Assembly: GCF_900095135.1 (NCBI RefSeq)
Contig: NZ_LT605205.1
Span: 1,860,001 to 1,924,000, forward strand
Length of the DNA: 64,000 nucleotides
Reading direction: 5' to 3'
Source of the DNA: Proteiniphilum saccharofermentans
GTDB taxonomy: Bacteria; Bacteroidota; Bacteroidia; Bacteroidales; Dysgonomonadaceae
In this document: piece by piece, positions 1 through 64,000 of the stretch
Numbering within the stretch: the first letter of the stretch is position 1
Layout of the letters: every line of letters begins with the position of its first letter
Translations under genes and position numbers: made by a program
Notes under the pieces: generated by a model
What the model was told of the DNA's origin: nothing
The model's input: only the letters and a program-made list of their open reading frames with translations
Databases searched by the model: none

Positions 1-96
1 CTTTCAAGTAGCCCGCTACATTTCAATAAATGAAAATCCAAATCCATCAAAAAATTACTAAAAAACAATTGATGAAAAAATTCAAAACAGTTTCTA
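1..96. repeat. End of a MITE-like element (partial, cut by window edge)
   Basis: This stretch resembles the right half of the short element at 7727-7912. Both carry TAGCCCGCTA (here at 9-18, there at 7826-7835), both then run through A-rich sequence, and both end in a CAG(T/A)TTCT motif, 86 and 85 bases after the start of the TAGCCCGCTA block. The sequence just outside is also similar (GCAAAGTTAC and ACAAAATTAC). The left end would lie outside the window. The similarity was found by eye, so it is less certain than the inverted repeat of the complete copy. Confidence 0.5.
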
Positions 97-203
97 AGTG
101 CAAAGTTACAATTTTTACTTAAATATCGAAAAGTATCCATTGATTGTTTGCCCTTTACCCTGTTTTTTTACATTATTGAAGGTCAATATTTTTCTGTCAG
201 ATA

Positions 204-2078
204 CTAAAGTGGAAACAGTAGTGGTAAAACGAAGATCATAATAATGCCCACGATAAGCTGCAATGGCAATCCCACTCTTATGTAATCTATAAATTTATAT
301 CGTCCGGCAGACATTACCAATGCATTGGGCGGTGTTGCGAAGGGGCTGGCAAAGCACATGCTGGCAGCCACCGTCACGGCAAACAAAAACGGGTAGGGAC
401 TGACGCCTATGGTTACGGCAGATTGTAGGGCAATGGGTGCAAACAACACGGCAGTCGCCGTATTACTGATGAACATTGTCAATATGGATGTGGCAAGATA
501 GATGCCGGCCAATACCGATACGGGGCCGAATTGGCTCAACCCGTTCACGATCGCATCGGCAATCAAGCCGGAGGCACCGGTTTTCTCCATGGCAATCGCC
601 AAAGGAAACATACCCGCAAACAGAAAAGTACTTTCCCAGTTAATGCTTTTATAGGCCGATTCCACGTTGCGGAAACATCCCAGTATGATCATCAATAGTG
701 CTGCTATCATTGTGGCAATCACAGTAGGTACTATATTGAATACCATGGCCACGATCATCAACACCATAATGACTGCAGCGACCGGTGCTTTGTGGTCACG
801 TGGAATTTTCAACGCATTTTCCATAGGTTGCCCGACCACTACCCATTCCGATGTCTCCTGATTCAGCTTTTCTATATCCGACCATTTTCCCTGTACCAGC
901 AATACGTCGCCCGAAAGCATCCTCTCATCCTTTACATCCTGAAGGATATATCCGTCTTTACGTTGTATCCCCAGTATATTTACATTGTAGAGTTGACGGA
1001 AATTGGATTCCTTTACATGCTTATTGATCAGTTTCGACGTAGACATCAAAACCACTTCCGCAATACCGATTTCACTGAATTCCAATCCTCCTGACTGAGA
1101 AACCGATAGTGTACTGCCGGTTCCTTCTGTTTTATGGGTGTCGATCAATTTCAGGCCATTTCCACTGACGAGCGACGTAACATCATTGAAATTCCCGAAC
1201 ACATATAATATATCGTTTTCTTTGAAAGTACTCGACGGCCCGGCCATCTTCATATCGACCGTTTTATGAAAGCGGTTTCGTGAGTGGATCCTTCGGATCT
1301 CAAGTATGCTTACATTGTAAGTTTGGGCTATATTCAGCTCCTGAAGGGATTTATTGATGAAGGGGGAGTTCTTTTCTATCAATACCCTGTAGAGATTGTC
1401 GGCCAATTGGTATTCCGATGCCAATTGATTCAGTGACTTATTTTTCTTTACAGTAGATTTTTCTTTATCCCTGCCCGCAACCAATAGTTTGCTGAGCGGC
1501 CATAGCAATAGGATACCAAGCGTCAGGGTAATCAAACCGACAGGCAAAAATGAGAAGAAGGACAACCCTTCGAATCCCCCGCTGACTAGTGCGTCGTTGA
1601 TAATCAGGTTGGGAGGGGTGCTGATCAGCGTGAGCAGCCCCAGGCTGCTGGCAAAAGCCATCGGCATCAGAAACCGCCGTGAATCGGTATTGGCTTCAGA
1701 AGCCAGACTCATCACGATAGGCAGCATCAGTGCTACTGTACCGGTATTACTCACAAATCCGCCGATACCACCGGTCACTAACATTACCAGTATGAAAAGC
1801 TTGAATTGATTTCCCCCGGCCAGGGCAAGGATTTTTGTACTGATCATTTTGGCAAGTCCTGTCTGGAAGATTCCTCCTCCGACAATGAATAGGCTCACGA
1901 TCATGACAACCACGGAATTGGAAAATCCCGATAATCCTTCTTCGGGTGATAATATGCCGGTTAATACCAATAAAACGAGTGAAGACAAAGCGACGATGTC
2001 GGATCGTATCTTACCCCAGACAAAAAATGTGACTGTCAGAAGAATGATTCCGAAAACAATAAGAACATTTATGTCCAT
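204..2078 (-). CDS. SLC13/DASS-family anion transporter with two RCK_C (TrkA_C) domains
   Basis: This is a 624-residue inner-membrane protein. Hydrophobic segments fill residues 1-210 and 430-624 and flank a cytoplasmic insert. The insert contains two RCK_C/TrkA_C-like domains at about 225-300 and 320-410, which in this family are thought to bind a regulatory ligand. Each membrane half has an SNT motif (SNTGT near 110 and SNTAT near 545), the Na+-binding signature of SLC13 transporters. Family members move dicarboxylates, sulfate or related anions with Na+; the substrate cannot be read from sequence. It appears to be transcribed alone, divergently from the SPFH gene. The length is normal for the RCK-containing subgroup. 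Confidence 0.85.
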   Translation of the reverse strand: MDINVLIVFGIILLTVTFFVWGKIRSDIVALSSLVLLVLTGILSPEEGLSGFSNSVVVMIVSLFIVGGGIFQTGLAKMISTKILALAGGNQFKLFILVMLVTGGIGGFVSNTGTVALMLPIVMSLASEANTDSRRFLMPMAFASSLGLLTLISTPPNLIINDALVSGGFEGLSFFSFLPVGLITLTLGILLLWPLSKLLVAGRDKEKSTVKKNKSLNQLASEYQLADNLYRVLIEKNSPFINKSLQELNIAQTYNVSILEIRRIHSRNRFHKTVDMKMAGPSSTFKENDILYVFGNFNDVTSLVSGNGLKLIDTHKTEGTGSTLSVSQSGGLEFSEIGIAEVVLMSTSKLINKHVKESNFRQLYNVNILGIQRKDGYILQDVKDERMLSGDVLLVQGKWSDIEKLNQETSEWVVVGQPMENALKIPRDHKAPVAAVIMVLMIVAMVFNIVPTVIATMIAALLMIILGCFRNVESAYKSINWESTFLFAGMFPLAIAMEKTGASGLIADAIVNGLSQFGPVSVLAGIYLATSILTMFISNTATAVLFAPIALQSAVTIGVSPYPFLFAVTVAASMCFASPFATPPNALVMSAGRYKFIDYIRVGLPLQLIVGIIMIFVLPLLFPL

Positions 2079-2256
2079 ACGTATTGAGTATAGTTGAATG
2101 TGAACTGGAAAAATGATAAGAATATTGTGAGAACAGCAAAAATAACAGGATTATTGTCAATGTTGTGGCTTTAATAACCCGGAGTGTTAAATGAGAACCT
2201 ACTCATCACAATGGACGCAAAGATAATATTTTTTATTTATTTAATGAAGAAAAAGT

Positions 2257-2287
2257 TTGGGCAATTGGAAATTACTTAATATATTTG
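2257..2287 (+). promoter_or_regulatory. Bacteroidetes-type promoter of the SPFH operon
   Basis: A TTG at 2257-2259 and TATATTTG at 2280-2287 are separated by 20 bases. This matches the TTG / TAnnTTTG promoter of the primary Bacteroidetes sigma factor. The ATG at 2323 would follow a leader of about 30 nt. Confidence 0.6.
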
Positions 2288-2322
2288 TGATATTAAAATA
2301 ATATCATTTTAAATTATAAATT

Positions 2323-3267
2323 ATGGAAACGAAAGAATTCAATTTTAAGGGGTTTAAGATTAGCGGCTTCCTGATGCTTTTTTTGATGCTGGTCATGCTG
2401 GCGGGAATTGTATGGCTTTATTCTTCGCTGGAGGTCTGGGGAATCATTACAGGCATTGTTCTGACCGTTGTATGGATTATCCTGTTTGTCGGTTATGCCA
2501 AACTGGAACCCAATGAGGCAGTCGTGATGATCTTTTTCGGTAAATACAAAGGTGTATTGAAGGAGAACGGATTCTTTTGGGTGAATCCATTTATGACGAA
2601 GAAAAAATTATCCTTACGTGCCCGGAACCTGAATGTTGATCCTATCAAAGTGAATGACAAAGTGGGGAATCCGGTGCTGATAGGGTTGGTGCTGGTCTGG
2701 AAACTGAGAGATACCTATAAAGCGATGTTCGAGATAGATGCACAGACTATGGCTGCATCCAGGCCGGGAAAGGACGGAGCAGTTGCTTATACGGTAAGTA
2801 AACAGATGGATGCGTTCGAGAATTTTGTGGCCGTACAAAGCGATGCCGCATTGCGGCAGGTTGCCGGACTCTATGCCTACGACAACAATGTAGTTTCGGA
2901 TACTGAACTGACATTACGTTCGGGCGGGGAAGAGATTAACGATGACCTATTGAAAGAGTTGAACAGCCGTCTGGAGATGGCCGGGATAGAAATTATAGAA
3001 GCGCGTATCAATTATCTGGCATACGCACCCGAGATTGCGGCTGTAATGCTTCGGCGCCAGCAGGCAGAAGCTATTATCTCAGCGCGGGAGAAGATCGTGG
3101 AAGGCGCGGTGACAATGGTGAAGATGGCATTGGAAAGGATCGAGGATGAAAGTATTGTGGAACTCGACGGCGATAAAAAAGCTGCTATGGTGAGCAACTT
3201 GCTTGTAGTGCTTTGTGCTGATGAATCGGCACAGCCGGTATTGAATACGGGTACATTGTATCAGTGA
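2323..3267 (+). CDS. SPFH/Band 7 (stomatin-like) membrane protein
   Basis: This 314-residue protein has two N-terminal hydrophobic segments (about residues 15-35 and 38-57). An SPFH domain follows from about 58 to 250 and contains the usual phrase 'LEPNEAVVMIFFGKYKG'. A helical tail comes after it (RRQQAEAIISAREKIVEGA). SPFH proteins form large oligomers on membrane microdomains and often modulate membrane proteases; nothing here points to a particular client. The small ribbon-helix-helix gene 98 bases downstream is a common companion of this family in Bacteroidetes. The start is supported by the promoter about 35 bases upstream and by the hydrophobic N-terminus. Confidence 0.85.
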   Translation: METKEFNFKGFKISGFLMLFLMLVMLAGIVWLYSSLEVWGIITGIVLTVVWIILFVGYAKLEPNEAVVMIFFGKYKGVLKENGFFWVNPFMTKKKLSLRARNLNVDPIKVNDKVGNPVLIGLVLVWKLRDTYKAMFEIDAQTMAASRPGKDGAVAYTVSKQMDAFENFVAVQSDAALRQVAGLYAYDNNVVSDTELTLRSGGEEINDDLLKELNSRLEMAGIEIIEARINYLAYAPEIAAVMLRRQQAEAIISAREKIVEGAVTMVKMALERIEDESIVELDGDKKAAMVSNLLVVLCADESAQPVLNTGTLYQ

Positions 3268-3365
3268 AAAGTGAAAAAGAGAAACTGAGTGTGTTGATGG
3301 GGTATGCGGAACAGTGGTAAAATAATAGGTATTGATGAAACTTGATAAGATGGAGCGAGTGAAAG

Positions 3366-3533
3366 ATGGCTAAAAAAGAGAAAACGACCAGGAATTTTGC
3401 GTTACGGTTGGATGCGGACACCATGGATGCAATAGAAAAGTGGGCAGCCGATGAATTTCGTAGTGTGAACGGTCAAATTCAATGGATACTGGATCAGGCG
3501 CTCAAGAAAAGCGGGCGTCTGAAAGACAAATGA
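3366..3533 (+). CDS. Small Arc/CopG-type ribbon-helix-helix DNA-binding protein
   Basis: This 55-residue protein starts at ATG 3366 and ends at TGA 3531-3533. A basic N-terminus leads into a short beta strand (NFALRLDADTM). Two helices follow, with VNGQIQWILDQAL as the second. That is the Arc/MetJ ribbon-helix-helix arrangement, in which the strand pairs with that of a second subunit and contacts DNA. It lies downstream of the SPFH gene in the same direction, probably co-transcribed, and is followed by a terminator. Whether it regulates the SPFH operon is not shown by the sequence. Confidence 0.75.
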   Translation: MAKKEKTTRNFALRLDADTMDAIEKWAADEFRSVNGQIQWILDQALKKSGRLKDK

Positions 3534-3641
3534 TTTCCTTAATGCTGAATTTTGTCCTTACAATAAATGTGTTACCTTTTGTGTGAGTAGAAGAAATGAA
3601 AACAGTTGAGTTTACATCTTATTTGGATGTACAAAGATTTG

Positions 3642-3671
3642 AACCGGTTGATATTCAATCGGTTTTTCTTT
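3642..3671 (+). terminator. Intrinsic terminator after the SPFH/RHH operon
   Basis: A ten-base-pair stem (AACCGGTTGA and TCAATCGGTT, with one G-T pair) encloses a three-base loop. It is followed directly by TTTCTTTT. Confidence 0.75.
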
Positions 3672-3721
3672 TGGTCGGAATTTTAACAGCCCAATATATT
3701 TTATTTAACTAAATGCATTCG

Positions 3722-3751
3722 TTGTGAAACGAAAAGTTTTAGTTATATTTG
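3722..3751 (+). promoter_or_regulatory. Promoter of the blaI/blaR1-like operon
   Basis: A TTG at 3722-3724 and TATATTTG at 3744-3751 are separated by 19 bases, matching the Bacteroidetes consensus. The ATG at 3789 follows after about 30 nt of leader. I see no convincing BlaI-type TACA/TGTA dyad here. Confidence 0.6.
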
Positions 3752-3788
3752 CGGTGTGATTGATTTTTACAGTTTAATAATTTGAAAT

Positions 3789-4157
3789 ATGAAGGAGTTA
3801 ACAGCAAAAGAAGAAGAAGTGATGCGATTTTTTTGGGACGAAGGGCCGCAGTTTGTAAAGCAGTTGGTGGAGAAATACCCCGACCCGAAACCGCATTTCA
3901 ATACTATATCTACTTACGCACGTATGCTCGAAGAGAAGGGCTTTCTGTCGCACGAAGCATTCGGTTCCACCTATCGTTATTTCGCGATTATCAGTGAAGA
4001 GGAATACCGCAATGGTACATTGAGAAGTGTGGTAAAGAAATATTTCGATAATTCCTATCTGAATGTGGTCTCATCGCTTATAAAAGAACAGGATATTTCA
4101 GTGGAAGAAATTCGGAAACTACTGGACGAAGTGGAACAGTCTGATTCTAAAAAATGA
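3789..4157 (+). CDS. BlaI/MecI/CopY-family transcriptional repressor
   Basis: This 122-residue winged-helix protein begins ELTAKEEEVMRFFWDEGPQFVKQLVEKYPD, followed by the recognition-helix region PHFNTISTYARMLEEKGFLSHE. That layout is diagnostic of the BlaI/MecI fold. The C-terminal half is the dimerisation helix bundle. Family members repress their own operon until cleaved through the partner BlaR1-like metalloprotease. The stop codon overlaps the start of the downstream M56 gene by four bases, so the two are translationally coupled. In Bacteroidetes such pairs are often not linked to beta-lactamases, and none is present here. Confidence 0.9.
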   Translation: MKELTAKEEEVMRFFWDEGPQFVKQLVEKYPDPKPHFNTISTYARMLEEKGFLSHEAFGSTYRYFAIISEEEYRNGTLRSVVKKYFDNSYLNVVSSLIKEQDISVEEIRKLLDEVEQSDSKK

Positions 4158-5287
4158 CTATTATGGAACTTTTTCTCTATTGGCTGCTTCGGGCATCTGT
4201 CTTAATGGCATTATTTTACGGCTTATACAAGTTTTTTTTCGCCAATAATACGTTTCATAATGTCAACCGTTGTTCGTTGATATTCATATTACTGGTGATA
4301 TCAGTGCTTCCCCTTTTCCGTTTCAACTTTATTCCTGAGAAAAAGACGGAACCGGTTACCGGAACGTTTTCGATGGATCTTTCTTCCATCCCCGTCACTG
4401 AATTTGTGGAAACGCAACCGCGGGTAGAAATTCCATGGATGCATATCCTGATAATTTTGTTTGCCATAGGATTTCTTTTCACGTTTATCCGTTACCTGAT
4501 AGGGTTGAGCCAGATCGCCGTTATCATTCGGAATTCAGAAAAACAGATACTGTCTGATCATACTGTTTTATGTGTGACTGATAAGAATATTTCGCCGTTC
4601 AGTTGGATGAAATATATTGTTCTTTCCCGCAGGGATTTATCGGCAGATAATCAGGCAGTGATCCGCCATGAGAGGGCGCACATTCATTTACGGCATTCGG
4701 TCGATATGATCTTTTTCGATCTTTTTACCTGCATCTTCTGGTTTAATCCGTTCTCATGGTTGTTGCGTCGGGAAATTCAGTCTGTCCATGAATATCAGGC
4801 AGACGAAAAGGTGCTCAGTCAGGGGATCGATTCTAAACAATACCAACTTCTATTAATCCGCAAAAGCGTAGGTGAATATAAATTTGCTTTGGCAAATAAT
4901 TTCCGTCAGCGCGACCTGCACAAACGAATTACCATGATGAAGAAAGACAAAACCAACAGACGCGTGAAATGGAGCTATGCAATGGGGTTTCCCGTATTAT
5001 TCCTGGCAATAATCGCGCTTTCGGTGCCGAAGCTGAATGCGAAAGTCGTGGAAAAGGAGAATAATGAAACAGACCTTGTCAGAGAGAAAATTACCGTTTC
5101 CGGTCAAGTCGGGGATGAAGCCGGGAAACCCATTCCAATGGTGGCAGTTGTGAATAAAGTCACTGTCACTAAAACCGAGTCGGATCTCAAGGTGATACTT
5201 GAAAAAGGTGAGGGAGAGAGTGACGGGATCTCCTCAGAATGCCCTGGCCGTAGTGGGGGTAAAGACAACGGAAAATCTTCAGGGTGA
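4154..5287 (+). CDS. M56 (BlaR1-type) membrane metallopeptidase, 5' part of a frame-shifted gene
   Basis: Four N-terminal membrane segments surround a zinc site typical of M56 peptidases: HERAH near residue 172 and a downstream EYQAD as third-ligand region. The substrate in the BlaR1 model is the adjacent BlaI repressor. After a further membrane segment (FPVLFLAIIALSV), the chain enters a carboxypeptidase-regulatory-like stretch (ITVSGQVGDEAGKPIP). The frame then ends in a Ser/Gly-rich tail unlike the family. The natural continuation, with TonB-plug-like repeats, is found in the +1 frame from about 5196 to 5792, so the gene carries one extra base or lacks two. This is either a real mutation or a sequencing error. 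The peptidase domain is intact. Confidence 0.75.
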   Translation: MTIMELFLYWLLRASVLMALFYGLYKFFFANNTFHNVNRCSLIFILLVISVLPLFRFNFIPEKKTEPVTGTFSMDLSSIPVTEFVETQPRVEIPWMHILIILFAIGFLFTFIRYLIGLSQIAVIIRNSEKQILSDHTVLCVTDKNISPFSWMKYIVLSRRDLSADNQAVIRHERAHIHLRHSVDMIFFDLFTCIFWFNPFSWLLRREIQSVHEYQADEKVLSQGIDSKQYQLLLIRKSVGEYKFALANNFRQRDLHKRITMMKKDKTNRRVKWSYAMGFPVLFLAIIALSVPKLNAKVVEKENNETDLVREKITVSGQVGDEAGKPIPMVAVVNKVTVTKTESDLKVILEKGEGESDGISSECPGRSGGKDNGKSSG

Positions 5288-5792
5288 TGTGGAAAAAGTG
5301 ACTCTTCGTACAGTCGGTGGTAAGCATCCACTTTATATTGTAGACGAAAAGATCATTTCCGAAGCAGAGATACAAAAAATTAATGCTGAAGATATCGAAT
5401 CTATCTCTGTGTTGAAAAACAACTTTGCCATCGGAATGTATGGAAATAAGGGAAAAGACGGAGTGATACTGATAACAACGAAAAAGAGTAATAGAGATGT
5501 ACTGTCTATAGGTACAGGAACAATGGATTCTCTTCGGGGTGATGTGAAAAATCTAATAAAGAGAACACAGGAAAACAGTTCTCAAAATTTGGATCAGATA
5601 CTCGAAAACCCTCCTTTAATCATTGTTGACGGAGAAAAAATGTCCAAAGATTTTGAATTGAATTCTATTGATCCCCATGATATCCAGTCGATGTCGGTAC
5701 TAAAAGATAAAAGTGCCATTGAAATTTATGGCGATGAGGGAAAGAATGGTGTAATCATTATTACGAAAAAGATTCCGGATCAAAACCCGTAG
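5196..5792 (+). CDS. Displaced C-terminal part of the M56 protein: two TonB-plug-like repeats
   Basis: This frame is open only after a TGA at 5193-5195 and overlaps the end of the M56 frame, so the junction must lie between 5196 and 5287. It encodes two copies of a unit seen in the plug of TonB-dependent receptors: 'PLYIVDEK...DIESISVLKN...YGNKGKDGVILITTK' and 'PLIIVDGEK...DIQSMSVLKD...YGDEGKNGVIIITKK'. M56 proteins of Bacteroidetes often carry such tails in one chain. As an independent gene it would have only a TTG start at 5199 and no signal peptide, so I regard it as part of the upstream gene. Its stop overlaps the convergent hydrolase gene by about 13 bases. Confidence 0.65.
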   Translation, partial: YLKKVRERVTGSPQNALAVVGVKTTENLQGDVEKVTLRTVGGKHPLYIVDEKIISEAEIQKINAEDIESISVLKNNFAIGMYGNKGKDGVILITTKKSNRDVLSIGTGTMDSLRGDVKNLIKRTQENSSQNLDQILENPPLIIVDGEKMSKDFELNSIDPHDIQSMSVLKDKSAIEIYGDEGKNGVIIITKKIPDQNP

Positions 5793-6862
5793 GCTGCGCG
5801 GCGCATCTCCTTTTGCGATGCGAACGGATGCGGCGGTTTCAGGTAGCGTTCCAGAAATTTGTGTACCGTGAAACGGATATCAGTGGCTTCCTTACTGTCG
5901 ATCCGATCGAAACCGTGACCGCCGGAGGCATCCTGAAAGATTTTGTATTCGAACTCTTTGCCATGCTTTTTGAGCGTATTGATCATCAGTTGTACCTCTT
6001 CCACATACACATCGTTATCGTTGGTATTGGTATAGATGAGTAGCGGCTTGTCGAGATTTTGCGCATAGTGTGTGGGTGAACGGCGGGCGTATTCTTCGGG
6101 ATTCTCTTCAATGGATTCGCCAATATGATATGGGGTGGTAAAGTAGGCGGTATAACTCTCATTATGTGATGCCAGACGGTTCTCCAGGTCGCTCACAGGT
6201 ACTCCCGCAAATGCACATTGGTATTTGTCGCCGTGTTGGAGAATCTGCATCAGGGCAATCATGCCACCGTGACTCCACCCGATTACGCCTACTCGTGAAG
6301 GGTCGACAATACTATAATTTTCAATCATATAATTACGGCTTTCCAGTACATCGTCGTTTTCCCGTCCGCCGTAATCGATATTTTCGTATGTCGCTTTCCC
6401 GTAACCTGTGCTGCCCCGGTATTCGGCCGATACCACAATATATCCCTGGGCAATAAGCTCACGCACAATATGGGAATAATATGTGGAGAAATTGGCATGT
6501 ATTCCACTGTGAGGGAGTACGATAAGCGGATACTTTTTTTTAGGATTGACATTTTTCGGAATAAAGACATAACTGTAAAATTGCAGTTTGTTGCCGGCAA
6601 AACGGTCTTCCGGGTCTTTGGGTTTCCAGCGGGGCGTGCTTGTGAGCCGCACTTTATCTATATGGGCTATATCTTCCAGCCGGCGAAACCACATCAGGTC
6701 GTCAATCTGTTTCTCCAATATATCGAACCGGTGTTGGTAATCCGAAAGTTTTTGTTCCAGCGATTTTAACTGTAATAGCAGGGAGTCTTCTTTCTGTGGG
6801 AACGCGGAAAAAATGTTGAGAACAGCAATAATAGCCGATAAAAAGAGAACGTTAGTTTTCAT
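5780..6862 (-). CDS. Secreted S9-like alpha/beta-hydrolase (prolyl oligopeptidase family)
   Basis: This 360-residue protein has a signal peptide (residues 1-22, ending SAFPQ). A short coiled coil follows at about 25-60, then an alpha/beta-hydrolase domain. The nucleophile elbow is GWSHGG, an acidic residue lies in YTNTNDNDV, and the catalytic His is in GGHGFD, so the triad is complete. The first half matches the S9 catalytic module (YSHIVRELIAQGYIVVSAEYRGSTGYG), but the N-terminal beta-propeller of classical prolyl oligopeptidases is missing. It is probably a periplasmic peptidase or esterase. It is convergent with the M56 gene and upstream of nothing co-directional within 50 bases. Confidence 0.85.
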   Translation of the reverse strand: MKTNVLFLSAIIAVLNIFSAFPQKEDSLLLQLKSLEQKLSDYQHRFDILEKQIDDLMWFRRLEDIAHIDKVRLTSTPRWKPKDPEDRFAGNKLQFYSYVFIPKNVNPKKKYPLIVLPHSGIHANFSTYYSHIVRELIAQGYIVVSAEYRGSTGYGKATYENIDYGGRENDDVLESRNYMIENYSIVDPSRVGVIGWSHGGMIALMQILQHGDKYQCAFAGVPVSDLENRLASHNESYTAYFTTPYHIGESIEENPEEYARRSPTHYAQNLDKPLLIYTNTNDNDVYVEEVQLMINTLKKHGKEFEYKIFQDASGGHGFDRIDSKEATDIRFTVHKFLERYLKPPHPFASQKEMRRAAYGF

Positions 6863-6931
6863 AAGCGTTATAATTTTATATTTTCAGGTTCTTAAGACAT
6901 TCTTTGCCATATGCCTCCCCGGTGGAATTTT

Positions 6932-7714
6932 TTATAATTTGGAGGAAACAGTATAGGCATCGTGATAAAAGATAAGCGTACGTTTATCTTTTATTGCTTT
7001 GTCCATAAAACGTTTTTTTTCTTCCATAGCTATGACCACGCTGTTGTCATAGGCAGAAAGCCAGCTTAGTGACAGGTTGAGTGAAGTGGGTACCACGTCG
7101 CCCGGAAAGGCGTAATTACCTTCTTTCGTATCGAAAAGCACAGCGATCTGTCCCGGAGTATGCCCGTCATACAGTTCCAGCCGGATATGTTCATCGAATT
7201 GCATGTCTTCCAGTACAAATTGTAACTGTCCCGCATCATATACCGGCTCAATATTGTCCGGGAAAAAGGAGCCTTTTTCGAAAAGTGAAGGGTTTCTGTA
7301 ATTCTTCCATTGTGCGAGGCTCAGATGATAAGTGGCGTTAGGATAGGCAGGAACCGCTTCTTTATTGCTGTTAAATACTGTGCAACCGCCACAGTGATCG
7401 AAATGGAGATGGGTAATGATCACGTCGGTCACCTCTTCCGGCGCATATCCGATTTTCCGGATCTCTCCGGCAATATCCTTCTGATTGAAAGGTTGAAAGA
7501 ATTTCAACCGGGAGTTGTGTTTGTCGCCTATTCCCGCATCCACAAGGATACGTCTTTTATCTGTCTCGATAAAGAGGCAGCGGAGCGCCATCACACACAT
7601 ATTCTTTTCATCTACCTTATATTTTGCCGACCAGTATTTTTTGGGTACGGGGCCGAACATGACCCCGCCATCGCCGAGGAAATATCCCGATTCAATGATA
7701 TGGAACTTGATCAT
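6932..7714 (-). CDS. Metallo-beta-lactamase-fold hydrolase
   Basis: This 260-residue cytoplasmic protein has the zinc motif THLHFDHCGG near residue 130 and further ligands in DGHTPGQ, FPGDVVPT and YHDAY. The order matches the lactonase-like (AttM/YtnP) branch of the superfamily. These proteins hydrolyse lactones or other esters; the substrate is not predictable. No signal peptide is seen. It stands alone between the S9-like gene and the MITE-like element. Confidence 0.85.
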   Translation of the reverse strand: MIKFHIIESGYFLGDGGVMFGPVPKKYWSAKYKVDEKNMCVMALRCLFIETDKRRILVDAGIGDKHNSRLKFFQPFNQKDIAGEIRKIGYAPEEVTDVIITHLHFDHCGGCTVFNSNKEAVPAYPNATYHLSLAQWKNYRNPSLFEKGSFFPDNIEPVYDAGQLQFVLEDMQFDEHIRLELYDGHTPGQIAVLFDTKEGNYAFPGDVVPTSLNLSLSWLSAYDNSVVIAMEEKKRFMDKAIKDKRTLIFYHDAYTVSSKL

Positions 7715-7726
7715 ACTCTATAATAT

Positions 7727-7912
7727 TAAGAAACTGTTTAAATTTCTTACGAAATTAGTAAATAAGAGATCTTCGCCTTCAAAAAGTTTCTTTTTTGTAT
7801 ATTTCTTTCTCTTATTTGGCTCAAATAGCCCGCTATAATCGCCAAAACAAGAAAGAACTCTCCTAAAAAATAATTCTTTTTGAATAGCGAAATAAATTTA
7901 AACAGATTCTTA
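7727..7912. mobile_element. MITE-like element with 18-bp terminal inverted repeats
   Basis: The ends AAGAAACTGTTTAAATTT (7728-7745) and AAATTTAAACAGATTCTT (7894-7911) are inverted copies with one mismatch; one further T/A pair extends them. About 150 bases of AT-rich sequence lie between, with no credible coding region. A related right end is at 1-96. Size, inverted ends and a second copy fit a non-autonomous miniature element mobilised by a transposase elsewhere. I could not find a clear target duplication. It occupies the gap between the MBL hydrolase and the beta-barrel gene. Confidence 0.65.
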
Positions 7913-8016
7913 TACAAAATTACCTCTTTTTGCCGTATTTCTACACTGAATACAACGAATTTCATTAAACAACCATAGTCCCCGATCGGTTTTTATACAG
8001 ATCCAATTATTTAAAA

Positions 8017-8056
8017 ACCGGGATCGTATCTCTTTTTTAAAAGATACAATCCCGGT
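8017..8056 (-). terminator. Terminator of the beta-barrel gene
   Basis: A 15-bp stem (ACCGGGAT-GTATCT with one mismatch) encloses an A/T-rich loop. On the minus strand it is followed by TTTTT. It lies about 50 bases after the end of the gene at 8108-9022. Confidence 0.75.
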
Positions 8057-8107
8057 CTGTTTATTGTGAAGTTTTGTGCTGTGTAAGAATCTTTTCCTGC
8101 GTCAGAG

Positions 8108-9022
8108 TCAGAAGTAAAGTTGTACCCCAATAGTTGCCTGATTGGCTTCAGGGCCTTTATTGTTTCTGAAGAGGTTGAACGGTGAATATGAAATAAAGAA
8201 ACCCAGATCATTGACTCCTCCCTGGGCCAGTAAATCCAGTGTAACGGGACGAATATTCAGTTCTCCGGGAAGTTTTGTCTTCTCTTTTTTCCCGTTTTCA
8301 TTATTCCTCCAAACTGCGGATGATGATGCGGTCTTTACTTTGGCGACTACACCTGCATTCAGAAAAAAATGCGATCGACGTCCCAAATCCCAATTGGTTT
8401 CTATGAGGAAAGGAAAGGTGAGATAGGTGTAGTGCAGGCGGGAGTCTCTGTATTCATTGCCCGGTTCGGTGGTGGTAACAACCGATTTGTAATCCTCTAC
8501 TTCGATGGCTTTGTTGTTTTGCCAGTGGATGGAATTGAACTGGATACCCATACCGACAATTCCGGTGAAATTGCTGTTTCCTATGCGCCACGAACCTTCA
8601 ATGGGATTCAGGTTATACTGCAATGAACGACTCAGGTTGACAATGGATGCCAATTCCCCATCGAAATCAAGGCCCTGGGGCAGATTGGAGAATCCCACGC
8701 CGAAACCGGCCCAGTGCGAACGGCTTGGGCGACGCTTGTTTTTCGGTTTGAAAATATCAGGCACCGATATTTCAAAACTGTTTTCGTATACCCGTTCAAT
8801 ACTTCTCCCGTCAGTAAAGATGCCTTCGTAGACCTTCCGGCTTTCTATGGTGTCACCCTGCTCATTCCGATGATACACCGAGATATTTATCTCATTATCG
8901 TTTTCTGAAATAACCACTTTCCGGTTGTTATAATGAAGAGTGGTATCGGCAGGAAACGTTGAGGAAGCTGCCATATACAAGGCTAGCGACAAAAAAACGA
9001 TGGTAAATGTAGTTTTTTTCAT
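8108..9022 (-). CDS. Outer-membrane beta-barrel protein, function unknown
   Basis: This 304-residue protein has a signal peptide (MKKTTFTIVFLSLALYMAASS). The second half contains alternating hydrophobic strands, with phrases such as WAGFGVGFSNLP, YTYLTFPFLIETNWDLG, FFLNAGVVAKVK and a terminal ATIGVQLYF. The aromatic C-terminal residue and strand pattern are typical of small Bacteroidetes barrels (PorT/OMP_b-brl_2-like). The N-terminal 100 residues look like a small periplasmic region. It is probably in an operon with the sigma-factor genes upstream in the same orientation, so it may be an envelope-stress target. No ligand can be inferred. Confidence 0.7.
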   Translation of the reverse strand: MKKTTFTIVFLSLALYMAASSTFPADTTLHYNNRKVVISENDNEINISVYHRNEQGDTIESRKVYEGIFTDGRSIERVYENSFEISVPDIFKPKNKRRPSRSHWAGFGVGFSNLPQGLDFDGELASIVNLSRSLQYNLNPIEGSWRIGNSNFTGIVGMGIQFNSIHWQNNKAIEVEDYKSVVTTTEPGNEYRDSRLHYTYLTFPFLIETNWDLGRRSHFFLNAGVVAKVKTASSSAVWRNNENGKKEKTKLPGELNIRPVTLDLLAQGGVNDLGFFISYSPFNLFRNNKGPEANQATIGVQLYF

Positions 9023-9052
9023 TGTTTTATATTGTTTGATGATTTTATTTCA

Positions 9053-9102
9053 ATTTAAAAATTCAAAATTCAAAATTCAAAATTCAAGATTTAAGATTTA
9101 AG
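9053..9102. repeat. Tandem heptamer repeat (ATTCAAA/ATTTAAG)
   Basis: At least six head-to-tail 7-bp units are present (9061-9102: three ATTCAAA, one ATTCAAG, two ATTTAAG). They lie in the 143-base gap between the barrel gene and the secreted-protein gene. Apart from this repeat I see nothing in the gap. Confidence 0.7.
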
Positions 9103-9165
9103 AGTCCAGCATCCCAGACTTCTTCTAATTTCAGTCTTCCGACTTCTCCACTTCTAACTTTTCAT

Positions 9166-9624
9166 TTACTCCTTTTTAATAAATAGCCGGTTGATCAGTT
9201 CTTCGGAATCCTTTCCACCTTCCATATAAATGAGTGTGGCAGTACCGTCGTCTCCGATTTTGAACAAGATGTACCGGTTGGTTTGGTTTTCCTCTTCCGG
9301 TAGCTGATAATAACCTGAAGAGATAATACCGTTACTGATGACTTCTTTTATCTGGTGCGCCTGTTTCTTATCTGTTTCAAGGCACTGTTGTATTTCATCC
9401 AGGATGGTCCGGTCATATTGCAGGGTAATACTGCGGTATTTGTCGAGTCGATAGTTATGGAGCGCCTTGCCGGAGAGGACTACCATTGTAGCGCCTTTTT
9501 GCTTGCCATATTTTTCGAAAACAGTATTGATCCTCAGGTTTTCCTGTGCTTGTACCGTCACTCCGGAGGTTACCAGCAACAGGAAAAGGATAAGCAGGCG
9601 TAGAAATGTTCTTTTTATCTTCAT
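9166..9624 (-). CDS. Small secreted protein of the sigma-factor operon (DUF6108/DUF4252-like)
   Basis: This 152-residue protein has a signal peptide (residues 1-26, ending VTVQAQ). The mature part starts LRINTVFEKYGKQKGATMVVLSG, a pattern I associate with Bacteroidetes families DUF6108/DUF4252, which sit next to ECF sigma factors. That family assignment is from memory and tentative. It is the third gene after sigma factor and anti-sigma factor in the same direction, with 63 bases of spacing. It is likely periplasmic and co-regulated; no catalytic motif is visible. Confidence 0.65.
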   Translation of the reverse strand: MKIKRTFLRLLILFLLLVTSGVTVQAQENLRINTVFEKYGKQKGATMVVLSGKALHNYRLDKYRSITLQYDRTILDEIQQCLETDKKQAHQIKEVISNGIISSGYYQLPEEENQTNRYILFKIGDDGTATLIYMEGGKDSEELINRLFIKKE

Positions 9625-9687
9625 TGTGATATCATGTTGATGTTCAAATAGTAAACAGGCTTTATAAGAAGATTCACCATCATTGAT

Positions 9688-10140
9688 TTATTCCAGAATA
9701 AAGCGGAGCTGATCTTCTATGATGTCACTCTCGGACTGTACTTTTCCGAAAGATGCTTCAGCATATTTACGGACTGTGGCCGGATCTGTAATTTGTTTGC
9801 CGTCCACCCACACATAGCTTTCGTTCAGTGACGATTGTCGATCGGGACGTGTCAGTAATAGGATTGCGATCAGCAGTGAGGCTGCCACGGCAGCAATTGT
9901 CAGTAATTTTCTTAAAAACACGGGTCTGCGGCGAGCAGGAACATTGTTTTCGCTACGGATCTCATTCAATACGGCCAGTGCTGCTGCTTCGTCGTCGAGA
10001 AAACAGAATATGGATGCGTATACTTTCAGGTCTTCAGGCAGATTGTCCTGCGCAAAATAACGACGTAATATCTTCTCTTCTTCGGCAGAGCTGTCTCCTT
10101 CAAAATATTTGTCTAATAGATGTCTGATATCTGTTGTCAT
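9688..10140 (-). CDS. Anti-sigma-factor-like membrane protein
   Basis: This 150-residue protein has a cytoplasmic N-terminal helix bundle of about 85 residues (IRHLLDKYFEGDSSAEEEKILRRYF). This is the usual start of Bacteroidetes anti-sigma proteins. One membrane helix follows (LLTIAAVAASLLIAILLLTRP, about 89-108) and a short periplasmic tail. Its start overlaps the stop of the sigma gene by four bases (ATGA), as expected for a coupled sigma/anti-sigma pair. The periplasmic part is shorter than in FecR-type regulators and has no FecR domain. Confidence 0.75.
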   Translation of the reverse strand: MTTDIRHLLDKYFEGDSSAEEEKILRRYFAQDNLPEDLKVYASIFCFLDDEAAALAVLNEIRSENNVPARRRPVFLRKLLTIAAVAASLLIAILLLTRPDRQSSLNESYVWVDGKQITDPATVRKYAEASFGKVQSESDIIEDQLRFILE

Positions 10141-10658
10141 TTTGTTGATTGTTGGGTTTGATAATACATCAGGTACAATTCGCGTATCCGTTTGCGTGCC
10201 CGTGAGAGGTTATTGCGTACGGCTTCGGCTGCAATACCTGTCATCTCGCTGATTTCGACGGTTTCAAATCCTTCGAGATCTTTCATTTGCAAGATACGTT
10301 GTTGTAATGGCGGCAGCATCTCAATGATCCTGCGAATGGCATTACGTTCTTCTTTTTCTTCAAGCAATGAATCAGGGAGTTGTTCTCCCGTTTCTTTGCC
10401 GAGTAACTCCAGTTCATCGGAGAATGGCTTCCGGCTCCGGATCTTGTCAATACTCAGGTTCTTCACCATTGTTGTGCTGTATGCTTCCATATTTTCATAT
10501 TGATCGATCCGGTCACGGAAATGCCAGATCTTCAGACATACATCCTGCACCACATCTTCCGCATCCTCGGTATTCCCTGTGATGCGGCGGGCGACTGCGA
10601 GTAACGACGGGCGCAGTGCAACGACTATTCTTTTGTATTCAACAATGTCCATACTCAT
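10137..10658 (-). CDS. ECF-type RNA polymerase sigma factor
   Basis: This 173-residue protein has region 2 at about 10-75 (LRPSLLAVARRITGNTEDAEDVVQDVCLKIW) and region 4 at about 105-160 (LPPLQQRILQMKDLEGFETVEISEMTGIAAEAVRNNLSRARKRIRE). Region 1.1 and region 3 are absent, as in extracytoplasmic-function sigma factors. It heads an operon with a membrane anti-sigma and a small secreted protein, and possibly the barrel gene. Upstream on the minus strand are two similar stretches, TATGTTTTGA and TACGTTTTGA, 14 bases apart, which may be part of an autoregulated promoter. Confidence 0.9.
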   Translation of the reverse strand: MSMDIVEYKRIVVALRPSLLAVARRITGNTEDAEDVVQDVCLKIWHFRDRIDQYENMEAYSTTMVKNLSIDKIRSRKPFSDELELLGKETGEQLPDSLLEEKEERNAIRRIIEMLPPLQQRILQMKDLEGFETVEISEMTGIAAEAVRNNLSRARKRIRELYLMYYQTQQSTK

Positions 10659-10873
10659 TTATCCGACGAGAAAGGGTGTCAAAACGTATCATCAAAACAT
10701 AATTTTTTTTCAGTTAACCGGAGATTAGTGTTTTTTTAATGGAAGGCAGGTGTGATTGGCTTTTTTGTTCCGGAGTTGATTTGATCCCTACAATCAGGGC
10801 GAGTGAATGTGCTATAACGGTACAATAGTAGAAAATATCCCGGGTCTATGGTGTAAAACTTGATCATAAGTTG

Positions 10874-10881
10874 TAATTTTG
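10874..10881 (+). promoter_or_regulatory. -7 element that fixes the start of the DUF4924 gene
   Basis: TAATTTTG fits TAnnTTTG. Transcription would begin near 10888, only about eight bases before ATG 10896. This excludes the longer reading frame from 10860 and implies a nearly leaderless mRNA. No good TTG lies 20 bases upstream. Confidence 0.5.
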
Positions 10882-10895
10882 TGCAAAATTACGTT

Positions 10896-11426
10896 ATGTT
10901 GATAGCCCGGCAAAAAAAACAAGAGAATATTGCAGAATATTTGCTGTACATGTGGCAACTGGAAGATATCTTGCGATCATATGAATTGGATATCGACAAG
11001 GTACAGCAGTCGCTGATTGACCCCGTATATCATACGGAAGAAGAAAAGAAAGAAGCCCGTGACTGGTACGAAGGATTGATCATGATGATGAAATCGGAGG
11101 GTATACAGAAAGAAGGGCATCTGCAGATCAACAAGAACCTGGTCATAGACCTTACCGATCTCCATTTACGGTTGTTGAAAGACCCTAAGGAGTCGGCATA
11201 CATTGGTATTTACTACAATACACTGCCTCATATTGTGGCTTTAAGGGCAAAGTCGGGGAACAAGGATGTATCTGAACTGGAAACCTGTTTCACGGCTTTG
11301 TACGGGTACCTGTTGCTGAAATTGCAGAAACGGGAAATCTCCGGTGAGACACAGGCTGCCATTGCTCAAATTACCGGCCTGTTACGGCTTCTTTCCCAAA
11401 AATATAAAGCTGTTGAGGAAGAGTGA
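10896..11426 (+). CDS. DUF4924 family protein
   Basis: This is a 176-residue soluble, helical protein. The start MLIARQKKQENIAEYLLYMWQLEDILRSYELD and the central DPKESAYIGIYYNTLPHIVALRAKS are typical of the Bacteroidetes-specific DUF4924 family, whose role is unknown. An in-frame ATG 36 bases upstream is less likely because the predicted promoter overlaps it. It stands alone and is followed by hairpins. There is no signal peptide or membrane segment. Confidence 0.8.
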   Translation: MLIARQKKQENIAEYLLYMWQLEDILRSYELDIDKVQQSLIDPVYHTEEEKKEARDWYEGLIMMMKSEGIQKEGHLQINKNLVIDLTDLHLRLLKDPKESAYIGIYYNTLPHIVALRAKSGNKDVSELETCFTALYGYLLLKLQKREISGETQAAIAQITGLLRLLSQKYKAVEEE

Positions 11427-11431
11427 TTTGA

Positions 11432-11534
11432 TCCCGACAAGTCGGGACAGGTAATGACGATTTAACAATTTACTAATGTGATGATTAGTTAATGAGCCAA
11501 TCCTGACAAGTCGGGATAACTTGTCCCGATTTTT
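11432..11534 (+). terminator. Terminator region built from repeated GACAAGTCGGGA hairpins
   Basis: A palindrome TCCCGACAAGTCGGGA lies at 11432-11447. GACAAGTCGGGA recurs at 11505-11516, where TCGGGA pairs with TCCCGA (11524-11529), and five Ts follow. The second structure is a plausible intrinsic terminator for the DUF4924 gene. The rest of this 215-base gap holds an AT-rich 9-mer repeat (ATTCATNAT units near 11609-11635) just before rfbD. Confidence 0.6.
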
Positions 11535-11641
11535 CGGGAAGTAGAGCCAATGGGAATAATGGATAAAAGGATAATATAATGATTTGTTGATGTGGTAATT
11601 AGCAACTCATAATTCATCATTCATAATTCATAATTAAAAAA

Positions 11642-12595
11642 ATGCCCATATTTACAGGTATAACCAAACATCTGGGGGGGACAGAAAAGGATACCCCAAG
11701 ACAACAATATTTTTACGGGCTGGTACAGAAAAATGTGCTGGTGACCGGAGCCAACGGGCAATTGGGGAACGAGTTGAAAAAAATGACGGACCGGTTGAAT
11801 TTGCCCTTTAAATTCCTGTTTACCGATATGAGTGACCTTGATGTGACGGACGGGGATCAGGTAGCGGATTTTGTAAGGGATTACCGGGTACTCTATATCG
11901 TCAATTGTGCTGCTTATACCGCTGTGGACAAAGCAGAAACAGATGTTGAAAAGGCATATCTCGTAAATGAAAAAGCGGTAGAGAATATAGCGATTGCTGC
12001 AAAGCAAGAAGGAGCAAAGGTTATCCATATTTCGACCGATTTCGTATTTGATGGCCTCTCGGAAATCCCTTATACCGAGGATATAGAACCGCATCCGCTT
12101 TCGGTTTACGGCCAGTCGAAGCTAAAAGGTGAAGAAGCGCTGCAAGCTGTAGGAGGTGAGTGGATGATTATACGTACTTCATGGTTGTATTCTGAATACG
12201 GAAATAATTTTGTGAAGACAATGATCCGGCTGATGAATGAGCGGGATAGATTGACTATCGTAGATGACCAACGGGGAGTCCCGACTTATGCGGCAGATCT
12301 GGCAGAGATGATCGTCCATATCCTGCAATATTCCGAAGAGACCGAATGGAAGACAGGGATTTATCATTTCTCCAACAAAGGTGAAACTACCTGGTTCGGA
12401 TTTGCTGAAGAGATCAAAAGGCTAGCAGGTATCAACCGGTGTGAACTGGTACCTGTCAAAACAGAGGAATATGGTGCACCAGCTCCCCGTCCGGCATATA
12501 GCGTAATGGATCTGTCCAAAATATGTGCTGCTTTTCATGTGGAGATTCCGGGATGGAAAGAGGCTTTAAAAAGATGTATGGGTTTGATAAAATGA
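11642..12595 (+). CDS. rfbD: dTDP-4-dehydrorhamnose reductase
   Basis: This short-chain-dehydrogenase-like enzyme catalyses the NADPH-dependent last step of dTDP-L-rhamnose synthesis for surface glycans. The Rossmann motif VLVTGANGQLGNEL is at residues 32-45. Other family signatures are CAAYTAVDKAE, HISTDFVFDG, YGQSKLKGE (YxxxK) and RTSWLYSEYG. About 30 residues precede the usual beginning of the family (normally M-x-x-VLVTG). This extension is read through a run of seven Gs, so the true start may be a GTG or other codon near 11732, or the extension may contain an error. Other rhamnose genes are not nearby. Confidence 0.85.
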   Translation: MPIFTGITKHLGGTEKDTPRQQYFYGLVQKNVLVTGANGQLGNELKKMTDRLNLPFKFLFTDMSDLDVTDGDQVADFVRDYRVLYIVNCAAYTAVDKAETDVEKAYLVNEKAVENIAIAAKQEGAKVIHISTDFVFDGLSEIPYTEDIEPHPLSVYGQSKLKGEEALQAVGGEWMIIRTSWLYSEYGNNFVKTMIRLMNERDRLTIVDDQRGVPTYAADLAEMIVHILQYSEETEWKTGIYHFSNKGETTWFGFAEEIKRLAGINRCELVPVKTEEYGAPAPRPAYSVMDLSKICAAFHVEIPGWKEALKRCMGLIK

Positions 12596-12656
12596 TATAT
12601 GCTTCGCTTGATAAATGATAGTGTGCTTCGCACAATAAAGAGATAAAAATCAAAAA

Positions 12657-14231
12657 ATGACATTAAAAGAAGAGATACAGCGCCGGCGTACGTTCGCCGT
12701 GATCAGTCACCCCGACGCGGGAAAAACCACACTTACGGAAAAACTACTGCTCTTTGGAGGAGCCATCCATGTGGCAGGAGCAGTGAAATCGAACAAAATA
12801 AAAAAAACAGCTACCTCGGACTGGATGGAGATAGAGAAACAACGTGGAATTTCTGTCGCCACTTCAGTCATGGGATTTGAATATAACAATCATAAGATCA
12901 ATATTCTGGATACACCCGGACACCAGGATTTTGCGGAAGATACTTATCGTACGCTTACTGCGGTAGATAGTGTGATCGTAGTGGTGGACGTGGCAAAAGG
13001 GGTAGAAGCTCAAACGCGTAAACTGATGGAAGTATGCCGTATGCGGCATACGCCGGTGATGATCTTTGTCAATAAACTTGACCGGGAAGGGAGGGATCCG
13101 TTCGAAATCCTCGATGAACTGGAGGAGGAACTGAAAGTCAGCGTCCGTCCGTTGAGTTGGCCCATAGATATGGGAGAACGGTTCCGCGGAGTATATAACC
13201 TTTACAAGAATAGTCTGGATCTTTATAAGCCCAGTAAGCAGATGGTGACGGAATCGCTAAGGCTCGATATCCAGTCACCGGAACTGGAAAACCATATCGG
13301 TGATCGTTTGTCGGAGAAGTTACGCGACGATGTGGAATTGGTTACCGAGGTTTATCCCGCATTCGATAGGGATGAATACCTTGCCGGGAAACTGGCTCCA
13401 GTGTTTTTCGGTTCAGCATTGAATAACTTTGGTGTAAAAGAATTACTGGATTGTTTTGTGGATATTGCTCCGTCGCCCCGTGAAGTACAGGCAGAAGAAC
13501 GGGTTGTGGATTCCTATGAGGACAGTTTTTCAGGATTTGTTTTCAAGATCCATGCCAATATGGATCCGAACCACCGTTCTTGTATCGCTTTCGTAAAAGT
13601 CTGCTCAGGAAAATTCGAACGGAATGTAAACTACAAGCATGTGCGTTTTAACCGGATGATGAAATTTTCATCGCCGACCGCTTTTATGGCGCAGAAGAAA
13701 GAAATCATGGACGAGGCATATGCCGGTGATATCGTTGGATTACCCGATAACGGCAACTTCAAGATCGGTGATACGCTCACTTCGGGTGAGGAGTTGCATT
13801 TCAAAGGACTGCCGAGTTTCTCTCCCGAGATGTTCAAATATATCGAGAATGCCGATCCGATGAAATCGAAACAACTCCAGAAAGGGATTGAACAACTAAT
13901 GGACGAAGGGGTAGCACAGCTCTTTACCAATCAGTTTAACGGACGGAAGATCATCGGGACGGTGGGGCAGCTTCAGTTCGAAGTGATACAGTACCGGCTA
14001 CTCCATGAATATGGAGCGCAGTGCCGCTGGGACCCCATCAGCCTATACAAGGCCTGCTGGATCGAGAGCGATGATGCCGCACAACTGGCAGATTTCAAGA
14101 AACGGAAATATCAGTACATGGCACATGATAAGGAGGGCAGGGATGTCTTTCTGGCTGAATCGAACTATATTCTAATGATGGCACAGCAGGATTTTAAAAA
14201 TATCCGCTTTCACTTTAGCTCTGAGTATTAA
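12657..14231 (+). CDS. prfC: Peptide chain release factor 3
   Basis: This 524-residue GTPase recycles RF1/RF2 from the ribosome after termination. The G1 motif is [10 protein letters not shown] (residues 17-26), the switch region lies around EKQRGISV, G3 is DTPGHQDF and G4 is NKLDRE. EF-G-like domains II and III follow in the rest of the chain ([20 protein letters not shown] and the C-terminal [12 protein letters not shown]). Length and motifs are normal. It is read in the same direction as rfbD with 61 bases between them. Confidence 0.95.
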
Positions 14232-14270
14232 GTTACGAGATAGAGTTCACAACAAAATATTTCCCCTGTT

Positions 14271-15194
14271 TTATGTGGGTTTCCCGTCTTCTTTAGCAAG
14301 GTAAACCGACATACGTGGTATTGAACTGATCATTCCCTTTTCGTAAAATTGTTTGTAAACAGTTTCACTCAGATCGTGGTTCACATCGGCCAGGTCTCCT
14401 TTCTTTGCCCATACCCGGAAAACGAATTCAAGGGACGTGGGGTTGATCTTGGACATCCTTGCAAAAGGCACGGGTTGTTTCAATACCTTTGGATGCCGGG
14501 CGGCGATTTGTAACAGCAACTCTTTTACTTCATCCACATTGCAGCCGTAATCCACATTGACGATAATTTCCGTGCGAAGGGTTCCATCGAGGCTGTTATT
14601 GTTGATGATGTTTCCGGTCGACAGTGGCCCGTTGGGTATGTAAATCGTTTTGTTATCACCGGTCCTCAATATGGTATGCATAATACCGATCCTCTCGACC
14701 GTTCCCTCCAGGTTCAGTGCCCTGATGTAATCGCCGCTTCTGAAAGGTTTACTCAGGAGAATCATTACTCCGCCCGCAAAATTGGAGAGATTATCTTTCA
14801 TAGCAAGCCCTATGGCTAATCCCACCGTACCGATAATAGCGGCGATGGAGATGGTTTTTACTCCCACGGAATTAATGATGATCATGAACAAGACAATAAA
14901 AAGGAACGTTTGCAATACGCTGCTTATAAATCCTTTCAGCGTGTTGTCGATCGAGCTCTTCCGCATGATCTTTGCCACAAAATTGTCAATCTTCGTGATT
15001 AAAAAACGACCGATGATAAACAGCACAATCGCAATAAGTATGTTCACTATCAGGTCAATCCCCCATGCGAGTATATTATCCAGTACGTGATCGTACCTGC
15101 CTTCTTTGATCAGTTGACCGAAAGAGGGATCATTAGGTGACCGTGGCACAAAAATGCTGTCGGTAGGCAATGATATCTGAAGCAGCGTCATCAT
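14271..15194 (-). CDS. MscS-type small-conductance mechanosensitive channel
   Basis: This is a protein of about 307 residues from the ATG at 15194; an in-frame ATG at 15218 is also possible but gives an unusual leader. A periplasmic N-terminus is followed by three membrane helices. The pore helix is glycine/alanine-rich (AAIIGTVGLAIGLAMKDNLSNFAGG), and the beta domain starts at FRSGDYIRALNLEGTVERIGIMHTIL. Such channels release solutes on osmotic downshock. The gene is convergent with prfC and divergent from the TPR gene. Confidence 0.9.
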   Translation of the reverse strand: MMTLLQISLPTDSIFVPRSPNDPSFGQLIKEGRYDHVLDNILAWGIDLIVNILIAIVLFIIGRFLITKIDNFVAKIMRKSSIDNTLKGFISSVLQTFLFIVLFMIIINSVGVKTISIAAIIGTVGLAIGLAMKDNLSNFAGGVMILLSKPFRSGDYIRALNLEGTVERIGIMHTILRTGDNKTIYIPNGPLSTGNIINNNSLDGTLRTEIIVNVDYGCNVDEVKELLLQIAARHPKVLKQPVPFARMSKINPTSLEFVFRVWAKKGDLADVNHDLSETVYKQFYEKGMISSIPRMSVYLAKEDGKPT

Positions 15195-15240
15195 TTTAGT
15201 TTTTAAACAGTGTAACATCGCAAAAGTACAAAAAAACAGT

Positions 15241-15248
15241 TATTTTTG
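15241..15248 (+). promoter_or_regulatory. -7 element of the TPR-protein gene
   Basis: TATTTTTG fits TAnnTTTG. It overlaps a GTG at 15248 that could otherwise be taken as the start, so the real start is the ATG at 15275, which also gives a clean signal peptide. Confidence 0.5.
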
Positions 15249-15274
15249 TGATTGATATCTATATAATAAACAGA

Positions 15275-16102
15275 ATGAAGATTATTTTTACGGTTATATT
15301 GTATTTCTTTGCTTACGTACTTTCGGCACAATCGTTGGATTATATGGGATGGGTAGACCGCTCAGCCAACCATATCGAGCAAAACAGGCTCGATAGTGCT
15401 GCAGTGGCACTGCAAAAGGCGATGGCGCTGGAACCGGCAAATGAAAATAATCCCGTTTTACTACTCAATCTCGGAATACTGCAACGGCAATTGGGGCTCT
15501 ATGATGATGCATATATTTCATTTACCGCCTCCATGGGAAATAATCCGATGCCTAATGTGGTATTGCACAACCGGGCTTCCCTTTTGTGCGATATGGAACG
15601 GTTTGATGAGGCGATGGAGGATTATAACACCCTTATCCGTAACTATCCGGATGATGTGGAAGCCTATTACCGGAGAGGCTTGCTTTTTCTGGAGAAGAAT
15701 GAGAGAGCCAAAGCAGAGGATGATTTCAAGGCATCGGATGCGATAGATCCGGACAATATGTATACGAAACTGAGCAAAGCATTGCTTTATAAGCTGGATG
15801 ATAATTGGGAAGCTGCAGAGCAGGTTTATACCGGACTGATACAATCTTCTTCTAAAGTTGATCCCAGCTTTTATCTGAACCGTGCGGAATGTTATGTAAA
15901 TACCGATCAGATATTTAAAGCCTCAGCCGATTTACGGGCCGTGGAAGGATCGCAGAAAGCAAATCCTTATTTTTATATTCTCCGGGGACGTGTTCGCCTT
16001 GGACAATTTGATAAGATAGCTGCCCGGGCCGATTTTCGGAAAGCCAAAGAATTAGGATATGAAGCCGATCTAGTGAATGATTGGCTGAAAAAAACGGAAT
16101 AG
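15275..16102 (+). CDS. Secreted tetratricopeptide-repeat protein
   Basis: From ATG 15275 the protein begins with a signal peptide (MKIIFTVILYFFAYVLSAQ). About 255 residues of TPR repeats follow: ...ALEPANENNPVLLLNLGILQRQLGLYDDA, NPMPNVVLHNRASLLCDMERFDEAMEDY, DDVEAYYRRGLLFLEKNERAKAEDDF and PYFYILRGRVRLGQFDKI. It is likely a periplasmic scaffold. The metallopeptidase gene follows after 27 bases, so they may be co-transcribed, but a functional link is not evident. Confidence 0.8.
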   Translation: MKIIFTVILYFFAYVLSAQSLDYMGWVDRSANHIEQNRLDSAAVALQKAMALEPANENNPVLLLNLGILQRQLGLYDDAYISFTASMGNNPMPNVVLHNRASLLCDMERFDEAMEDYNTLIRNYPDDVEAYYRRGLLFLEKNERAKAEDDFKASDAIDPDNMYTKLSKALLYKLDDNWEAAEQVYTGLIQSSSKVDPSFYLNRAECYVNTDQIFKASADLRAVEGSQKANPYFYILRGRVRLGQFDKIAARADFRKAKELGYEADLVNDWLKKTE

Positions 16103-16129
16103 AAATAGAATACAACCAAAACATGTTTC

Positions 16130-17002
16130 ATGAAGTGGATCAATAGAAATGACAGCCAGGCCAACTATGAAGACCGTAGGGGCAGAGGCAGAGGGAGAAG
16201 AAACGCTGCCATCGGTGGAGTAGGAGCGGTCGTCATTGCGGTGATAGCATTGTTGTTAGGCCAAAATCCTTTCCAGGCATTAGACATGGTAAACAGTATT
16301 GCTCCGGGAGAATCGACTGAGGTAATAGATCCTTCCAGGGTGAATGAGAATGAGGAACTGAAGGTTTTTACGCTGGGAGTGTTTAACAGCGCCAATGATG
16401 TGTGGGAGGAAATATTCCGGACACAACTGAATAGACAATATATACGTCCTACCCTGGTTACTTTTACCGATGCCACGGTTTCGGAATGTGGTGGAGCTAC
16501 GGATGCCGTAGGGCCATTCTATTGTCCTGCAGACCAGAAAATGTATATCGATCTCAACTTTTTTCATCAGTTAAGAACTGATTTCGGTGCTGAAGGTGAT
16601 CTGGCAATGGCTTATGTGACGGCTCACGAAATAGGGCACCACGTACAGAAATTGTTGGGGATCATTGATGAGATGAATCAATACAGGGGGCAGATCAGCG
16701 AAGCGGAATTCAATAAACTCAATGTGAAGTTGGAGTTGCAGGCCGATTTTCTGGCAGGAGTCTGGGTGTATCATGCACAGCAGATGAACATGATTCAACT
16801 GGAGCCGGGCGATCTGGAGTCGGCAATCAGTGCTACCACGGCGGTCGGCGATGACACTATTCAGAAACGTTCGAGAGGGTATAGCGTCCCCGATTCGTTT
16901 ACACACGGTACCTCCGCGCAACGTACTTACTGGTTCAGAAAGGGCATGCAGACCGGTGATATCAGTCAGGGAGATACGTTCAATGACCCGGCTCTGCGGT
17001 AG
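16130..17002 (+). CDS. Neutral zinc metallopeptidase (YpfJ / Zn_peptidase_2-like)
   Basis: This 290-residue protein begins with a basic cytoplasmic stretch (RRGRGRGRRN), then a single membrane anchor (IGGVGAVVIAVIALLLG). The peptidase domain follows. The zinc motif is HEIGHHVQ near residue 166, and the downstream ELQADFLAGVW supplies the third ligand. The ending (RSRGYSVPDSFTHGTSAQRTYWFRKG) is typical of the YpfJ family. Substrates are unknown. Length and motifs are complete. Confidence 0.9.
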   Translation: MKWINRNDSQANYEDRRGRGRGRRNAAIGGVGAVVIAVIALLLGQNPFQALDMVNSIAPGESTEVIDPSRVNENEELKVFTLGVFNSANDVWEEIFRTQLNRQYIRPTLVTFTDATVSECGGATDAVGPFYCPADQKMYIDLNFFHQLRTDFGAEGDLAMAYVTAHEIGHHVQKLLGIIDEMNQYRGQISEAEFNKLNVKLELQADFLAGVWVYHAQQMNMIQLEPGDLESAISATTAVGDDTIQKRSRGYSVPDSFTHGTSAQRTYWFRKGMQTGDISQGDTFNDPALR

Positions 17003-17091
17003 GAAAATAATTATCATATTGGTTAATTTTGAACCATAGTCTTTTTGAACTTGTTTATGAACTATAGTGTAATTAATAGAAAAACTAAAGC

Positions 17092-18699
17092 ATGAAATAT
17101 CTCAAATACCACACTGCATCGGGACTGTTCCTGTACTTCATATTATTTTCTTTTTTTATCTCCTGTTCGGATAATCGGACGGAAGAGTTATCCTCTATCT
17201 CCCAACTCGACTCATTCACTTTCCATCCAAAATTCAATAAAGATTTAGAGGACGCTGCATTGGTTACAAGATCCGGTACGGATATAACCGTATTGATCCC
17301 TTACAGTGCATCATTCGACGGTTTGATCGCCACATTTACCTATTCGGGTGCATCAGTGAAAATAGGAGATGTTGAACAAATCAGTGATGTCACAAAAAAT
17401 GATTTCAACGAGCCGGTCGTTTATAGTGTTATTGCTGAAGACGGGACAAAAACTGATTATACTGTTACCGTTATAAAGAATCTGCCACGTATACCGAGAG
17501 TATATGTCAATACAGCAGGGGGTGCACCTATTCTGGACAAAGAGAATTATGTTAATTCAACGGTTAGGGTTGAGGATATTGATAAATATTATACTGATGG
17601 AGACCCTGTTATCACAACAGCCGGAATAAGAGGGCGGGGAAACTCAACATGGGGAATGGATAAAAAACCTTACCGCGTAAAGCTGGACAATAAGGTATCC
17701 CTTTTAGGTATGAGTAACGACAAGGACTGGGCGCTCCTTGCCAATCATACTGATAAGACATTGTTGAGAAATATCACTGCGTTTGAGATCGCGAAGATAG
17801 CCGAAATGAGCTGGACTCCTGCATCCATCAGTGTCGATTTTTACCTGAACGGAACATACCAGGGAGTATATGCATTGACAGAACATGTAAAGGTTTCGAA
17901 AGAAAGGCTCGATATGGAGTTGGTGAAACCCACCGATAATTTGGGGGAAGCGTTGACCGGTGATTATTTACTTGAATTGGATTTTCATTTTGATGAGCCT
18001 TCCAGATTCAGAACAGATAGGGGTTATCCGGACAAAGGACTGCCAATCATGTTCAAAGATCCGGATGAACCGACAAGTGCCCAGTTTGAATATGTAAAGG
18101 ATTATTTCAATACGGCTGAGCGGGTTTTATATTCGGATAACTTTAAGGATCCTGAAAATGGCTACCGCAAGTATATTGATGTAGAGTCGTTCATTAAATA
18201 TTATATAGTGCAGGAGCTTGCCAAGAATGTGGACGGCAATATGCGGGGCAGTTGTTATATGGCTATTCGCAGGAACGGAAAAATCGAGATGCCGTTAGTA
18301 TGGGACTTTGATATCGCCTTTGGTAATGCCGACCATATCACTTGGGAACAGGGAGCTACTTCCGCGGGACCTGATGGCTGGTTTATTAAAACTCAATCGC
18401 CCTGGTTCGACCAGCTATTTAAAGATCCCTATTTTGTGGCAGAATTAAAAAAACGGTGGAACGAACTGAAACCCGGATTGGATGAAATCCCCGGTTTTAT
18501 CAGGGATCATGCTCTCGCATTACAGGATGCACAAAAAAAGAATTTTAGTCCGAAACCCGGAGGCGCCGGATGGAGCATCACAAAACCCGAATGGAATACA
18601 AAGATAATCAGAGGATCCTATGCTGCTGAAGTCAACTTTTTTGTGGATTTTGTGGAAAAACGCCTCCAATGGCTGGATACAAATATAAATGGATTATAA
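17092..18699 (+). CDS. CotH-kinase-family lipoprotein
   Basis: This 535-residue lipoprotein has the lipobox FISC (Cys near 26). An Ig-like DUF5018-type domain lies at about 35-140 (VIPYSASFDGLIATFTYSGASVKIG...YTVTVIK). A CotH kinase domain follows: GIRGRGNSTWGMDKKPYRVKL, then YLNGTYQGVYALTEHVKVSKERL, and the catalytic-region DFDIAFGN. CotH domains resemble protein kinases and phosphorylate secreted proteins in spore formers; in Bacteroidetes they are common surface lipoproteins of unknown target. It appears monocistronic and ends just before a long perfect hairpin. Confidence 0.85.
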   Translation: MKYLKYHTASGLFLYFILFSFFISCSDNRTEELSSISQLDSFTFHPKFNKDLEDAALVTRSGTDITVLIPYSASFDGLIATFTYSGASVKIGDVEQISDVTKNDFNEPVVYSVIAEDGTKTDYTVTVIKNLPRIPRVYVNTAGGAPILDKENYVNSTVRVEDIDKYYTDGDPVITTAGIRGRGNSTWGMDKKPYRVKLDNKVSLLGMSNDKDWALLANHTDKTLLRNITAFEIAKIAEMSWTPASISVDFYLNGTYQGVYALTEHVKVSKERLDMELVKPTDNLGEALTGDYLLELDFHFDEPSRFRTDRGYPDKGLPIMFKDPDEPTSAQFEYVKDYFNTAERVLYSDNFKDPENGYRKYIDVESFIKYYIVQELAKNVDGNMRGSCYMAIRRNGKIEMPLVWDFDIAFGNADHITWEQGATSAGPDGWFIKTQSPWFDQLFKDPYFVAELKKRWNELKPGLDEIPGFIRDHALALQDAQKKNFSPKPGGAGWSITKPEWNTKIIRGSYAAEVNFFVDFVEKRLQWLDTNINGL

Positions 18700-18727
18700 C
18701 TATACCCCGGTTTTTCTCTGTCATAGA

Positions 18728-18762
18728 TCAGCCATTGCTAATTAACAATTAGCAATGGCTGA
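18728..18762. terminator. Perfect 16-bp hairpin after the CotH gene
   Basis: TCAGCCATTGCTAATT and its exact inverse complement flank a three-base AAC loop, about 30 bases after the CotH stop. There is no T-tract, so it may stabilise a 3' end or be a protein site rather than an intrinsic terminator. The remaining 200 bases to the next gene hold only the promoter at 18833-18863. Confidence 0.5.
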
Positions 18763-18832
18763 TTGAATATCAGATCATACCATATCCCTAAAAATAGGGA
18801 TGTTTTACCTGAAAAATAGCTATTTATTGTGA

Positions 18833-18863
18833 TTGTAAACACCCTCCGGATTCCGTAATTTTG
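18833..18863 (+). promoter_or_regulatory. Promoter of the DUF438/hemerythrin gene
   Basis: TTG at 18833-18835 and TAATTTTG at 18856-18863 are 20 bases apart. Transcription would start near 18870, about 100 nt before the ATG at 18972, leaving room for a regulatory leader. Confidence 0.55.
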
Positions 18864-18971
18864 TTTTGTAAAGGAGTACAGAACCGGTAGAGTCCACAAG
18901 AGAGCCTTTTGTATGACAAATCAATTATCACAGCGCAAAACAAAAGAGCTCCGGCAAAAACTATTTTTATT

Positions 18972-20606
18972 ATGCAAGAGAAAATAACCAATACAACATT
19001 TGAGAGTTTAGACCAGAATAAACTCCAACGGATGCTCCATATCAAGCAACAGTATGATAAAGGAGTGTTGTCACTCGATGAAGCGAAAAATCGTGTAAAA
19101 AGTGAAGTGGGGAGAATTTCGCCCGAAGAGTTTGCCGCCGCCGAACAGATGTTCAAGGACGAGGATCCCGACGAATGCCGTAACGAAGATGTACGTACTA
19201 TACTGGAGGTATTTGACGGATTGATCCAGGCTGATGAGCCCGGTCTTCCGTACGGTCATCCTATAGATGCTTACCGGCGGGAAAATAAAAAAATGAAGGA
19301 ATTGCTCCAAAGGGGAGATGAATTGGCCCAAAAGCCGTTTATACTGAATCCTTGGTTGGAGTTGATGGAGCAGATTATACAATATAAAGTTCATTTCAGC
19401 CGCAAACAGAACCAACTCTATTCTGCGTTGGAGAGGAAAGGGTTTGACCGTCCTTCTACCACGATGTGGGTATATGACGACGAGATACGAGATGAGATGA
19501 ACAGTGCATTGGAGATTTTGCGGAATGGAGATGTAAACCCGGAATTCTTTTTCGATGCTTACAGGCAGATGACCGTCGACCTGAGAGACCTGATGGAGAA
19601 AGAAGAACTGATCCTCTATCCGACTTCATTGAAACTGATTCCGGAAGAGGAATTCGAGGAGATGAAATCGGGCGACAGGGAAATCGGATTCTTCCTGATC
19701 GATATGCCCGGTCTCAATCAACGTACATCTCCTGAAGAAGCGAAACCTGTAGCAGAGCAAACCGGTTTGATGGACGACCTGGCTGCGTTGCTGGCAAAGT
19801 ATGGACAAAATATAGAGACAGACCCAAAGGAGAAAGTCCTCGATGTGGCTGAAGGCAAACTTACGCTTCATCAGATAAACCTCCTTTTCCGCCATTTACC
19901 CGTGGACATCTCTTTCGTAGACGAAAACGATCTCGTGAAATTCTATACCGATACCGCTCATCGCGTTTTTCCCCGCAGCAAAGGCGTTATCGGGAGAGAG
20001 GTGCGTAATTGCCACCCGCCCAAAAGTTTGCATATGGTGGAGGAGATCATTGAGAAATTCCGCAGCGGCGAGCAGAGTAAATCGGAATTTTGGATCAACA
20101 AACCGGGACTTTTCATTTATATCGTGTATGTCGCTGTAAGAGACAAGGACGGGACTTTCAGGGGAGTCATGGAAATGATGCAGGATTGTACGCATATCCG
20201 CCAGCTCGAAGGCGAGCGGAGACTGCTTACCTGGGAAGAGGTGCAGCAACAGCAGAATGGGGGAGAAAAGGTAGGTGCCTCCCAAAGTGCCCAAAGCTAT
20301 CAAAGCTCTCAAAACCTTCAAAGTTACGAGAACGATGAGATCGGAAACGGAGAAAGCGATGATGACCTAAACGGTGGTGATGGCCCAATTGTTATTACTG
20401 CTGAAACCAAACTAAAATCATTGCTCCAACGATACCCTCAGCTAAAGGATGATTTACCCGGTATAAATCCCCGATTTTCCATGCTGAAGAGCCCAATGGC
20501 AAGGGTTGTATTGCCTATCGCCACGCTCAAAATGATGAGTGAACAATCGGGTATGCCTCTACAGGAATTGATTGACAAACTAAAAGATCTTATTGCGACT
20601 TATTGA
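18972..20606 (+). CDS. DUF438-hemerythrin-PAS-DUF1858 sensor-like protein
   Basis: From ATG 18972 this is a 544-residue soluble protein. Domains in order are a DUF438 helical region (about 20-90), a hemerythrin-like HHE domain (about 90-220, with His in YGHPIDAY and YKVHFSRKQNQLY as likely iron ligands), and a PAS_10-like domain (about 310-420; ISFVDENDLVKFYTD...VIGREVRNCHPPKSLHMVEEII). A Gln/Ser-rich linker and a DUF1858 domain (about 475-544) follow. This order is known from anaerobes and suggests sensing of O2, NO or redox state through di-iron or heme. There is no output domain, so it may act through a partner. A start 63 bases upstream is less likely. Confidence 0.85.
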   Translation: MQEKITNTTFESLDQNKLQRMLHIKQQYDKGVLSLDEAKNRVKSEVGRISPEEFAAAEQMFKDEDPDECRNEDVRTILEVFDGLIQADEPGLPYGHPIDAYRRENKKMKELLQRGDELAQKPFILNPWLELMEQIIQYKVHFSRKQNQLYSALERKGFDRPSTTMWVYDDEIRDEMNSALEILRNGDVNPEFFFDAYRQMTVDLRDLMEKEELILYPTSLKLIPEEEFEEMKSGDREIGFFLIDMPGLNQRTSPEEAKPVAEQTGLMDDLAALLAKYGQNIETDPKEKVLDVAEGKLTLHQINLLFRHLPVDISFVDENDLVKFYTDTAHRVFPRSKGVIGREVRNCHPPKSLHMVEEIIEKFRSGEQSKSEFWINKPGLFIYIVYVAVRDKDGTFRGVMEMMQDCTHIRQLEGERRLLTWEEVQQQQNGGEKVGASQSAQSYQSSQNLQSYENDEIGNGESDDDLNGGDGPIVITAETKLKSLLQRYPQLKDDLPGINPRFSMLKSPMARVVLPIATLKMMSEQSGMPLQELIDKLKDLIATY

Positions 20607-20620
20607 ACCTCTTGAGAAAT

Positions 20621-20653
20621 ATACACGCGCCATCTTGAAGATGGCACGTGTAT
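20621..20653. terminator. Bidirectional hairpin between convergent genes
   Basis: ATACACG-GCCATCTT pairs with AAGATGGC-CGTGTAT (one mismatched pair) almost without a loop. It lies between the convergent DUF438 gene and the BACON lipoprotein gene. T-tracts are weak on both sides. Confidence 0.55.
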
Positions 20654-20776
20654 AAAAATGATAGCGTAATACTTTTATTTTCCCGCATCTTTCCCACTGC
20701 CTTTTATAAACACAGAAGGTACCAGTGGTTCGAGGTTGTTCGCCTTTGGTGCGCTGACTGCCTTGGTGAGCGGAGG

Positions 20777-22645
20777 TTACTTCAGGATTTTATCCAACTC
20801 ATCTACTTTAAGAGTAGCTTTTCCCAAAGTGGCTTCCCAGAAATTCAGACTTGAATTGTCATCATCTTTACCTGCATAACTCATTTTCAGGAGCATGTTA
20901 TCAACAAGTTCCCATTCCGTATCTTGTATCTCCCGTGCTTCTTTGGTCAAAATAACAGTTAAAATTCTGAATTCTTTCTGGGTATTGGGATACGCCGGTT
21001 CTCTTGCCCCAAATCTTTCAATAATATCTTCAATACTCCATGTCTCAGACTTTTCGGCTGCAAAATAACCATCGGCTAATGAAAACCTGCTGTCGGGGAT
21101 ATTGGACAGACCCGAATAGAATGTCACATCAGGAACTTCTTCAGCCGAGATAAGTCCCATGAGATAGAGTTCCAGCGGAGCATAAGTTTTGTCTTCAATA
21201 CCCATGGTAGCTCCCTGGGCATCCCATGTTTCACTATAATTGATGTTAGGAGCATGGTACCACTTCGGATTTCCTTCAATATTAGCAGTAAACGTTTTCT
21301 TGTCAAATCCTCCCAGCATTCCGTTCACATCACTGAATCCCCAGTGGGCAAAAATTTCATGTTCCTGTTCACCTATCAGTTGATATGTGGAGCGAAGGTA
21401 ATTTGCCCATGTGTGACACAACTCGTGTTTAATAATCTCGGGATTGAATTCCTGGTATCCTCCAAAAAGAATAGTCCCGAACAATTTTTCTGCATAAAGG
21501 TTATGATTGTATATACTATTACCTTCAATTTCTCGACCTATTCCTTTTATATTGTTCATTAAAGTCGAGTAGCCCCCGCCAATAAAATATGAATCGTCTT
21601 CATAGACATAAAAGGCAAAATCAAATTCATCCTCAAATTTGGAGTAGATGAGTCTCAGTAAATCGTCATTATTACGCCCTTTATAATGTGTGGCGATTAC
21701 CCTTCCCGAAGAGTGTAAATAGAAATCGTCCCCCAGATCAGTTATCCGAATATTACCTCCCTGGATAATAGTGATAAAACTCTCCTTTCCGACACCTGTG
21801 ACCTTTATCTGGCCGACTCTTCCTGTATAACCCACGTTTTCAGCAACCTGAAGCACGATGCTGTACTCCTCCAGACCTCTTGTCTGGCTTTGAGATATTG
21901 TAATCCATTCCTGTGCTCCATCCATCACGCTGCACTCATACTCTATATTGGTAGTGACCGGAATTCTTAACTCGCCGCCCTTACTGTTTATTTCAAATTC
22001 TTTCTGCGTCACGATGATTTCTTCGTTCTGACTCTGAGTGACAGTGATGGTGGATGTCTGATTTTCATAGGCGATGGTGACCGTGCCTGTCCTTGCATCA
22101 TAGGTCTCATTCTTTGACGCCGACAGCACAATGGTATAATCGGTCAGCGATTTTAACTGAGTGACGGACAGCCATGACTTTGCGCTTTCAGAAACAGTGC
22201 AGGTATAGCTCACATTTGCTTTAACCGGTATGTTGACGTTGCCGCCATCCTTTCCGATGGAGAAACTGGCCTGTGAGATTTCAAAACCTTTCTTTGAAGC
22301 CTGTTGAACAGTCAATGTCAGTGTCGCTTCACCGGCGGAAATTGTGACCGTTGCACTTCTTGTCTCATATTGGGTGTTCTCTCCGGCGGAAACCTTTAGT
22401 TTGATGTTTTCTCCGGCACCACCGCTTGAAGGCGAAACTGACAGCCAGGACTCCGAAGCCCTTGCCGTCCAATTGCTGTTGGTGCTGAATACAAATTCCG
22501 AAGAAGCAGCACCTGCCTCTAACGAGATGGACTGGGAAGTTCCCGGTGTGATAAATCCTTTGCTAATTGGATCATCTTTAGTACATGAGATAATGTTTAG
22601 AAACCCAAGAAAGGCGACAAACAATGTTGGAATTGATCGTTTCAT
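20777..22645 (-). CDS. BACON-domain lipoprotein with a C-terminal metalloprotease-like domain
   Basis: This 622-residue lipoprotein has the lipobox IISC (Cys 21). Three BACON domains follow at about 32-115, 120-205 and 210-295, each with a WLSVS/WITIS strand and a terminal TVTQ-type strand. BACON modules of Bacteroidetes usually bind glycans or mucin. The C-terminal 300 residues contain HELCH (407-411) and a later acidic, aromatic-rich region, consistent with a gluzincin-type zinc peptidase. This suggests a surface glycoprotein- or mucin-directed protease. It follows the ankyrin gene after 55 bases in the same direction, so it could be the last gene of the kinase cluster, although its export makes it different from its neighbours. 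Confidence 0.75.
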   Translation of the reverse strand: MKRSIPTLFVAFLGFLNIISCTKDDPISKGFITPGTSQSISLEAGAASSEFVFSTNSNWTARASESWLSVSPSSGGAGENIKLKVSAGENTQYETRSATVTISAGEATLTLTVQQASKKGFEISQASFSIGKDGGNVNIPVKANVSYTCTVSESAKSWLSVTQLKSLTDYTIVLSASKNETYDARTGTVTIAYENQTSTITVTQSQNEEIIVTQKEFEINSKGGELRIPVTTNIEYECSVMDGAQEWITISQSQTRGLEEYSIVLQVAENVGYTGRVGQIKVTGVGKESFITIIQGGNIRITDLGDDFYLHSSGRVIATHYKGRNNDDLLRLIYSKFEDEFDFAFYVYEDDSYFIGGGYSTLMNNIKGIGREIEGNSIYNHNLYAEKLFGTILFGGYQEFNPEIIKHELCHTWANYLRSTYQLIGEQEHEIFAHWGFSDVNGMLGGFDKKTFTANIEGNPKWYHAPNINYSETWDAQGATMGIEDKTYAPLELYLMGLISAEEVPDVTFYSGLSNIPDSRFSLADGYFAAEKSETWSIEDIIERFGAREPAYPNTQKEFRILTVILTKEAREIQDTEWELVDNMLLKMSYAGKDDDNSSLNFWEATLGKATLKVDELDKILK

Positions 22646-22700
22646 GATAATTGCAAATTAGAAATTAATAATCGGAATTTTTCAATTAAAATATTATAAC

Positions 22701-24059
22701 TTATGTGATTAATGCTGTCATCCCTAGTTCTGCTTCCTCTTTCAGGGAGATATCTGCCAGTTGAAGCGACAGTGATAGCTTACTATATGTCTCGTAGGAT
22801 ACATTCAACGAATTTGTATTGTATTCCGGATTGTCGGGCGAAAGAATGAACCCGCCACAATCAAAAGTGAGGGGAGCATTATAGGGGGCGTTTGAATCCT
22901 GATCTTGCCAAAAGGCAGTACCTTCAATATGCCTCCCGCTTACCGTCTGAATCGTTATATGGAAATAATCCAAGGAGAGATGCTTCCCATTTTCTATCTC
23001 CGCAATTGGAAAGTTTTTTGAAGTTGTGTGATCTTTTCCTGCTCCCGAAGGAAACCATGTTGTCACCGTAGCCTTTAGGGTGATAATGTGACGGTTGTTT
23101 CGCTTTTCCAGGAGTTTTTGCACCGTATCCATCTCTGCACCGTATAGAAGCAGTAGCTGTCCCGCTTCAAACCAATCGAAATCATACGATAGCAGCAGAG
23201 GGTTCAAGGTATGTCCATCGCCAAGCACGTTTGGATTGGCTCCCCTTTCGAGCAGATCCCGGATCAGGTCAATATCTGTATGGTCGCAAGTCACTATCGC
23301 ATGTATCAGCGGCGGAAAATCGTCTAAACCTTTATTGGGATCCGCGCCATATTTGAGTAATAATCTTGCTTTCCGAATCGTTTCTTTGGAAGGGGGATTT
23401 CTTTCTTTACCGTTTTCCCCCTCTTCAGGCAAGAGGCAATAGGAGAGGGGATACCATAATAAACCTTGATCCACCCCTTGCTTGTTTGGACTGGCACCAA
23501 GTTCAAGCAGCCATTGCATCAATTTTACCGGTTTATCGTCATAACATGCATTCAGAAGCGGCGTGCTGTCATCTCCTGCATACATGTTCGGGTCGGCTTT
23601 GTTTTCCACCAGGAACGTCAATAATTTTTTTGCATCTTTCAGGTTTTCAAAAACCTTTTTGATGGTGACATAATATAATGGGGTAGGTTGCCAGTGACGG
23701 AATGCACCGACTGAAGTCTGTACGTTGAACGTATTACCTTCGGCAATATAGCGCTCCATCAAGTCATACTCCTCAAAAGCGGCAAGGGCGGCAGGGATAT
23801 TCTCCATCTCTTCAATACCGACTATCTCTTTGATGGTTTTATCGGGATTTTCCTTTATTCTTTTGATCAGAAAAAAGTAAGGTACCAGGGTCTCGTCGAA
23901 TTGCTCTTCATTATCTCCCGTAAAGTGGGAGAAGATATCGTAAGTACGCATTGCTTCCAAAGCAATTTTCTTCCTGTTCTCAACCAACTCCTTTATCCTT
24001 CCTCTTGATAAGAGGACAGCGTTATGCGCTTCTAAAACTGCTTTTTCGTAATCATCCAT
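22701..24059 (-). CDS. Ankyrin-repeat protein
   Basis: This 452-residue soluble protein has ankyrin repeats at about 125-330: TPLYYVTIKK, KKLLTFLVENKADPNMYAGDDSTPLLNACYDD, LMQWLLELGASPNKQG, KARLLLKYGADPNKGLDDFPPLIHAI and LIRDLLERGANPNVLGDGHTLNPLL. An N-terminal helical domain and a C-terminal beta-rich domain of about 120 residues were not recognised. It lies 21 bases downstream of the SMI1/KNR4-like gene and looks like the distal part of the kinase cluster. Bacterial ankyrin proteins next to SMI1 proteins can be immunity-like, but no toxin is nearby. Confidence 0.75.
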   Translation of the reverse strand: MDDYEKAVLEAHNAVLLSRGRIKELVENRKKIALEAMRTYDIFSHFTGDNEEQFDETLVPYFFLIKRIKENPDKTIKEIVGIEEMENIPAALAAFEEYDLMERYIAEGNTFNVQTSVGAFRHWQPTPLYYVTIKKVFENLKDAKKLLTFLVENKADPNMYAGDDSTPLLNACYDDKPVKLMQWLLELGASPNKQGVDQGLLWYPLSYCLLPEEGENGKERNPPSKETIRKARLLLKYGADPNKGLDDFPPLIHAIVTCDHTDIDLIRDLLERGANPNVLGDGHTLNPLLLSYDFDWFEAGQLLLLYGAEMDTVQKLLEKRNNRHIITLKATVTTWFPSGAGKDHTTSKNFPIAEIENGKHLSLDYFHITIQTVSGRHIEGTAFWQDQDSNAPYNAPLTFDCGGFILSPDNPEYNTNSLNVSYETYSKLSLSLQLADISLKEEAELGMTALIT

Positions 24060-24080
24060 TTTTTATCTGATTTCTATCAC

Positions 24081-24812
24081 TTATACCCATGCATCATATC
24101 TGCCATCGTCGTCAGTAGATGTTTCTTCCAAATAGAGGAGTCCGGCTTGTGGGTAACCCTGCTCTGCCGCCCTGGCAAGCCAATCGAATCCGGTATCGTA
24201 GTCCTGTTCCACAACGCCGCCCTCATACATTAGCAGCATGGCCAGTTGATATTGTGCTTCCGCATTTCCGCTATCGGCCATCAAAGTGTAGTATTCCAGT
24301 ATATTCTTCGCGAAAACAGGATCCTCTTTCATCCTACTATACACCATTGAAGAAATAACCTCATTTTCCTCTGTCGGCAGGTATTTTTCTGAAATTTCTT
24401 TTTCCAGGAATTCTTCAAAACTGTTGTATTCGTTCCATATTTCAAAACTGGTAATGTCCCTCGTTTCGTATTTTTCAACGGCGGGATTAAATGTGAAAAT
24501 ATCGTCATCGACACGTCCAAAATAGAGCAGTTGATCGTTGAAAAGCTCCAGTTGTTGTTCCGAAAAGGATACAATGTCGATCAACTTAAAATTGGTCTGT
24601 GGGTCGGTTACAATATCTGTTCCGTAAAGTTCCACGCCATTGAAGGCGACTCCGTTACAATGTTTTAAAAAATCGGCATAACCGGTTGGAATGAGAGGTA
24701 GGTTGGAGTTTTCCAATTCATTGTTTGCCCACTTGATATCTTCTGCGGTGACAGGACGGACGATCATAGCATCATCCAAGAACATGATTTTACGGTAAAA
24801 AGTGCCCATCAT
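24081..24812 (-). CDS. SMI1/KNR4-like (YrhA-type) protein with Sel1 repeats
   Basis: This 243-residue soluble protein has an SMI1/KNR4-fold domain at about 20-145 (LIPTGYADFLKHCNGVAFNGVELYGTD and FEIWNEYNSFEEFLEKEI). Two Sel1-like repeats follow at about 175-230 (AEAQYQLAMLLMYEGGVVEQDYDTGFDWLARAAEQGYPQAGLLYLEE). SMI1/KNR4 domains bind partner proteins and are often immunity proteins of polymorphic toxins. Here the gene is three bases from an unrecognised gene in a signalling cluster, so an adaptor role is equally likely. Confidence 0.75.
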   Translation of the reverse strand: MMGTFYRKIMFLDDAMIVRPVTAEDIKWANNELENSNLPLIPTGYADFLKHCNGVAFNGVELYGTDIVTDPQTNFKLIDIVSFSEQQLELFNDQLLYFGRVDDDIFTFNPAVEKYETRDITSFEIWNEYNSFEEFLEKEISEKYLPTEENEVISSMVYSRMKEDPVFAKNILEYYTLMADSGNAEAQYQLAMLLMYEGGVVEQDYDTGFDWLARAAEQGYPQAGLLYLEETSTDDDGRYDAWV

Positions 24813-24815
24813 TTT

Positions 24816-25427
24816 TTATTCTAAGAAAATGACTCTTACACAGGACATTCCTGCTTTTAATTCTGTTTCCGATTGAAATTCAAAAGTACCATTTTGTTGC
24901 AGTTTTATGGTGGATTGATAAATTTCGGTAGCGTAGATAATGATGGCGTCGAGGAGGTAGCTCCCACCGTTCCGTGAAATAATGGCCGGTCGTATGGTTT
25001 TTTTCAAAAACCGCAGATCTTTCATGGAAGGCCCATCTGAAAACTCAATTTCATCCATATCTTCCACAAGCCGCAAACTGCCTTTATCCGTCCAAACGGA
25101 GTCAAGGACAAATTTAACGTACGGTACAACCGTCTTTTCGTTCAGGATCAGCCCCAATTTGCCGAGATTATTGAAAACGGCATCCCGTGTTCCTTCTATC
25201 CGGATAATGTCGTTATTCTCCTCGTTCCACAAATAGTGCATTGTGACGGGCGGTATCGTCGAAAAAGTCTGTGCCGATAACAACCGGTAATCCTTAAAGA
25301 ACGGCAACAGGGTTGTTTGAAGGTGTGTCTTTTCTTGAGTGAACAGGTCGTAGCTCGATTGGGAATTGATCAAAGGAATCAGTTCCGCATACTTTGACGA
25401 AGGGATATCTGAAAAGTTGTGTTGCAT
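24816..25427 (-). CDS. Unrecognised 203-residue soluble protein of the kinase cluster
   Basis: I do not recognise this protein. It has no signal peptide or membrane segment. Its middle shows a beta-strand pattern (MHYLWNEENNDIIRIEGTRDAVFNNLGKLGLILNEKTVVPYVKFVLDSVW) and its C-terminus another (YLLDAIIIYATEIYQSTIKLQQNG). It contains LRFLKKTIRP near residue 145, a KTIR match to the N-terminal repeats of the cluster kinase; this may be chance but is worth noting. It is tightly packed (12 bases and 3 bases) between the 449-residue membrane protein gene and the SMI1-like gene. Confidence 0.65.
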   Translation of the reverse strand: MQHNFSDIPSSKYAELIPLINSQSSYDLFTQEKTHLQTTLLPFFKDYRLLSAQTFSTIPPVTMHYLWNEENNDIIRIEGTRDAVFNNLGKLGLILNEKTVVPYVKFVLDSVWTDKGSLRLVEDMDEIEFSDGPSMKDLRFLKKTIRPAIISRNGGSYLLDAIIIYATEIYQSTIKLQQNGTFEFQSETELKAGMSCVRVIFLE

Positions 25428-25439
25428 TGCATTTATTGT

Positions 25440-26789
25440 TTATCGGTTCTTCTTCACCCTGACTATCCATAAAAATATCACGACCAGGATCAATGAGATC
25501 GACAGGAAGATTTTGATTTCCAAACTGCCGGTATTGAGATTTGAGATATTCGAGTGGGGAGATGAATCCAAAAAGCTTACCACATCAACATACGTGGAAT
25601 AGATGGTAATCGCCGAAAGGAACATAAACAGTATTTCGAGGGTATTGGAATGGCCTTTTTGTGATTCCTGCGTTTTTTCTTCAATCAGCTTCTGGATGAT
25701 CGCTTCGCTACGCTCGCAGTTCTGGCGGTTTTCGTCGTAAGGATTTTTGTCTTTGAATTTTCGCATAAACAGATTTTGCCAATGTTCAATGGCTGTTTTG
25801 CGGAAATTGATGCAGTGCAAAATATAGTGCGTGTTGATTGTCATTTTCCGTAAATCGCTTGAAGTGAAATGGTTGAAAGCACTTTCCACTTTGTCTTTTC
25901 TGAGAAATCTTTTTTTATTGGTTTTCGATAAATCGCTGTCGTTCATCAGTTTGATTATCGCGTAATTGAGATTTCCAATGGAATCGTAGGTGTTTATTTC
26001 GGCGAGTAAAAGGTTGTACGGCTCAATGATATCTTCGATTTCGACAAGCCCTGTTGTGTGGCCGGTACAAATAATTGCCGATTGGTCGATGCCGTGAACC
26101 TCAAAAGACTCCATTTTTTCATACTCATCACTGGTTCCGTAAAGTTTGCGAATATCATCTACAAGTTCCCGGCTTTCGCCCGAAAGCACCGTCAAGTCCT
26201 GATAAGTGTACATGTCGCTTTCATCAATGGATAAGACATCTTTTATCTTCAACGGAATGCCAAACCAGTCTTCACCAATCTTCACGTAATCCTGTTTTTG
26301 CAACTCTCGCAAAATTGGTTCCAGTTGCGGAGTCCATTGGTTCAATAGACGTGTAATAGCGACTTGGCGATGGCTTATTTTTTCCAGTGCAGCTACATTA
26401 TCGACCTCAAACACAAGGCGTATATTCAGATATCCGTAGTCGGTAATCCGGAATGTGCAATCGCTTAACCTGCAGCCATTAATCCCTTTCATGAGAGAGT
26501 CCCCATTATTAGTCTCTTCAATGAGAAAGAGGCCGAACCTTTTGAGTGTTTCTTCATCAGGTTGCAGGTCAATACATGGGTACAGGTTATGCCCTTCGGC
26601 CTGAACTTCCGAATAGTTGCGCCACCGGGCTGAGACCTTTCCCTGAAAAGCTTCCGGAGACGTAAAATCGACCGGTTGTTGCAAAATGGTTTGCCCTTTA
26701 ACGTTAAGTGTATCGGTAAACTTGGAGAGTTTCTTTTCGTTTACCTTGGCATGGTACATCCACATACGTGTTAAAACAAAATGAATCAT
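25440..26789 (-). CDS. Unrecognised protein with two C-terminal membrane helices
   Basis: This 449-residue protein has a long soluble N-terminal region (1-370) of mixed alpha/beta character. Two membrane helices follow near the C-terminus (about 385-405, TLEILFMFLSAITIYSTYVDV, and 425-443, IFLSISLILVVIFLWIV) and then a basic tail. This is a CorA-like layout, cytoplasm first and paired helices at the end, but no CorA GMN motif is present. It has no signal peptide. It sits in the kinase cluster, 34 bases after the SH3/zinc-ribbon membrane protein gene and 12 bases before the next gene. Function is unknown. Confidence 0.65.
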   Translation of the reverse strand: MIHFVLTRMWMYHAKVNEKKLSKFTDTLNVKGQTILQQPVDFTSPEAFQGKVSARWRNYSEVQAEGHNLYPCIDLQPDEETLKRFGLFLIEETNNGDSLMKGINGCRLSDCTFRITDYGYLNIRLVFEVDNVAALEKISHRQVAITRLLNQWTPQLEPILRELQKQDYVKIGEDWFGIPLKIKDVLSIDESDMYTYQDLTVLSGESRELVDDIRKLYGTSDEYEKMESFEVHGIDQSAIICTGHTTGLVEIEDIIEPYNLLLAEINTYDSIGNLNYAIIKLMNDSDLSKTNKKRFLRKDKVESAFNHFTSSDLRKMTINTHYILHCINFRKTAIEHWQNLFMRKFKDKNPYDENRQNCERSEAIIQKLIEEKTQESQKGHSNTLEILFMFLSAITIYSTYVDVVSFLDSSPHSNISNLNTGSLEIKIFLSISLILVVIFLWIVRVKKNR

Positions 26790-26823
26790 GATTTATAATA
26801 TTTTGTCTGAGTTTTCAATTGCA

Positions 26824-28365
26824 TTAGTATCCCGAATGAGTCGTTGTTGTATCTATATAGGAACCTTTGTATTTCCGGTCGAGTTCTTTCGATTCTTTGC
26901 GAGAACCGTATTCTTCGAACCCGCAATGCTCGCATTTGTAGGTTTGCTTATACTCGCGTACCAAATAGAGCACATCATACACATCGTTATTGTATGTGTT
27001 GGTTGTGTGTGTAACCTTTCGTTGATTGACGGCTCTCGATGATGTGCTGCCGTCGCTCCATTTTGTAATTTCTGTATCGTGTACCCATTCACTGCTCGAC
27101 CGTGAGCCAATCCTGGTACTTTTAGTCTCTTTACGCCACTCCTGATATTCGCGCATAAATTCCTCGCTGTCGTATTCAATGGTATATAACGATTTGCATT
27201 CCGGACAGCGGTTCGAGGGAAAATCATCAAACCATTCCAAGATTTTGGGTGTGAGCCACCATGTGGCAATAAGCAGTATCGGAATGAAGTACCACCAGTG
27301 TAAGGGGTAACACAAGCCCAAAACAAGCCAGATGTATGTACAAATGATAATAACAGCCCAAATAATTTTTTGGAATATGTTATTTGAAATAAAAATTAGT
27401 GGATAGCGGAAACGGAGCAAACCGAACATCAAGAATGGAATGATCTGATTGAGGAAAAAGAGAAAGCCTATTACGCCAATCAAAACGAAAACCAACAGAA
27501 TGTAGCCTGCAATTTTAAACCAGATTGGATGGCTATCTTTATCTATATCCCCTATTTCAAAGGCATTTGAAGATATTAACTGCGAGAAGAAATCCATATC
27601 AAGAAATGTAGAAACTAACGGGAGATATTTCAGGAAAAATGAGTTGGGCATTCTGATATAATCCGTAGTATAAGAAGTAGCCACACCATTTTCATAAGTA
27701 ATCGTGGGTGAGTAGAATTTGCCATCATTTTTGTCAAAAACACGCAAATCGTATTGGGCAGAGAGCCCTTTTGGAGTTTTCTTTACAAGTATGGCAGGGC
27801 GATAAAGTTTTTCATTCTCTTCAAAAGTTTTTCCGATATATTTTTCCTCAAATTTCTTTTTCGAGAGATAATAGTCGCCTCCATTGTATTCGTATTTGAG
27901 CAGGTTATTACCTGTGAGGGTTGTAAGATTGTGAACACGAACTTCACCTTGCTCTCCGTCCACGGTTTTGAACTCCATCATCCGGTTATACTGGTCGCCG
28001 GTTTGTTCCAAGAATGTTACTGTATCACCGTTCTTTACCGCAGTTTTCTCATTCTCGGTAATTAATTCCACATTATAGATAATACCTTTGTTGTCTACGG
28101 CTTCCTGCGGTATCCATCCCCTCTGTCCATCTTTTGTTGCTACCAGAAAGCGAAAATCGCTAAAATCGACTCCCAGAATGGTCAGTGAATCACCTTTGTC
28201 AATAGTGGCAAAATCATCTTTAAAGTCGGAAAGTTGTGTCTTTTGAATGGCAGCAACACCCATATTGGCCGGTTTGTTTCTCGGGATACTGTTATAAATT
28301 ACTACACCAACAAGAATCAGTGACAAGACGAAAAATAGAAATGTACGGTCGAAAAAATGTTTCAT
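26824..28365 (-). CDS. Membrane protein with bacterial-SH3-like and zinc-ribbon regions
   Basis: This 513-residue protein starts with a membrane helix (TFLFFVLSLILVGVVIY). An SH3-like periplasmic region follows (DSLTILGVDFSDFRFLVATKDGQRGWIPQEAV and a second half-repeat). After about residue 275 comes a block of four or so membrane helices. The cytoplasmic C-terminus has two CxxC pairs (CPECKS and CEHCGF) about 80 residues apart, separated by a charged stretch. It may couple envelope state to the cytoplasmic kinase cluster, since zinc-ribbon pairs recur in several products of the cluster. I do not know the family. Confidence 0.65.
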   Translation of the reverse strand: MKHFFDRTFLFFVLSLILVGVVIYNSIPRNKPANMGVAAIQKTQLSDFKDDFATIDKGDSLTILGVDFSDFRFLVATKDGQRGWIPQEAVDNKGIIYNVELITENEKTAVKNGDTVTFLEQTGDQYNRMMEFKTVDGEQGEVRVHNLTTLTGNNLLKYEYNGGDYYLSKKKFEEKYIGKTFEENEKLYRPAILVKKTPKGLSAQYDLRVFDKNDGKFYSPTITYENGVATSYTTDYIRMPNSFFLKYLPLVSTFLDMDFFSQLISSNAFEIGDIDKDSHPIWFKIAGYILLVFVLIGVIGFLFFLNQIIPFLMFGLLRFRYPLIFISNNIFQKIIWAVIIICTYIWLVLGLCYPLHWWYFIPILLIATWWLTPKILEWFDDFPSNRCPECKSLYTIEYDSEEFMREYQEWRKETKSTRIGSRSSSEWVHDTEITKWSDGSTSSRAVNQRKVTHTTNTYNNDVYDVLYLVREYKQTYKCEHCGFEEYGSRKESKELDRKYKGSYIDTTTTHSGY

Positions 28366-28419
28366 ATTTTTATTATGTTGTGTGTTTGAATGATAGTTTT
28401 GTATTTGATTATAATGTAA

Positions 28420-29166
28420 TTAGCTTATAATTTTTAATAATATCACGCTTACATTATCCTTGCCGCCCGCATTTTTTGCCGCTGTTATCAGGGCTTCTGC
28501 AGATGGATTTTCAGTCAGTATCCGCTCTGTTTCTTCGTCGGGAAGCATATCGGAAAGTCCGTCGGAACAGATAAGATACAAATCCTCTTCCAATAGTTGT
28601 CCACCCAGGTTTTTGATGTCGATAAAAGCCGACTCTCCCGCTCCCAACGAGTTGTAAATCTGGTTGGAATCCTGTGAAAGGCCGCCTGTGAGCTGTCGTA
28701 TCGAATGGTCGGTAGTCAACTGTTTGAGGATGCCACCACGAAAACGGTAAAGCCTGCTGTCGCCGATATTCAATGCAAAAACCATCTCCCCGTAAAAAAG
28801 CAGTCCGCAAAAAGTGCTCCCCATTCCTTCACATCCGGGTAATTCGTGACTTTTCCTGAGGATAAGACGGTGTGTTTCTTCCGTCCAGCGTTTCAGGGAT
28901 GAAGCAACTTCGTCTTCATCCAGTCCTTCCGGCAAGGCGAGTATGAAATCATCGAAGCATCTAAGGGCAATTTCCGAAGCAAATTCTCCACCGTCGTGCC
29001 CGCCCATACCGTCGGCGACAACGGCTGCGAACCGTGCGGTATCTGAAAGCTCAAAGATTTGTTTCGCACTCCTGTCGCGGAAAAATTCGCCGCCGAACAG
29101 GATCATGTCTTCGTTGTTGACCCTGACGCAACCAATATCGCTGTTTATTTCCGATTTTAGAAGCAT
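28420..29166 (-). CDS. PP2C-family serine/threonine phosphatase
   Basis: This 248-residue cytoplasmic phosphatase contains the metal-binding motifs of bacterial PP2C (Stp) enzymes: RVNNEDMILFG, VADGMGGHDGGEFAS, NIGDSRLYRFRGG, LICSDGLSDML and GGKDNVSVIL. It removes phosphate from Ser/Thr residues and is the expected antagonist of the kinase at 33073-36474. The FHA gene ends 23 bases upstream in the same direction, completing a kinase/phosphatase/FHA set. Confidence 0.93.
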   Translation of the reverse strand: MLLKSEINSDIGCVRVNNEDMILFGGEFFRDRSAKQIFELSDTARFAAVVADGMGGHDGGEFASEIALRCFDDFILALPEGLDEDEVASSLKRWTEETHRLILRKSHELPGCEGMGSTFCGLLFYGEMVFALNIGDSRLYRFRGGILKQLTTDHSIRQLTGGLSQDSNQIYNSLGAGESAFIDIKNLGGQLLEEDLYLICSDGLSDMLPDEETERILTENPSAEALITAAKNAGGKDNVSVILLKIIS

Positions 29167-29189
29167 AGTATCAGTATTTGTATTTATAT

Positions 29190-29681
29190 TTATTCGACAA
29201 TGAATCTCAAATCATAAAATGCGATTGTGTCGCCCGTTTTAAAGGGTGTGGGACATTGAGAGACCAGACGGACATCGTTCAGAAAAGTGCCGTTGGTCGA
29301 GTCCAGATCAGTAATTTCCCAATCGCCTGTGCCGTTTCTTTGTAGACGCGCATGTGTTCCGGAAACATAACTCTGTGAGCCGAAAACGTGGACATAATTT
29401 CCTGCCCTGCGTCCTATGACTGCGCCGTCCAGAAGTTGCAAACGGGCGTTCAGCGCGTTATTAACCAGAAATTTAGGTTTGACGGGTTGTACATCCGGGC
29501 GGACAACGGGACTTGCGGCATCTTTTGCCGCTGTGAGTGGGTTACCGCATTCGGTGCATATCTTGCCTTTCTTAAAGCCGTGCCCATGAGAACAAATCCT
29601 CAATTCCTGGCCGCATTGGTCGCAGTAAAAACTGTCGGATTCTATTTCTTTGTCGCAAAAGGGACATCTAAGCAATTCCAT
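29190..29681 (-). CDS. Zinc-ribbon plus FHA-domain protein
   Basis: This 163-residue protein has two zinc ribbons at the N-terminus (Cys pairs at 6/9, 20/23 and later ICTECG), a linker, and an FHA domain at about 75-163. The FHA binding residues are present: the GRR turn, SYVSGTHARL (Ser and the conserved His) and DLDSTNGTFLN. FHA domains bind phosphothreonine peptides. The kinase of the same cluster carries seven KT-x-R repeats that are attractive ligands. The zinc ribbons match those on the AAA+ and 319-residue proteins and may mediate assembly. Confidence 0.88.
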   Translation of the reverse strand: MELLRCPFCDKEIESDSFYCDQCGQELRICSHGHGFKKGKICTECGNPLTAAKDAASPVVRPDVQPVKPKFLVNNALNARLQLLDGAVIGRRAGNYVHVFGSQSYVSGTHARLQRNGTGDWEITDLDSTNGTFLNDVRLVSQCPTPFKTGDTIAFYDLRFIVE

Positions 29682-29715
29682 ATTCTTTCTTTTAGATGTG
29701 CAGTTGATGATTTAG

Positions 29716-32700
29716 TCAGGGGGTGGGGAAGTCTTCCACTCTCAATTCTTTATATTCATTTTTGTCAAAACCGGGCTCATACATCCGTTTCTCAAGGCGG
29801 CTGCTTTGCCTTCTCTTTACACGGTCGAAATAATTTCCGACTTCACGGGCATTGGCAAAGTTGCGGCTCCTGTTTTCATATAGATTGTTAAAGTAGTCCT
29901 TCATCACTGTTTCGGCCTCGGGTGTGAGGTGAAGTTGGTCTTTGGAGGCTTTCATCAGGAATATCCGGGTCATCTCTTCGCCTGTATAATCCTCAAAACG
30001 GATGGTTTTTGTGAAACGGCTTTCCAATCCGCTGTTGGTGTTGATCCATTGTTGTATTTCACGTGGATAGCCGGCGGCGATGAATACCATTTTTCCTTTG
30101 TAATCGAGCATCAGCGGTAAGAGAGTGTTGGTGGCTTCCTGTCCGAAATCACCGCTGCCCTCACTTTTGAGGGAATAGGCTTCGTCAATGAAAAACACGC
30201 CGCCAATGGCACTTTTTACTTTTTCTTTTGTGTTCGGCGCTGTCTGGCCTACATAGCCGATCACCAGGTCTTCGCGCTTCACCTCCACCAATTTGTTGGT
30301 TGGCAGCACGTCCAATGCATGGAATATATCGGCCATAATTCGGGCAACGGTTGTTTTACCCGTTCCCGGATTGCCCACAAAAAGATAATGGTCGGCGACT
30401 CCCTGGAATTTTTTACCCAGATCTTCCGCTTTTTTCCGTTCCACTTTGATATAATCGGCTATTTCTTTTATCTCCTGTTTCACGTTATTCAGCCCGATCA
30501 GTTGATTGAGTTCGCGGAAAATATCCTCTTCATTGAGGGCTTTCGGTGGATCGTAAGGAATATCTTCCGCCTCAAAAATATGGTATGCTTCATCGGGAAG
30601 GATTTCGCCGTTATCTTCTCTTGCCATAAGCCTGTTGGCCCTGCGTGTATCGGCTTGTTCCAGCAGTTTCACCATTTCACCCGCGTTTCCAAAGTTCTCA
30701 CGCTTAGCGTCGACCATTTGTACAACCAATTTTTTCAAAACGATGATTGCCTCGTCCGTCAGAATATCCCTGTTCTTCTTCGCGTTCAGCATGAATATTT
30801 CGACGAGCTGGCCGGGCGTGTAATCCTCTATGTGAAGCTTGGCGGTAAAACGCCGTTCCAGACCGGGATTCGCATTGCGGATAAACTGTTCTATCTCGTT
30901 ACGGTAACCTGCGACAATCACCACAAATTTTCCCGCATCTTCGCTCATGCGTGTCATAAGGGTTTCCACAGCCTCTTTTCGTGTGCCGTCCGTGTATCCC
31001 TGCCTGTCGGCAAGGCCATACGCTTCGTCAATCAAAAGAACTCCACCCATGGCTTCATCGCAGGCCTTGTTGGTCTTTGTCCCCGTTTCGTTGACGATGG
31101 AACTTTGCAGGTCTTCGGGTTTTTTTACTACCACTTTCGAAGAAGGCAGCAAACCGATGGCTTTAAAAATTTCTCCGAGTTTATTGGCAATAGTGGTTTT
31201 TCCTGTTCCGGGATTACCCGTGAGCGCGATATGAAGGTTGGTCAGTTTGGCATCACCCAGGCCCTTCTCCATTTTCCGCCGGTTAAATTCCAGTTTGTTA
31301 GCCAAATCAAATATCTCGCGTTTGACGCTGTCCATACCGATGAATTCGTCGAGTTCGGCAAATATGGCGTTGAGGTCTTTTTCTTTTATGTTCTCTTCGC
31401 CTTCGATATCGGCACGGGTAAGCACCGAAAGTATATCCCGCGTTATTCCGGTCGTGGAACGAAGTTTCTGCAACCGCAAACTCCGGTTACCGATAGCCTT
31501 TTTAAGTGTGTTCAGCACTTCCCGGGCATTGCCGAAGTTATTTTTGTCGCGGGCGATATAGATCTTTTTGAAATAATTCTGAAGATGCTTATCGGCCTCT
31601 TCGTCAAGGGTCAGTCCCTCTTTTTTTGCCATGCGACGGAATATTTCACTCAATTCCTCCGGTTTATAGTCGCGGAAATTGACTGTTTCGTTGAACCGGG
31701 ATCCCAAGCCTGAATTGGTACCCAGGAAATCCGCCATTTCTTTGGTATAACCTGCCGCTATGCAGACGAATTTTCCCCGGTTGTCTTCCATCAATTTCAG
31801 AAGCGTATTAATAGCGTCTTTTCCGAAATCATTTCCCGCCAAATCATACGCTTCGTCAATGAACAACACCCCTCCCATTGCCTTGTCTACCGCATCGGCG
31901 GTAGCTTGCGCGGTTTGGCCGACGTATCCTGCGATCAGGTCTTTTGCGGCGACCTCTACCAGATGGCCGCTTGGCAGCGCCTCGATGGAAGCCAAAATAT
32001 CGGCAAAGATGCGCGCGATGGTGGTTTTACCGGTTCCCGGATTACCCAGAAAGAGGAAATGGTCTGCTATTTCACGTTTGGCGTTGCTGCCTTTCAGTTC
32101 ATGTTCATCGTTTATCTTATTGATAATTTTCTGTACGGTGGTTTTTATCTCGTCAATGCCTACAAACTCATCGAGTTCAGCCATGATATCATCGTAGGTT
32201 TTTTCCTTGAACTCTTTGCCTGTGATATCATCTGCTTCGAAAGTCGTTGCGTTAAAGTCGCGTTGTATAGCCTTTTGCCATATCTGTTCGGCTTTTTTTA
32301 CGGCAAAATGGCCGTTATTGCCAAACAGGAAATCCTCATGCTGATTGCGGAAAGCGTACTTGAAAACGCGTTCGAGTTTGGCTCGGGCATCATCGCCGGG
32401 TTCTAATTTATAGGTGTTTTTCAGTGTGGTGGTGCAGATGTCACAAAGTTCCGAAGCACTGCAATTGGCCAGTTCAAAATGATATTCGAAACGGCTTGCT
32501 ATGTCGGCGTTTGCACGCATAAAAGCGTTTAATCCCGTTAATCCCGAAAGGATAACAATGGGGTCGTTGTTCCATTCGCCGTTCATGCATTTGAAGAGTT
32601 TGTCGAGTTTGTTAATATCATCGGACTCTCTTTGCGGAACAAGTTTCTGTGCGTTTTCAATTACCAATAAGCCTCCTTTGGCCTTAGCGATATTTTCATC

Positions 32701-33063
32701 CCATTTATCTTCCTTCGAAAAGTTTTCATAATCCACTGCATCTATCATTTCCGCTTTTGGATTTTTGATGATTCCTGTAGAGTGAAGCAGCGATTGAATG
32801 ACTCCTATCAGTTTGGTTTTTCCGGTTCCGGTATTGCCGGTGATGACCATATCCATACCGGGACGGATTTTTACACCTGTTTTTTTTGCCCTTAGCGCCA
32901 ACATCTCACAGATTTTCACCAGATCATTCAAACGGTTCTTTACCTGCTCCATTCCTACTAAATCCTGTAAGGGGGCATTTGATTTTATAATGACGTTTTC
33001 ACCGCAATATTTACAGAAAACAGCTTTATCACGATTGGTTTTATTGCATTTCGGACAATCCAT
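29716..33063 (-). CDS. Zinc-ribbon protein with four CbbX/SpoVK-like AAA+ modules
   Basis: This 1115-residue protein starts with a zinc ribbon (CPKC at 3-6, CKYC at 17-20). Four AAA+ modules follow, with Walker A motifs at 76-83 (GNTGTGKT), 340-347, 616-623 and 897-904 (GNPGTGKT each). Modules 2-4 have Walker B IDEAY and the sensor GY of the CbbX/SpoVK/EccA group. Module 1 has VIENA instead of IDEA, so it may bind but not hydrolyse ATP. Proteins of this group remodel other proteins; a single chain with four modules could make its own ring-like assembly. It lies nine bases after the kinase gene and 34 bases before the FHA gene. Confidence 0.88.
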   Translation of the reverse strand: MDCPKCNKTNRDKAVFCKYCGENVIIKSNAPLQDLVGMEQVKNRLNDLVKICEMLALRAKKTGVKIRPGMDMVITGNTGTGKTKLIGVIQSLLHSTGIIKNPKAEMIDAVDYENFSKEDKWDENIAKAKGGLLVIENAQKLVPQRESDDINKLDKLFKCMNGEWNNDPIVILSGLTGLNAFMRANADIASRFEYHFELANCSASELCDICTTTLKNTYKLEPGDDARAKLERVFKYAFRNQHEDFLFGNNGHFAVKKAEQIWQKAIQRDFNATTFEADDITGKEFKEKTYDDIMAELDEFVGIDEIKTTVQKIINKINDEHELKGSNAKREIADHFLFLGNPGTGKTTIARIFADILASIEALPSGHLVEVAAKDLIAGYVGQTAQATADAVDKAMGGVLFIDEAYDLAGNDFGKDAINTLLKLMEDNRGKFVCIAAGYTKEMADFLGTNSGLGSRFNETVNFRDYKPEELSEIFRRMAKKEGLTLDEEADKHLQNYFKKIYIARDKNNFGNAREVLNTLKKAIGNRSLRLQKLRSTTGITRDILSVLTRADIEGEENIKEKDLNAIFAELDEFIGMDSVKREIFDLANKLEFNRRKMEKGLGDAKLTNLHIALTGNPGTGKTTIANKLGEIFKAIGLLPSSKVVVKKPEDLQSSIVNETGTKTNKACDEAMGGVLLIDEAYGLADRQGYTDGTRKEAVETLMTRMSEDAGKFVVIVAGYRNEIEQFIRNANPGLERRFTAKLHIEDYTPGQLVEIFMLNAKKNRDILTDEAIIVLKKLVVQMVDAKRENFGNAGEMVKLLEQADTRRANRLMAREDNGEILPDEAYHIFEAEDIPYDPPKALNEEDIFRELNQLIGLNNVKQEIKEIADYIKVERKKAEDLGKKFQGVADHYLFVGNPGTGKTTVARIMADIFHALDVLPTNKLVEVKREDLVIGYVGQTAPNTKEKVKSAIGGVFFIDEAYSLKSEGSGDFGQEATNTLLPLMLDYKGKMVFIAAGYPREIQQWINTNSGLESRFTKTIRFEDYTGEEMTRIFLMKASKDQLHLTPEAETVMKDYFNNLYENRSRNFANAREVGNYFDRVKRRQSSRLEKRMYEPGFDKNEYKELRVEDFPTP

Positions 33064-33072
33064 AGTTTTAAT

Positions 33073-36000
33073 TTACTTGACAAAAATGAAATCTACCTGT
33101 TTTTTGGTTGTATAGTTTTGATAAGTTCCTGAAAACTCCGTGAAATCATCGTTGAATTTTCCGTTGTATTCGCCATCGAGATTCCCGTTGTTGGAGTGCA
33201 CATCGTCGAAATGAAAAGTCTTGTCTGCCATATTGATGGTGCCTTTTAAACTTTCGGAGATCATCTCCCGGTACTTTACGCTGATAGAGGCCTCTGCCGT
33301 TTCTTTTTCCACCTTGGAAATGATAAAAGTCGCTTCGCGTTGGTCGAACGTTCCTTTCCATTCTCCCTGTAAAACGGTGTATTGTTGTTGTTTTGCGAAT
33401 TTTTTGGTAGCTGCTATGCCTGAAATGGAAACAAAGCCGAAAGCAATCACTCCCAGCACGATAATGGAGACCCAGGGAACGATCAGTTTCCGGTAGAATG
33501 TTTTTGTATTTTCCCCGATATCACAGGTTAAATCGGATACCCGGTCTTCGATAGAAGATTTGAAATATTCACCTTCCCCGGCATTGAAAGCAAAATTCAA
33601 TGGTTCCACAATGCGCTCTTCAGGGGACGGATCGAATAAATCCCTGTTTGTTCGTTTGCTGGCAGGTGATTTCACAATACGAATCACCATAAAAACCAGC
33701 ATTGTAACCAATAGCGCGGAAGCGAGATAAACCAGATAAGGCGCGAGGAAAAGCAGCCCGAAATATGTGGCAACTGCGAAAAGCGCTCCTATCAGCAGAC
33801 ATCCCAGACAACCGAGATCGTGGCTTATATCATACATGGCATATACCGTGGCGCTGATGCCCGCCATCGCAGCCACGATATATATCCATGAGGAATGGAA
33901 ATCCCTGTCCCGGGGAACATCCAGGGTCAACAGGCCGTAAATCACTATAGCCGACGCGATAAAAGTAAGGGTACCCACAATGGTTTTCGAGAGCAGGTTA
34001 AACCTGTATTTCCGATTTAAGCTGTTCACGCTCTCTTCGAGTTGGTTTGTTGCGATACGGTAATTTTCTACATCTTCGTGGTTCTTATCTAATTTTTCCA
34101 ACAGAGTCATGTACTGGTCGGTAGCCTCTTCATAGGCGAATTGGGGCGAAAGGTCGCGGTGAGGGTCTTCCTGGAAGAAAATCGTCAGCCATGCCTCCAA
34201 ATAACCTTTTTCCAATTCTTCCTTTATTTCCTTTTTCGGAATTTGTTCCAACTCGTTGAGTGTAAATACATATTTATCATTTTTCGGGAAATAGTAGAAA
34301 GGATCGTAGCCAAGTCCTGCGATAGCTTTGTAAATAGCTATTTTCCAGTCATACGGGCCGGCTTTGTTCGTGTTCTCTTTTGACTCGATATCGGCACAAT
34401 ATTTTATCCAGTCGATTTTATCGTCGTAAACGCCCCCTTTCGATTTGAAGTAATGATAAAGTCGCGTATCGTCAATATCCAGCATTATATCCAGTTGTCC
34501 GCTTGCATATGAGTCATTATCTTCATGCTGGATATATTCATCCAAATGCATATTCATGTAGTCGCCTATTTCTGCCGCAGTAAAAAAATAGTTATCGGCA
34601 TTTTCGTCGAGTACAAAATTGTAGGATACTTTCGGGTTAAGATTATAGAGCACTATCCAAATATTTTCGTCATGTCCCTTGATCGAGCGGATTTTTCCTT
34701 CCAGCGCCTTGTCTCGTGTACCTATCCATGTAAGAAAGCTTTCCGTTAATAAATCTTCATTTGATTGGTCGCTGATAGTGAAATCCATATCGGTAAGGTC
34801 TCTGTACGTGAGGTGAAGGATATCATTGATGGTGTGGCATTCAACTGTTTCTCCGCCTTCACAGGCAATTGTCCAGGGCAAAGAAGGATCGAGCGCATAG
34901 ATAAGCCGGAGCATTGCATCGCGGTTGTCTTTGCCTTTTTTAAACAGCGGAACCAGTTTGTTCACTTCCCCGCGTCCTGTGGTGTTGAGATAAATGAAGA
35001 GCTTGTCGTTCTTATCCGCCAGGGCCTGACTGTAATAGTCGAAATTTTCCTTGAGTGTGGCTGCTATCTCTTCGTTTTCTTCTATGGCCCGGTTGTTGAT
35101 ATCGACATATTTCAGGCTCGGGTCGAGAAAGTAGCAGGCTGCCCAAAAACCGGCTTCCTTGTTTTTGGGGAATTGGTTATCGGTAATCTCGTCAACCGGA
35201 TTCGACAGTTCCGTAAAGTTTATCTCTTTGAGCCACGCTGAAATTTGTCCCCTGTATAAATAGGTGGTTGCCAGTTTCTGGTCTTCAAGCATGAATTTCA
35301 CCAACTCCTCACGCGATTTCGCAATCTGCTTTTTTGAAGCGTTATAGACAATATTGAAGAGGATGTTTTCCTCGTTGTATATATCTTCGCCTTTCGCCCA
35401 GTTTACGACTTCTTTAAAACCCGCGCGCTTTTCGGGATCGGCAATGGTTAAAGCTTTGACAAGTTGCAACAGGCGCGGCGGCATATCCTGCGGGTAGGGG
35501 AGTTTGTTGTTCTGTTTCAATGTCCATAAGACACGTTCTCCGGGCGCACGGTATCTTTCTTCACCACCTTCCCAAAGCACGAGCAGCATCATACCCAGCG
35601 AATAGAAGTCCATACTTTTGGTAATGGTGATTCTATCGATGATCACATAATATTCGGGGGCGGCGTAGATTTTGGTACGCATCTGGATCTTTACTTTGGC
35701 TTCGCCGTTTTTGTCGCACCGGATAGCGATACCGAAATCGGCAAGCGAAAGGTCTTCTACCTTGTTCTCCTCTTTTTGGAAAAAGAAATTGGCCGGTTTT
35801 ACATCGCGGTGGATAACCTGCTTTGAATGAAGGAAATTGAGGCAGGCAGCGCACTTAATCGCGATTTCGCTCAAAAGCCGTTCACCTTCTGAATTGTGGC
35901 TGATGGTAATCTGGTTGAGCGAGCCACCTCTACAATATACCATTAATTCGTAATAGTGTTGTTGTCCGGTCTTTGGATTTGTCCAAAACCCATGATGAAG

Positions 36001-36474
36001 CGTGTCCACAAGAAAAGTCAGGGAAGGATTACCTGAATTTTGACGGACAATTTCTATGATATCCTTATCCGGCTCAATATCGGTTTTGTAGAGTTTGAGG
36101 GCAAATTGGTTCTTGCCGTCTTCTACAAGGTAAACGTCGGCTTCGCCCGTACCTTCGGAAAGGGAATCGACCACACTATAATTGATGTTGTTCAGCAAAA
36201 AACCGGTTTGTTCGGTTTGCCGTTCGATCTGGCGGACGACTTTGTCGATCTCTTCCTGCCTTTCAGGGCGCATGGTTTTTTCCGCTGTTACCGTACCCCG
36301 TATGGTTTTATCCACGCTTGTTTCTCCCCGTGTGGTTTTATCTGCAGCCCTTGTTGTTTTTTCCACACCGGTTCCGCCGCCTCTTATTGTTTTTTCAGTG
36401 CTTATTTTGGGACGCATGGTCTTATCTGCTGCATTGTCAGCTGGTCTGATTGTTTTTTCGATATCGCTCATCAC
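33073..36474 (-). CDS. Transmembrane serine/threonine kinase with seven N-terminal KT-x-R repeats
   Basis: This 1133-residue protein begins with seven copies of [ED]KT[IMT]R[PGA]; the Thr residues are 8, 19, 29, 40, 47, 57 and 67. The kinase domain (about 100-365) is complete: Lys127 in FALKLYK, IHRDVKPAN with Asp224, LADFG with Asp246, and APE at 272-274. Residues 440-780 contain four degenerate repeats of 80-110 residues, with cores LDPSLKY, LDPSLPW, LNPKVSY and YDPFYYF. Membrane helices fill about 825-935 and 997-1022, and the last 110 residues form a beta-rich, probably extracytoplasmic domain (LQGEWKGTFDQREATFII). It likely autophosphorylates the repeats and recruits the FHA protein. Confidence 0.9.
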   Translation of the reverse strand: MMSDIEKTIRPADNAADKTMRPKISTEKTIRGGGTGVEKTTRAADKTTRGETSVDKTIRGTVTAEKTMRPERQEEIDKVVRQIERQTEQTGFLLNNINYSVVDSLSEGTGEADVYLVEDGKNQFALKLYKTDIEPDKDIIEIVRQNSGNPSLTFLVDTLHHGFWTNPKTGQQHYYELMVYCRGGSLNQITISHNSEGERLLSEIAIKCAACLNFLHSKQVIHRDVKPANFFFQKEENKVEDLSLADFGIAIRCDKNGEAKVKIQMRTKIYAAPEYYVIIDRITITKSMDFYSLGMMLLVLWEGGEERYRAPGERVLWTLKQNNKLPYPQDMPPRLLQLVKALTIADPEKRAGFKEVVNWAKGEDIYNEENILFNIVYNASKKQIAKSREELVKFMLEDQKLATTYLYRGQISAWLKEINFTELSNPVDEITDNQFPKNKEAGFWAACYFLDPSLKYVDINNRAIEENEEIAATLKENFDYYSQALADKNDKLFIYLNTTGRGEVNKLVPLFKKGKDNRDAMLRLIYALDPSLPWTIACEGGETVECHTINDILHLTYRDLTDMDFTISDQSNEDLLTESFLTWIGTRDKALEGKIRSIKGHDENIWIVLYNLNPKVSYNFVLDENADNYFFTAAEIGDYMNMHLDEYIQHEDNDSYASGQLDIMLDIDDTRLYHYFKSKGGVYDDKIDWIKYCADIESKENTNKAGPYDWKIAIYKAIAGLGYDPFYYFPKNDKYVFTLNELEQIPKKEIKEELEKGYLEAWLTIFFQEDPHRDLSPQFAYEEATDQYMTLLEKLDKNHEDVENYRIATNQLEESVNSLNRKYRFNLLSKTIVGTLTFIASAIVIYGLLTLDVPRDRDFHSSWIYIVAAMAGISATVYAMYDISHDLGCLGCLLIGALFAVATYFGLLFLAPYLVYLASALLVTMLVFMVIRIVKSPASKRTNRDLFDPSPEERIVEPLNFAFNAGEGEYFKSSIEDRVSDLTCDIGENTKTFYRKLIVPWVSIIVLGVIAFGFVSISGIAATKKFAKQQQYTVLQGEWKGTFDQREATFIISKVEKETAEASISVKYREMISESLKGTINMADKTFHFDDVHSNNGNLDGEYNGKFNDDFTEFSGTYQNYTTKKQVDFIFVK

Positions 36475-36544
36475 TGTTGAATGATATATTCTTTTATACT
36501 TTTACCGCAATAACTGGTTTCGGTCGCTTCACGAAATAGTGGAT

Positions 36545-37504
36545 TCAAATCTCTTGCCTTACCCAGACACTGGTATCCCTATCTTCAAAAATCCATGTCC
36601 CGCCCTTAAACGGTTCCGCACAATCATTGGGTTTCTCGTGTACACAACCGTAAGCATTGCATTTCCAGCCGACTTTCACTTTTGTTTTTGTGATGATTTC
36701 TATTTTTACAGCGGTATAATAGTCACGTTGCATTTGCGGTGTCATCCCGGGGTCGGGGATCAGAGAGTTGAGTATTTTTTTCATTTCCTCCAATTTTGCC
36801 TTGTATTGTGCCCACGCCTCTTCTTTGCCTGGTATGTTGAGAGAGAAAGTTTTTCGTGGTTTTGGTTCCGTCACCGGCAATTTCGGGGTTTCCGTTCTTT
36901 CCTCGTACTTTTGTCCGCGAAAAACGGCCAGTAATTCTTTGTATTGGTTTACAAATTCGCGGTTTTCATCCGAAAGTTCCGGTATTTCTGTCGACGTTGC
37001 CTCTTCTCCGGTTTGGGAAAGAAGGAAGTCTTCGAGTACGGCAAGTTCTTCGGCAATGGCGAGCGCTTTCTTCAATTCGGGTTTTTGCCGTATCTGTTGC
37101 AACGCCTCCTGAGCCAAAGCATTGAGCGGTGTATTGCATTTACGGCAAAAACTGCGGAAATTGAGCGTTTGACAGCCCGGGCACATGATGCCTGTTTTAG
37201 GATTACCGCATTCCGGGCAAAACATATCATTGCTGCTTGTTTTAGCTCCGCAGAATGAACAGAGTTCAGCATGCAGGTTTTGCCCGCAATGGGGACAAAT
37301 TTCCCAATTGGCTTCCGTAGCCGCTCCGCAGCGCACACAGGCGTTTGCTTTCAGATTCATTCCACATTCGGGACAGAACTTATCGGCAGCAGTATGCGCC
37401 ATGCCGCAGTTAGGACATTGGTAACTTTTTACCTCAACATGTTGGGTATGTTGTTTTAGTTCCTGCTTTTGTTGCTGTTGAGTTTGGTGTTGATTTCCAC
37501 TCAT
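36545..37504 (-). CDS. Multi-zinc-ribbon protein at the head of the kinase cluster
   Basis: This 319-residue protein has a Gln/His-rich start, then about five tandem zinc ribbons at residues 28-135 (CPNCGMAHTAADKFCPECG, CVRCG...CPHCG, CSFCG...CPECG, CPGC...CRKC). A helical middle and a C-terminal domain of about 70 residues (MQRDYYTAVKIEIITKTKVKVGW...WIFEDRDTSVWVRQ) follow. Such double-zinc-ribbon arrays usually bind proteins or nucleic acid. As the first gene of the cluster and with ribbons like those of the AAA+ and FHA products, it could be a scaffold. The kinase gene starts 70 bases downstream. Confidence 0.8.
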   Translation of the reverse strand: MSGNQHQTQQQQKQELKQHTQHVEVKSYQCPNCGMAHTAADKFCPECGMNLKANACVRCGAATEANWEICPHCGQNLHAELCSFCGAKTSSNDMFCPECGNPKTGIMCPGCQTLNFRSFCRKCNTPLNALAQEALQQIRQKPELKKALAIAEELAVLEDFLLSQTGEEATSTEIPELSDENREFVNQYKELLAVFRGQKYEERTETPKLPVTEPKPRKTFSLNIPGKEEAWAQYKAKLEEMKKILNSLIPDPGMTPQMQRDYYTAVKIEIITKTKVKVGWKCNAYGCVHEKPNDCAEPFKGGTWIFEDRDTSVWVRQEI

Positions 37505-37528
37505 AATTTTTAACAGTTAACTTGCCTG

Positions 37529-37536
37529 CGAAAATA
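37529..37536 (-). promoter_or_regulatory. Probable -7 element of the kinase cluster
   Basis: On the minus strand this reads TATTTTCG, one base from TAnnTTTG. Transcription would begin near 37522, about 18 bases before the zinc-ribbon start codon. No TTG is found 20 bases upstream, which would suit an activator-dependent promoter. Confidence 0.4.
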
Positions 37537-37560
37537 GTGAACGGTAGGAAATAAGTGCGT

Positions 37561-37600
37561 GTCAGTACAACAAAAAACAAGTCAATACAACAAAAAACAG
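37561..37600 (-). promoter_or_regulatory. Tandem 20-bp direct repeat, likely AraC-type activator site
   Basis: Two adjacent 20-bp units, GTCAGTACAACAAAAAACAA and GTCAATACAACAAAAAACAG, differ at two positions. They lie between the membrane-anchored AraC gene and the kinase cluster, about 40-80 bases upstream of the predicted start of transcription. AraC-family monomers bind direct repeats spaced by about two helical turns, so this is a strong candidate target of the neighbouring regulator. Confidence 0.6.
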
Positions 37601-37744
37601 TGAAATGAACTATTTATTATTAGACCCTATCCATCTGTTCTTGTAGTGGGTTGATGTTTGATGAAAGTATTATTATGTTCGAAAAGGTCAGATTATTTTA
37701 ATTTTCCGGGAATATAATTTGGTGTTTTTCGGAGAATTAAAATA

Positions 37745-38803
37745 CTACTGATGATGGTTTCTATACTCTGAAGGATTACACCGTTTTATTTTGGAAAAAG
37801 ACCGGCTGAAAGTAGAGAGTGAATTAAAACCACACTCTTCGGCTATTTGTTCGATTGTCTGTTTTCTTTCGTTTACAAGTAGTTCACATGCCATTTCGAC
37901 GCGGAAAGCATTTACATAATCATAAAATGTAGTATCTAAATGTTTATTCAAATAGTTGGAAAGATATGTCCGGTTTGTACTGATGGCCGATGCGACATCG
38001 GTTATGTTTAACTTCGGATTGAGATAGAGTTTATCTTTTTCCATCGCTTGTTTCAAGGTTTCGGCAAACTGGTAAGGACAATCGTTTTCCTCAGATTCTT
38101 TGCTTGCTACCTCTTCTTTCCGGAAACGATAGAGTATATCGGGCATTTCTATAACGGCATGTTGCAAGGTGTAAAAATAGATAAAACCCCATACTGCGAT
38201 AGTTACCAGGTAATAAAGTGCGTCTCCCCACCAATTTTCGTATTGCAGGATAAAAAACCACAAGGCAAGGTATAAAAACAGAATAACAATGGTGGTCCGC
38301 ACCCATGAAACGCTTAACCCTTTCGTATAAGAAAAGTTTTTCTTCACATAATTGTCGTACCGTGCCGAAGCCATAAAAACCACCAGCAGGGCAATGACGC
38401 CGAGTAGAAGGCTGTATGCAGTTACCCAATGGAACAGCGTATCTGAAGGGATAAAAATCAGTAAAAGCGATAGGATAATGGACGGAGTAATCAAAGTAAA
38501 TGTACGGCGCACTGTTATCCAGCCGGGCGACATTAATTCGAACAGAAACAGCATGGTGAATGGAATAATCCACATATCAAGGCTTAGGAGTATGCGTGTG
38601 AGATAATCGGTGTACCATACGCCTTCGATAAGATACACCATATCTTTCATTTCTATAAACGCAAAGAAAATCACCTCATAGAATAAAAACCAGAGCAGCC
38701 GGCTCTTGTTTTGCTGCCAATACAAATGGGCGCCGACAAAAATAAAAAACATGAATGCCATCCCATGTGTAAAATGGGCGATATTCTCAGGAAAAGTTTC
38801 CAT
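37745..38803 (-). CDS. Membrane-anchored AraC-family transcriptional regulator
   Basis: This 352-residue protein has six or seven membrane helices in residues 8-225. A short cytoplasmic linker and a double helix-turn-helix AraC domain follow at about 255-350 (LNITDVASAISTNRTYLSNYLNKHLDTTFYDYVN and IEQIAEECGFNSLSTFSRSFSKIKRCNPSEYR). It probably senses a membrane or extracellular signal and binds DNA without a separate kinase. The tandem 20-bp repeat in the 240-base gap just downstream is its most likely target, which would place the kinase cluster under its control. Confidence 0.85.
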   Translation of the reverse strand: METFPENIAHFTHGMAFMFFIFVGAHLYWQQNKSRLLWFLFYEVIFFAFIEMKDMVYLIEGVWYTDYLTRILLSLDMWIIPFTMLFLFELMSPGWITVRRTFTLITPSIILSLLLIFIPSDTLFHWVTAYSLLLGVIALLVVFMASARYDNYVKKNFSYTKGLSVSWVRTTIVILFLYLALWFFILQYENWWGDALYYLVTIAVWGFIYFYTLQHAVIEMPDILYRFRKEEVASKESEENDCPYQFAETLKQAMEKDKLYLNPKLNITDVASAISTNRTYLSNYLNKHLDTTFYDYVNAFRVEMACELLVNERKQTIEQIAEECGFNSLSTFSRSFSKIKRCNPSEYRNHHQ

Positions 38804-38817
38804 GATAAATTTTTTGA

Positions 38818-38825
38818 CAAAGATA
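38818..38825 (-). promoter_or_regulatory. -7 element of the AraC-family gene
   Basis: TATCTTTG is read on the minus strand. Transcription would start near 38811, about eight bases before the start codon at 38803, giving a nearly leaderless mRNA. Confidence 0.5.
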
Positions 38826-38889
38826 TTAATTTTTCTTCCCCTTCCTGTTTTTTTCCTAATTTGTTGTTTTGTTGTCCTATAAAAGTAAA

Positions 38890-38919
38890 ATCGCTATAAA
38901 TCAATTGATTTACAGCGAT
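38890..38919 (-). terminator. Hairpin at the end of the efflux operon
   Basis: ATCGCT-TAAATCAATTGATTTA-AGCGAT forms a 30-bp near-perfect palindrome (one mismatched pair). On the minus strand it is followed by TTTACTTTT. It lies about 140 bases after the last permease gene and upstream of the AraC promoter. Confidence 0.55.
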
Positions 38920-39057
38920 CTTTAGTGTATCAGGAAGAAGTAAACTCGAACTCTTTTTTAGAAGATTTAAATTACGTACATCGACCGCCATGCAGGTAAA
39001 AGGGACTCATTTCATTTTTATTTAGCTGACAGTTATCAGCAAATAATCACATCAGAA

Positions 39058-40203
39058 TCATCCTCTCTTTTTGTAACTAACTACTGCCCACCCATTCAAC
39101 ATGACCGAAAAGAGTCCCAGCATCAACAGGTTCCCGGAGACATCAGCCAATGTGCTGCCGTTCAGGTAAAGCATGCGGAAGGTCTTTGTCAGGTAGTTAA
39201 ACGGGTTGATGGATGCAATTGCTTGTGCCCAGCCCGGCATACTTGAGACGGGTGTGAACATACCTCCCAGCAGAATCAGGATCAGGATAAAGAACATCAC
39301 CAGAAAGCTTGCCTGCTGCATACTTTCGGAATAATTTGAGATGATAATTCCCAGTCCCGATATGGAGAAGATAAAGACAATGGCAGAAAAAAGCACTGCC
39401 ACGACACTTCCGGCAGGCCAAAGGCCGTATATCAGGTATGCTACCGAGACGGAGATAATCATTACAACCAGGCCGACAACCCAGAAAGGGATCAGTTTGG
39501 CCAGAATAAAACCGATCCTGTTTACCGGGGTGACATTGATCTGGTTGATGGTACCGTTCTCTTTCTCCATCACGATGTTCAACGCGGGCAAAATACCGCA
39601 TATAATGGTAAGCAACAGCACCATGAAACCGGGGATCATAAAACTCTTATAGTCCAACGCGGGGTTAAATTTGTATTGTGGAACAATGTTTATCCGGGGC
39701 ATCCGCATTATGGCAGCTCTGGATTGTGCGGGTAGTGTGTGCATCAGTTCACCGCGCAGTTCCGACGAAAAATCGTTCACAATCTGCATGATGTAGTTAC
39801 TGCCCAACAGCCCCTGCGTACCGTTGACCGAATTGACTGCCATACCCACGCCGGATGCCCTGTTCTTTACCAGATCCACGTCGAACGAAGAGGGAATCTC
39901 CAGGATCATATCTGTTTCGCCATGCTCCATATTTATCATGGCTGTCCGGTAATCGGGTGGGGTATCGTTCAGGATAAAGTAGTGTGAAGCGGCGATTTTA
40001 TCCGTCAGCCTTTTGGAGTAGACGCTTTTACTGTGATCCACCACGTCAATTTTGATGTTTTTTATTTCAAAACTTACCGCCCATGGGAAGACCAGCAACA
40101 TCATGGTGGGAAACAGCACGATCAACCTTGGAATCAGCGGATTCCTGAACATCTGTTTAAACTCCTTTTCTATTAAGAATTTCAAAATCTTCATATCTTT
40201 CAA
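39058..40203 (-). CDS. ABC-2-type transporter permease (second of two)
   Basis: This 381-residue protein has one N-terminal membrane helix, a large periplasmic domain of about 150 residues (IKIDVVDHSKSVYSKRLTDKIAASHYFILND...), and five or six C-terminal helices. This is the YbhS/YhhJ topology of ABC-2 exporters. It is the last gene of the tripartite efflux operon and probably pairs with the permease encoded 61 bases upstream. Substrates of such systems are drugs, bile-like compounds or cations. Confidence 0.88.
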   Translation of the reverse strand: MKDMKILKFLIEKEFKQMFRNPLIPRLIVLFPTMMLLVFPWAVSFEIKNIKIDVVDHSKSVYSKRLTDKIAASHYFILNDTPPDYRTAMINMEHGETDMILEIPSSFDVDLVKNRASGVGMAVNSVNGTQGLLGSNYIMQIVNDFSSELRGELMHTLPAQSRAAIMRMPRINIVPQYKFNPALDYKSFMIPGFMVLLLTIICGILPALNIVMEKENGTINQINVTPVNRIGFILAKLIPFWVVGLVVMIISVSVAYLIYGLWPAGSVVAVLFSAIVFIFSISGLGIIISNYSESMQQASFLVMFFILILILLGGMFTPVSSMPGWAQAIASINPFNYLTKTFRMLYLNGSTLADVSGNLLMLGLFSVMLNGWAVVSYKKRG

Positions 40204-40264
40204 CTATCAGCATTTAACTTTGAATTTTGAACCTTTCGCTTTGCACCCTCGAAACGTTCAACAG

Positions 40265-41371
40265 TTACTCCAATCTTTTCTTGGTGTTCATAATGGTGAT
40301 TCCCAGTAAAAAAAAGGTCATTCCGATCATCACGAGTACCTCTTTCCAAACCATGATAAAACCCTGTCCTTCAATCATCACTTTTCGCACAGCCGCGATA
40401 AACCATCGGGCAGGCACTATGGTAGATAGTGCTTGCAACACCCGGGGCATGCTGTCGACGGGAAAGATCATTCCCGAGAGCATCAGCACGGGAATCATTG
40501 CCGTGATAGCCGAAACGATGACCGCGTTGATCTGTTTATCTACTATCGTGGAGACGGTCAGCCCATATGACAATGTCAGCAAAATGTAGATGACAGAGAT
40601 CAATAAGAGCAACAGCAGACTGCCATTGACAGGCACTTCCAGCACGAAATAACTCAGCAGGAGAATAATAATCAGGTTAATAATGGATATGAACATGTAG
40701 GGAATAGTCTTGGCAAAAACCATGGCTCCCTGTTTCAGCGGCGATGCGAGGAGTACTTCCATGGTACCACACTCCTTTTCCCGAATAATGGAAACCGATG
40801 TCATGATGGTACAAATAATCATCAGCACCAGTCCCATGATACCGGGTACAAACATGTAGGATGATTTCATGAGGGGATTATAAATCATCCGGTTTTCGGT
40901 TTGAATCTGAAAAGGTATCCGCCCAATGCCCATTTGTTCCTGTTGATACCCTGTAATGATCGCGGTAGCGTAGGTTACCGCGATGGATCCCCGGTTGGGA
41001 TCAGAACTGTTAGAGAGTAACTGGACGGCCGCATCACCCGAGTGAACCAGGTTTTCCTGAAAGTTTTGTTGAAACACCACGGCCAGTTCGAGTTTCCCTT
41101 TTCGCATCAATTCCTCCATCTCGTTCATGGAATGCACGTTCCCCAGATAGGTGAAGTAGGCGTTCTGTTGTATACGCTCCGCGATACCGGTCGTGAAAGC
41201 ATCAGGAGTAGGATCATACACTGCCACACGAATATCCTGTACTTCCATGTTGATGGCGAAGCCAAATAACAGTATCTGTACCACGGGTATCCCCAGTATC
41301 ACGAGTAACGTTCTGTTATCCCGGATGATATGATAGAACTCTTTATTTACAAACGCGAGAAATTGCTTCAT
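40265..41371 (-). CDS. ABC-2-type transporter permease (first of two)
   Basis: This 368-residue protein has the same topology as its neighbour: a first helix (LLVILGIPVVQILLFGFAI), a periplasmic region and a C-terminal membrane domain with MVFAKTIPYMFISIINLIIILLLSYF and VIYILLTLSYGLTVSTIVD. Its start codon overlaps the stop of the ATPase gene (TAATG), so translation is coupled. The two permeases are expected to form a heterodimeric channel driven by one or both ATPases. Confidence 0.88.
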   Translation of the reverse strand: MKQFLAFVNKEFYHIIRDNRTLLVILGIPVVQILLFGFAINMEVQDIRVAVYDPTPDAFTTGIAERIQQNAYFTYLGNVHSMNEMEELMRKGKLELAVVFQQNFQENLVHSGDAAVQLLSNSSDPNRGSIAVTYATAIITGYQQEQMGIGRIPFQIQTENRMIYNPLMKSSYMFVPGIMGLVLMIICTIMTSVSIIREKECGTMEVLLASPLKQGAMVFAKTIPYMFISIINLIIILLLSYFVLEVPVNGSLLLLLLISVIYILLTLSYGLTVSTIVDKQINAVIVSAITAMIPVLMLSGMIFPVDSMPRVLQALSTIVPARWFIAAVRKVMIEGQGFIMVWKEVLVMIGMTFFLLGITIMNTKKRLE

Positions 41372-42108
41372 TAGTCCCCCCTTTCTGCTTTACGTGCCAG
41401 TTGGCGGAATACTTCATCCATGGAGTCAGCCTTGAATTGATGGCGCAGCGCCGCCGGTGAGTCGAGCGCGTCGATACGCCCGTCCACCATGATGGATACC
41501 CGGTTGCAGTATTCCGCTTCGTCCATATAGTGCGTGGTCACAAAAACAGTGATTCCTTGGTCGGCCGCCTCGTAAATCATCTCCCAGAATTGTCTTCGCA
41601 TGGCCGGATCCACGCCGCCGGTAGGTTCATCCAGAAAGACAATTTTAGGTTCATGAAAGATGGCTACCGAGAAGGCCAGCTTCTGTTTCCACCCGAGCGG
41701 GAGGTATTTCACCAGCGTGTTGCGCTCCCGTTCAAAATCCAATCGTTTCAACAGTGTATCCGTCTTTTCTGCAATTATTTTGTCGCTGAGACCGTAAATA
41801 CCGGCAAACAGGCGGATGTTCTCCCAAACTTTCAAGTCCTCGTACAACGAGAATTTCTGGCTCATGTATCCGATATTCCGTTTGATAGACTCATTCTGTT
41901 TAATGATATCGTAGCCTGCCACGGTTCCTTCCCCGGCCGTAGGCATACTAATGCCGCACAGCATCTGCATGGCGGTGGTTTTACCGGCACCATTGGCACC
42001 CAAAAACCCGAAAATCTCTCCCTCCGTCACATCAAAAGTGATGTGATCCACGGCTGTGAAATTGCCGAACTTCTTGGTCAAGCCCGACACTTCTATTACT
42101 TTGTTCAT
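41371..42108 (-). CDS. ABC transporter ATP-binding protein (short)
   Basis: This 245-residue protein has a Walker A motif GANGAGKT, Q-loop YMSQKFSLYEDL, Walker B IVFLDEPTGGVD and a switch His in FVTTHYMDEAE. The signature motif is degenerate: KYLPLGWKQKLAFSVA instead of LSGG. This is seen in YbhF/RbbA-like ATPases. It forms part of the efflux operon. Confidence 0.9.
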   Translation of the reverse strand: MNKVIEVSGLTKKFGNFTAVDHITFDVTEGEIFGFLGANGAGKTTAMQMLCGISMPTAGEGTVAGYDIIKQNESIKRNIGYMSQKFSLYEDLKVWENIRLFAGIYGLSDKIIAEKTDTLLKRLDFERERNTLVKYLPLGWKQKLAFSVAIFHEPKIVFLDEPTGGVDPAMRRQFWEMIYEAADQGITVFVTTHYMDEAEYCNRVSIMVDGRIDALDSPAALRHQFKADSMDEVFRQLARKAERGD

Positions 42109-42154
42109 GATGATATCTTTTTAGTTCGCTTTCACGTTCCACACCGTACCTCCC

Positions 42155-43054
42155 TCACATTGCCATAAAGCAATCTTCCACGGTGGGTTTGGCGAGTTCT
42201 ACACGCACATCATGGAACCCTTTATTCGCCAGGAAATACCTCAACGCATCGGGTTGAAAGGATTCATCCACGGTGATATGGTGCTTATCTCCAAAGGCGA
42301 AACTGGTCTTGACTTCGGGGTAGCCGCGCAAAGCTGTCAACAGGGCCGACATGCGGGTACCTTCCACCGACCATAATATCTCCCGGTAGTTGTCGATGAT
42401 CGCCCGGGGTGTGTCGGTAGCGATAAACTCTCCCTCCCGTATTAACGCGATTCGATCGCATCGACTCGCTTCATCCATATAGGCCGTGGAAACCAGAATG
42501 ATGATTCCCTGTTCTTTCAGCCGTCCCAGCATGTCCCAGAACTCCTTTCGTGAGACGGGATCCACCCCGGTGGTTGGTTCATCCAGAATTAGTATCTCCG
42601 GTTTATGGATCAACGCGCAACTCAGTGCCAGCTTTTGTTTCATTCCACCGGAAAGGGCACCGGCACGACGTTTTTTGAATGGTTCTATCTGCTGGTAAAT
42701 ATCCTTGATCAGGTGGTAATTCTCTTCGATGGTGGTATTGAAGAGGGTAGCGAAAAACGTCAGGTTTTCTTCCACGCTCAAATCCTGATAGAGCGAAAAC
42801 CGCCCCGGCATGTAGCCAATGATCTGCCGTACCTTCCGGTAATCCTTTACCGCATCATACCCGTTCATAATTGCCGTGCCGCTATCGGGCAGGAGGAGCG
42901 AAGCCATGATCCGGAAGAGCGACGATTTACCGGCCCCGTCCGGGCCGATCACGCCGAATATCTCCCCCTCATCCACCGTGAAAGAGATACCATTCAGGGC
43001 ATTGATTTTACCCTGTTTCCCATAACTTTTATACAGTTTATTTACTTCAATCAT
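42155..43054 (-). CDS. ABC transporter ATP-binding protein (long)
   Basis: This 299-residue protein has Walker A GPDGAGKS, a standard signature LSGGMKQKLALS and Walker B ILILDEPTTGVD. The switch region STAYMDEA has Tyr in place of the usual His, and a C-terminal extension of about 70 residues follows. Together with the shorter ATPase it corresponds to the two halves of E. coli YbhF, here as separate genes. It overlaps the membrane fusion gene by eight bases. Confidence 0.9.
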   Translation of the reverse strand: MIEVNKLYKSYGKQGKINALNGISFTVDEGEIFGVIGPDGAGKSSLFRIMASLLLPDSGTAIMNGYDAVKDYRKVRQIIGYMPGRFSLYQDLSVEENLTFFATLFNTTIEENYHLIKDIYQQIEPFKKRRAGALSGGMKQKLALSCALIHKPEILILDEPTTGVDPVSRKEFWDMLGRLKEQGIIILVSTAYMDEASRCDRIALIREGEFIATDTPRAIIDNYREILWSVEGTRMSALLTALRGYPEVKTSFAFGDKHHITVDESFQPDALRYFLANKGFHDVRVELAKPTVEDCFMAM

Positions 43055-43964
43055 ACCTTGGGAACTTTACTTCACCATACATGCCAATCTTAAGAAAACC
43101 ATCATTCGGAACGGCAATTTTTAGTGCATACACCAGGTTGGCCCGTTCATTTTTTGTCCGGATGGTTTTGGGGGTAAATTCCGATTTATCGGATATCCAA
43201 CTTACCCGGCCGTTATACGACCTCATCCCTCCTTCTCCATCGTCTATCCGCACGGTCACTTCATCGTTCAGCCTGATCCGTGCAAGTTGATCATTGGTCA
43301 CGTAAGCCCTTAAGAACAGGGTACGGATATCGGCAATTTTAAAAAGGGGAGTCCCCATGGTAGCCAGTTCACCAGCCTCCGCGTATCGGTTTAACACCGT
43401 GCCGGAGATGGGAGAACTGATCCGTGTTTTCTCCAGTTGGTCGTCCAGTTGAGCCACCTGGATATCGAGGGTCGAGCTCTGTGCAGATATATTCTCACTA
43501 CTTTTCCGGAGGGTGGACGTTTGTGCCGAGAGTTGGCTCCGGAGCACTTCCATTTGCGACTCGATATCATCCAACTGTTTCCGGTTTCCGGCATTGGCGG
43601 CAATCAATCGTTCAACACGGACTTTCTCCCGTTCCAGAGTTTTTATCTGTTCTTGGATAGCCGCAGTCTGCTTCCGGATGTCGGGTTGCTGGGCACGAAT
43701 CCCCTTCGCATTGGCGAGAAGGCTCATCTTCTGAAGATAGAGCTGGGTACTATCTATCCGGCCTACTACCTGACCCGCTTGTAACTGTTCTCCCTCGTTC
43801 ACATTCAACTCCAGTACGCGACCGGTTGCTTGTGACGATACGATGACTTCCATGGCTTCAAACGATCCGGTGGCGTCGTAATCCTCGTCGCCATTGCTAC
43901 AAGAAAGAAGGAACAGGGACGATAATGCCATAATTGTCAGTGACAGGTAACGATTTGTCTTCAT
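43047..43964 (-). CDS. HlyD-family membrane fusion lipoprotein
   Basis: This 305-residue periplasmic adaptor has the lipobox LLSC (Cys near 22). A biotinyl-lipoyl half-motif follows (VLELNVNEGEQLQAGQVVGRID), a coiled coil at about 75-165, the second lipoyl half (ISSPISGTVLNRYAEAGELATMGTPLFKIAD) and a beta-barrel domain. It connects the inner-membrane ABC permeases to the TolC-like protein encoded just upstream. Confidence 0.9.
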   Translation of the reverse strand: MKTNRYLSLTIMALSSLFLLSCSNGDEDYDATGSFEAMEVIVSSQATGRVLELNVNEGEQLQAGQVVGRIDSTQLYLQKMSLLANAKGIRAQQPDIRKQTAAIQEQIKTLEREKVRVERLIAANAGNRKQLDDIESQMEVLRSQLSAQTSTLRKSSENISAQSSTLDIQVAQLDDQLEKTRISSPISGTVLNRYAEAGELATMGTPLFKIADIRTLFLRAYVTNDQLARIRLNDEVTVRIDDGEGGMRSYNGRVSWISDKSEFTPKTIRTKNERANLVYALKIAVPNDGFLKIGMYGEVKFPRYD

Positions 43965-44000
43965 ACGATTTTTTATTTCTATTCTTTATTTAATTTTCTT

Positions 44001-45296
44001 TCAGGGTTGATTCGTGGTGTGTTTGAGCGCGTAGACTGCCATAAGGTATTGAATTTCATGTAGCGTTTTGGCTTGCTTGGCTGCTTCTTCGGCATTGATT
44101 TCCTTCATCAGGTCGGAGACGGTTAAGGTACCATTCTCTACCTTCACCTCGGCTGCTTCGCGTATCAATGTCTGGTGGCGGATAATCTCGTCGTCGTCCT
44201 GCATCGTCTTTTTATACCGTTCAATCTCTGCCTGCTGTTGCGGTATCTGGACGGACAAGTTGTGCAGGAACGTTTCTCTTTGTATGTCCACCGACTGCTT
44301 TTGAAGGTCGATTTTCTTTCTATCGTTGCCCAGCGTGTATAAATTCCCAAAGTTCCACGAAAGGCGTATCCCCCCTAAGAAGTAAGGAGAAAAATCATTG
44401 TCGAACATGTTGAGTCCAGGTTTCCCGTAGCCACCCTGCGCGAAGACACCCAGTTTCGGCATACTTCTTGCCTTCAACAGCAATTTTTGTGTTTCAACCG
44501 CTGCCTCCTGTGCGTTAAACATCTTCAATTCGGGACGATTAATCACGGGAGAAATCAACCCGTCATCGGGAGTCGGTTTCACGAAAACCATGCTTCGGTC
44601 GAGTGATTCTCCTGCCAGAACCGACAACATACGAATATACGCTTCAAGCGTTGATTCCAACTGAATACGTTTCTGTCCTGCTTTCAGTTGCTCTACCTTT
44701 ACCGCGCTCAGATCGGCCTCGTTGGCCACCCCGTTCTGTATATAGGCGAGCACGTTGTGGTAGTTGCGTTGCAATTCATTCTCCAGTATAGCCTGTTGCT
44801 GCAGGTTTTCATTCATCAGCAGAATGCCGAAATAGAGGTTATTTACCCGTTCCCGCAAGGCGTAGATTTCCGTCTCCAGTTGCTGCCTCTCTAGTTCCGC
44901 GTGAGCTTGCAGGCTCTTTTTACCGGCAGAAATATTGCCCCCGTCCCAGATGAGTTGGTTCAGCTCGGCGATGACACGGTATTGATCCTGATCGGGTACC
45001 GGTATTTCGAGGGGCGGCATTCCTTCCGGGAAATCCAGATCAATATGGGGCACATTGGATTGCCATGTAGCCTGCGCGCTCAGGATTCCTTGCGGAAGAT
45101 ACGCTTTGTTGGCATTCACGATGCTGTAGTTCATTGTTTTCTCGATGATGCCGTACCGGGCAATGGCAGGGTAATTGGCTTCCGCTTTCTGCTGTATTTC
45201 ATCCAGCGTGACGATCTGCCCCACCGCGACCGTACTAAGCATCCAGATCATCCCTGCGAGTAACAAAAATGTTTTTAGTCTCATACTTACAATCAT
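44001..45296 (-). CDS. TolC-family outer-membrane efflux protein
   Basis: This 431-residue protein has a signal peptide (residues 1-26, ending STVAVG). Two repeated outer-membrane-factor domains contain long helices (ALRERVNNLYFGILLMNENLQQQAILENELQRNYHNVLAYIQNGVANEADLSAVK and a related C-terminal stretch). It forms the outer-membrane exit duct of the efflux system. It is the first structural gene after the TetR gene, with 122 bases between them. Confidence 0.9.
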   Translation of the reverse strand: MIVSMRLKTFLLLAGMIWMLSTVAVGQIVTLDEIQQKAEANYPAIARYGIIEKTMNYSIVNANKAYLPQGILSAQATWQSNVPHIDLDFPEGMPPLEIPVPDQDQYRVIAELNQLIWDGGNISAGKKSLQAHAELERQQLETEIYALRERVNNLYFGILLMNENLQQQAILENELQRNYHNVLAYIQNGVANEADLSAVKVEQLKAGQKRIQLESTLEAYIRMLSVLAGESLDRSMVFVKPTPDDGLISPVINRPELKMFNAQEAAVETQKLLLKARSMPKLGVFAQGGYGKPGLNMFDNDFSPYFLGGIRLSWNFGNLYTLGNDRKKIDLQKQSVDIQRETFLHNLSVQIPQQQAEIERYKKTMQDDDEIIRHQTLIREAAEVKVENGTLTVSDLMKEINAEEAAKQAKTLHEIQYLMAVYALKHTTNQP

Positions 45297-45418
45297 TTAT
45301 TGCAGTGATTTATTTTTATAACTTTATCTTTTCTCCGGTGACGAATCCGTCCAAATTATGTTCGGCGTTGTCAATTATCAATAACTCGAGCTCGATCAAA
45401 CGCTAATCAACTCCGTCT

Positions 45419-46018
45419 TTAGCGAGTTCCCTTCAAAAGTTTTATAAACGTGTGCGTTAAGGATGCAACGTCTTGTTCAATGTCCGATTTAAAGTTTGAC
45501 ATTTTCCATTTGAACATTTGATGCCTGAAAGAGGGGATAATTATTTGTGCGATTTGTTCAGACGCGAGGGAACCCGTGATTATTTGCTGCTCCTGTGCCT
45601 CTTTAATAACCGATTGCACTTGCTTCATCAACGTGCCTATCAACAGCATGATTTTCTCACTCACCCGGACACTTTCATCCATTAACCCTTCAGAGAATAC
45701 CGCGACCACGTAATGAGGATTCTCTTTAAAATAGCATGCTAGTCTGTCAAAGAGGGAGGTGAAATCTTTCTCGAAATCACCGCTTTTAGGGATCTCTCCG
45801 ATGATTCTTTGCACATTCTCATGCAAGTAACGGAGCAGGGTAAGTATAATTTCCTCCTTATTTTTGAAGTGCCGGTAAATGGCCCCTTCGGAGAAATTCA
45901 TTTCATTGGCCAGGTTCTTTATGGTCAAGCCGTTTATACCGGAATTCGTGAGTAGTTTTCCGGCTACTTCAATAATCTCAAGTTGCCTTGGTTTAATATC
46001 CATCTTTATTAGCATCAT
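45419..46018 (-). CDS. TetR-family repressor of the efflux operon
   Basis: This 199-residue protein has an N-terminal helix-turn-helix (EIVEVAGKLLTNSGINGLTIKNLANEMNFSEGAIYRHFKNKEEII). An all-helical ligand domain follows. It lies at the head of the tripartite efflux operon in the same direction, the usual place for an autoregulated repressor that is released by the exported compound. The near-palindrome overlapping its promoter at 46290-46311 is the likely operator. The leader between the predicted transcription start and the ATG is unusually long, about 285 nt. Confidence 0.9.
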   Translation of the reverse strand: MMLIKMDIKPRQLEIIEVAGKLLTNSGINGLTIKNLANEMNFSEGAIYRHFKNKEEIILTLLRYLHENVQRIIGEIPKSGDFEKDFTSLFDRLACYFKENPHYVVAVFSEGLMDESVRVSEKIMLLIGTLMKQVQSVIKEAQEQQIITGSLASEQIAQIIIPSFRHQMFKWKMSNFKSDIEQDVASLTHTFIKLLKGTR

Positions 46019-46289
46019 TCTTTTATTTAGCGTTTAAAAATTTATCTTCAAGAATCCTCTATTACTCATAGTTTTGCAGCACGTATTTATGTAGTGTTTC
46101 AAAACACCGGAGGTAACAAGTAAAGCGAATTAAACAGCCAGTCGTCGGTTAGCGTTAATAACGTTTTCACCATTATCCCGGAATTAGAGAACTTGCTTTT
46201 CTTTCTATCATATCTTTACTCTTTTATTATCCTTCCGAATCCTCATTAGGATGAACGAATGAAAATAGTAATATTCAAATCACACTATA

Positions 46290-46317
46290 TGTAAGTAAAT
46301 ATTCACTTACAAATATA
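46290..46317 (-). promoter_or_regulatory. TetR operator overlapping the efflux-operon promoter
   Basis: A 22-bp near-perfect palindrome has arms TGTAAGT and ACTTACA (46290-46296, 46305-46311) with only one mismatched pair in the centre. It overlaps a minus-strand TATATTTG (46310-46317), so the predicted start of transcription near 46303 falls inside the palindrome. Binding here would block transcription. Confidence 0.65.
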
Positions 46318-46405
46318 CGGTTGAATTTGAAAAATGAGATCAAATTTGATTTATTTAACGTGATTTTTTTTAGTTATTAACACCACAAGGTTATTGCTAA
46401 GCTAC

Positions 46406-46442
46406 AAAAAACCGATGACTCGTTCACGAGCATCGGTTTTTT
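46406..46442 (-). terminator. Strong terminator of the DUF6448 gene
   Basis: ACCGATG-CTCG pairs with CGAG-CATCGGT around a TTCA loop, with one bulged base, and is flanked by runs of six A and T. It lies 26 bases after the DUF6448 stop and can act in both directions. Confidence 0.85.
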
Positions 46443-46468
46443 CGCGTTGTATTCCAAAGGAATGAAAA

Positions 46469-47080
46469 TTAATGATGGTGGTGCCCCCCAGCTTCTAAGA
46501 TATCATGTACCGCTTCCACGGCATGTGTATAGTCCACATAAGCAGCCACGTACTGGCGCCCTTCTTCCACGGAACGATCCTTCACTCGGTATAAGGCAGC
46601 TGCTTTTTCGTATTTTTCCGTTAATTGCCGGTTCACATGCCTATTAAGTGCTGTTAGCAGCCCGCTAAAATCCCCGGTTTCCAGCGCCTTATCGCTCATC
46701 ACAGTGATGTGTGCGGTAGTCCCGGCCGGTTTTAGCCCGGTGAAAGTAGCCCCCTCCATCTCGCGGTGCAGACGGATGAATGTTTCATAGAAGTGCGTCT
46801 TCACGATTTCATATACCTCGGCATCGCCATTTTTCAGGCTGTATGTTTTGTGAAACAGCGGGACTACCACGGCCTCGTCTTCTGCCAGGATCCATTTCTT
46901 AATCAGCTCCACGTTATTTGTCTCCAACGCCTTGGCGGCGTCTATCAAGGCTGGGCCGTCGAATGAATCGCAATGGGCCGATACGGGTTGGATACTCAGG
47001 ACAGAGACCATCGCGATAAGTGATAAAACAAAGAACGACTTTAGTGATTTTGTTGATAACATGTAATTTCTTGTCTTCAT
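46469..47080 (-). CDS. DUF6448 family secreted protein with a His-rich C-terminus
   Basis: From ATG 47080 this is a 203-residue protein with a signal peptide (about residues 1-36, ending QPVSA). The mature protein begins HCDSFDGPALIDAAKALE and ends GGHHHH, a natural His cluster. The family has no known activity; His ligands suggest metal binding. It is divergent from a Crp/Fnr gene, and a dyad is placed at about -43 from its predicted transcription start. An in-frame ATG 48 bases upstream gives an improbable leader. Confidence 0.8.
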   Translation of the reverse strand: MKTRNYMLSTKSLKSFFVLSLIAMVSVLSIQPVSAHCDSFDGPALIDAAKALETNNVELIKKWILAEDEAVVVPLFHKTYSLKNGDAEVYEIVKTHFYETFIRLHREMEGATFTGLKPAGTTAHITVMSDKALETGDFSGLLTALNRHVNRQLTEKYEKAAALYRVKDRSVEEGRQYVAAYVDYTHAVEAVHDILEAGGHHHH

Positions 47081-47125
47081 ACTTTTTATTTTTAATTGTT
47101 CGTGATTTTCCTTTAATTTGTATTG

Positions 47126-47172
47126 CAAAGCTATCTACCGGCCGCTGCTTATTATGTCACCCAAGCGACATA
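47126..47172 (-). promoter_or_regulatory. Promoter of DUF6448 gene with a Crp/Fnr-type dyad
   Basis: A minus-strand TAGCTTTG (47126-47133) is the -7 element. The dyad TATGTC-N8-GACATA (47153-47172) is centred about 43 bases upstream of the predicted start of transcription, where a class II Crp/Fnr activator would bind. No TTG is found at the expected place, which fits activator dependence. Confidence 0.5.
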
Positions 47173-47249
47173 GCGCTTTTTTTTTGGATAATTTAACGTG
47201 TTGGCGATTGCCGGGTTGAAATCAATAAAGAGTAAAAACATCCTCCCCT

Positions 47250-48038
47250 ATGGAAGAGCAAATTCAGACAGCAAAGTATCCTGCCCAGAGTCATTCTCAC
47301 GACCACCTCTATCATCTTTTGGAGAGACTTAATTTTCCCATGGATAACGTGGATGTAGAGCACCATCATTCCCACCGGCACGATCAGGAGTTATCGTACT
47401 GCCCCCTTTTCCGCGGGATGACCCAGCGAGAGCACGACGAGTTCCTGGATAGGAACGTGCGGGAGATACTCACCTACAAGAAAGGGGAGACGGTTGTTCG
47501 CCAGGGAGATCCCATCCAGTTCGTGATGCTATTGGTACAAGGCAGCGTACGGACGGAGATGATCACCATGGAAGGGAACGTGTTGGATATCGATATCATG
47601 GAGGCGGTCATCCCGTTAACCCCCTCGTTTATCTACGGAGTAAAAAACAACTATCCGGTAGATGTGATCGCGGTGGAGGCCGCCATCTTCCTGAAGATCT
47701 CGAAGGAAGCATGGCTGGATGAGATGGCCAACAATAAACAGCTGTTGACCAACTTTCTCACGATGAATGCCGACTTTACCCTTTTCCTTACCAACAAATT
47801 GCAGATGATCTCGTTAAAAAGCCTGAGGAAGAAACTGGCTACCTACTTTCTGGAGATGACCACCGCGGAGGACGGTACGCTCACGCTGAAACGTTCGCGT
47901 ACCGAGTTGGCGGAGTATTTCGGGGTACAGCGCCAGTCGCTTGCCCGATCCCTGAAAGAGATGGAGGAGGACGGGATTATTCAATTGGAAGGGCGTATGG
48001 TTAAGATCCTTGACCGGAACCAGCTTATCAGGGAGTGA
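47250..48038 (+). CDS. Crp/Fnr-family regulator with a His-rich N-terminus
   Basis: This 262-residue protein has a cyclic-nucleotide-binding-like domain at about 60-160 (LTYKKGETVVRQGDPIQFVMLLVQGSVRTEMI). A winged helix follows (RSRTELAEYFGVQRQSLARSLKEMEEDGIIQLEG). The first 46 residues contain nine histidines (SHSHDHLYH and EHHHSHRHD), which is not part of the family and suggests metal sensing. Fnr-type Cys clusters are absent. It is divergent from the His-rich DUF6448 gene and upstream of a His-rich cupin gene. Confidence 0.88.
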   Translation: MEEQIQTAKYPAQSHSHDHLYHLLERLNFPMDNVDVEHHHSHRHDQELSYCPLFRGMTQREHDEFLDRNVREILTYKKGETVVRQGDPIQFVMLLVQGSVRTEMITMEGNVLDIDIMEAVIPLTPSFIYGVKNNYPVDVIAVEAAIFLKISKEAWLDEMANNKQLLTNFLTMNADFTLFLTNKLQMISLKSLRKKLATYFLEMTTAEDGTLTLKRSRTELAEYFGVQRQSLARSLKEMEEDGIIQLEGRMVKILDRNQLIRE

Positions 48039-48082
48039 TTAGGTGATTTCCAGGAAAGAGCTCCTCGTAACGTTTTTCTTCG

Positions 48083-48090
48083 TATATTTG
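48083..48090 (+). promoter_or_regulatory. -7 element of the cupin gene
   Basis: TATATTTG, 39 bases before the ATG at 48130. No clear TTG lies upstream, so the gene may need an activator or be partly read through from the Crp/Fnr gene. Confidence 0.45.
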
Positions 48091-48129
48091 CAAAAACAGC
48101 TGAATATCAACCATTAAAAATTAAACTCA

Positions 48130-48669
48130 ATGAAAAAAGAAATTTTACTTACCGCTTTTATTCCGCTTTTATTCTTGGCCGATTGCACGGGAACAACAGA
48201 TCAAGGGCAGGCAGCGGAAACAACCCCTGAAACAACGGCTCAGGTAGAATTCAAAGATTTCGGGCCGGAGCCATTCGTGTTTGATATCGAGGAGTACACT
48301 ACCCGGAATGAAACATACCGTACGGCTATCTGGACGGGAAAATATATGCAGATGACCGTGATGAGCATCCCCGCGGGAGGAGATATTGGATTGGAAATGC
48401 ATCCCGATATCGATCAATTCCTGCGTGTGGAAGCCGGCACGGGAATCATGATGATGGGAGACACGGAGGATAACCTCGACTTTGAAGCCCGGGTGGAGCA
48501 TGATTTTGCCATATTCATCCCTGCCGGAAAATGGCATAACCTGGTGAACGACTCAGATGAGCCATTAAAGGTTTACTCGATTTATGCCCCGGGAGAGCAC
48601 CCTCACGGTACCGTTCACCAGACACAAGCCGAAGGCATTGCGGCACACGAAGCCGCTCACGGGCATTAA
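48130..48669 (+). CDS. Exported cupin-domain protein
   Basis: This 179-residue protein has a signal sequence ending LLFLADC; the Cys suggests a lipoprotein although Asp before it is atypical. The cupin fold is at about 50-155 (GGDIGLEMHPDIDQFLRVEAGTGIMMMG and DFAIFIPAGKWHNLVND) and has His ligands for a metal. The C-terminus is His-rich (HPHGTVHQ...AAHEAAHGH). It follows the Crp/Fnr gene in the same direction after 91 bases. Its product is probably a periplasmic metal-binding protein. Confidence 0.8.
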   Translation: MKKEILLTAFIPLLFLADCTGTTDQGQAAETTPETTAQVEFKDFGPEPFVFDIEEYTTRNETYRTAIWTGKYMQMTVMSIPAGGDIGLEMHPDIDQFLRVEAGTGIMMMGDTEDNLDFEARVEHDFAIFIPAGKWHNLVNDSDEPLKVYSIYAPGEHPHGTVHQTQAEGIAAHEAAHGH

Positions 48670-48897
48670 ATAATAATTCGTTTACAATTTCGTCTCCTAT
48701 AAAGAGCAATGTTTTTTTGAACAACTTCACCCATTTGTCCTTTGTTTTTGGGTGATGGTGATCTAACCATTTCTCAAAGGAACCGTATTCCTTTTGTAGT
48801 GCAAGAATTGTTTTTGCATTCTCTATGGCAGCGTTTATTTTCAGCTTGTTTCGGATAATACTTGCATCTGCCAAAAGCCTTTGCCTGTCTGTTTCAG
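48668..48897 (-). pseudogene. tag: Remnant of DNA-3-methyladenine glycosylase I
   Basis: Residues encoded here (TDRQRLLADASIIRNKLKINAAIENAKTILALQKEYGSFEKWL and following KDKWVKLFKK) match the middle of Tag, the enzyme that excises 3-methyladenine from DNA. Both the N-terminal zinc/catalytic part and the C-terminal part are missing. The fragment is bordered by the cupin stop codon on one side and by the antitoxin stop on the other, so it is a leftover of a deletion or exchange. Any longer reading frame around it continues into the cupin gene in antisense and is not credible. Confidence 0.7.
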
Positions 48898-49175
48898 TAT
48901 ATCCTGCAATCTTTTTCAATCTTTTCAATATTCCGCTTATCAGCGAAAAACAAATCACCCGACGGGCTGACATCGAAAGGATTTATTCTATATTCTGCGG
49001 GAATACTCATAAATTCATTGATCCAATCCTCACTGACAAACTTTGTGTCAGGGTCATCCGTGACAATCAGATTCACATATTTTCTTCCTCTCTTGACGGC
49101 AATCCGTTCTTTTTCTGCCAGTTCGAAATATGTTTTTGTTTCCCTGACTATTTCTCTTGTAGTTATTATCTTCAT
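48894..49175 (-). CDS. Phd/YefM-type antitoxin without an intact toxin partner
   Basis: This 93-residue protein starts MKIITTREIVRETKTYFELAEKERIAVKRGRKYVNLIV, the beta-alpha pattern of Phd/YefM antitoxins, which bind DNA through the N-terminus and the toxin through the C-terminus. The expected RelE/YoeB-type toxin gene would follow immediately, but the tag remnant lies there instead. It is therefore probably an orphan. A direct regulatory role on other genes cannot be excluded. Confidence 0.7.
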   Translation of the reverse strand: MKIITTREIVRETKTYFELAEKERIAVKRGRKYVNLIVTDDPDTKFVSEDWINEFMSIPAEYRINPFDVSPSGDLFFADKRNIEKIEKDCRIY

Positions 49176-49411
49176 CTTTTTAATTTTGTATGTCTGTACA
49201 AATGTATGTACATTTTGATATAGCCAGTTATTCTCAATTCCATTCCGGTGTGGAATTTAGGTCTGCAAAAATTATGTGTCTTTATGATTAAAGTTGTTTA
49301 AATCTTATCTGTCGTTTTCTTTGGCGCCCCACAACAGCTCGAAAATTAAAAAGGTGAGAATAAAATTATAGTAAGAACTAAGGATTTCATGTAAAATGAT
49401 TCACAAAATAT

Positions 49412-49442
49412 TTGCAGGTTATAATTTTATAACCTATCTTTG
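49412..49442 (+). promoter_or_regulatory. Promoter with operator palindrome in its spacer (DUF4160/DUF2442 pair)
   Basis: TTG (49412-49414) and TATCTTTG (49435-49442) are 20 bases apart. The spacer contains GGTTATAATTTTATAACC (49417-49434), an 8-bp inverted repeat with a two-base centre. Occupation of this site would block RNA polymerase, so it is the likely autoregulatory operator. Confidence 0.65.
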
Positions 49443-49463
49443 TGGTGTGAAAATATAATAGTT

Positions 49464-49700
49464 ATGCCAACGCTTTTAATATTATTCGGATTAAGATTCT
49501 ATTTCTACACACGTGATCATGAGCCTATTCATATTCACGTAAAGAGTAGTGATGGTGAGGCAAAATTTGAAATTGAAGAGGATCTCCGGTTAGTATACAA
49601 TAACGGACTGAAACCAAAAGATGTGAAACTTGCCGAAAGTATTCTCGAAGAGAACAAGGAGAATTTTATTAAGGAATGGAAAAGGGTTTTCGGGGAATAA
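49464..49700 (+). CDS. DUF4160-family protein (probable toxin-antitoxin component)
   Basis: From ATG 49464 this is a 78-residue protein. It contains the family core GLRFYFYTRDHEPIHIHVKSSDGEAKFEIEED and a C-terminal helix (AESILEENKENFIKEWKRVFGE). DUF4160 genes are almost always next to DUF2442 genes, and the pair is regarded as a type II toxin-antitoxin candidate. The DUF2442 gene follows after 33 bases. An upstream ATG at 49440 lies within the promoter and can be excluded. Confidence 0.85.
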   Translation: MPTLLILFGLRFYFYTRDHEPIHIHVKSSDGEAKFEIEEDLRLVYNNGLKPKDVKLAESILEENKENFIKEWKRVFGE

Positions 49701-49733
49701 TCCCTAGAAATCCGGATTAAAACAAGTATTGCT

Positions 49734-50135
49734 ATGAAAGTTAAAAAATTATGGTTTGACGGTGAAAAAATTTTCATCCTTACTGATGACGGAAGAGAAC
49801 TGTGGCAATCGCTGTTATGGTACCCGCGGTTGCTGAATGCAAGCCCGGAACAACGGCAGAATTACGAAATAGACAACTCCGGCATACGTTGGGAAGATGT
49901 GGACGAAGATATGTCGTTGGACAGCTTTCTCTACGATGATCCGGAACCTGTAGGAGTTGCAAGGATTTTCCGCAAACATCCCGAACTGAATGTGTCGGCG
50001 ATTGCCCGGCGCTTGGGGATGAAACAAAGCCTTTTAGCTGCTTATATAAGCGGAAATAAAAAGCCTTCAAAAGAACGGGAGAAGGAAATTATAAATGTCG
50101 TGAAGCAGGTAGGTCAGGAACTGATTGAGGCCTGA
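49734..50135 (+). CDS. DUF2442 protein with a C-terminal helix-turn-helix
   Basis: This 133-residue protein has a DUF2442 domain at residues 1-75 (VKKLWFDGEKIFILTDDGRELWQSLLWYPRLLNASPEQRQNYEI...GIRWEDVDEDMSLDSFLYDDP). An XRE-like helix-turn-helix follows at about 85-130 (LNVSAIARRLGMKQSLLAAYISGNKKPSKEREKEI). The DNA-binding domain makes it the antitoxin/repressor of the pair, and the palindrome in the promoter is its probable site. Confidence 0.85.
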   Translation: MKVKKLWFDGEKIFILTDDGRELWQSLLWYPRLLNASPEQRQNYEIDNSGIRWEDVDEDMSLDSFLYDDPEPVGVARIFRKHPELNVSAIARRLGMKQSLLAAYISGNKKPSKEREKEIINVVKQVGQELIEA

Positions 50136-50421
50136 CCCAGCGAAAGGAACGTTTCGTTTGCAGTAAATATATACTGATGTAGTTTTCGCCCAAAATGGAA
50201 AAAATCTAAATGTACTTATCACGGACATTATAATCCCCAAAATAATGGGTAAATGCGGGATTATCCCGTATATGTTTTATAACATGTTTTGAATTGATAG
50301 TGATACGGGAGAATATAGCCCAAAAATGGACATTATGAATAGATGTTGCGCAAATGTCAGGCAAATGAAGAAAAATAAAAAGCCAATTAATTTATAATCA
50401 ATTAACTGTCTTTTGTGTTAG
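50136..50421. other. Intergenic region without a recognised gene
   Basis: This 286-base gap holds a weak hairpin right after the DUF2442 stop (GCGAAAGGAACGTTTCGTTTG region). It also has two loosely similar stretches containing GCCCAAAA-TGGA (about 50187 and 50321), and GGACATTAT occurs twice. No promoter or reading frame of note was seen. Confidence 0.5.
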
Positions 50422-50493
50422 TACACCCGGCGGGAATCGAACCCACATCGTCGGAACCGGAATCCGATATTCTATCCATTGAACTACGGGTGC
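50422..50493 (-). tRNA. tRNA-Arg (anticodon CCG)
   Basis: The minus strand folds as a full cloverleaf: acceptor GCACCCG with CGGGTGT, anticodon stem TCGGA/TCCGA around the loop TTCCGGT (anticodon CCG, codon CGG), and a T arm with TTCGATT. The discriminator is A and CCA is not encoded. It lies 12 bases downstream of the DUF3256 gene in the same direction. Confidence 0.93.
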
Positions 50494-50505
50494 AGGATTG
50501 CCTTA

Positions 50506-51129
50506 TTATTGCCTGAATACAGCGTTTTCCCATTTAAATGTAACGGTGTCACTTTTCAGAAAAGGCTTTATCTCTGCGATCTGGCCGTCTGTCAAAAGTG
50601 CTTTGTAGTTGAATGTCAGCATTAAATCACTACCGCTTTCATTGAACTCTGCCGAGATCGGGTAAATGTGGTGCAAAGATACTGCATATTTATAATTTTT
50701 CATCTCTTTTTTGGAAGAATCGAAGAAAATTTCTTTGGTGAGTTCCGGTAGGAAACTATTGTTCTCTATTTTTTTCCATTCCGTTGTATAGAAAGAGATA
50801 TGACTATCACATGCTTCTGCACAAACGGTCTTGATTATACATACAATCGAAGAATCCTTCGCAACCGGTAGCATTTTTAATTGGGTGGTACCTGCATCTG
50901 ATGTTTTTATCTTCAGATAATCGCTGCTTTGCTCCAGTTTTTTTATTTCACCCAGTGCGTAAGGAACGGTTGTTTTGCCTGAATCGACCAACAGCATGGT
51001 CTTATTGCCTTCCGATACTCCCGGAAGGAGTTCCGACGGCATTGATTTGAACAGGTCTCCTATATTTTGTCCCTCTGCCACTAAAGAAACAGAAAGGAAA
51101 AATATCCATATAAAATTTCGCATGATCAT
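50506..51129 (-). CDS. DUF3256 family secreted protein
   Basis: This 207-residue protein has a signal peptide (residues 1-20, ending LVAEG). The mature start NIGDLFKSMPSELLPGVSEGNKTMLLVDSGKTTV is characteristic of the Bacteroidales DUF3256 family of unknown function. It is rich in beta strands. It lies 28 bases after the fucosidase gene in the same direction, perhaps by coincidence. The tRNA-Arg gene follows directly. Confidence 0.8.
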   Translation of the reverse strand: MIMRNFIWIFFLSVSLVAEGQNIGDLFKSMPSELLPGVSEGNKTMLLVDSGKTTVPYALGEIKKLEQSSDYLKIKTSDAGTTQLKMLPVAKDSSIVCIIKTVCAEACDSHISFYTTEWKKIENNSFLPELTKEIFFDSSKKEMKNYKYAVSLHHIYPISAEFNESGSDLMLTFNYKALLTDGQIAEIKPFLKSDTVTFKWENAVFRQ

Positions 51130-51157
51130 TATTATTATAAATATTTTAATTTGATTT

Positions 51158-52639
51158 TTATTTTGCAGAATGATAAGTATCGGTTCCCTCGCTTAAATGC
51201 GGAGCATGATAAGCACCCACCTTGAAAATGTTGGCGATATCACGTGTCTCTGAAATGGTTACCCGTAATTTAGGAACAGAGACATCATCGAACCTGAGCA
51301 ATCGTTTATAGCCGATGGTAGTGCCCTTTACCAATTCCACCCATTCGTCGTTTAGCCATCCTTCCACGGTGAATTCTTCTACACGTTGTCCTTTTCGGAT
51401 ATCTTCCCGAAGCATCACCGTATTGATTGTTTCCCCCGGTATCACATTGTATTCCCGACTTGCTCCCGCAGGGGCTTTCCATTCTATATTGCCATTTGTG
51501 AGTTTTTCGTTTTCAAAAGTCTGAGTGATATAGTCGCCGAATTGCTTGAGTCGCTCGGTGTCTGTCTCGTGTAATCTGCCTCGTTTATCCGGTGGAATAT
51601 TCAACAGGAGTACCGAGTTCATCCCGACCGACTGGAAATAGATATCCACCAACTGGGGCAATGTTTTTACCGCCTGATCCTCTTCCGGATGATAGAACCA
51701 ACCCGGCCGAATGGATACATCTACTTCGGAAGGATACCAATAAACTGTTTTTGCTTCGGCGATAAGCCGGCTGCTACCCAAATCTTCCGCAGTAGGAGAG
51801 ATACCCAACCGTATATTTTCATTAATGATGGCATCATTGATATCCGGCTGCAGAGGAGTGACACTCCATTCAGTCTCTCTGCCCAATCCCTCTTCATTGC
51901 CAACCCAACGCACATCGTTACCCATAATTGCTTTTACAGCCTTGGGTTGAAGACTGTCGACCACCTGATAGAAATGTGTCCAGTCGTATCTTTGCACTTT
52001 ACTGTCATGTTCGTCACCGTGAGTACCGTCGAACCATACTTCGTGGATCTCACCATAGTTTGTAAGCAGTTCAGCCAACTGTTGCGTGAGCAGTGCGTTA
52101 TATCGTGGAGAATCATCATGACTTTCGGCATTTCTGTCCCAAGGCGACAGATAAATACCGAATTTCATATTGTGACGGTCACATGCTTCCTTCACCTCTT
52201 TTACTACATCCCCAAAACCGTTTCTCCAGGGTGAGGAAGCTACCGAGTGACTGGTAGTCCTGGTAGGCCAAAGACAAAAACCGTCGTGATGCTTCGCCGT
52301 GAGAATGACCATTTTAAAACCTGCCCCCTGTAATGTATTAACCCATTGTTCAGCATCAAAACCAGTGGGGTTGAACAGTGCCGGATCTTCGGTCCCATCT
52401 CCCCATTCTTTCCCGGTAAAGGTATTCATTCCAAAATGAATGAAGGCTGCTAATTCTATCTGCTGCCATTCATACTGGCTTTGTGTGGGAATGACGTATG
52501 CCGAGAGTTTGACTTTCTGGTCGGAAGTAAGCAAATCGGGGAAAGCCAGTCTCTTCTCGAAATAGGTGTTGGCTCTCTGGTTACACCCTGAGAGTGATGC
52601 GAGAGACACCAACAAAGTGGTAAAAAAGATCTTTCTCAT
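51158..52639 (-). CDS. GH29 alpha-L-fucosidase lipoprotein
   Basis: This 493-residue lipoprotein (lipobox SGC, Cys 19) has a GH29 catalytic barrel: AAFIHFGMNTFTGKEWGDG, VILTAKHHDGFCLWPT, and the nucleophile Asp in EVWFDGTHG. A C-terminal beta-sandwich of about 120 residues follows. It removes alpha-linked fucose from host or plant glycans at the cell surface or periplasm. The sequence is closer to the broad-specificity GH29-B type than to GH29-A, judged only from the motifs. No other glycan-utilisation genes accompany it. Confidence 0.88.
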   Translation of the reverse strand: MRKIFFTTLLVSLASLSGCNQRANTYFEKRLAFPDLLTSDQKVKLSAYVIPTQSQYEWQQIELAAFIHFGMNTFTGKEWGDGTEDPALFNPTGFDAEQWVNTLQGAGFKMVILTAKHHDGFCLWPTRTTSHSVASSPWRNGFGDVVKEVKEACDRHNMKFGIYLSPWDRNAESHDDSPRYNALLTQQLAELLTNYGEIHEVWFDGTHGDEHDSKVQRYDWTHFYQVVDSLQPKAVKAIMGNDVRWVGNEEGLGRETEWSVTPLQPDINDAIINENIRLGISPTAEDLGSSRLIAEAKTVYWYPSEVDVSIRPGWFYHPEEDQAVKTLPQLVDIYFQSVGMNSVLLLNIPPDKRGRLHETDTERLKQFGDYITQTFENEKLTNGNIEWKAPAGASREYNVIPGETINTVMLREDIRKGQRVEEFTVEGWLNDEWVELVKGTTIGYKRLLRFDDVSVPKLRVTISETRDIANIFKVGAYHAPHLSEGTDTYHSAK

Positions 52640-52778
52640 TTGCTGTTGATAAAATTATATTGTAAGAATAAGCCTGATCAGTCAGTGTTCGGATCGCTAT
52701 CCTTTGGGTCTGTTCCCATATTACAGGGAATAGATAAACAAAGTTACTATTTTTGGTAGAATATCAAACAAAAAGCCA

Positions 52779-54036
52779 CCCTTTTGGGCAGGGTCAACGC
52801 ATAAAAAAATCAGAAAAGACAGTGTTATCAACAATTTATCCGTCTGGTTGTTAATAACTTGTGTTGTTTTGAGGCAATGTAAATGCGTATCTTTGCCTCA
52901 AAAAAGACATGACAAGTCCAGCCACTTCTTTGCACCGGTATTTTGAGTGCATTCCCGACCACCGAATCAACAGGAACAAGAAACACCTGCTATCCGACAT
53001 CATAATCCTGTCGATACTCGCCGTTATTTGTGGGGCGGAATCGTGGGATTCAATTGAACTTTTCGGCAAGACAAAACTTTCATTCCTGAAAACGTTCCTC
53101 AAACTGCCCAACGGTATCCCCTCACACGATACGATTAACAGGGTGTTTTCCAGTTTACGTCCACGTCTTTTTGAAGAAGCTTTCATCAAATGGGTTGATT
53201 CTTTAAAGGATGAGCATATCACAAAAGAGGTTATCAGCTTGGACGGCAAGTGTATAAAAGGGTCCAAAGACAGCTTTCATGAAAAGAACCCCATCTACAT
53301 GGTCAGCGCCTGGGCATCAGAAAACCAATTGGTCCTGGGCCAACTCAAGGTGGATGAGAAAAGCAATGAGATCACGGCCATCCCGTTATTGCTGGACCTG
53401 CTTGACATAGAAGGAAGCATTATTACCATAGATGCCATTGGTACCCAAACGAAGATTGCTGAAAAAATCATAGAAAATAAAGCGGATTATATCCTTTCGG
53501 TCAAGGGTAACCAGAAAGAGCTTTTGTCCCAGGTGGAGGACAGTTTCAACCGGCATAATCCGGACTCGGTCGATCAGGTGACGGAAAAAGGGCACGGACG
53601 GATTGAAACACGTACCTGTGAAATTATCTCGAACCTGGGTTTCATCGACAACAGGGAACACTGGAAAGGACTCAAGACGATTGTCAGGATTACTGCCCAC
53701 AGGGACACGGGTAAAAAACAGGAGACCGAAACCCGTTTCTACATTAGCAGTGTCATTGACCAAGCAGCAAACTTCAACACTTTTATACGTCAGCACTGGG
53801 GCATTGAAAACAAACTCCACTGGACATTGGACATGGTTTTTGACGAAGACCGGCAAAGGAAAAGGGCGAAGAACTCCGCCCAAAACTTTTCCTTCATCAG
53901 AAAAATAGCACTCAACCTTCTAAAACAAGACACATCGAAGGGTTCTTTGGTTTCAAAACGTCTCAAGGCCGGGTGGGATGACAACTTTTTGCTACAGTTG
54001 TTGAAAATTTAAATGCGTTGACCCTGCCCTTTTGGG
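52779..54036 (+). mobile_element. Complete ISAs1-family insertion sequence with 10-bp target duplication
   Basis: The element runs from 52789 to 54026 (1238 bp). Its inverted ends CAGGGTCAACGCAT and ATGCGTTGACCCTG are perfect. It is flanked by the direct repeat CCCTTTTGGG at 52779-52788 and 54027-54036. It carries one transposase gene. Intact ends, perfect target duplication and open reading frame indicate a recent insertion. Confidence 0.9.
52909..54012 (+). CDS. ISAs1-family transposase (DDE type)
   Basis: This 367-residue protein has an N-terminal helical domain (LHRYFECIPDHRINRNKKHLLSDIIILSILAVICGAESWDSIE). The DDE catalytic domain includes VISLDGKCIKGS, ITIDAIGTQTKIAEKI and a late HWGIENKLHWTLDMVFDEDRQRKR segment. 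Those phrases are typical of ISAs1 (IS4-superfamily) transposases. The frame is intact, so it is probably active. About 120 bases separate the left end from the start codon. Confidence 0.93.
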   Translation: MTSPATSLHRYFECIPDHRINRNKKHLLSDIIILSILAVICGAESWDSIELFGKTKLSFLKTFLKLPNGIPSHDTINRVFSSLRPRLFEEAFIKWVDSLKDEHITKEVISLDGKCIKGSKDSFHEKNPIYMVSAWASENQLVLGQLKVDEKSNEITAIPLLLDLLDIEGSIITIDAIGTQTKIAEKIIENKADYILSVKGNQKELLSQVEDSFNRHNPDSVDQVTEKGHGRIETRTCEIISNLGFIDNREHWKGLKTIVRITAHRDTGKKQETETRFYISSVIDQAANFNTFIRQHWGIENKLHWTLDMVFDEDRQRKRAKNSAQNFSFIRKIALNLLKQDTSKGSLVSKRLKAGWDDNFLLQLLKI

Positions 54037-54066
54037 GTGGCCGCACTTCAATGTCAACTTTACTCC

Positions 54067-54306
54067 TTATTGATTTGCAGGAGCAGCGGCTTCTTCAACT
54101 ACCTGTTCCAGTGTGTCGGCCGCTGCAGCTTCAGCAGCTTCGATGGCGGCCCGGATACTGTCAGCCTGAACCTTGGCAATACTGTCCAATCTGGCTGCTT
54201 CAGCAATACTGTCCTGGGTTGCTTTTTCAGCTTTTTGCTGAGCAGTGTTGCAGGAGATAAAACCCAATGTTGCAACGATGGCAACGAACAAAAGTACTTT
54301 TTTCAT
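54067..54306 (-). CDS. Small Ala-rich lipoprotein
   Basis: This 79-residue lipoprotein has the lipobox FISC (Cys 19). The mature part is a charged, alanine-rich helix with DSIA repeats (ATQDSIAEAARLDSIAKVQADSIRAAIEAAEAAAADTLEQVVEEAAAP), probably a coiled coil anchored in the outer membrane. A minus-strand TAATTTTG at 54355-54362 is its likely -7 element. Its terminator was interrupted by the insertion sequence. Confidence 0.75.
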   Translation of the reverse strand: MKKVLLFVAIVATLGFISCNTAQQKAEKATQDSIAEAARLDSIAKVQADSIRAAIEAAEAAAADTLEQVVEEAAAPANQ

Positions 54307-54354
54307 CTTTTAGTAGTTTTAAACGATAAATAATATTGCTTATCAAAAACGATA

Positions 54355-54362
54355 CAAAATTA
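54355..54362 (-). promoter_or_regulatory. -7 element of the small lipoprotein gene
   Basis: TAATTTTG on the minus strand, about 50 bases upstream of the start codon at 54306. The rest of the 168-base gap shows nothing else. Confidence 0.45.
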
Positions 54363-54474
54363 TATCAAAAACATGTTATAGAACATATTTAGGGGAAAAA
54401 TTATAGTTAAATAACATTAAGTGTTTGTCAATCTTGATGATCTGATATAAGTGAGGCTGGATTTCTTACCTATA

Positions 54475-56121
54475 TCACTCGTAGAGGAAACGTTTGATGG
54501 TTTTTTTTGGAGTTTTCTCAAACTCCATATCTACTATTTCTATGGCACTGATCCGCTCATACTGGGCTACTGATTGATTGAGTATTCCCTTATTTTCCTC
54601 CATGATCTCTTTGAGCCTCTTTTCCGGGATGTTGTTTTCCTTCATGGCGGGAATATCGGGCCAGACCATCGCGATAAGCTTTGTGTCGCGCATTATCACT
54701 AAGCTTTCAGCAATATACGGGAGGTTGTTCAACTGCGATTCAATCTCTTCGGGATAAATATTCTGTCCGTTTGCCGAAAGGAGCATGCTTTTTATCCTTC
54801 CTTTAATGAACAGGCGCTTTCCCTTCATGATACCCTGGTCGCCGGTTTTAAGCCAGCCGTCGGCTGTAAAAGCCGCTGCTGTCGCTTCGGGATTTTTGTA
54901 ATAGCCTTTCATCACATTTTCACCCCTAACCTGGATTTCACCCGGAATATTTTCAGGATCGGGTGAATCGATACGTGCTTCCATGATCTTGTCCAATACT
55001 GAACCGCAGGATGTAGGTATGAAGTCGTAATGATGATCGTAAGAAATAAGCGGGGCGCATTCCGTCATGCCATAACCGACAGTGAAAGGGAATTTTATCT
55101 TGTAGAAGAAAGCTTCTACTTCAGCATTGAGTGCTGCACCACCGATGATTACCTCCCTGAAGTTTCCTCCCAATGTCTTTGTCAGCGAACTCTTTATTTT
55201 ATTAAGTATGAGTTTATTGATCCCGGGTACTTTCAAAAGCATTTTGACAGCCGGTTTTTCTATTACCGGCAGGATCCGCTTCTTATATATCTTTTCAAAG
55301 ACAAGAGGTACCGTGATGATAAGGTGTGGCTTCACCTCGTTCAGTGCAACAATAAGGTTCTGGGGAGTAGGGGAGATGCCCAGCAATGTGGTGTGGACAC
55401 CTGCGGAAAGTGCATAGAGAAAGTCGAATGCACAACCATATACATGCGCCATCGGTAAAAATGCCAGATTGCGGTCACCGGCAAAAAGCAGATTTAATTT
55501 TCCGGCGTAAGTGACGTTCCCTGCAAAATTATTTGCCGTAATCATCACCCCTTTACTGAATCCGGTTGTTCCGGATGTGTAATTAAGGCAAGCTACTTCT
55601 TCATTGCTTACGTCTGCATACCGGATATCGTCGCGCGAGAAACCGCCCGCATAGGTGCGATAAAATAGTTCTTCGAGTTTCGCCACCTTTTCGGTTATAC
55701 TTTCATCATTACTTTTCAGAAGAGAGAAAGAGGATAACTCAAATACCGGTATCTTCAGATTATCCTTGTTGATGGATTTCCAGATAGCCTCACTGACAAA
55801 AACCAGTTTTGAATCGGAATGATCGATAATATATTCTATGCTCTCCGGATTGAATTCGTGTAAAATAGGGACAATCACTGCACCGTAAGTGATGGTAGCC
55901 ATAAAAACAATAGACCAGGAGGAGTGGTTTTTACCGACCAGCGAGATCTTGTCACCCTTTTCAATCTGTAATTCCGAAAACAGAAGGTGAAGTTTGGCTA
56001 TTTCATGGGCTAGTTGACCATAGGTATATGAATTGCCGCCTTTATAATCAGTCAGTGCAGGCAGATCCCAGTTCTTTTTAAAACTCTCTTCGTATATTTT
56101 GATGAAGTTTTGTTCAATCAT
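54475..56121 (-). CDS. Long-chain acyl-CoA synthetase (AMP-binding enzyme)
   Basis: This 548-residue enzyme activates fatty acids with ATP and CoA. Motifs are the P-loop LNYTSGTTGFSKG, GYGMTECAPLIS (A5), and GWLKTGDQG with the C-terminal hinge GRIKSMLLSANGQNIYPEEIE, all in normal order. The C-terminal domain is complete (FEKTPKKTIKRFLY). A minus-strand TACTTTTG at 56148-56155 may be the promoter. It is probably a stand-alone lipid-metabolism gene. Confidence 0.92.
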   Translation of the reverse strand: MIEQNFIKIYEESFKKNWDLPALTDYKGGNSYTYGQLAHEIAKLHLLFSELQIEKGDKISLVGKNHSSWSIVFMATITYGAVIVPILHEFNPESIEYIIDHSDSKLVFVSEAIWKSINKDNLKIPVFELSSFSLLKSNDESITEKVAKLEELFYRTYAGGFSRDDIRYADVSNEEVACLNYTSGTTGFSKGVMITANNFAGNVTYAGKLNLLFAGDRNLAFLPMAHVYGCAFDFLYALSAGVHTTLLGISPTPQNLIVALNEVKPHLIITVPLVFEKIYKKRILPVIEKPAVKMLLKVPGINKLILNKIKSSLTKTLGGNFREVIIGGAALNAEVEAFFYKIKFPFTVGYGMTECAPLISYDHHYDFIPTSCGSVLDKIMEARIDSPDPENIPGEIQVRGENVMKGYYKNPEATAAAFTADGWLKTGDQGIMKGKRLFIKGRIKSMLLSANGQNIYPEEIESQLNNLPYIAESLVIMRDTKLIAMVWPDIPAMKENNIPEKRLKEIMEENKGILNQSVAQYERISAIEIVDMEFEKTPKKTIKRFLYE

Positions 56122-56147
56122 AATTGCACATTATTGCTAAATATGAG

Positions 56148-56155
56148 CAAAAGTA
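56148..56155 (-). promoter_or_regulatory. -7 element of the acyl-CoA synthetase gene
   Basis: TACTTTTG on the minus strand, 27 bases before the start codon at 56121. Confidence 0.45.
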
Positions 56156-56210
56156 ATAGCTAAAAATGTATTATCAAAGAAAAAAGGGCTGTAAATTAGG
56201 AGTAAAATTG

Positions 56211-56218
56211 TAATTTTG
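56211..56218 (+). promoter_or_regulatory. -7 element of the mtaB operon
   Basis: TAATTTTG, with the mtaB start codon 98 bases downstream. No clear TTG is at the expected position. Confidence 0.4.
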
Positions 56219-56315
56219 TCCCTTCATTTATTCACAGTTAATTTATTGTCGTACGAAGAGTTTCTCCAATGAGTCTGTTTTCGAGGAGAAACGATATGAA
56301 TATGACAAATCAGAT

Positions 56316-57629
56316 ATGATTGACAGAACTATTTTTCAAAATAAAACAGCCGCCTATTATACCCTGGGCTGCAAATTAAATTTTGCTGAGACATCTGCTA
56401 TAGGGAGGCAGTTATTAAATTCCGGCGTGCGTCGTGCCCGGAAGGGGCAGGAAGCCGACATTTGTGTGATCAACACCTGTTCCGTCACTGAGTTGGCCGA
56501 TAAGAAAGGACGTCAGGCTATCAGGAAGGTGATTCAGGAGAACCCTTCGGCATTTGTGGTCGTTACGGGGTGTTACGCCCAGTTGAAACCCGAAGAGGTG
56601 GCCGGCATTGAAGGTGTCGACTTGGTATTGGGTGCAGAGCAAAAGCTCGACGTAGTAAAATATCTCGATGATCTGAAGAAAAAAGAAAAAGGAGAGGTTG
56701 TCACATCAAAGACACACCGCATCCGCTCGTTCGTCCCTTCTGTTTCTGCGGATGATCGTACCCGTTATTTTTTAAAGGTACAGGACGGATGTGACTATTT
56801 CTGTTCCTTTTGTACTATTCCTTTTGCCAGAGGCAGAAGCCGTAACGGGTCGATTGCCGATCTGGTAAGGCAGGCTGAACAGGTTGTGCAGGAAGGGGGT
56901 AAAGAGATTGTCCTGACAGGGGTAAATATCGGCGATTTTGGACATACCACCAAAGAATCCTTCCTGGATCTTCTCAAAGAACTCGATAAGGTGGAAGGTG
57001 TGGAACGTTACCGTATCTCGTCTATTGAACCGAATTTGTTGTCGGATGAGATCATAGATTTTGTGGCCGGATCACATCGTTTTGCTCCCCACTTCCATAT
57101 GCCGCTGCAATCGGGTAGTGATGCTGTACTGAGCCTGATGAAACGGCGGTATGATACTGCATTGTTCCGCCACAAGGTGGAAAAGATCAAACAGATCCTT
57201 CCTCACGCTTTTATCGGAGTGGATGTGATTGTGGGTGTAAGGGGCGAGACCGATGATTATTTTGTAGAGGGGGAAGCATTTATCCGCTCCATCGATTTCT
57301 CGCAACTGCATGTGTTTACCTATTCCGAACGTCCCGGTACGGCAGCGTTAAATATCGATTATGCAGTAGATCCGAAAACAAAACATATGCGTAGCAAAAC
57401 CTTGCTGGATCTCTCGGACGGACATTTGCGGGATTTTTATCTGTCGCAGCAGGGAAGCCGGAAAAAGGTATTGTTTGAACATACAAAACGGGGTAAGAAA
57501 ATGCATGGATTTACCGAAAATTATGTAAAATTGTATGCCGATTACGATGCATCGCTTGTGAACAAGGTTACAGAAGTGGAAGTGGGTGCGTATGACGAGG
57601 ATGAAATGGCAATGAAAGCGATTTTTTAA
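56316..57629 (+). CDS. mtaB: tRNA t6A37 methylthiotransferase
   Basis: This 437-residue radical-SAM enzyme adds a methylthio group to t6A at position 37 of certain tRNAs. The N-terminal UPF0004 domain has its three cluster cysteines (LGCKLN, INTCSVT, TGCYAQ). The radical-SAM motif is CDYFCSFC, and a TRAM-like domain lies at the C-terminus. The order LGCKLN matches MtaB/YqeV rather than MiaB or RimO. Its stop overlaps the next start (TAATG), so it is coupled to the acyltransferase gene. Confidence 0.93.
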   Translation: MIDRTIFQNKTAAYYTLGCKLNFAETSAIGRQLLNSGVRRARKGQEADICVINTCSVTELADKKGRQAIRKVIQENPSAFVVVTGCYAQLKPEEVAGIEGVDLVLGAEQKLDVVKYLDDLKKKEKGEVVTSKTHRIRSFVPSVSADDRTRYFLKVQDGCDYFCSFCTIPFARGRSRNGSIADLVRQAEQVVQEGGKEIVLTGVNIGDFGHTTKESFLDLLKELDKVEGVERYRISSIEPNLLSDEIIDFVAGSHRFAPHFHMPLQSGSDAVLSLMKRRYDTALFRHKVEKIKQILPHAFIGVDVIVGVRGETDDYFVEGEAFIRSIDFSQLHVFTYSERPGTAALNIDYAVDPKTKHMRSKTLLDLSDGHLRDFYLSQQGSRKKVLFEHTKRGKKMHGFTENYVKLYADYDASLVNKVTEVEVGAYDEDEMAMKAIF

Positions 57630-58528
57630 TGGATGACGAAGGAAGTAAAAAGGGAATCGGGGGTTCACTGTTATATGCGGTAACATATCTGCACGCGCTG
57701 TTACCGTTCAGAGTGCTGTATATTCTCTCCGATATCCTATACCTGTTAGCCTATTACGTGGTAAGGTACAGGAGAAAAATTGTAAGGAAAAATTTAAAAA
57801 ACGCTTTTCCTGAGAAGTCAGTAAAGAGTATCGGGAAGATTGAGAGGAAATTCTATCGTCACTTGTGTGATTACTTTATAGAAACCATTAAAACGCTTCG
57901 TCTTAGTGATAAAGAGGTACGAAAACGGATGAAGTTTGAAAATCCGGAGATAATTGACCGGCTGACTTCTAATGGAAAATCCTGTATAGTGGCCCTTGGC
58001 CATTATGGTAACTGGGAATGGGTTACTTCTGTGGGGTTGCATTTGGCTTCAGATATCGTATTGGGATTTGTCTATAAAAAACTCCATTCCAATGCATTTA
58101 ACTATCTTTTTCTAAAGACGAGAAGCCACTTTCATGCCACACCCATCGAGATGCAAAGTGTTATCCGGCAGATGATCCGCATTCAGAATCAGGGAAAAAT
58201 AATGGTAATCGGTTTCCTTAATGACCAGAGGCCATCACCACGTCAAGATAAATACTGGACTACTTTTATGAATCAGCAGACTCCTGTGCAAACCGGCATG
58301 GAAAAAATAGCCCGGCGTCTGGGAAACTCTATTGTTTACTTGGACATAGAAAAAGTGAAAAGAGGACATTATGCAGGTAAATTCTTTGTAATTACACCCG
58401 ACGCAAGTGAAGAGACAGAAAACAGTATCATGGAGAGATACATGAGGAAACTGGAGGAGACAACCATACGGGAACCGGCCTATTATCTATGGTCGCATGA
58501 CCGCTGGAAATTCAAGAAACCTGATTAA
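57629..58528 (+). CDS. Lipid A biosynthesis acyltransferase (LpxL/HtrB-like)
   Basis: This 299-residue protein has an N-terminal membrane anchor (about 20-45). The acyltransferase motif HYGNWE (HX4E) lies near residue 131, followed by a region around FLNDQRPSPRQDKYWTTFMNQQTPVQTGMEKIARRLGNSIVYLD typical of LpxL/LpxM. It transfers a secondary acyl chain to lipid A at the inner membrane. It is translationally coupled to mtaB, an arrangement common in Bacteroidetes, and followed by a glycosyltransferase gene. Confidence 0.9.
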   Translation: MDDEGSKKGIGGSLLYAVTYLHALLPFRVLYILSDILYLLAYYVVRYRRKIVRKNLKNAFPEKSVKSIGKIERKFYRHLCDYFIETIKTLRLSDKEVRKRMKFENPEIIDRLTSNGKSCIVALGHYGNWEWVTSVGLHLASDIVLGFVYKKLHSNAFNYLFLKTRSHFHATPIEMQSVIRQMIRIQNQGKIMVIGFLNDQRPSPRQDKYWTTFMNQQTPVQTGMEKIARRLGNSIVYLDIEKVKRGHYAGKFFVITPDASEETENSIMERYMRKLEETTIREPAYYLWSHDRWKFKKPD

Positions 58529-58617
58529 AGTGGGAAGGTGAGAAGGTAGGATACCCGGGTGAGATTCATTTTTAGTTTTACTGTAATTGGTAATTAGTCA
58601 TTGGTAATTTTTAATTA

Positions 58618-59655
58618 GTGAAAACTTCTGTCGTCATATTGAACTGGAACGGGAGAAAATTGCTGGAGCGTTTTCTTCCTTCAGTGCTGCAACATTCATT
58701 GAGCGAAGAGTGCAATGTGATTGTGGCTGATAACAATTCAAATGACGATTCGCTGGAATTTCTCCAGACACATTATCCAGACCTGCCGGTGATTGTGCTG
58801 GACAAAAATTGGGGTTTTGCAGAAGGTTATAATAAGGCATTGCAACAAGTGGATTCTGAGTATGTAGTACTACTTAATTCTGATGTAGAAACTACGCCGG
58901 ATTGGGTGCAGCCTTTGGTATCCTATATGGATGCTCATCCCGAAGTGGCGGCGGTACAGCCGAAAATACGTGCTTACAAAGATAAAAACCGGTTTGAATA
59001 TGCCGGAGCATCAGGAGGATTTATCGATCGTTACGGTTATCCCTTTTGCAGAGGAAGAATACTGCATGTGGTAGAAGAAGACAGGGGGCAGTATGATGAC
59101 GAGATGCCGGTTTTCTGGGCGACGGGAGCATGCTTTTGTATCAGGAGGAAAGAGTACACGGAAGCTGGAGGCCTGGATAGCCGTTTCTTTGCCCATATGG
59201 AAGAGATAGACCTCTGCTGGCGGTTGAATGCACGGGGTAAGAGGGTGATGTGTATTCCCTCATCGGTGGTTTATCATGTGGGGGGGGCATCGTTGCGCCA
59301 GGATAATCCCAAAAAGATGTACCTGAATTTCCGCAATAACCTGCTGATGATCTATAAAAATATACCACAAAGGATATATCATTCCACGTTTACGATGCGA
59401 CTTTTCTTTGATATCCTTGCTTGTTTGCGTCTTTTACTGAATGCCAATTTCCAAAGTGCGCGGGCGGTGATTGACGCTTATAGGGATTTCCTGAAGATGC
59501 GGCCTTCCTTTAGGCCGGTACGTCGTGAAAATCTGCGGAAAGCAGTCAAGGAAGTTATTCCTACACAATACCGGAAGAGCATTTTGATTGATTTTTATTT
59601 CAGGGGGAAAAAAACTTATGCAGCTGTTATGGGAAGCCTAAGTCGAAGGAAATAG
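58618..59655 (+). CDS. Family 2 glycosyltransferase (rhamnosyltransferase-like)
   Basis: This 345-residue protein starts with GTG and MKTSVVILNWNGRKLLERFL, a standard GT2 beginning. It shows the donor-binding DNNSNDDS and the DxD-like LLNSDVE, plus the acceptor-side ATGACFCIRRKEYTEAGGLDSRFFAHMEEIDLCWR. A C-terminal hydrophobic segment may attach it to the membrane. It probably adds a sugar to a surface glycan. The 89-base gap before it consists of an AT-rich repeat (TAATTGGTAATTAGTCATTGG type) and shows no promoter. Confidence 0.9.
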   Translation: MKTSVVILNWNGRKLLERFLPSVLQHSLSEECNVIVADNNSNDDSLEFLQTHYPDLPVIVLDKNWGFAEGYNKALQQVDSEYVVLLNSDVETTPDWVQPLVSYMDAHPEVAAVQPKIRAYKDKNRFEYAGASGGFIDRYGYPFCRGRILHVVEEDRGQYDDEMPVFWATGACFCIRRKEYTEAGGLDSRFFAHMEEIDLCWRLNARGKRVMCIPSSVVYHVGGASLRQDNPKKMYLNFRNNLLMIYKNIPQRIYHSTFTMRLFFDILACLRLLLNANFQSARAVIDAYRDFLKMRPSFRPVRRENLRKAVKEVIPTQYRKSILIDFYFRGKKTYAAVMGSLSRRK

Positions 59656-59657
59656 TA

Positions 59658-60362
59658 TTACTCGAAGTGAAAACTGAGTGTAATCATCCGTTGGACGGCT
59701 TTCGACAATGAATTGGCATATTTCCGGAGATCATCATCTTTCAGGTCATTCCTTTCTTTTTCCAGTATATCCGCCAACCCGAAACTGAATTTTAACTCGG
59801 GAGCCAGTTTAAAAAGCGGCAGATAAAAATCACATCCCACGCCGAACTCAATTCCCGCATCATAGGGTTTTAACAATACAGCCCGGTTTTTGGTGGAAGC
59901 CAATTCCAGACTGCCATATCCACCCACCAGTACATATGGTCGGAAATTATTGATCCTGTCGGCAGATATTTTCAAATGTAATGGCAGGGCGATATAATTA
60001 TTTCGAATTTGTGTAGTGAATTCCTCTCCTGATGATTGCTCCCTGAATACAAATTTTTTATCGCCCAGATACAGCGAAGGTATTGCCCGGAGATTTATAA
60101 ACCTGTTAAGGTACATATCCCCAATAATTCCGACAGCGAATCCAGGCGAATAGGCAGGGATTTCTGAAAACCATACTTCTCCGTTTTCATTGATAAATCC
60201 CGATTGGGTGAGTATCAGATCCTGCGTATGTAATCCGAGTGTAAATCCCAGATGAAACAGCCGCTGATCGGCATAAGGACGATGCTGTAACTTACGCTGT
60301 TGACCGTAGAGATTTCCTGAAATCAGGATCAATAGAAGAAAGTATGTTGCCTTTTTGATCAT
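59658..60362 (-). CDS. PorT-like outer-membrane beta-barrel protein
   Basis: This 234-residue protein has a signal peptide (residues 1-20, ending GNLYG). About eight amphipathic strands follow. The phrases HLGFTLGLHTQDLILTQSGF, YLNRFINLRAIPSLYLGDKKF, YIALPLHLKISADRINNFRPYVLVGGYGSLEL and GIEFGVGCDFYLPLFKLAPELKFSFG match PorT, which in related species is needed for type IX secretion. It is convergent with the glycosyltransferase gene, only two bases apart. Confidence 0.82.
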   Translation of the reverse strand: MIKKATYFLLLILISGNLYGQQRKLQHRPYADQRLFHLGFTLGLHTQDLILTQSGFINENGEVWFSEIPAYSPGFAVGIIGDMYLNRFINLRAIPSLYLGDKKFVFREQSSGEEFTTQIRNNYIALPLHLKISADRINNFRPYVLVGGYGSLELASTKNRAVLLKPYDAGIEFGVGCDFYLPLFKLAPELKFSFGLADILEKERNDLKDDDLRKYANSLSKAVQRMITLSFHFE

Positions 60363-60501
60363 ATGTTATCTTAAACGTTATTCTTCGTCGGTTATTGTGT
60401 TTCGAATAGGTTATAACGGCTATTTTATCAAAATATAAGGAATAAGATGATACGGGAAATTTATACAGAGTCTAAATAACGGACAATATCTTACACCTCT
60501 T

Positions 60502-60530
60502 TTGTATTAGAAAAAAACTGATTATCTTTG
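60502..60530 (+). promoter_or_regulatory. Promoter of the ferredoxin gene
   Basis: TTG at 60502-60504 and TATCTTTG at 60523-60530 are 18 bases apart. Transcription would start near 60537, about 38 nt before the ATG at 60575. Confidence 0.55.
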
Positions 60531-60574
60531 CGACAATATAAACTAATTACAATAACTAATTTTTTACTATTATT

Positions 60575-60742
60575 ATGGCTTACGTAATTGACGATAGTTG
60601 CATTGCCTGTGGAACATGCATCGACGAGTGCCCTGTTGAGGCTATATCGGAAGGCGATATTTATGTGATTGACCCGGATGTATGTACTGACTGTGGTTCT
60701 TGTGCCGAAGTATGTCCTACAGAATCAATTCATCCGGAATAA
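60575..60742 (+). CDS. 2[4Fe-4S] ferredoxin
   Basis: This 55-residue protein has two complete cluster-binding motifs, CIACGTCIDECP and CTDCGSCAEVCP, in the clostridial-type layout with eight cysteines. It is a low-potential electron carrier for anaerobic metabolism. It begins MAYVIDDSCIACG, the usual start of the family, and ends SIHPE. It has its own promoter and is convergent with gap. The gene is short and easily missed by automatic gene calling. Confidence 0.95.
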   Translation: MAYVIDDSCIACGTCIDECPVEAISEGDIYVIDPDVCTDCGSCAEVCPTESIHPE

Positions 60743-60851
60743 AATATAACACCGGAATATTTGAACTATTTCGTTAAGCTAAATGGACAGGGTCAAGCTT
60801 GCTTGAGCTATGTCATGGCGAGAGATAGTCCAATGTAATTGAACAAAAAGA

Positions 60852-60879
60852 GTCGAACAATTGTTGTCCGGCTTTTTTT
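60852..60879. terminator. Probable terminator of the ferredoxin gene
   Basis: A stem formed around CGAACAATTGTTGTCCG (with mismatches) is followed by seven Ts on the plus strand and by TCTTTTTG on the minus strand. It lies in the 230-base gap between the convergent ferredoxin and gap genes. Confidence 0.4.
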
Positions 60880-60926
60880 GTGCCTTGAAGCAAGGGGTGC
60901 CGGGAAGAGCAAAACAACCACAAAAA

Positions 60927-60950
60927 AACGCCCCCGTTTGGAGGCGTTTT
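60927..60950 (-). terminator. Terminator of gap
   Basis: AAACGCC and GGCGTTT form a GC-rich stem. On the minus strand it is followed by more than seven Ts. It lies 23 bases after the gap stop codon. Confidence 0.8.
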
Positions 60951-60972
60951 CTATAATTGTTATAACGGTGTA

Positions 60973-62283
<1,311 letters not shown>

Positions 62284-63300
62284 TTACCCGTGACGATATT
62301 CCTTAAACCAGTCGTAGAAATTCCTGATACCGGTCTCAACCGATGTATGGGGTTTGTATCCGAACTTCTGTTCAAGCAATGATGTATCGGCATAAGTAGA
62401 TACCACATCTCCGGGTTGCATATCTACCATTTCCTTGACAGCTTTCTTTCCGGTGGTTTTTTCGATAATACGGATGAAATCCATTAGTTGTACAGGCGAA
62501 GCACAGCCCATGTTATATACTACACTGGGAATCCCGGCTTGCGGAGGAGCAGGCATAATTTTGAGTACTCCTTCCACAATATCGTCGATATAGGTGAAAT
62601 CACGCTGCATTTCCCCATTGTTGAAAACCTTAATAGGCATTCCTGCCGTAATGGCCGACATAAACAACCAGGGTGCCATGTCGGGACGTCCCCAGGGGCC
62701 ATAGACCGTAAAAAAACGAATACCGGTTGCAGCTATTCCATAAAGTTTACTGTAGGAATAGGCCAACAGCTCGTTTGCTTTTTTAGTAGCCGCATAAAGA
62801 CTTACGGGATGATCGGTTTGGGCCGATTCCTTGTAGGGAGTGGGAGTGTCGTCTCCGTAGACGCTGCTGGAACTGGCATAAAGGAAATGCCGGACAGGAT
62901 AGGAACGGCATACCTCCAGCAGGTGGGTAAAACCCACTATATTGGAATTGATGTATGAAAGAGGATTTTCAAGGGAGTACCTAACCCCGGCCTGTGCAGC
63001 GAAATGGAGAACATGTGTGAATTGTTCTTCACGGAAGAGGGTGAGAAGTCCTTTGGCATCAGTCAGGTCAAGCCGGATAAAACGGTAGGTCGGGTATTTA
63101 TCGCTCTGGACCCATTCGCCCTCTTTTATTTTTCCCTGTGGTATACCTGTTTCGGCCAGACGGGCATATTTTAATTGTACATCATAATAAGCGTTGATGT
63201 TGTCGAGACCGGCCACATCATATCCCTGCCGGACTAATTCGCGTACGACGTGAAAACCAATAAATCCGGCGGTGCCGGTAACCAATATCTTCATCTTCAT
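62284..63300 (-). CDS. UDP-glucuronate 4-epimerase-like NAD-dependent epimerase
   Basis: From ATG 63300 this is a 338-residue enzyme with the Rossmann motif ILVTGTAGFIGFHVVREL, YASSSSVYGDD, the catalytic YAATKKANELLAYSY (YxxxK) and TGIRFFTVYGPWGRPDMAPWLF. The last phrase is the hallmark of the CapI/LpsL group that interconverts UDP-glucuronate and UDP-galacturonate for surface polysaccharides. An earlier ATG at 63318 overlaps the upstream gene. Another in-frame ATG two codons later is also possible. Confidence 0.88.
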   Translation of the reverse strand: MKMKILVTGTAGFIGFHVVRELVRQGYDVAGLDNINAYYDVQLKYARLAETGIPQGKIKEGEWVQSDKYPTYRFIRLDLTDAKGLLTLFREEQFTHVLHFAAQAGVRYSLENPLSYINSNIVGFTHLLEVCRSYPVRHFLYASSSSVYGDDTPTPYKESAQTDHPVSLYAATKKANELLAYSYSKLYGIAATGIRFFTVYGPWGRPDMAPWLFMSAITAGMPIKVFNNGEMQRDFTYIDDIVEGVLKIMPAPPQAGIPSVVYNMGCASPVQLMDFIRIIEKTTGKKAVKEMVDMQPGDVVSTYADTSLLEQKFGYKPHTSVETGIRNFYDWFKEYRHG

Positions 63301-63304
63301 CAGA

Positions 63305-64000
63305 TTATAAAACAACAATGAGGTAAGGGCCGGTTTTGTGTTGCTCTTTGCCTGATATAACAGATTGAATCTGACGGTTATTCAATACTGCTTTCTCGGG
63401 TAACAGTAGCAGTTGGCCGGATAATGTATTGTTCAGTATATCTTCTTCGGAAGCAACTATGGCTTCTTTTCCAAGAAAAACATCCATACTTCCGGGCCGT
63501 GAAATCTTATACACATAATATTCGGAAGTGCCTTTCTCTTCCGCAATACGAATCGCTTCGTTGCATAATGTGTTCCATCCCATATAAGGATTCAACTGAG
63601 GCAAGGCTAATCCGGCGATAAAGATAGTCAATAAAAGGGTGAAAGTCATCACACGGATAGACTTACGGAGCGCTTTTTCCCGGAATAGCAGATATAAGAT
63701 TGTGATTCCGCCGAGTGAGATAACAGCTGCCGCTGCATAGACCAATGGTACGGCGATATAAGAGATTTCGTCGATTCGTTTTATATAAAAAACAGCCGGC
63801 AGCACTACTGCGAAAACGACAGCAGGCACTGCCACCGAAAGCCGTAACCAGATATTTTTCTCATCGAATTTATCGAGTAGCATGGCCGGGAGATAGATCA
63901 GAAAGGGTATGGCGGGAAGCAGGTAGACTGCCAACTTGGAACTGATCAGGGATAGCATGACGAAAGTCGTCAGGATAATCGTAAGAAAAAACTTTTCGGT
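63305..64000 (-). CDS. ArnT/PMT-type membrane glycosyltransferase, C-terminal part (cut by window edge)
   Basis: The frame is open to the right edge of the window, so the start is outside; the ATG at 63958 is internal. The visible part has several membrane helices, beginning FFLTIILTTFVMLSLISSKLAVYLLPAIPFLIYLPAML. This matches the C-terminal half of dolichyl-phosphomannose/ArnT-like GT-C enzymes, which transfer sugars from lipid carriers at the periplasmic face. A soluble domain of about 90 residues ends the chain. The epimerase gene overlaps or follows immediately, suggesting an operon for surface-glycan modification. Confidence 0.75.
   Translation of the reverse strand, partial: TEKFFLTIILTTFVMLSLISSKLAVYLLPAIPFLIYLPAMLLDKFDEKNIWLRLSVAVPAVVFAVVLPAVFYIKRIDEISYIAVPLVYAAAAVISLGGITILYLLFREKALRKSIRVMTFTLLLTIFIAGLALPQLNPYMGWNTLCNEAIRIAEEKGTSEYYVYKISRPGSMDVFLGKEAIVASEEDILNNTLSGQLLLLPEKAVLNNRQIQSVISGKEQHKTGPYLIVVL

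Follow-up and report, generated by a model that had tools for sequence, protein, structure and literature searches.

Small FHA proteins that carry their own phosphorylatable threonine are known from actinobacteria, where GarA and OdhI are fed by kinase docking and act on metabolic enzymes; they are not known to have AAA+ or zinc-ribbon partners. The TerY-P triad combines a kinase and a PP2C phosphatase with a vWA (TerY) protein. The part of one source available to us describes vWA-linked systems made of a kinase and a PP2C, sometimes with zinc ribbons (PMC7159879), and the available part of another describes PpkA as phosphorylating Fha and forming condensates that recruit structural components (PMC12607579). 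We here analyze a 64,000-nucleotide stretch of the Proteiniphilum saccharofermentans genome (the window), in which a kinase, a PP2C and an FHA protein lie in one cluster with a chain of AAA+ modules. Of the ten genes in this cluster, five make up the conserved unit; they encode an eight-CxxC zinc-ribbon protein, a Ser/Thr kinase of the membrane, an AAA+ chain, an FHA adaptor and a PP2C phosphatase.

Layout and domain content of the cluster

Ten ORFs occupy positions 22701-37504 on the minus strand, with gaps of 70, 9, 34, 23, 54, 34, 12, 3 and 21 bases, and the ORF check thereby bears out the ten packed genes, 3-70 bases apart, of the original prediction. The features of the region are as follows.

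36545..37504, minus strand: core gene 1, zinc-ribbon protein, 319 aa, eight CxxC, C-terminal W-C-H-P-C-GG-W segment
33073..36474, minus strand: core gene 2, membrane Ser/Thr kinase, 1133 aa
36243..36474, minus strand: threonine-repeat tail of the kinase with KTxR motifs, candidate FHA docking array
29716..33063, minus strand: core gene 3, zinc-ribbon AAA+ chain, 1115 aa, four CbbX/SpoVK-like modules
29190..29681, minus strand: core gene 4, zinc-ribbon and FHA adaptor, 163 aa
28420..29166, minus strand: core gene 5, PP2C phosphatase, 248 aa
26824..28365, minus strand: accessory membrane protein, 513 aa, weak SH3-like segment, CxxC pairs
25440..26789, minus strand: accessory membrane protein, 449 aa, no Pfam/NCBIfam family above cut-off
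24816..25427, minus strand: accessory soluble protein, 203 aa, contains KKTIRP, no family above cut-off
24081..24812, minus strand: accessory YrhA/SUKH and Sel1 protein, 243 aa
22701..24059, minus strand: accessory ankyrin-repeat protein, 452 aa
37745..38803, minus strand: neighbouring membrane-anchored AraC-type regulator, 352 aa, HTH_18 at 5e-20
16983..39035, no strand: segment missing as one block in the same-genus genome G010 (locus L145), by blastn

Pfam and NCBIfam agree with the domains assigned at the outset (zinc ribbon, kinase, AAA+, FHA, PP2C, SMI1/KNR4-Sel1 and ankyrin). Double zinc ribbons were found in window proteins, the kinase gene product matched Pkinase (Pfam, E 5e-28), and the four AAA modules, with AAA_lid_6, scored above the cut-offs of the SpoVK, EccA and CbbX models alike. 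An FHA domain (Pfam, E 2.3e-15) and a zinc ribbon share one protein, and the phosphatase matched PP2C_2 at 1e-10 and the NCBIfam Stp1 model at 9e-46, yet below the cut-off of the latter. YrhA/SUKH and Sel1 were recognised together in one protein and ankyrin repeats in another; neither of the two membrane proteins nor the 203-aa protein reached the cut-off of any Pfam or NCBIfam family. A Bacteroides-type promoter pattern matched at 8 places in the window against 2.5 expected, none of them upstream of the first gene of the cluster, and neither sigma-70-like sites (46 vs 35, sd 6) nor terminator-like sites (18 vs 19) in the window showed anything specific.

Recurrence of a five-gene core

We examined 88 loci, of which seven (L007, L066, L070, L077, L084, L098 and L100) were removed as duplicates. 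At least 49 of the 81 left are core loci, defined by one chain with at least three AAA modules together with a kinase or an FHA protein; the relatives from the genome-contig scan were the best 80 of 362 confirmed, and 49 is therefore a lower bound. Among the 32 loci outside this definition, 24 are FHA loci whose titles place them in Chloroflexi, Bacillota and Actinobacteria; L067, L088, L090 and L095 carry core parts yet fall outside, the AAA gene of L095 being split into two ORFs. The core loci, of rare and patchy distribution, belong to Bacteroidales, Chitinophagaceae, Ignavibacteria, Spirochaetes and Burkholderiales.

In this neighbourhood comparison kinase, PP2C, FHA and AAA+ recur together in other genomes, as had been anticipated, and all five genes were recognised in 33 of the 49 core loci. 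The order zinc ribbon-kinase-AAA+-FHA-PP2C holds in 29 of the 33 complete loci (L076, L081, L094 and L099 deviate), and the zinc-ribbon gene lies upstream of the kinase and AAA gene in 34/49 loci. In 8/49 loci a recognised gene is missing though no contig end cuts them. Since all but seven of the 49 loci entered the set via FHA, the presence of FHA in those loci is a selection effect. Kinase searches at family and class level, which were not started from FHA, gave five full-length kinase matches, all in complete clusters, and six AAA+ chains that matched from the N-terminal zinc ribbon onward (among the matches listed) lie in the cluster to the extent that their contigs cover it; the AAA+ chain search and the class-level kinase search scored two candidates for each genome, and the figures hold among the matches listed. 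No kinase, FHA or PP2C of the core kind was found near any of the seven other CbbX-type loci inspected. Pairwise distances of four core domains correlate with r of 0.64-0.78 over 39 loci (permuted maximum 0.20-0.32). The recurrence of the five genes in a common order is more than chance.

Genes 6-10 are lineage-specific, each being present in 2-6 of the 49 loci. Relatives of the 513-aa membrane protein occur in L008, L053 and L065 only and of the 449-aa membrane protein in L065 only (both among the 49 loci); those of the 203-aa protein were found in L008, L053, L056 and L065 and of the ankyrin protein in L053 and L065, and the similarity cluster of the YrhA/SUKH and Sel1 protein covers 6 loci. 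The ten genes as a single system, which was the extent originally predicted, are ruled out by this limited recurrence: of the proposed unit of kinase, AAA+, FHA and unknown genes, the co-occurrence of the five core genes stands and the membership of genes 6-10 falls. The predicted control by the membrane AraC protein is likewise not upheld, as this regulator accompanies the cluster in 3/49 loci (relatives lie upstream in L053 and L065), is lineage-specific and is ruled out as a constant regulator. An AraC relative in L007 has five TM segments. Elsewhere, the genes downstream of the core include those for homoserine O-succinyltransferase, peptidase U32, a porin and sugar-nucleotide enzymes, and the neighbour tables contained no consistent neighbour fit to be a client among the neighbours listed (the neighbour protein scan covered 94 of 135 listed, of 164 selected).

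Features of the core proteins

The kinase comprises an N-terminal tail, the kinase domain, a helical part, five predicted TM helices and a C-terminal eight-stranded beta-barrel. The window kinase has the catalytic loop HRDVKPAN and DFG. Over 44 kinases the pattern H-x-D-x-K-x-x-N is of strict HRD type in 29 and HKD or HMD in 10 more, and was not found in 5 (L075, L081, L091, L094 and L101); a DFG-type motif is present in 41/44. With the catalytic pattern missing in 5/44 and the DFG-type motif in 3/44, some of these proteins may lack activity or have diverged beyond what the pattern recognises. Five TM segments were counted in 28/42 kinases, and the window kinase has a positive loop ahead of the last segment. 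The C-terminus in the window's lineage is a calycin-type (lipocalin/avidin-like) eight-stranded barrel, predicted to be periplasmic; a fold search mostly returned the beta-barrel, the helical part being residues 1-430 of the model. The Prevotella, Ignavibacteria and Spirochaete versions lack this barrel or differ in it, and a sensor step of this kind is therefore not general. Behind its catalytic domain the window kinase matches no Pfam family (2/30 relatives have ankyrin repeats there), and a PDB sequence search with the kinase gave matches mainly around the membrane segments (best E 2e-4). A single 166-aa ORF in L050, one of the other CbbX-type loci, matched the kinase C-part model.

Within its first 140 residues the window kinase has 7 KTxR motifs, compared to a mean of 0.11 and a maximum of 2 in shuffles. 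We analyzed 47 tails of about 30 residues or longer, including two kinases each from L093 and L099. Threonine is enriched in 46 of them, followed by proline in 39, and threonine-centred repeats reached by <1% of shuffles occur in 29/47. Proline, aspartate and lysine repeats also beat the shuffles (21, 15 and 20 of 47 tails, respectively), because tandem repeats enrich every letter inside them. Exact KTxRP-type sites were not enriched genome-wide (8, three of them in the kinase, vs 7 in the reversed control), and the KTIRP of the 203-aa protein is not kept in the relatives of L008 and L056.

The AAA+ chains consist of 3-6 CbbX-like modules behind an N-terminal zinc ribbon. The Walker B motif in the window chain reads IEN in module 1 and IDE in the other modules; across loci, module 1 is without the Walker-B glutamate in 41/49 and keeps it in 8/49, one of these cut by a contig end. 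Lys-Asp-Glu-Arg is kept by the middle modules in 97/97 cases and by the last module in 48/49. Catalytic motifs are present in 43-44 of 44 PP2C matches. DZR was found in all 27 scanned relatives of the zinc-ribbon protein, with conserved C-terminal columns, and this protein is likely a scaffold.

FHA adaptor and shared threonine tag

The FHA residues G90, R91, S107 and H110 are present in 43/43 relatives and N130 in 42/43; the Arg, Ser and His/Asn among them are binding residues of FHA phosphothreonine readers. A single copy of the kinase repeat recurs in many FHA proteins, and is absent from those of the window and of L053. The motif of the own-locus kinase occurs in FHA proteins at 2.06 per 1000 aa (12 matches, 10 in the linker or tail), compared to 0.00-0.20 per 1000 aa in other protein classes and 0.95 per 1000 aa for motifs of other loci in FHA proteins. 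An FHA motif and a kinase motif agree more closely when both come from the same locus, with P < 5e-5 over 33 loci that are not independent and P = 0.016 for 12 representatives with <45% kinase identity; weak cases among the 12 are L068, L081 and L106, with low own scores, and L074, which matches its own kinase no better than others. The motif in its tested form, confined to residues 51-110 or the last 12, was found in 16/43 FHA proteins, a count that misses sites past 110 such as those of L054, L055 and L059. The conserved FHA residues, threonine arrays and tag covariation are signatures of a putative phosphothreonine circuit. The phosphothreonine docking of the original prediction gains two further signatures, the threonine-repeat tails and the matching tag in many FHA proteins.

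Spread and mobility

By blastn, the same-genus genome G010 is collinear with the window on both sides, as far as 16982 and again starting at 39036, with 90-91% identity. The two flank ends sit one base apart in L145, the block of about 22 kb between them being cleanly absent, and no direct repeat reaching 9 bases is shared by the junction neighbourhoods. The five-gene set is apparently mobile. A plasmid search with the AAA+ protein gave 269 records, with AAA proteins at <60% identity; the only record opened, a Bacteroides finegoldii plasmid, contains an AAA ATPase gene with no five-gene cluster around it.

Proposed mechanism and alternative explanations

With somewhat better than even confidence, we read the five core genes as a self-contained switch for phosphothreonine-dependent assembly, with sensing at the membrane and a concatenated AAA+ remodeller under its control. 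The inner-membrane kinase would sense an envelope signal, in the window's lineage via its C-terminal lipocalin-like barrel. It would then phosphorylate the threonine array of its own tail and, in many lineages, also the matching single site in the FHA linker or C-terminus, as the sequence signatures suggest. The FHA domain, whose binding residues are invariant, may dock on these phosphothreonines, so that one active kinase could gather several adaptors. The adaptor, the AAA+ chain and the putative scaffold protein all carry zinc ribbons, and through these the AAA+ chain would be drawn to the site, where it would remodel a client protein using a first module without catalytic Walker B and the intact modules behind it. 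PP2C would strip the phosphates and reset the switch. A bolder version, which we put forward tentatively and hold to be doubtful, is that of a phosphothreonine-driven condensate or polymer: the tandem tag of the kinase and the tag of the FHA protein would form a self-specific code that differs between lineages, and the assembly would recruit a single-chain AAA+ remodeller of the dynein/midasin kind, in which the degenerate first module would be regulatory.

The main rival, which we judge unlikely, is anti-phage or anti-plasmid defence, in which phage damage or an inhibitor would upset the balance between kinase and PP2C, and the FHA-AAA+ assembly in its phosphorylated state would arrest the cell or dismantle a phage complex, in a manner comparable to KKP. 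However, the ten window proteins did not add up to any PADLOC system; for MADS and PD-T4-6 they gave kinase-domain and AAA-domain matches only and no full set. The neighbours are mixed (PADLOC at 1e-10 found 9 families with 1-2 proteins each among 94), and no nuclease or toxin domain was recognised in the five core proteins. The kinase part had no match in phage records, and three matches in viral contigs were all confined to the zinc ribbon.

It is very improbable that the core controls a machine of the envelope or of secretion whose genes lie elsewhere, in the way that PpkA/PppA/Fha act on type VI secretion, with the AAA+ chain in the role of EccA or ClpV. The same trio of activities, the mechanistic parallel to PpkA-Fha in the available part of PMC12607579 and AAA+ modules above the cut-off of the T7SS EccA model speak for it, but the SpoVK and CbbX models are likewise above their cut-offs, and the ClpV model scored 34.7 of the required 884.95 bits on the chain. 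This rival is rated lower because the VipB sheath family (PF05943) and WXG100 (PF06013) were each found in 0/10 cluster genomes, although the VipB control matched only E. coli and a divergent Bacteroidales sheath could escape. No secretion gene was seen among the neighbours listed. Pfam and NCBIfam reported no T6SS structural family (among the matches listed for the AAA protein) and no EccC/EssC ATPase among the ten window proteins, and the FHA protein is not of TagH type (TIGR03354, 27.9 bits vs a cut-off of 120.25). With no vWA family reported by Pfam for the ten proteins either, the predicted lack of baseplate, sheath and VWA genes, and of any ESX gene besides the EccA-like one, is consistent with these searches.

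That the five genes are loosely linked common signalling genes without joint function has next to no likelihood, for although every domain type is widespread, some uncut loci are incomplete and four complete ones differ in order, the order is common across families and classes, the distances are correlated, the shared motif is largely restricted to the kinase and FHA protein, and genes of this kind do not accompany the seven other CbbX-type AAA loci.

As an assembly switch, the unit would couple phosphothreonine signalling of eukaryotic type to a concatenated AAA+ motor within a single transferable set, which occurs in gut as well as environmental bacteria. Should the tag covariation hold, it would show by what means a bacterial kinase and its FHA reader keep their specificity private.

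Comparison with known systems

We found no description of the five-gene unit in the literature searched, and the lack of a match to a named system, as first claimed, holds among the domain and defence libraries and literature covered. Membership in T6SS, T7SS, TerY-P, KKP or MADS is rejected, as defining components were not found in the searches above. From TerY-P and the vWA-linked systems the core differs by its FHA adaptor and CbbX-like chain. The KKP prophage module resembles it in having a kinase and a PP2C in one cluster, an FHA domain and signs of horizontal spread. KKP, however, consists of two adjacent kinases, one with a cold-shock and one with an FHA domain, and a PP2C, whereas the window cluster has one kinase, a separate FHA protein and an AAA+ chain, with no cold-shock domain reported and no phage carriage found. 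With GarA/OdhI the core shares a small FHA protein with its own candidate phospho-threonine, and it differs by the AAA+ and zinc-ribbon partners. The module family and lid domain of its AAA+ chain are those of CbbX, SpoVK and EccA; in comparison, the core chain has 3-6 modules, an N-terminal zinc ribbon and a mostly degenerate first module. The T6SS set PpkA/PppA/Fha is similar in its membrane Ser/Thr kinase with periplasmic C-terminus, PP2C and FHA protein. In the five-gene core, the FHA protein additionally bears zinc ribbons, a zinc-ribbon protein and a CbbX-like AAA+ chain of several modules are regular members, and the kinase has a threonine-repeat tail.

Conserved core of the cluster

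All ten ORFs were present as first described, with gaps of 3–70 bases, in a complete Bacteroidota genome (4.41 Mb, single contig), and the domains claimed for them were confirmed with Pfam and NCBIfam.

28420–37504, minus strand: core five, namely zinc-ribbon protein, membrane Ser/Thr kinase, zinc-ribbon AAA+ chain of CbbX-like modules, FHA adaptor and PP2C
22701–28365, minus strand: genes 6–10, namely 513-aa and 449-aa membrane proteins, 203-aa protein, YrhA/SUKH-Sel1 protein and ankyrin protein
37745–38803, minus strand: membrane-anchored AraC regulator, upstream of the cluster

At least 49 of the 81 loci kept (79 found by searching the genome collection with an FHA alignment and keeping the best 80 of 362 relatives; window and loci from other searches included; seven duplicates removed) contained a core, defined as an AAA chain of at least three modules accompanied at the same locus by a gene for a kinase or an FHA protein. 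The complete set of five could be recognised at 33 of the 49, and 29 of these 33 had the common order, small insertions being allowed; the order differed in L076, L081, L094 and L099. Contig ends truncate eight of the 16 incomplete loci (L044, L063, L073, L085, L089, L101, L103 and L106), and in the remaining eight a gene was missing or below the thresholds used. Pairwise distances of the kinase, PP2C, FHA and last AAA module were correlated (0.64–0.78, 39 loci).

Because this survey began from FHA, checks from the kinase and from other AAA loci matter. The five full-length kinase matches from the family and class searches (G000, the window's own genome, with G005, G013, G120 and G640) all lay within complete five-gene clusters; G005 and G120 are the same loci as L053 and L062. 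When 296 genomes from the phylum were searched with the AAA+ protein, with two candidates scored in each, at least five further chains among the matches listed matched from the N-terminal zinc ribbon onward. The order zinc ribbon-kinase-AAA+-FHA-PP2C was found at four of these, one with a SUKH-type gene inserted; at the fifth, the contig begins at the AAA+ gene, followed by FHA and PP2C. Seven other CbbX-type AAA loci (L045–L051) had no kinase, FHA or PP2C of core type; L045, L046, L047, L050 and L051 encode AAA chains of ~870–1300 aa in which two or three modules are CbbX-like, with no neighbouring kinase, FHA or PP2C of core type.

Variants of the AAA+ component were also observed. A 1677-aa chain at L044 (156–5189) has six CbbX-like modules and could possibly form a full AAA+ ring in one polypeptide. 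In L062 and L162, the AAA chain and the FHA gene are separated by a 174-aa ORF that matches a single AAA module and may reflect a module duplication or a break in the reading frame. In Odoribacteraceae (L054, 11541–13412, and L055), PP2C is immediately followed by a protein of 623–624 aa that has one AAA module and is a possible lineage-specific partner.

Accessory genes, distribution and apparent mobility

The proposal that the whole cluster is a unit held for kinase, AAA+, FHA, PP2C and zinc ribbon, but genes 6–10 occurred only in few loci, and the AraC gene, proposed as part of the system, was equally scarce. The conserved unit is five genes, not ten.

Occurrence of accessory genes (number of loci, window counted)
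513-aa protein: 4
449-aa protein: 2
203-aa protein: 5
SUKH-type cluster: 6
Ankyrin protein: 3
AraC gene: 3

Full-length relatives of the 513-aa protein were confined, among 199 relatives searched, to its own genome and two same-genus genomes, whose neighbourhoods repeat the cluster; two more matches were partial. Genes downstream of the core vary by lineage, with homoserine O-succinyltransferase and peptidase U32 in Prevotella and a mixture elsewhere.

Full-length relatives of the kinase part were found in 3 of 101 family genomes and in at least 3 of 395 genomes sampled from the class; both counts include the window's own genome. The same-genus genome G010 is collinear with the window (90–91% identity) as far as base 16982 and then from base 39036 onward. 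The counterparts of these two bases are one base apart in G010, so that 22 kb is present or absent as a block. Three further genes lie on the downstream side of the cluster:

17092–18699: CotH-like protein
18909–20606: hemerythrin-PAS-DUF1858 protein
20777–22645: BACON-domain protein, encoded between the cluster and the gene for the PAS/hemerythrin protein; its HELCHTW motif looks metallopeptidase-like by eye

The first two are missing at this place in G010. In another genome, G012, they (73–78% identity) directly adjoin ABC transporter genes related to those of the window (48–74% identity), so G012 lacks the BACON gene as well as the ten genes and AraC; the BACON gene was not seen beside the flanking genes in either genome. 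In a quick tree calculated without bootstrap, the same-genus locus L008 clustered with a Bacteroides locus and not with the window (SH-aLRT 100), suggesting separate acquisition.

Threonine-repeat kinase tails and a matching motif in FHA proteins

The window's kinase starts with seven KTxR motifs (KTIRP, KTMRP, KTTRG etc.), compared with a mean of 0.11 and a maximum of 2 in shuffles. The repeat varies with lineage: KTLRP, KTLKPD, EPTRKAG, ATAVP, GTAVAPQ, GTARIDA, STQRLDD, STLKMNP, GTQVI and GGTVR. Threonine, the most constant residue, was enriched in 46 of 47 such N-terminal tails (proline 39, glutamine 32, serine 31, alanine 31), and threonine-centred repeats reached by <1% of shuffles were present in 29. 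Other repeat letters also passed this level (proline 21, lysine 20, aspartate 15 of 47 tails), so the constancy of threonine is the telling feature.

Spirochaete loci L093 and L099 have two kinases per cluster; in L093 a protein matching SH3_3, and weakly a zinc ribbon, separates the first kinase from the AAA gene and recalls the window's 513-aa protein. Ankyrin repeats, assigned by eye, fill much of the post-catalytic part of the Spirochaete kinases of L094 and L101 (two of 30 members).

Many FHA proteins carry one copy of the kinase repeat motif. Many Bacteroidales have it in the linker; Ignavibacteria, some Spirochaetes and others have it at the C-terminus, and it is absent from the window's own FHA protein. 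In FHA proteins, the locus's own kinase motif occurred at 2.06 per 1000 aa (12 matches, two inside the domain), against 0.95 for motifs of foreign loci and 0.00–0.20 for the own motif in other protein classes. FHA and kinase motifs matched better within than between loci, with P 1e-4 for ten loci with C-terminal motifs, P < 5e-5 for 33 loci that are not independent, and P 0.016 for 12 representatives with <45% kinase identity, the only set near independence. As exceptions, L068, L081 and L106 scored low and L074 no better than others.

Relation to known systems

As proposed, the set matched no named system in the libraries and papers covered. Membership of type VI secretion fails: the FHA protein is not of the TagH type, and no match to the VipB sheath family appeared in any of 10 cluster-bearing genomes, although this model could miss a Bacteroidales sheath that has diverged. 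No account of the five-gene unit turned up among papers listed from the open PMC library, most subscription papers and bioRxiv preprints being outside this scope, nor is it among the kinase-PP2C-vWA and other conflict systems in the portion of PMC7159879 consulted.

The main rival explanation, that the cluster is by purpose a defence system, appears unlikely: its mobility and patchiness are compatible with defence, and kinase-phosphatase modules can be defence systems, as KKP shows (PMC11341870), but effector, defence neighbourhood and phage carriage were looked for and none was found. Control of a secretion machine already seemed improbable, and once VipB and WXG100 were each found in 0 of the 10 genomes we regarded it as very improbable. 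With type VI membership failing and the defence searches empty, we chose the reading that the core somewhat probably acts as a phosphothreonine assembly switch, sensing at the membrane and controlling an AAA+ remodeller. The parts of such an assembly switch would work like those of PpkA-PppA-Fha in type VI secretion, where PpkA is reported to phosphorylate Fha and to form condensates, which recruit machine components (PMC12607579).
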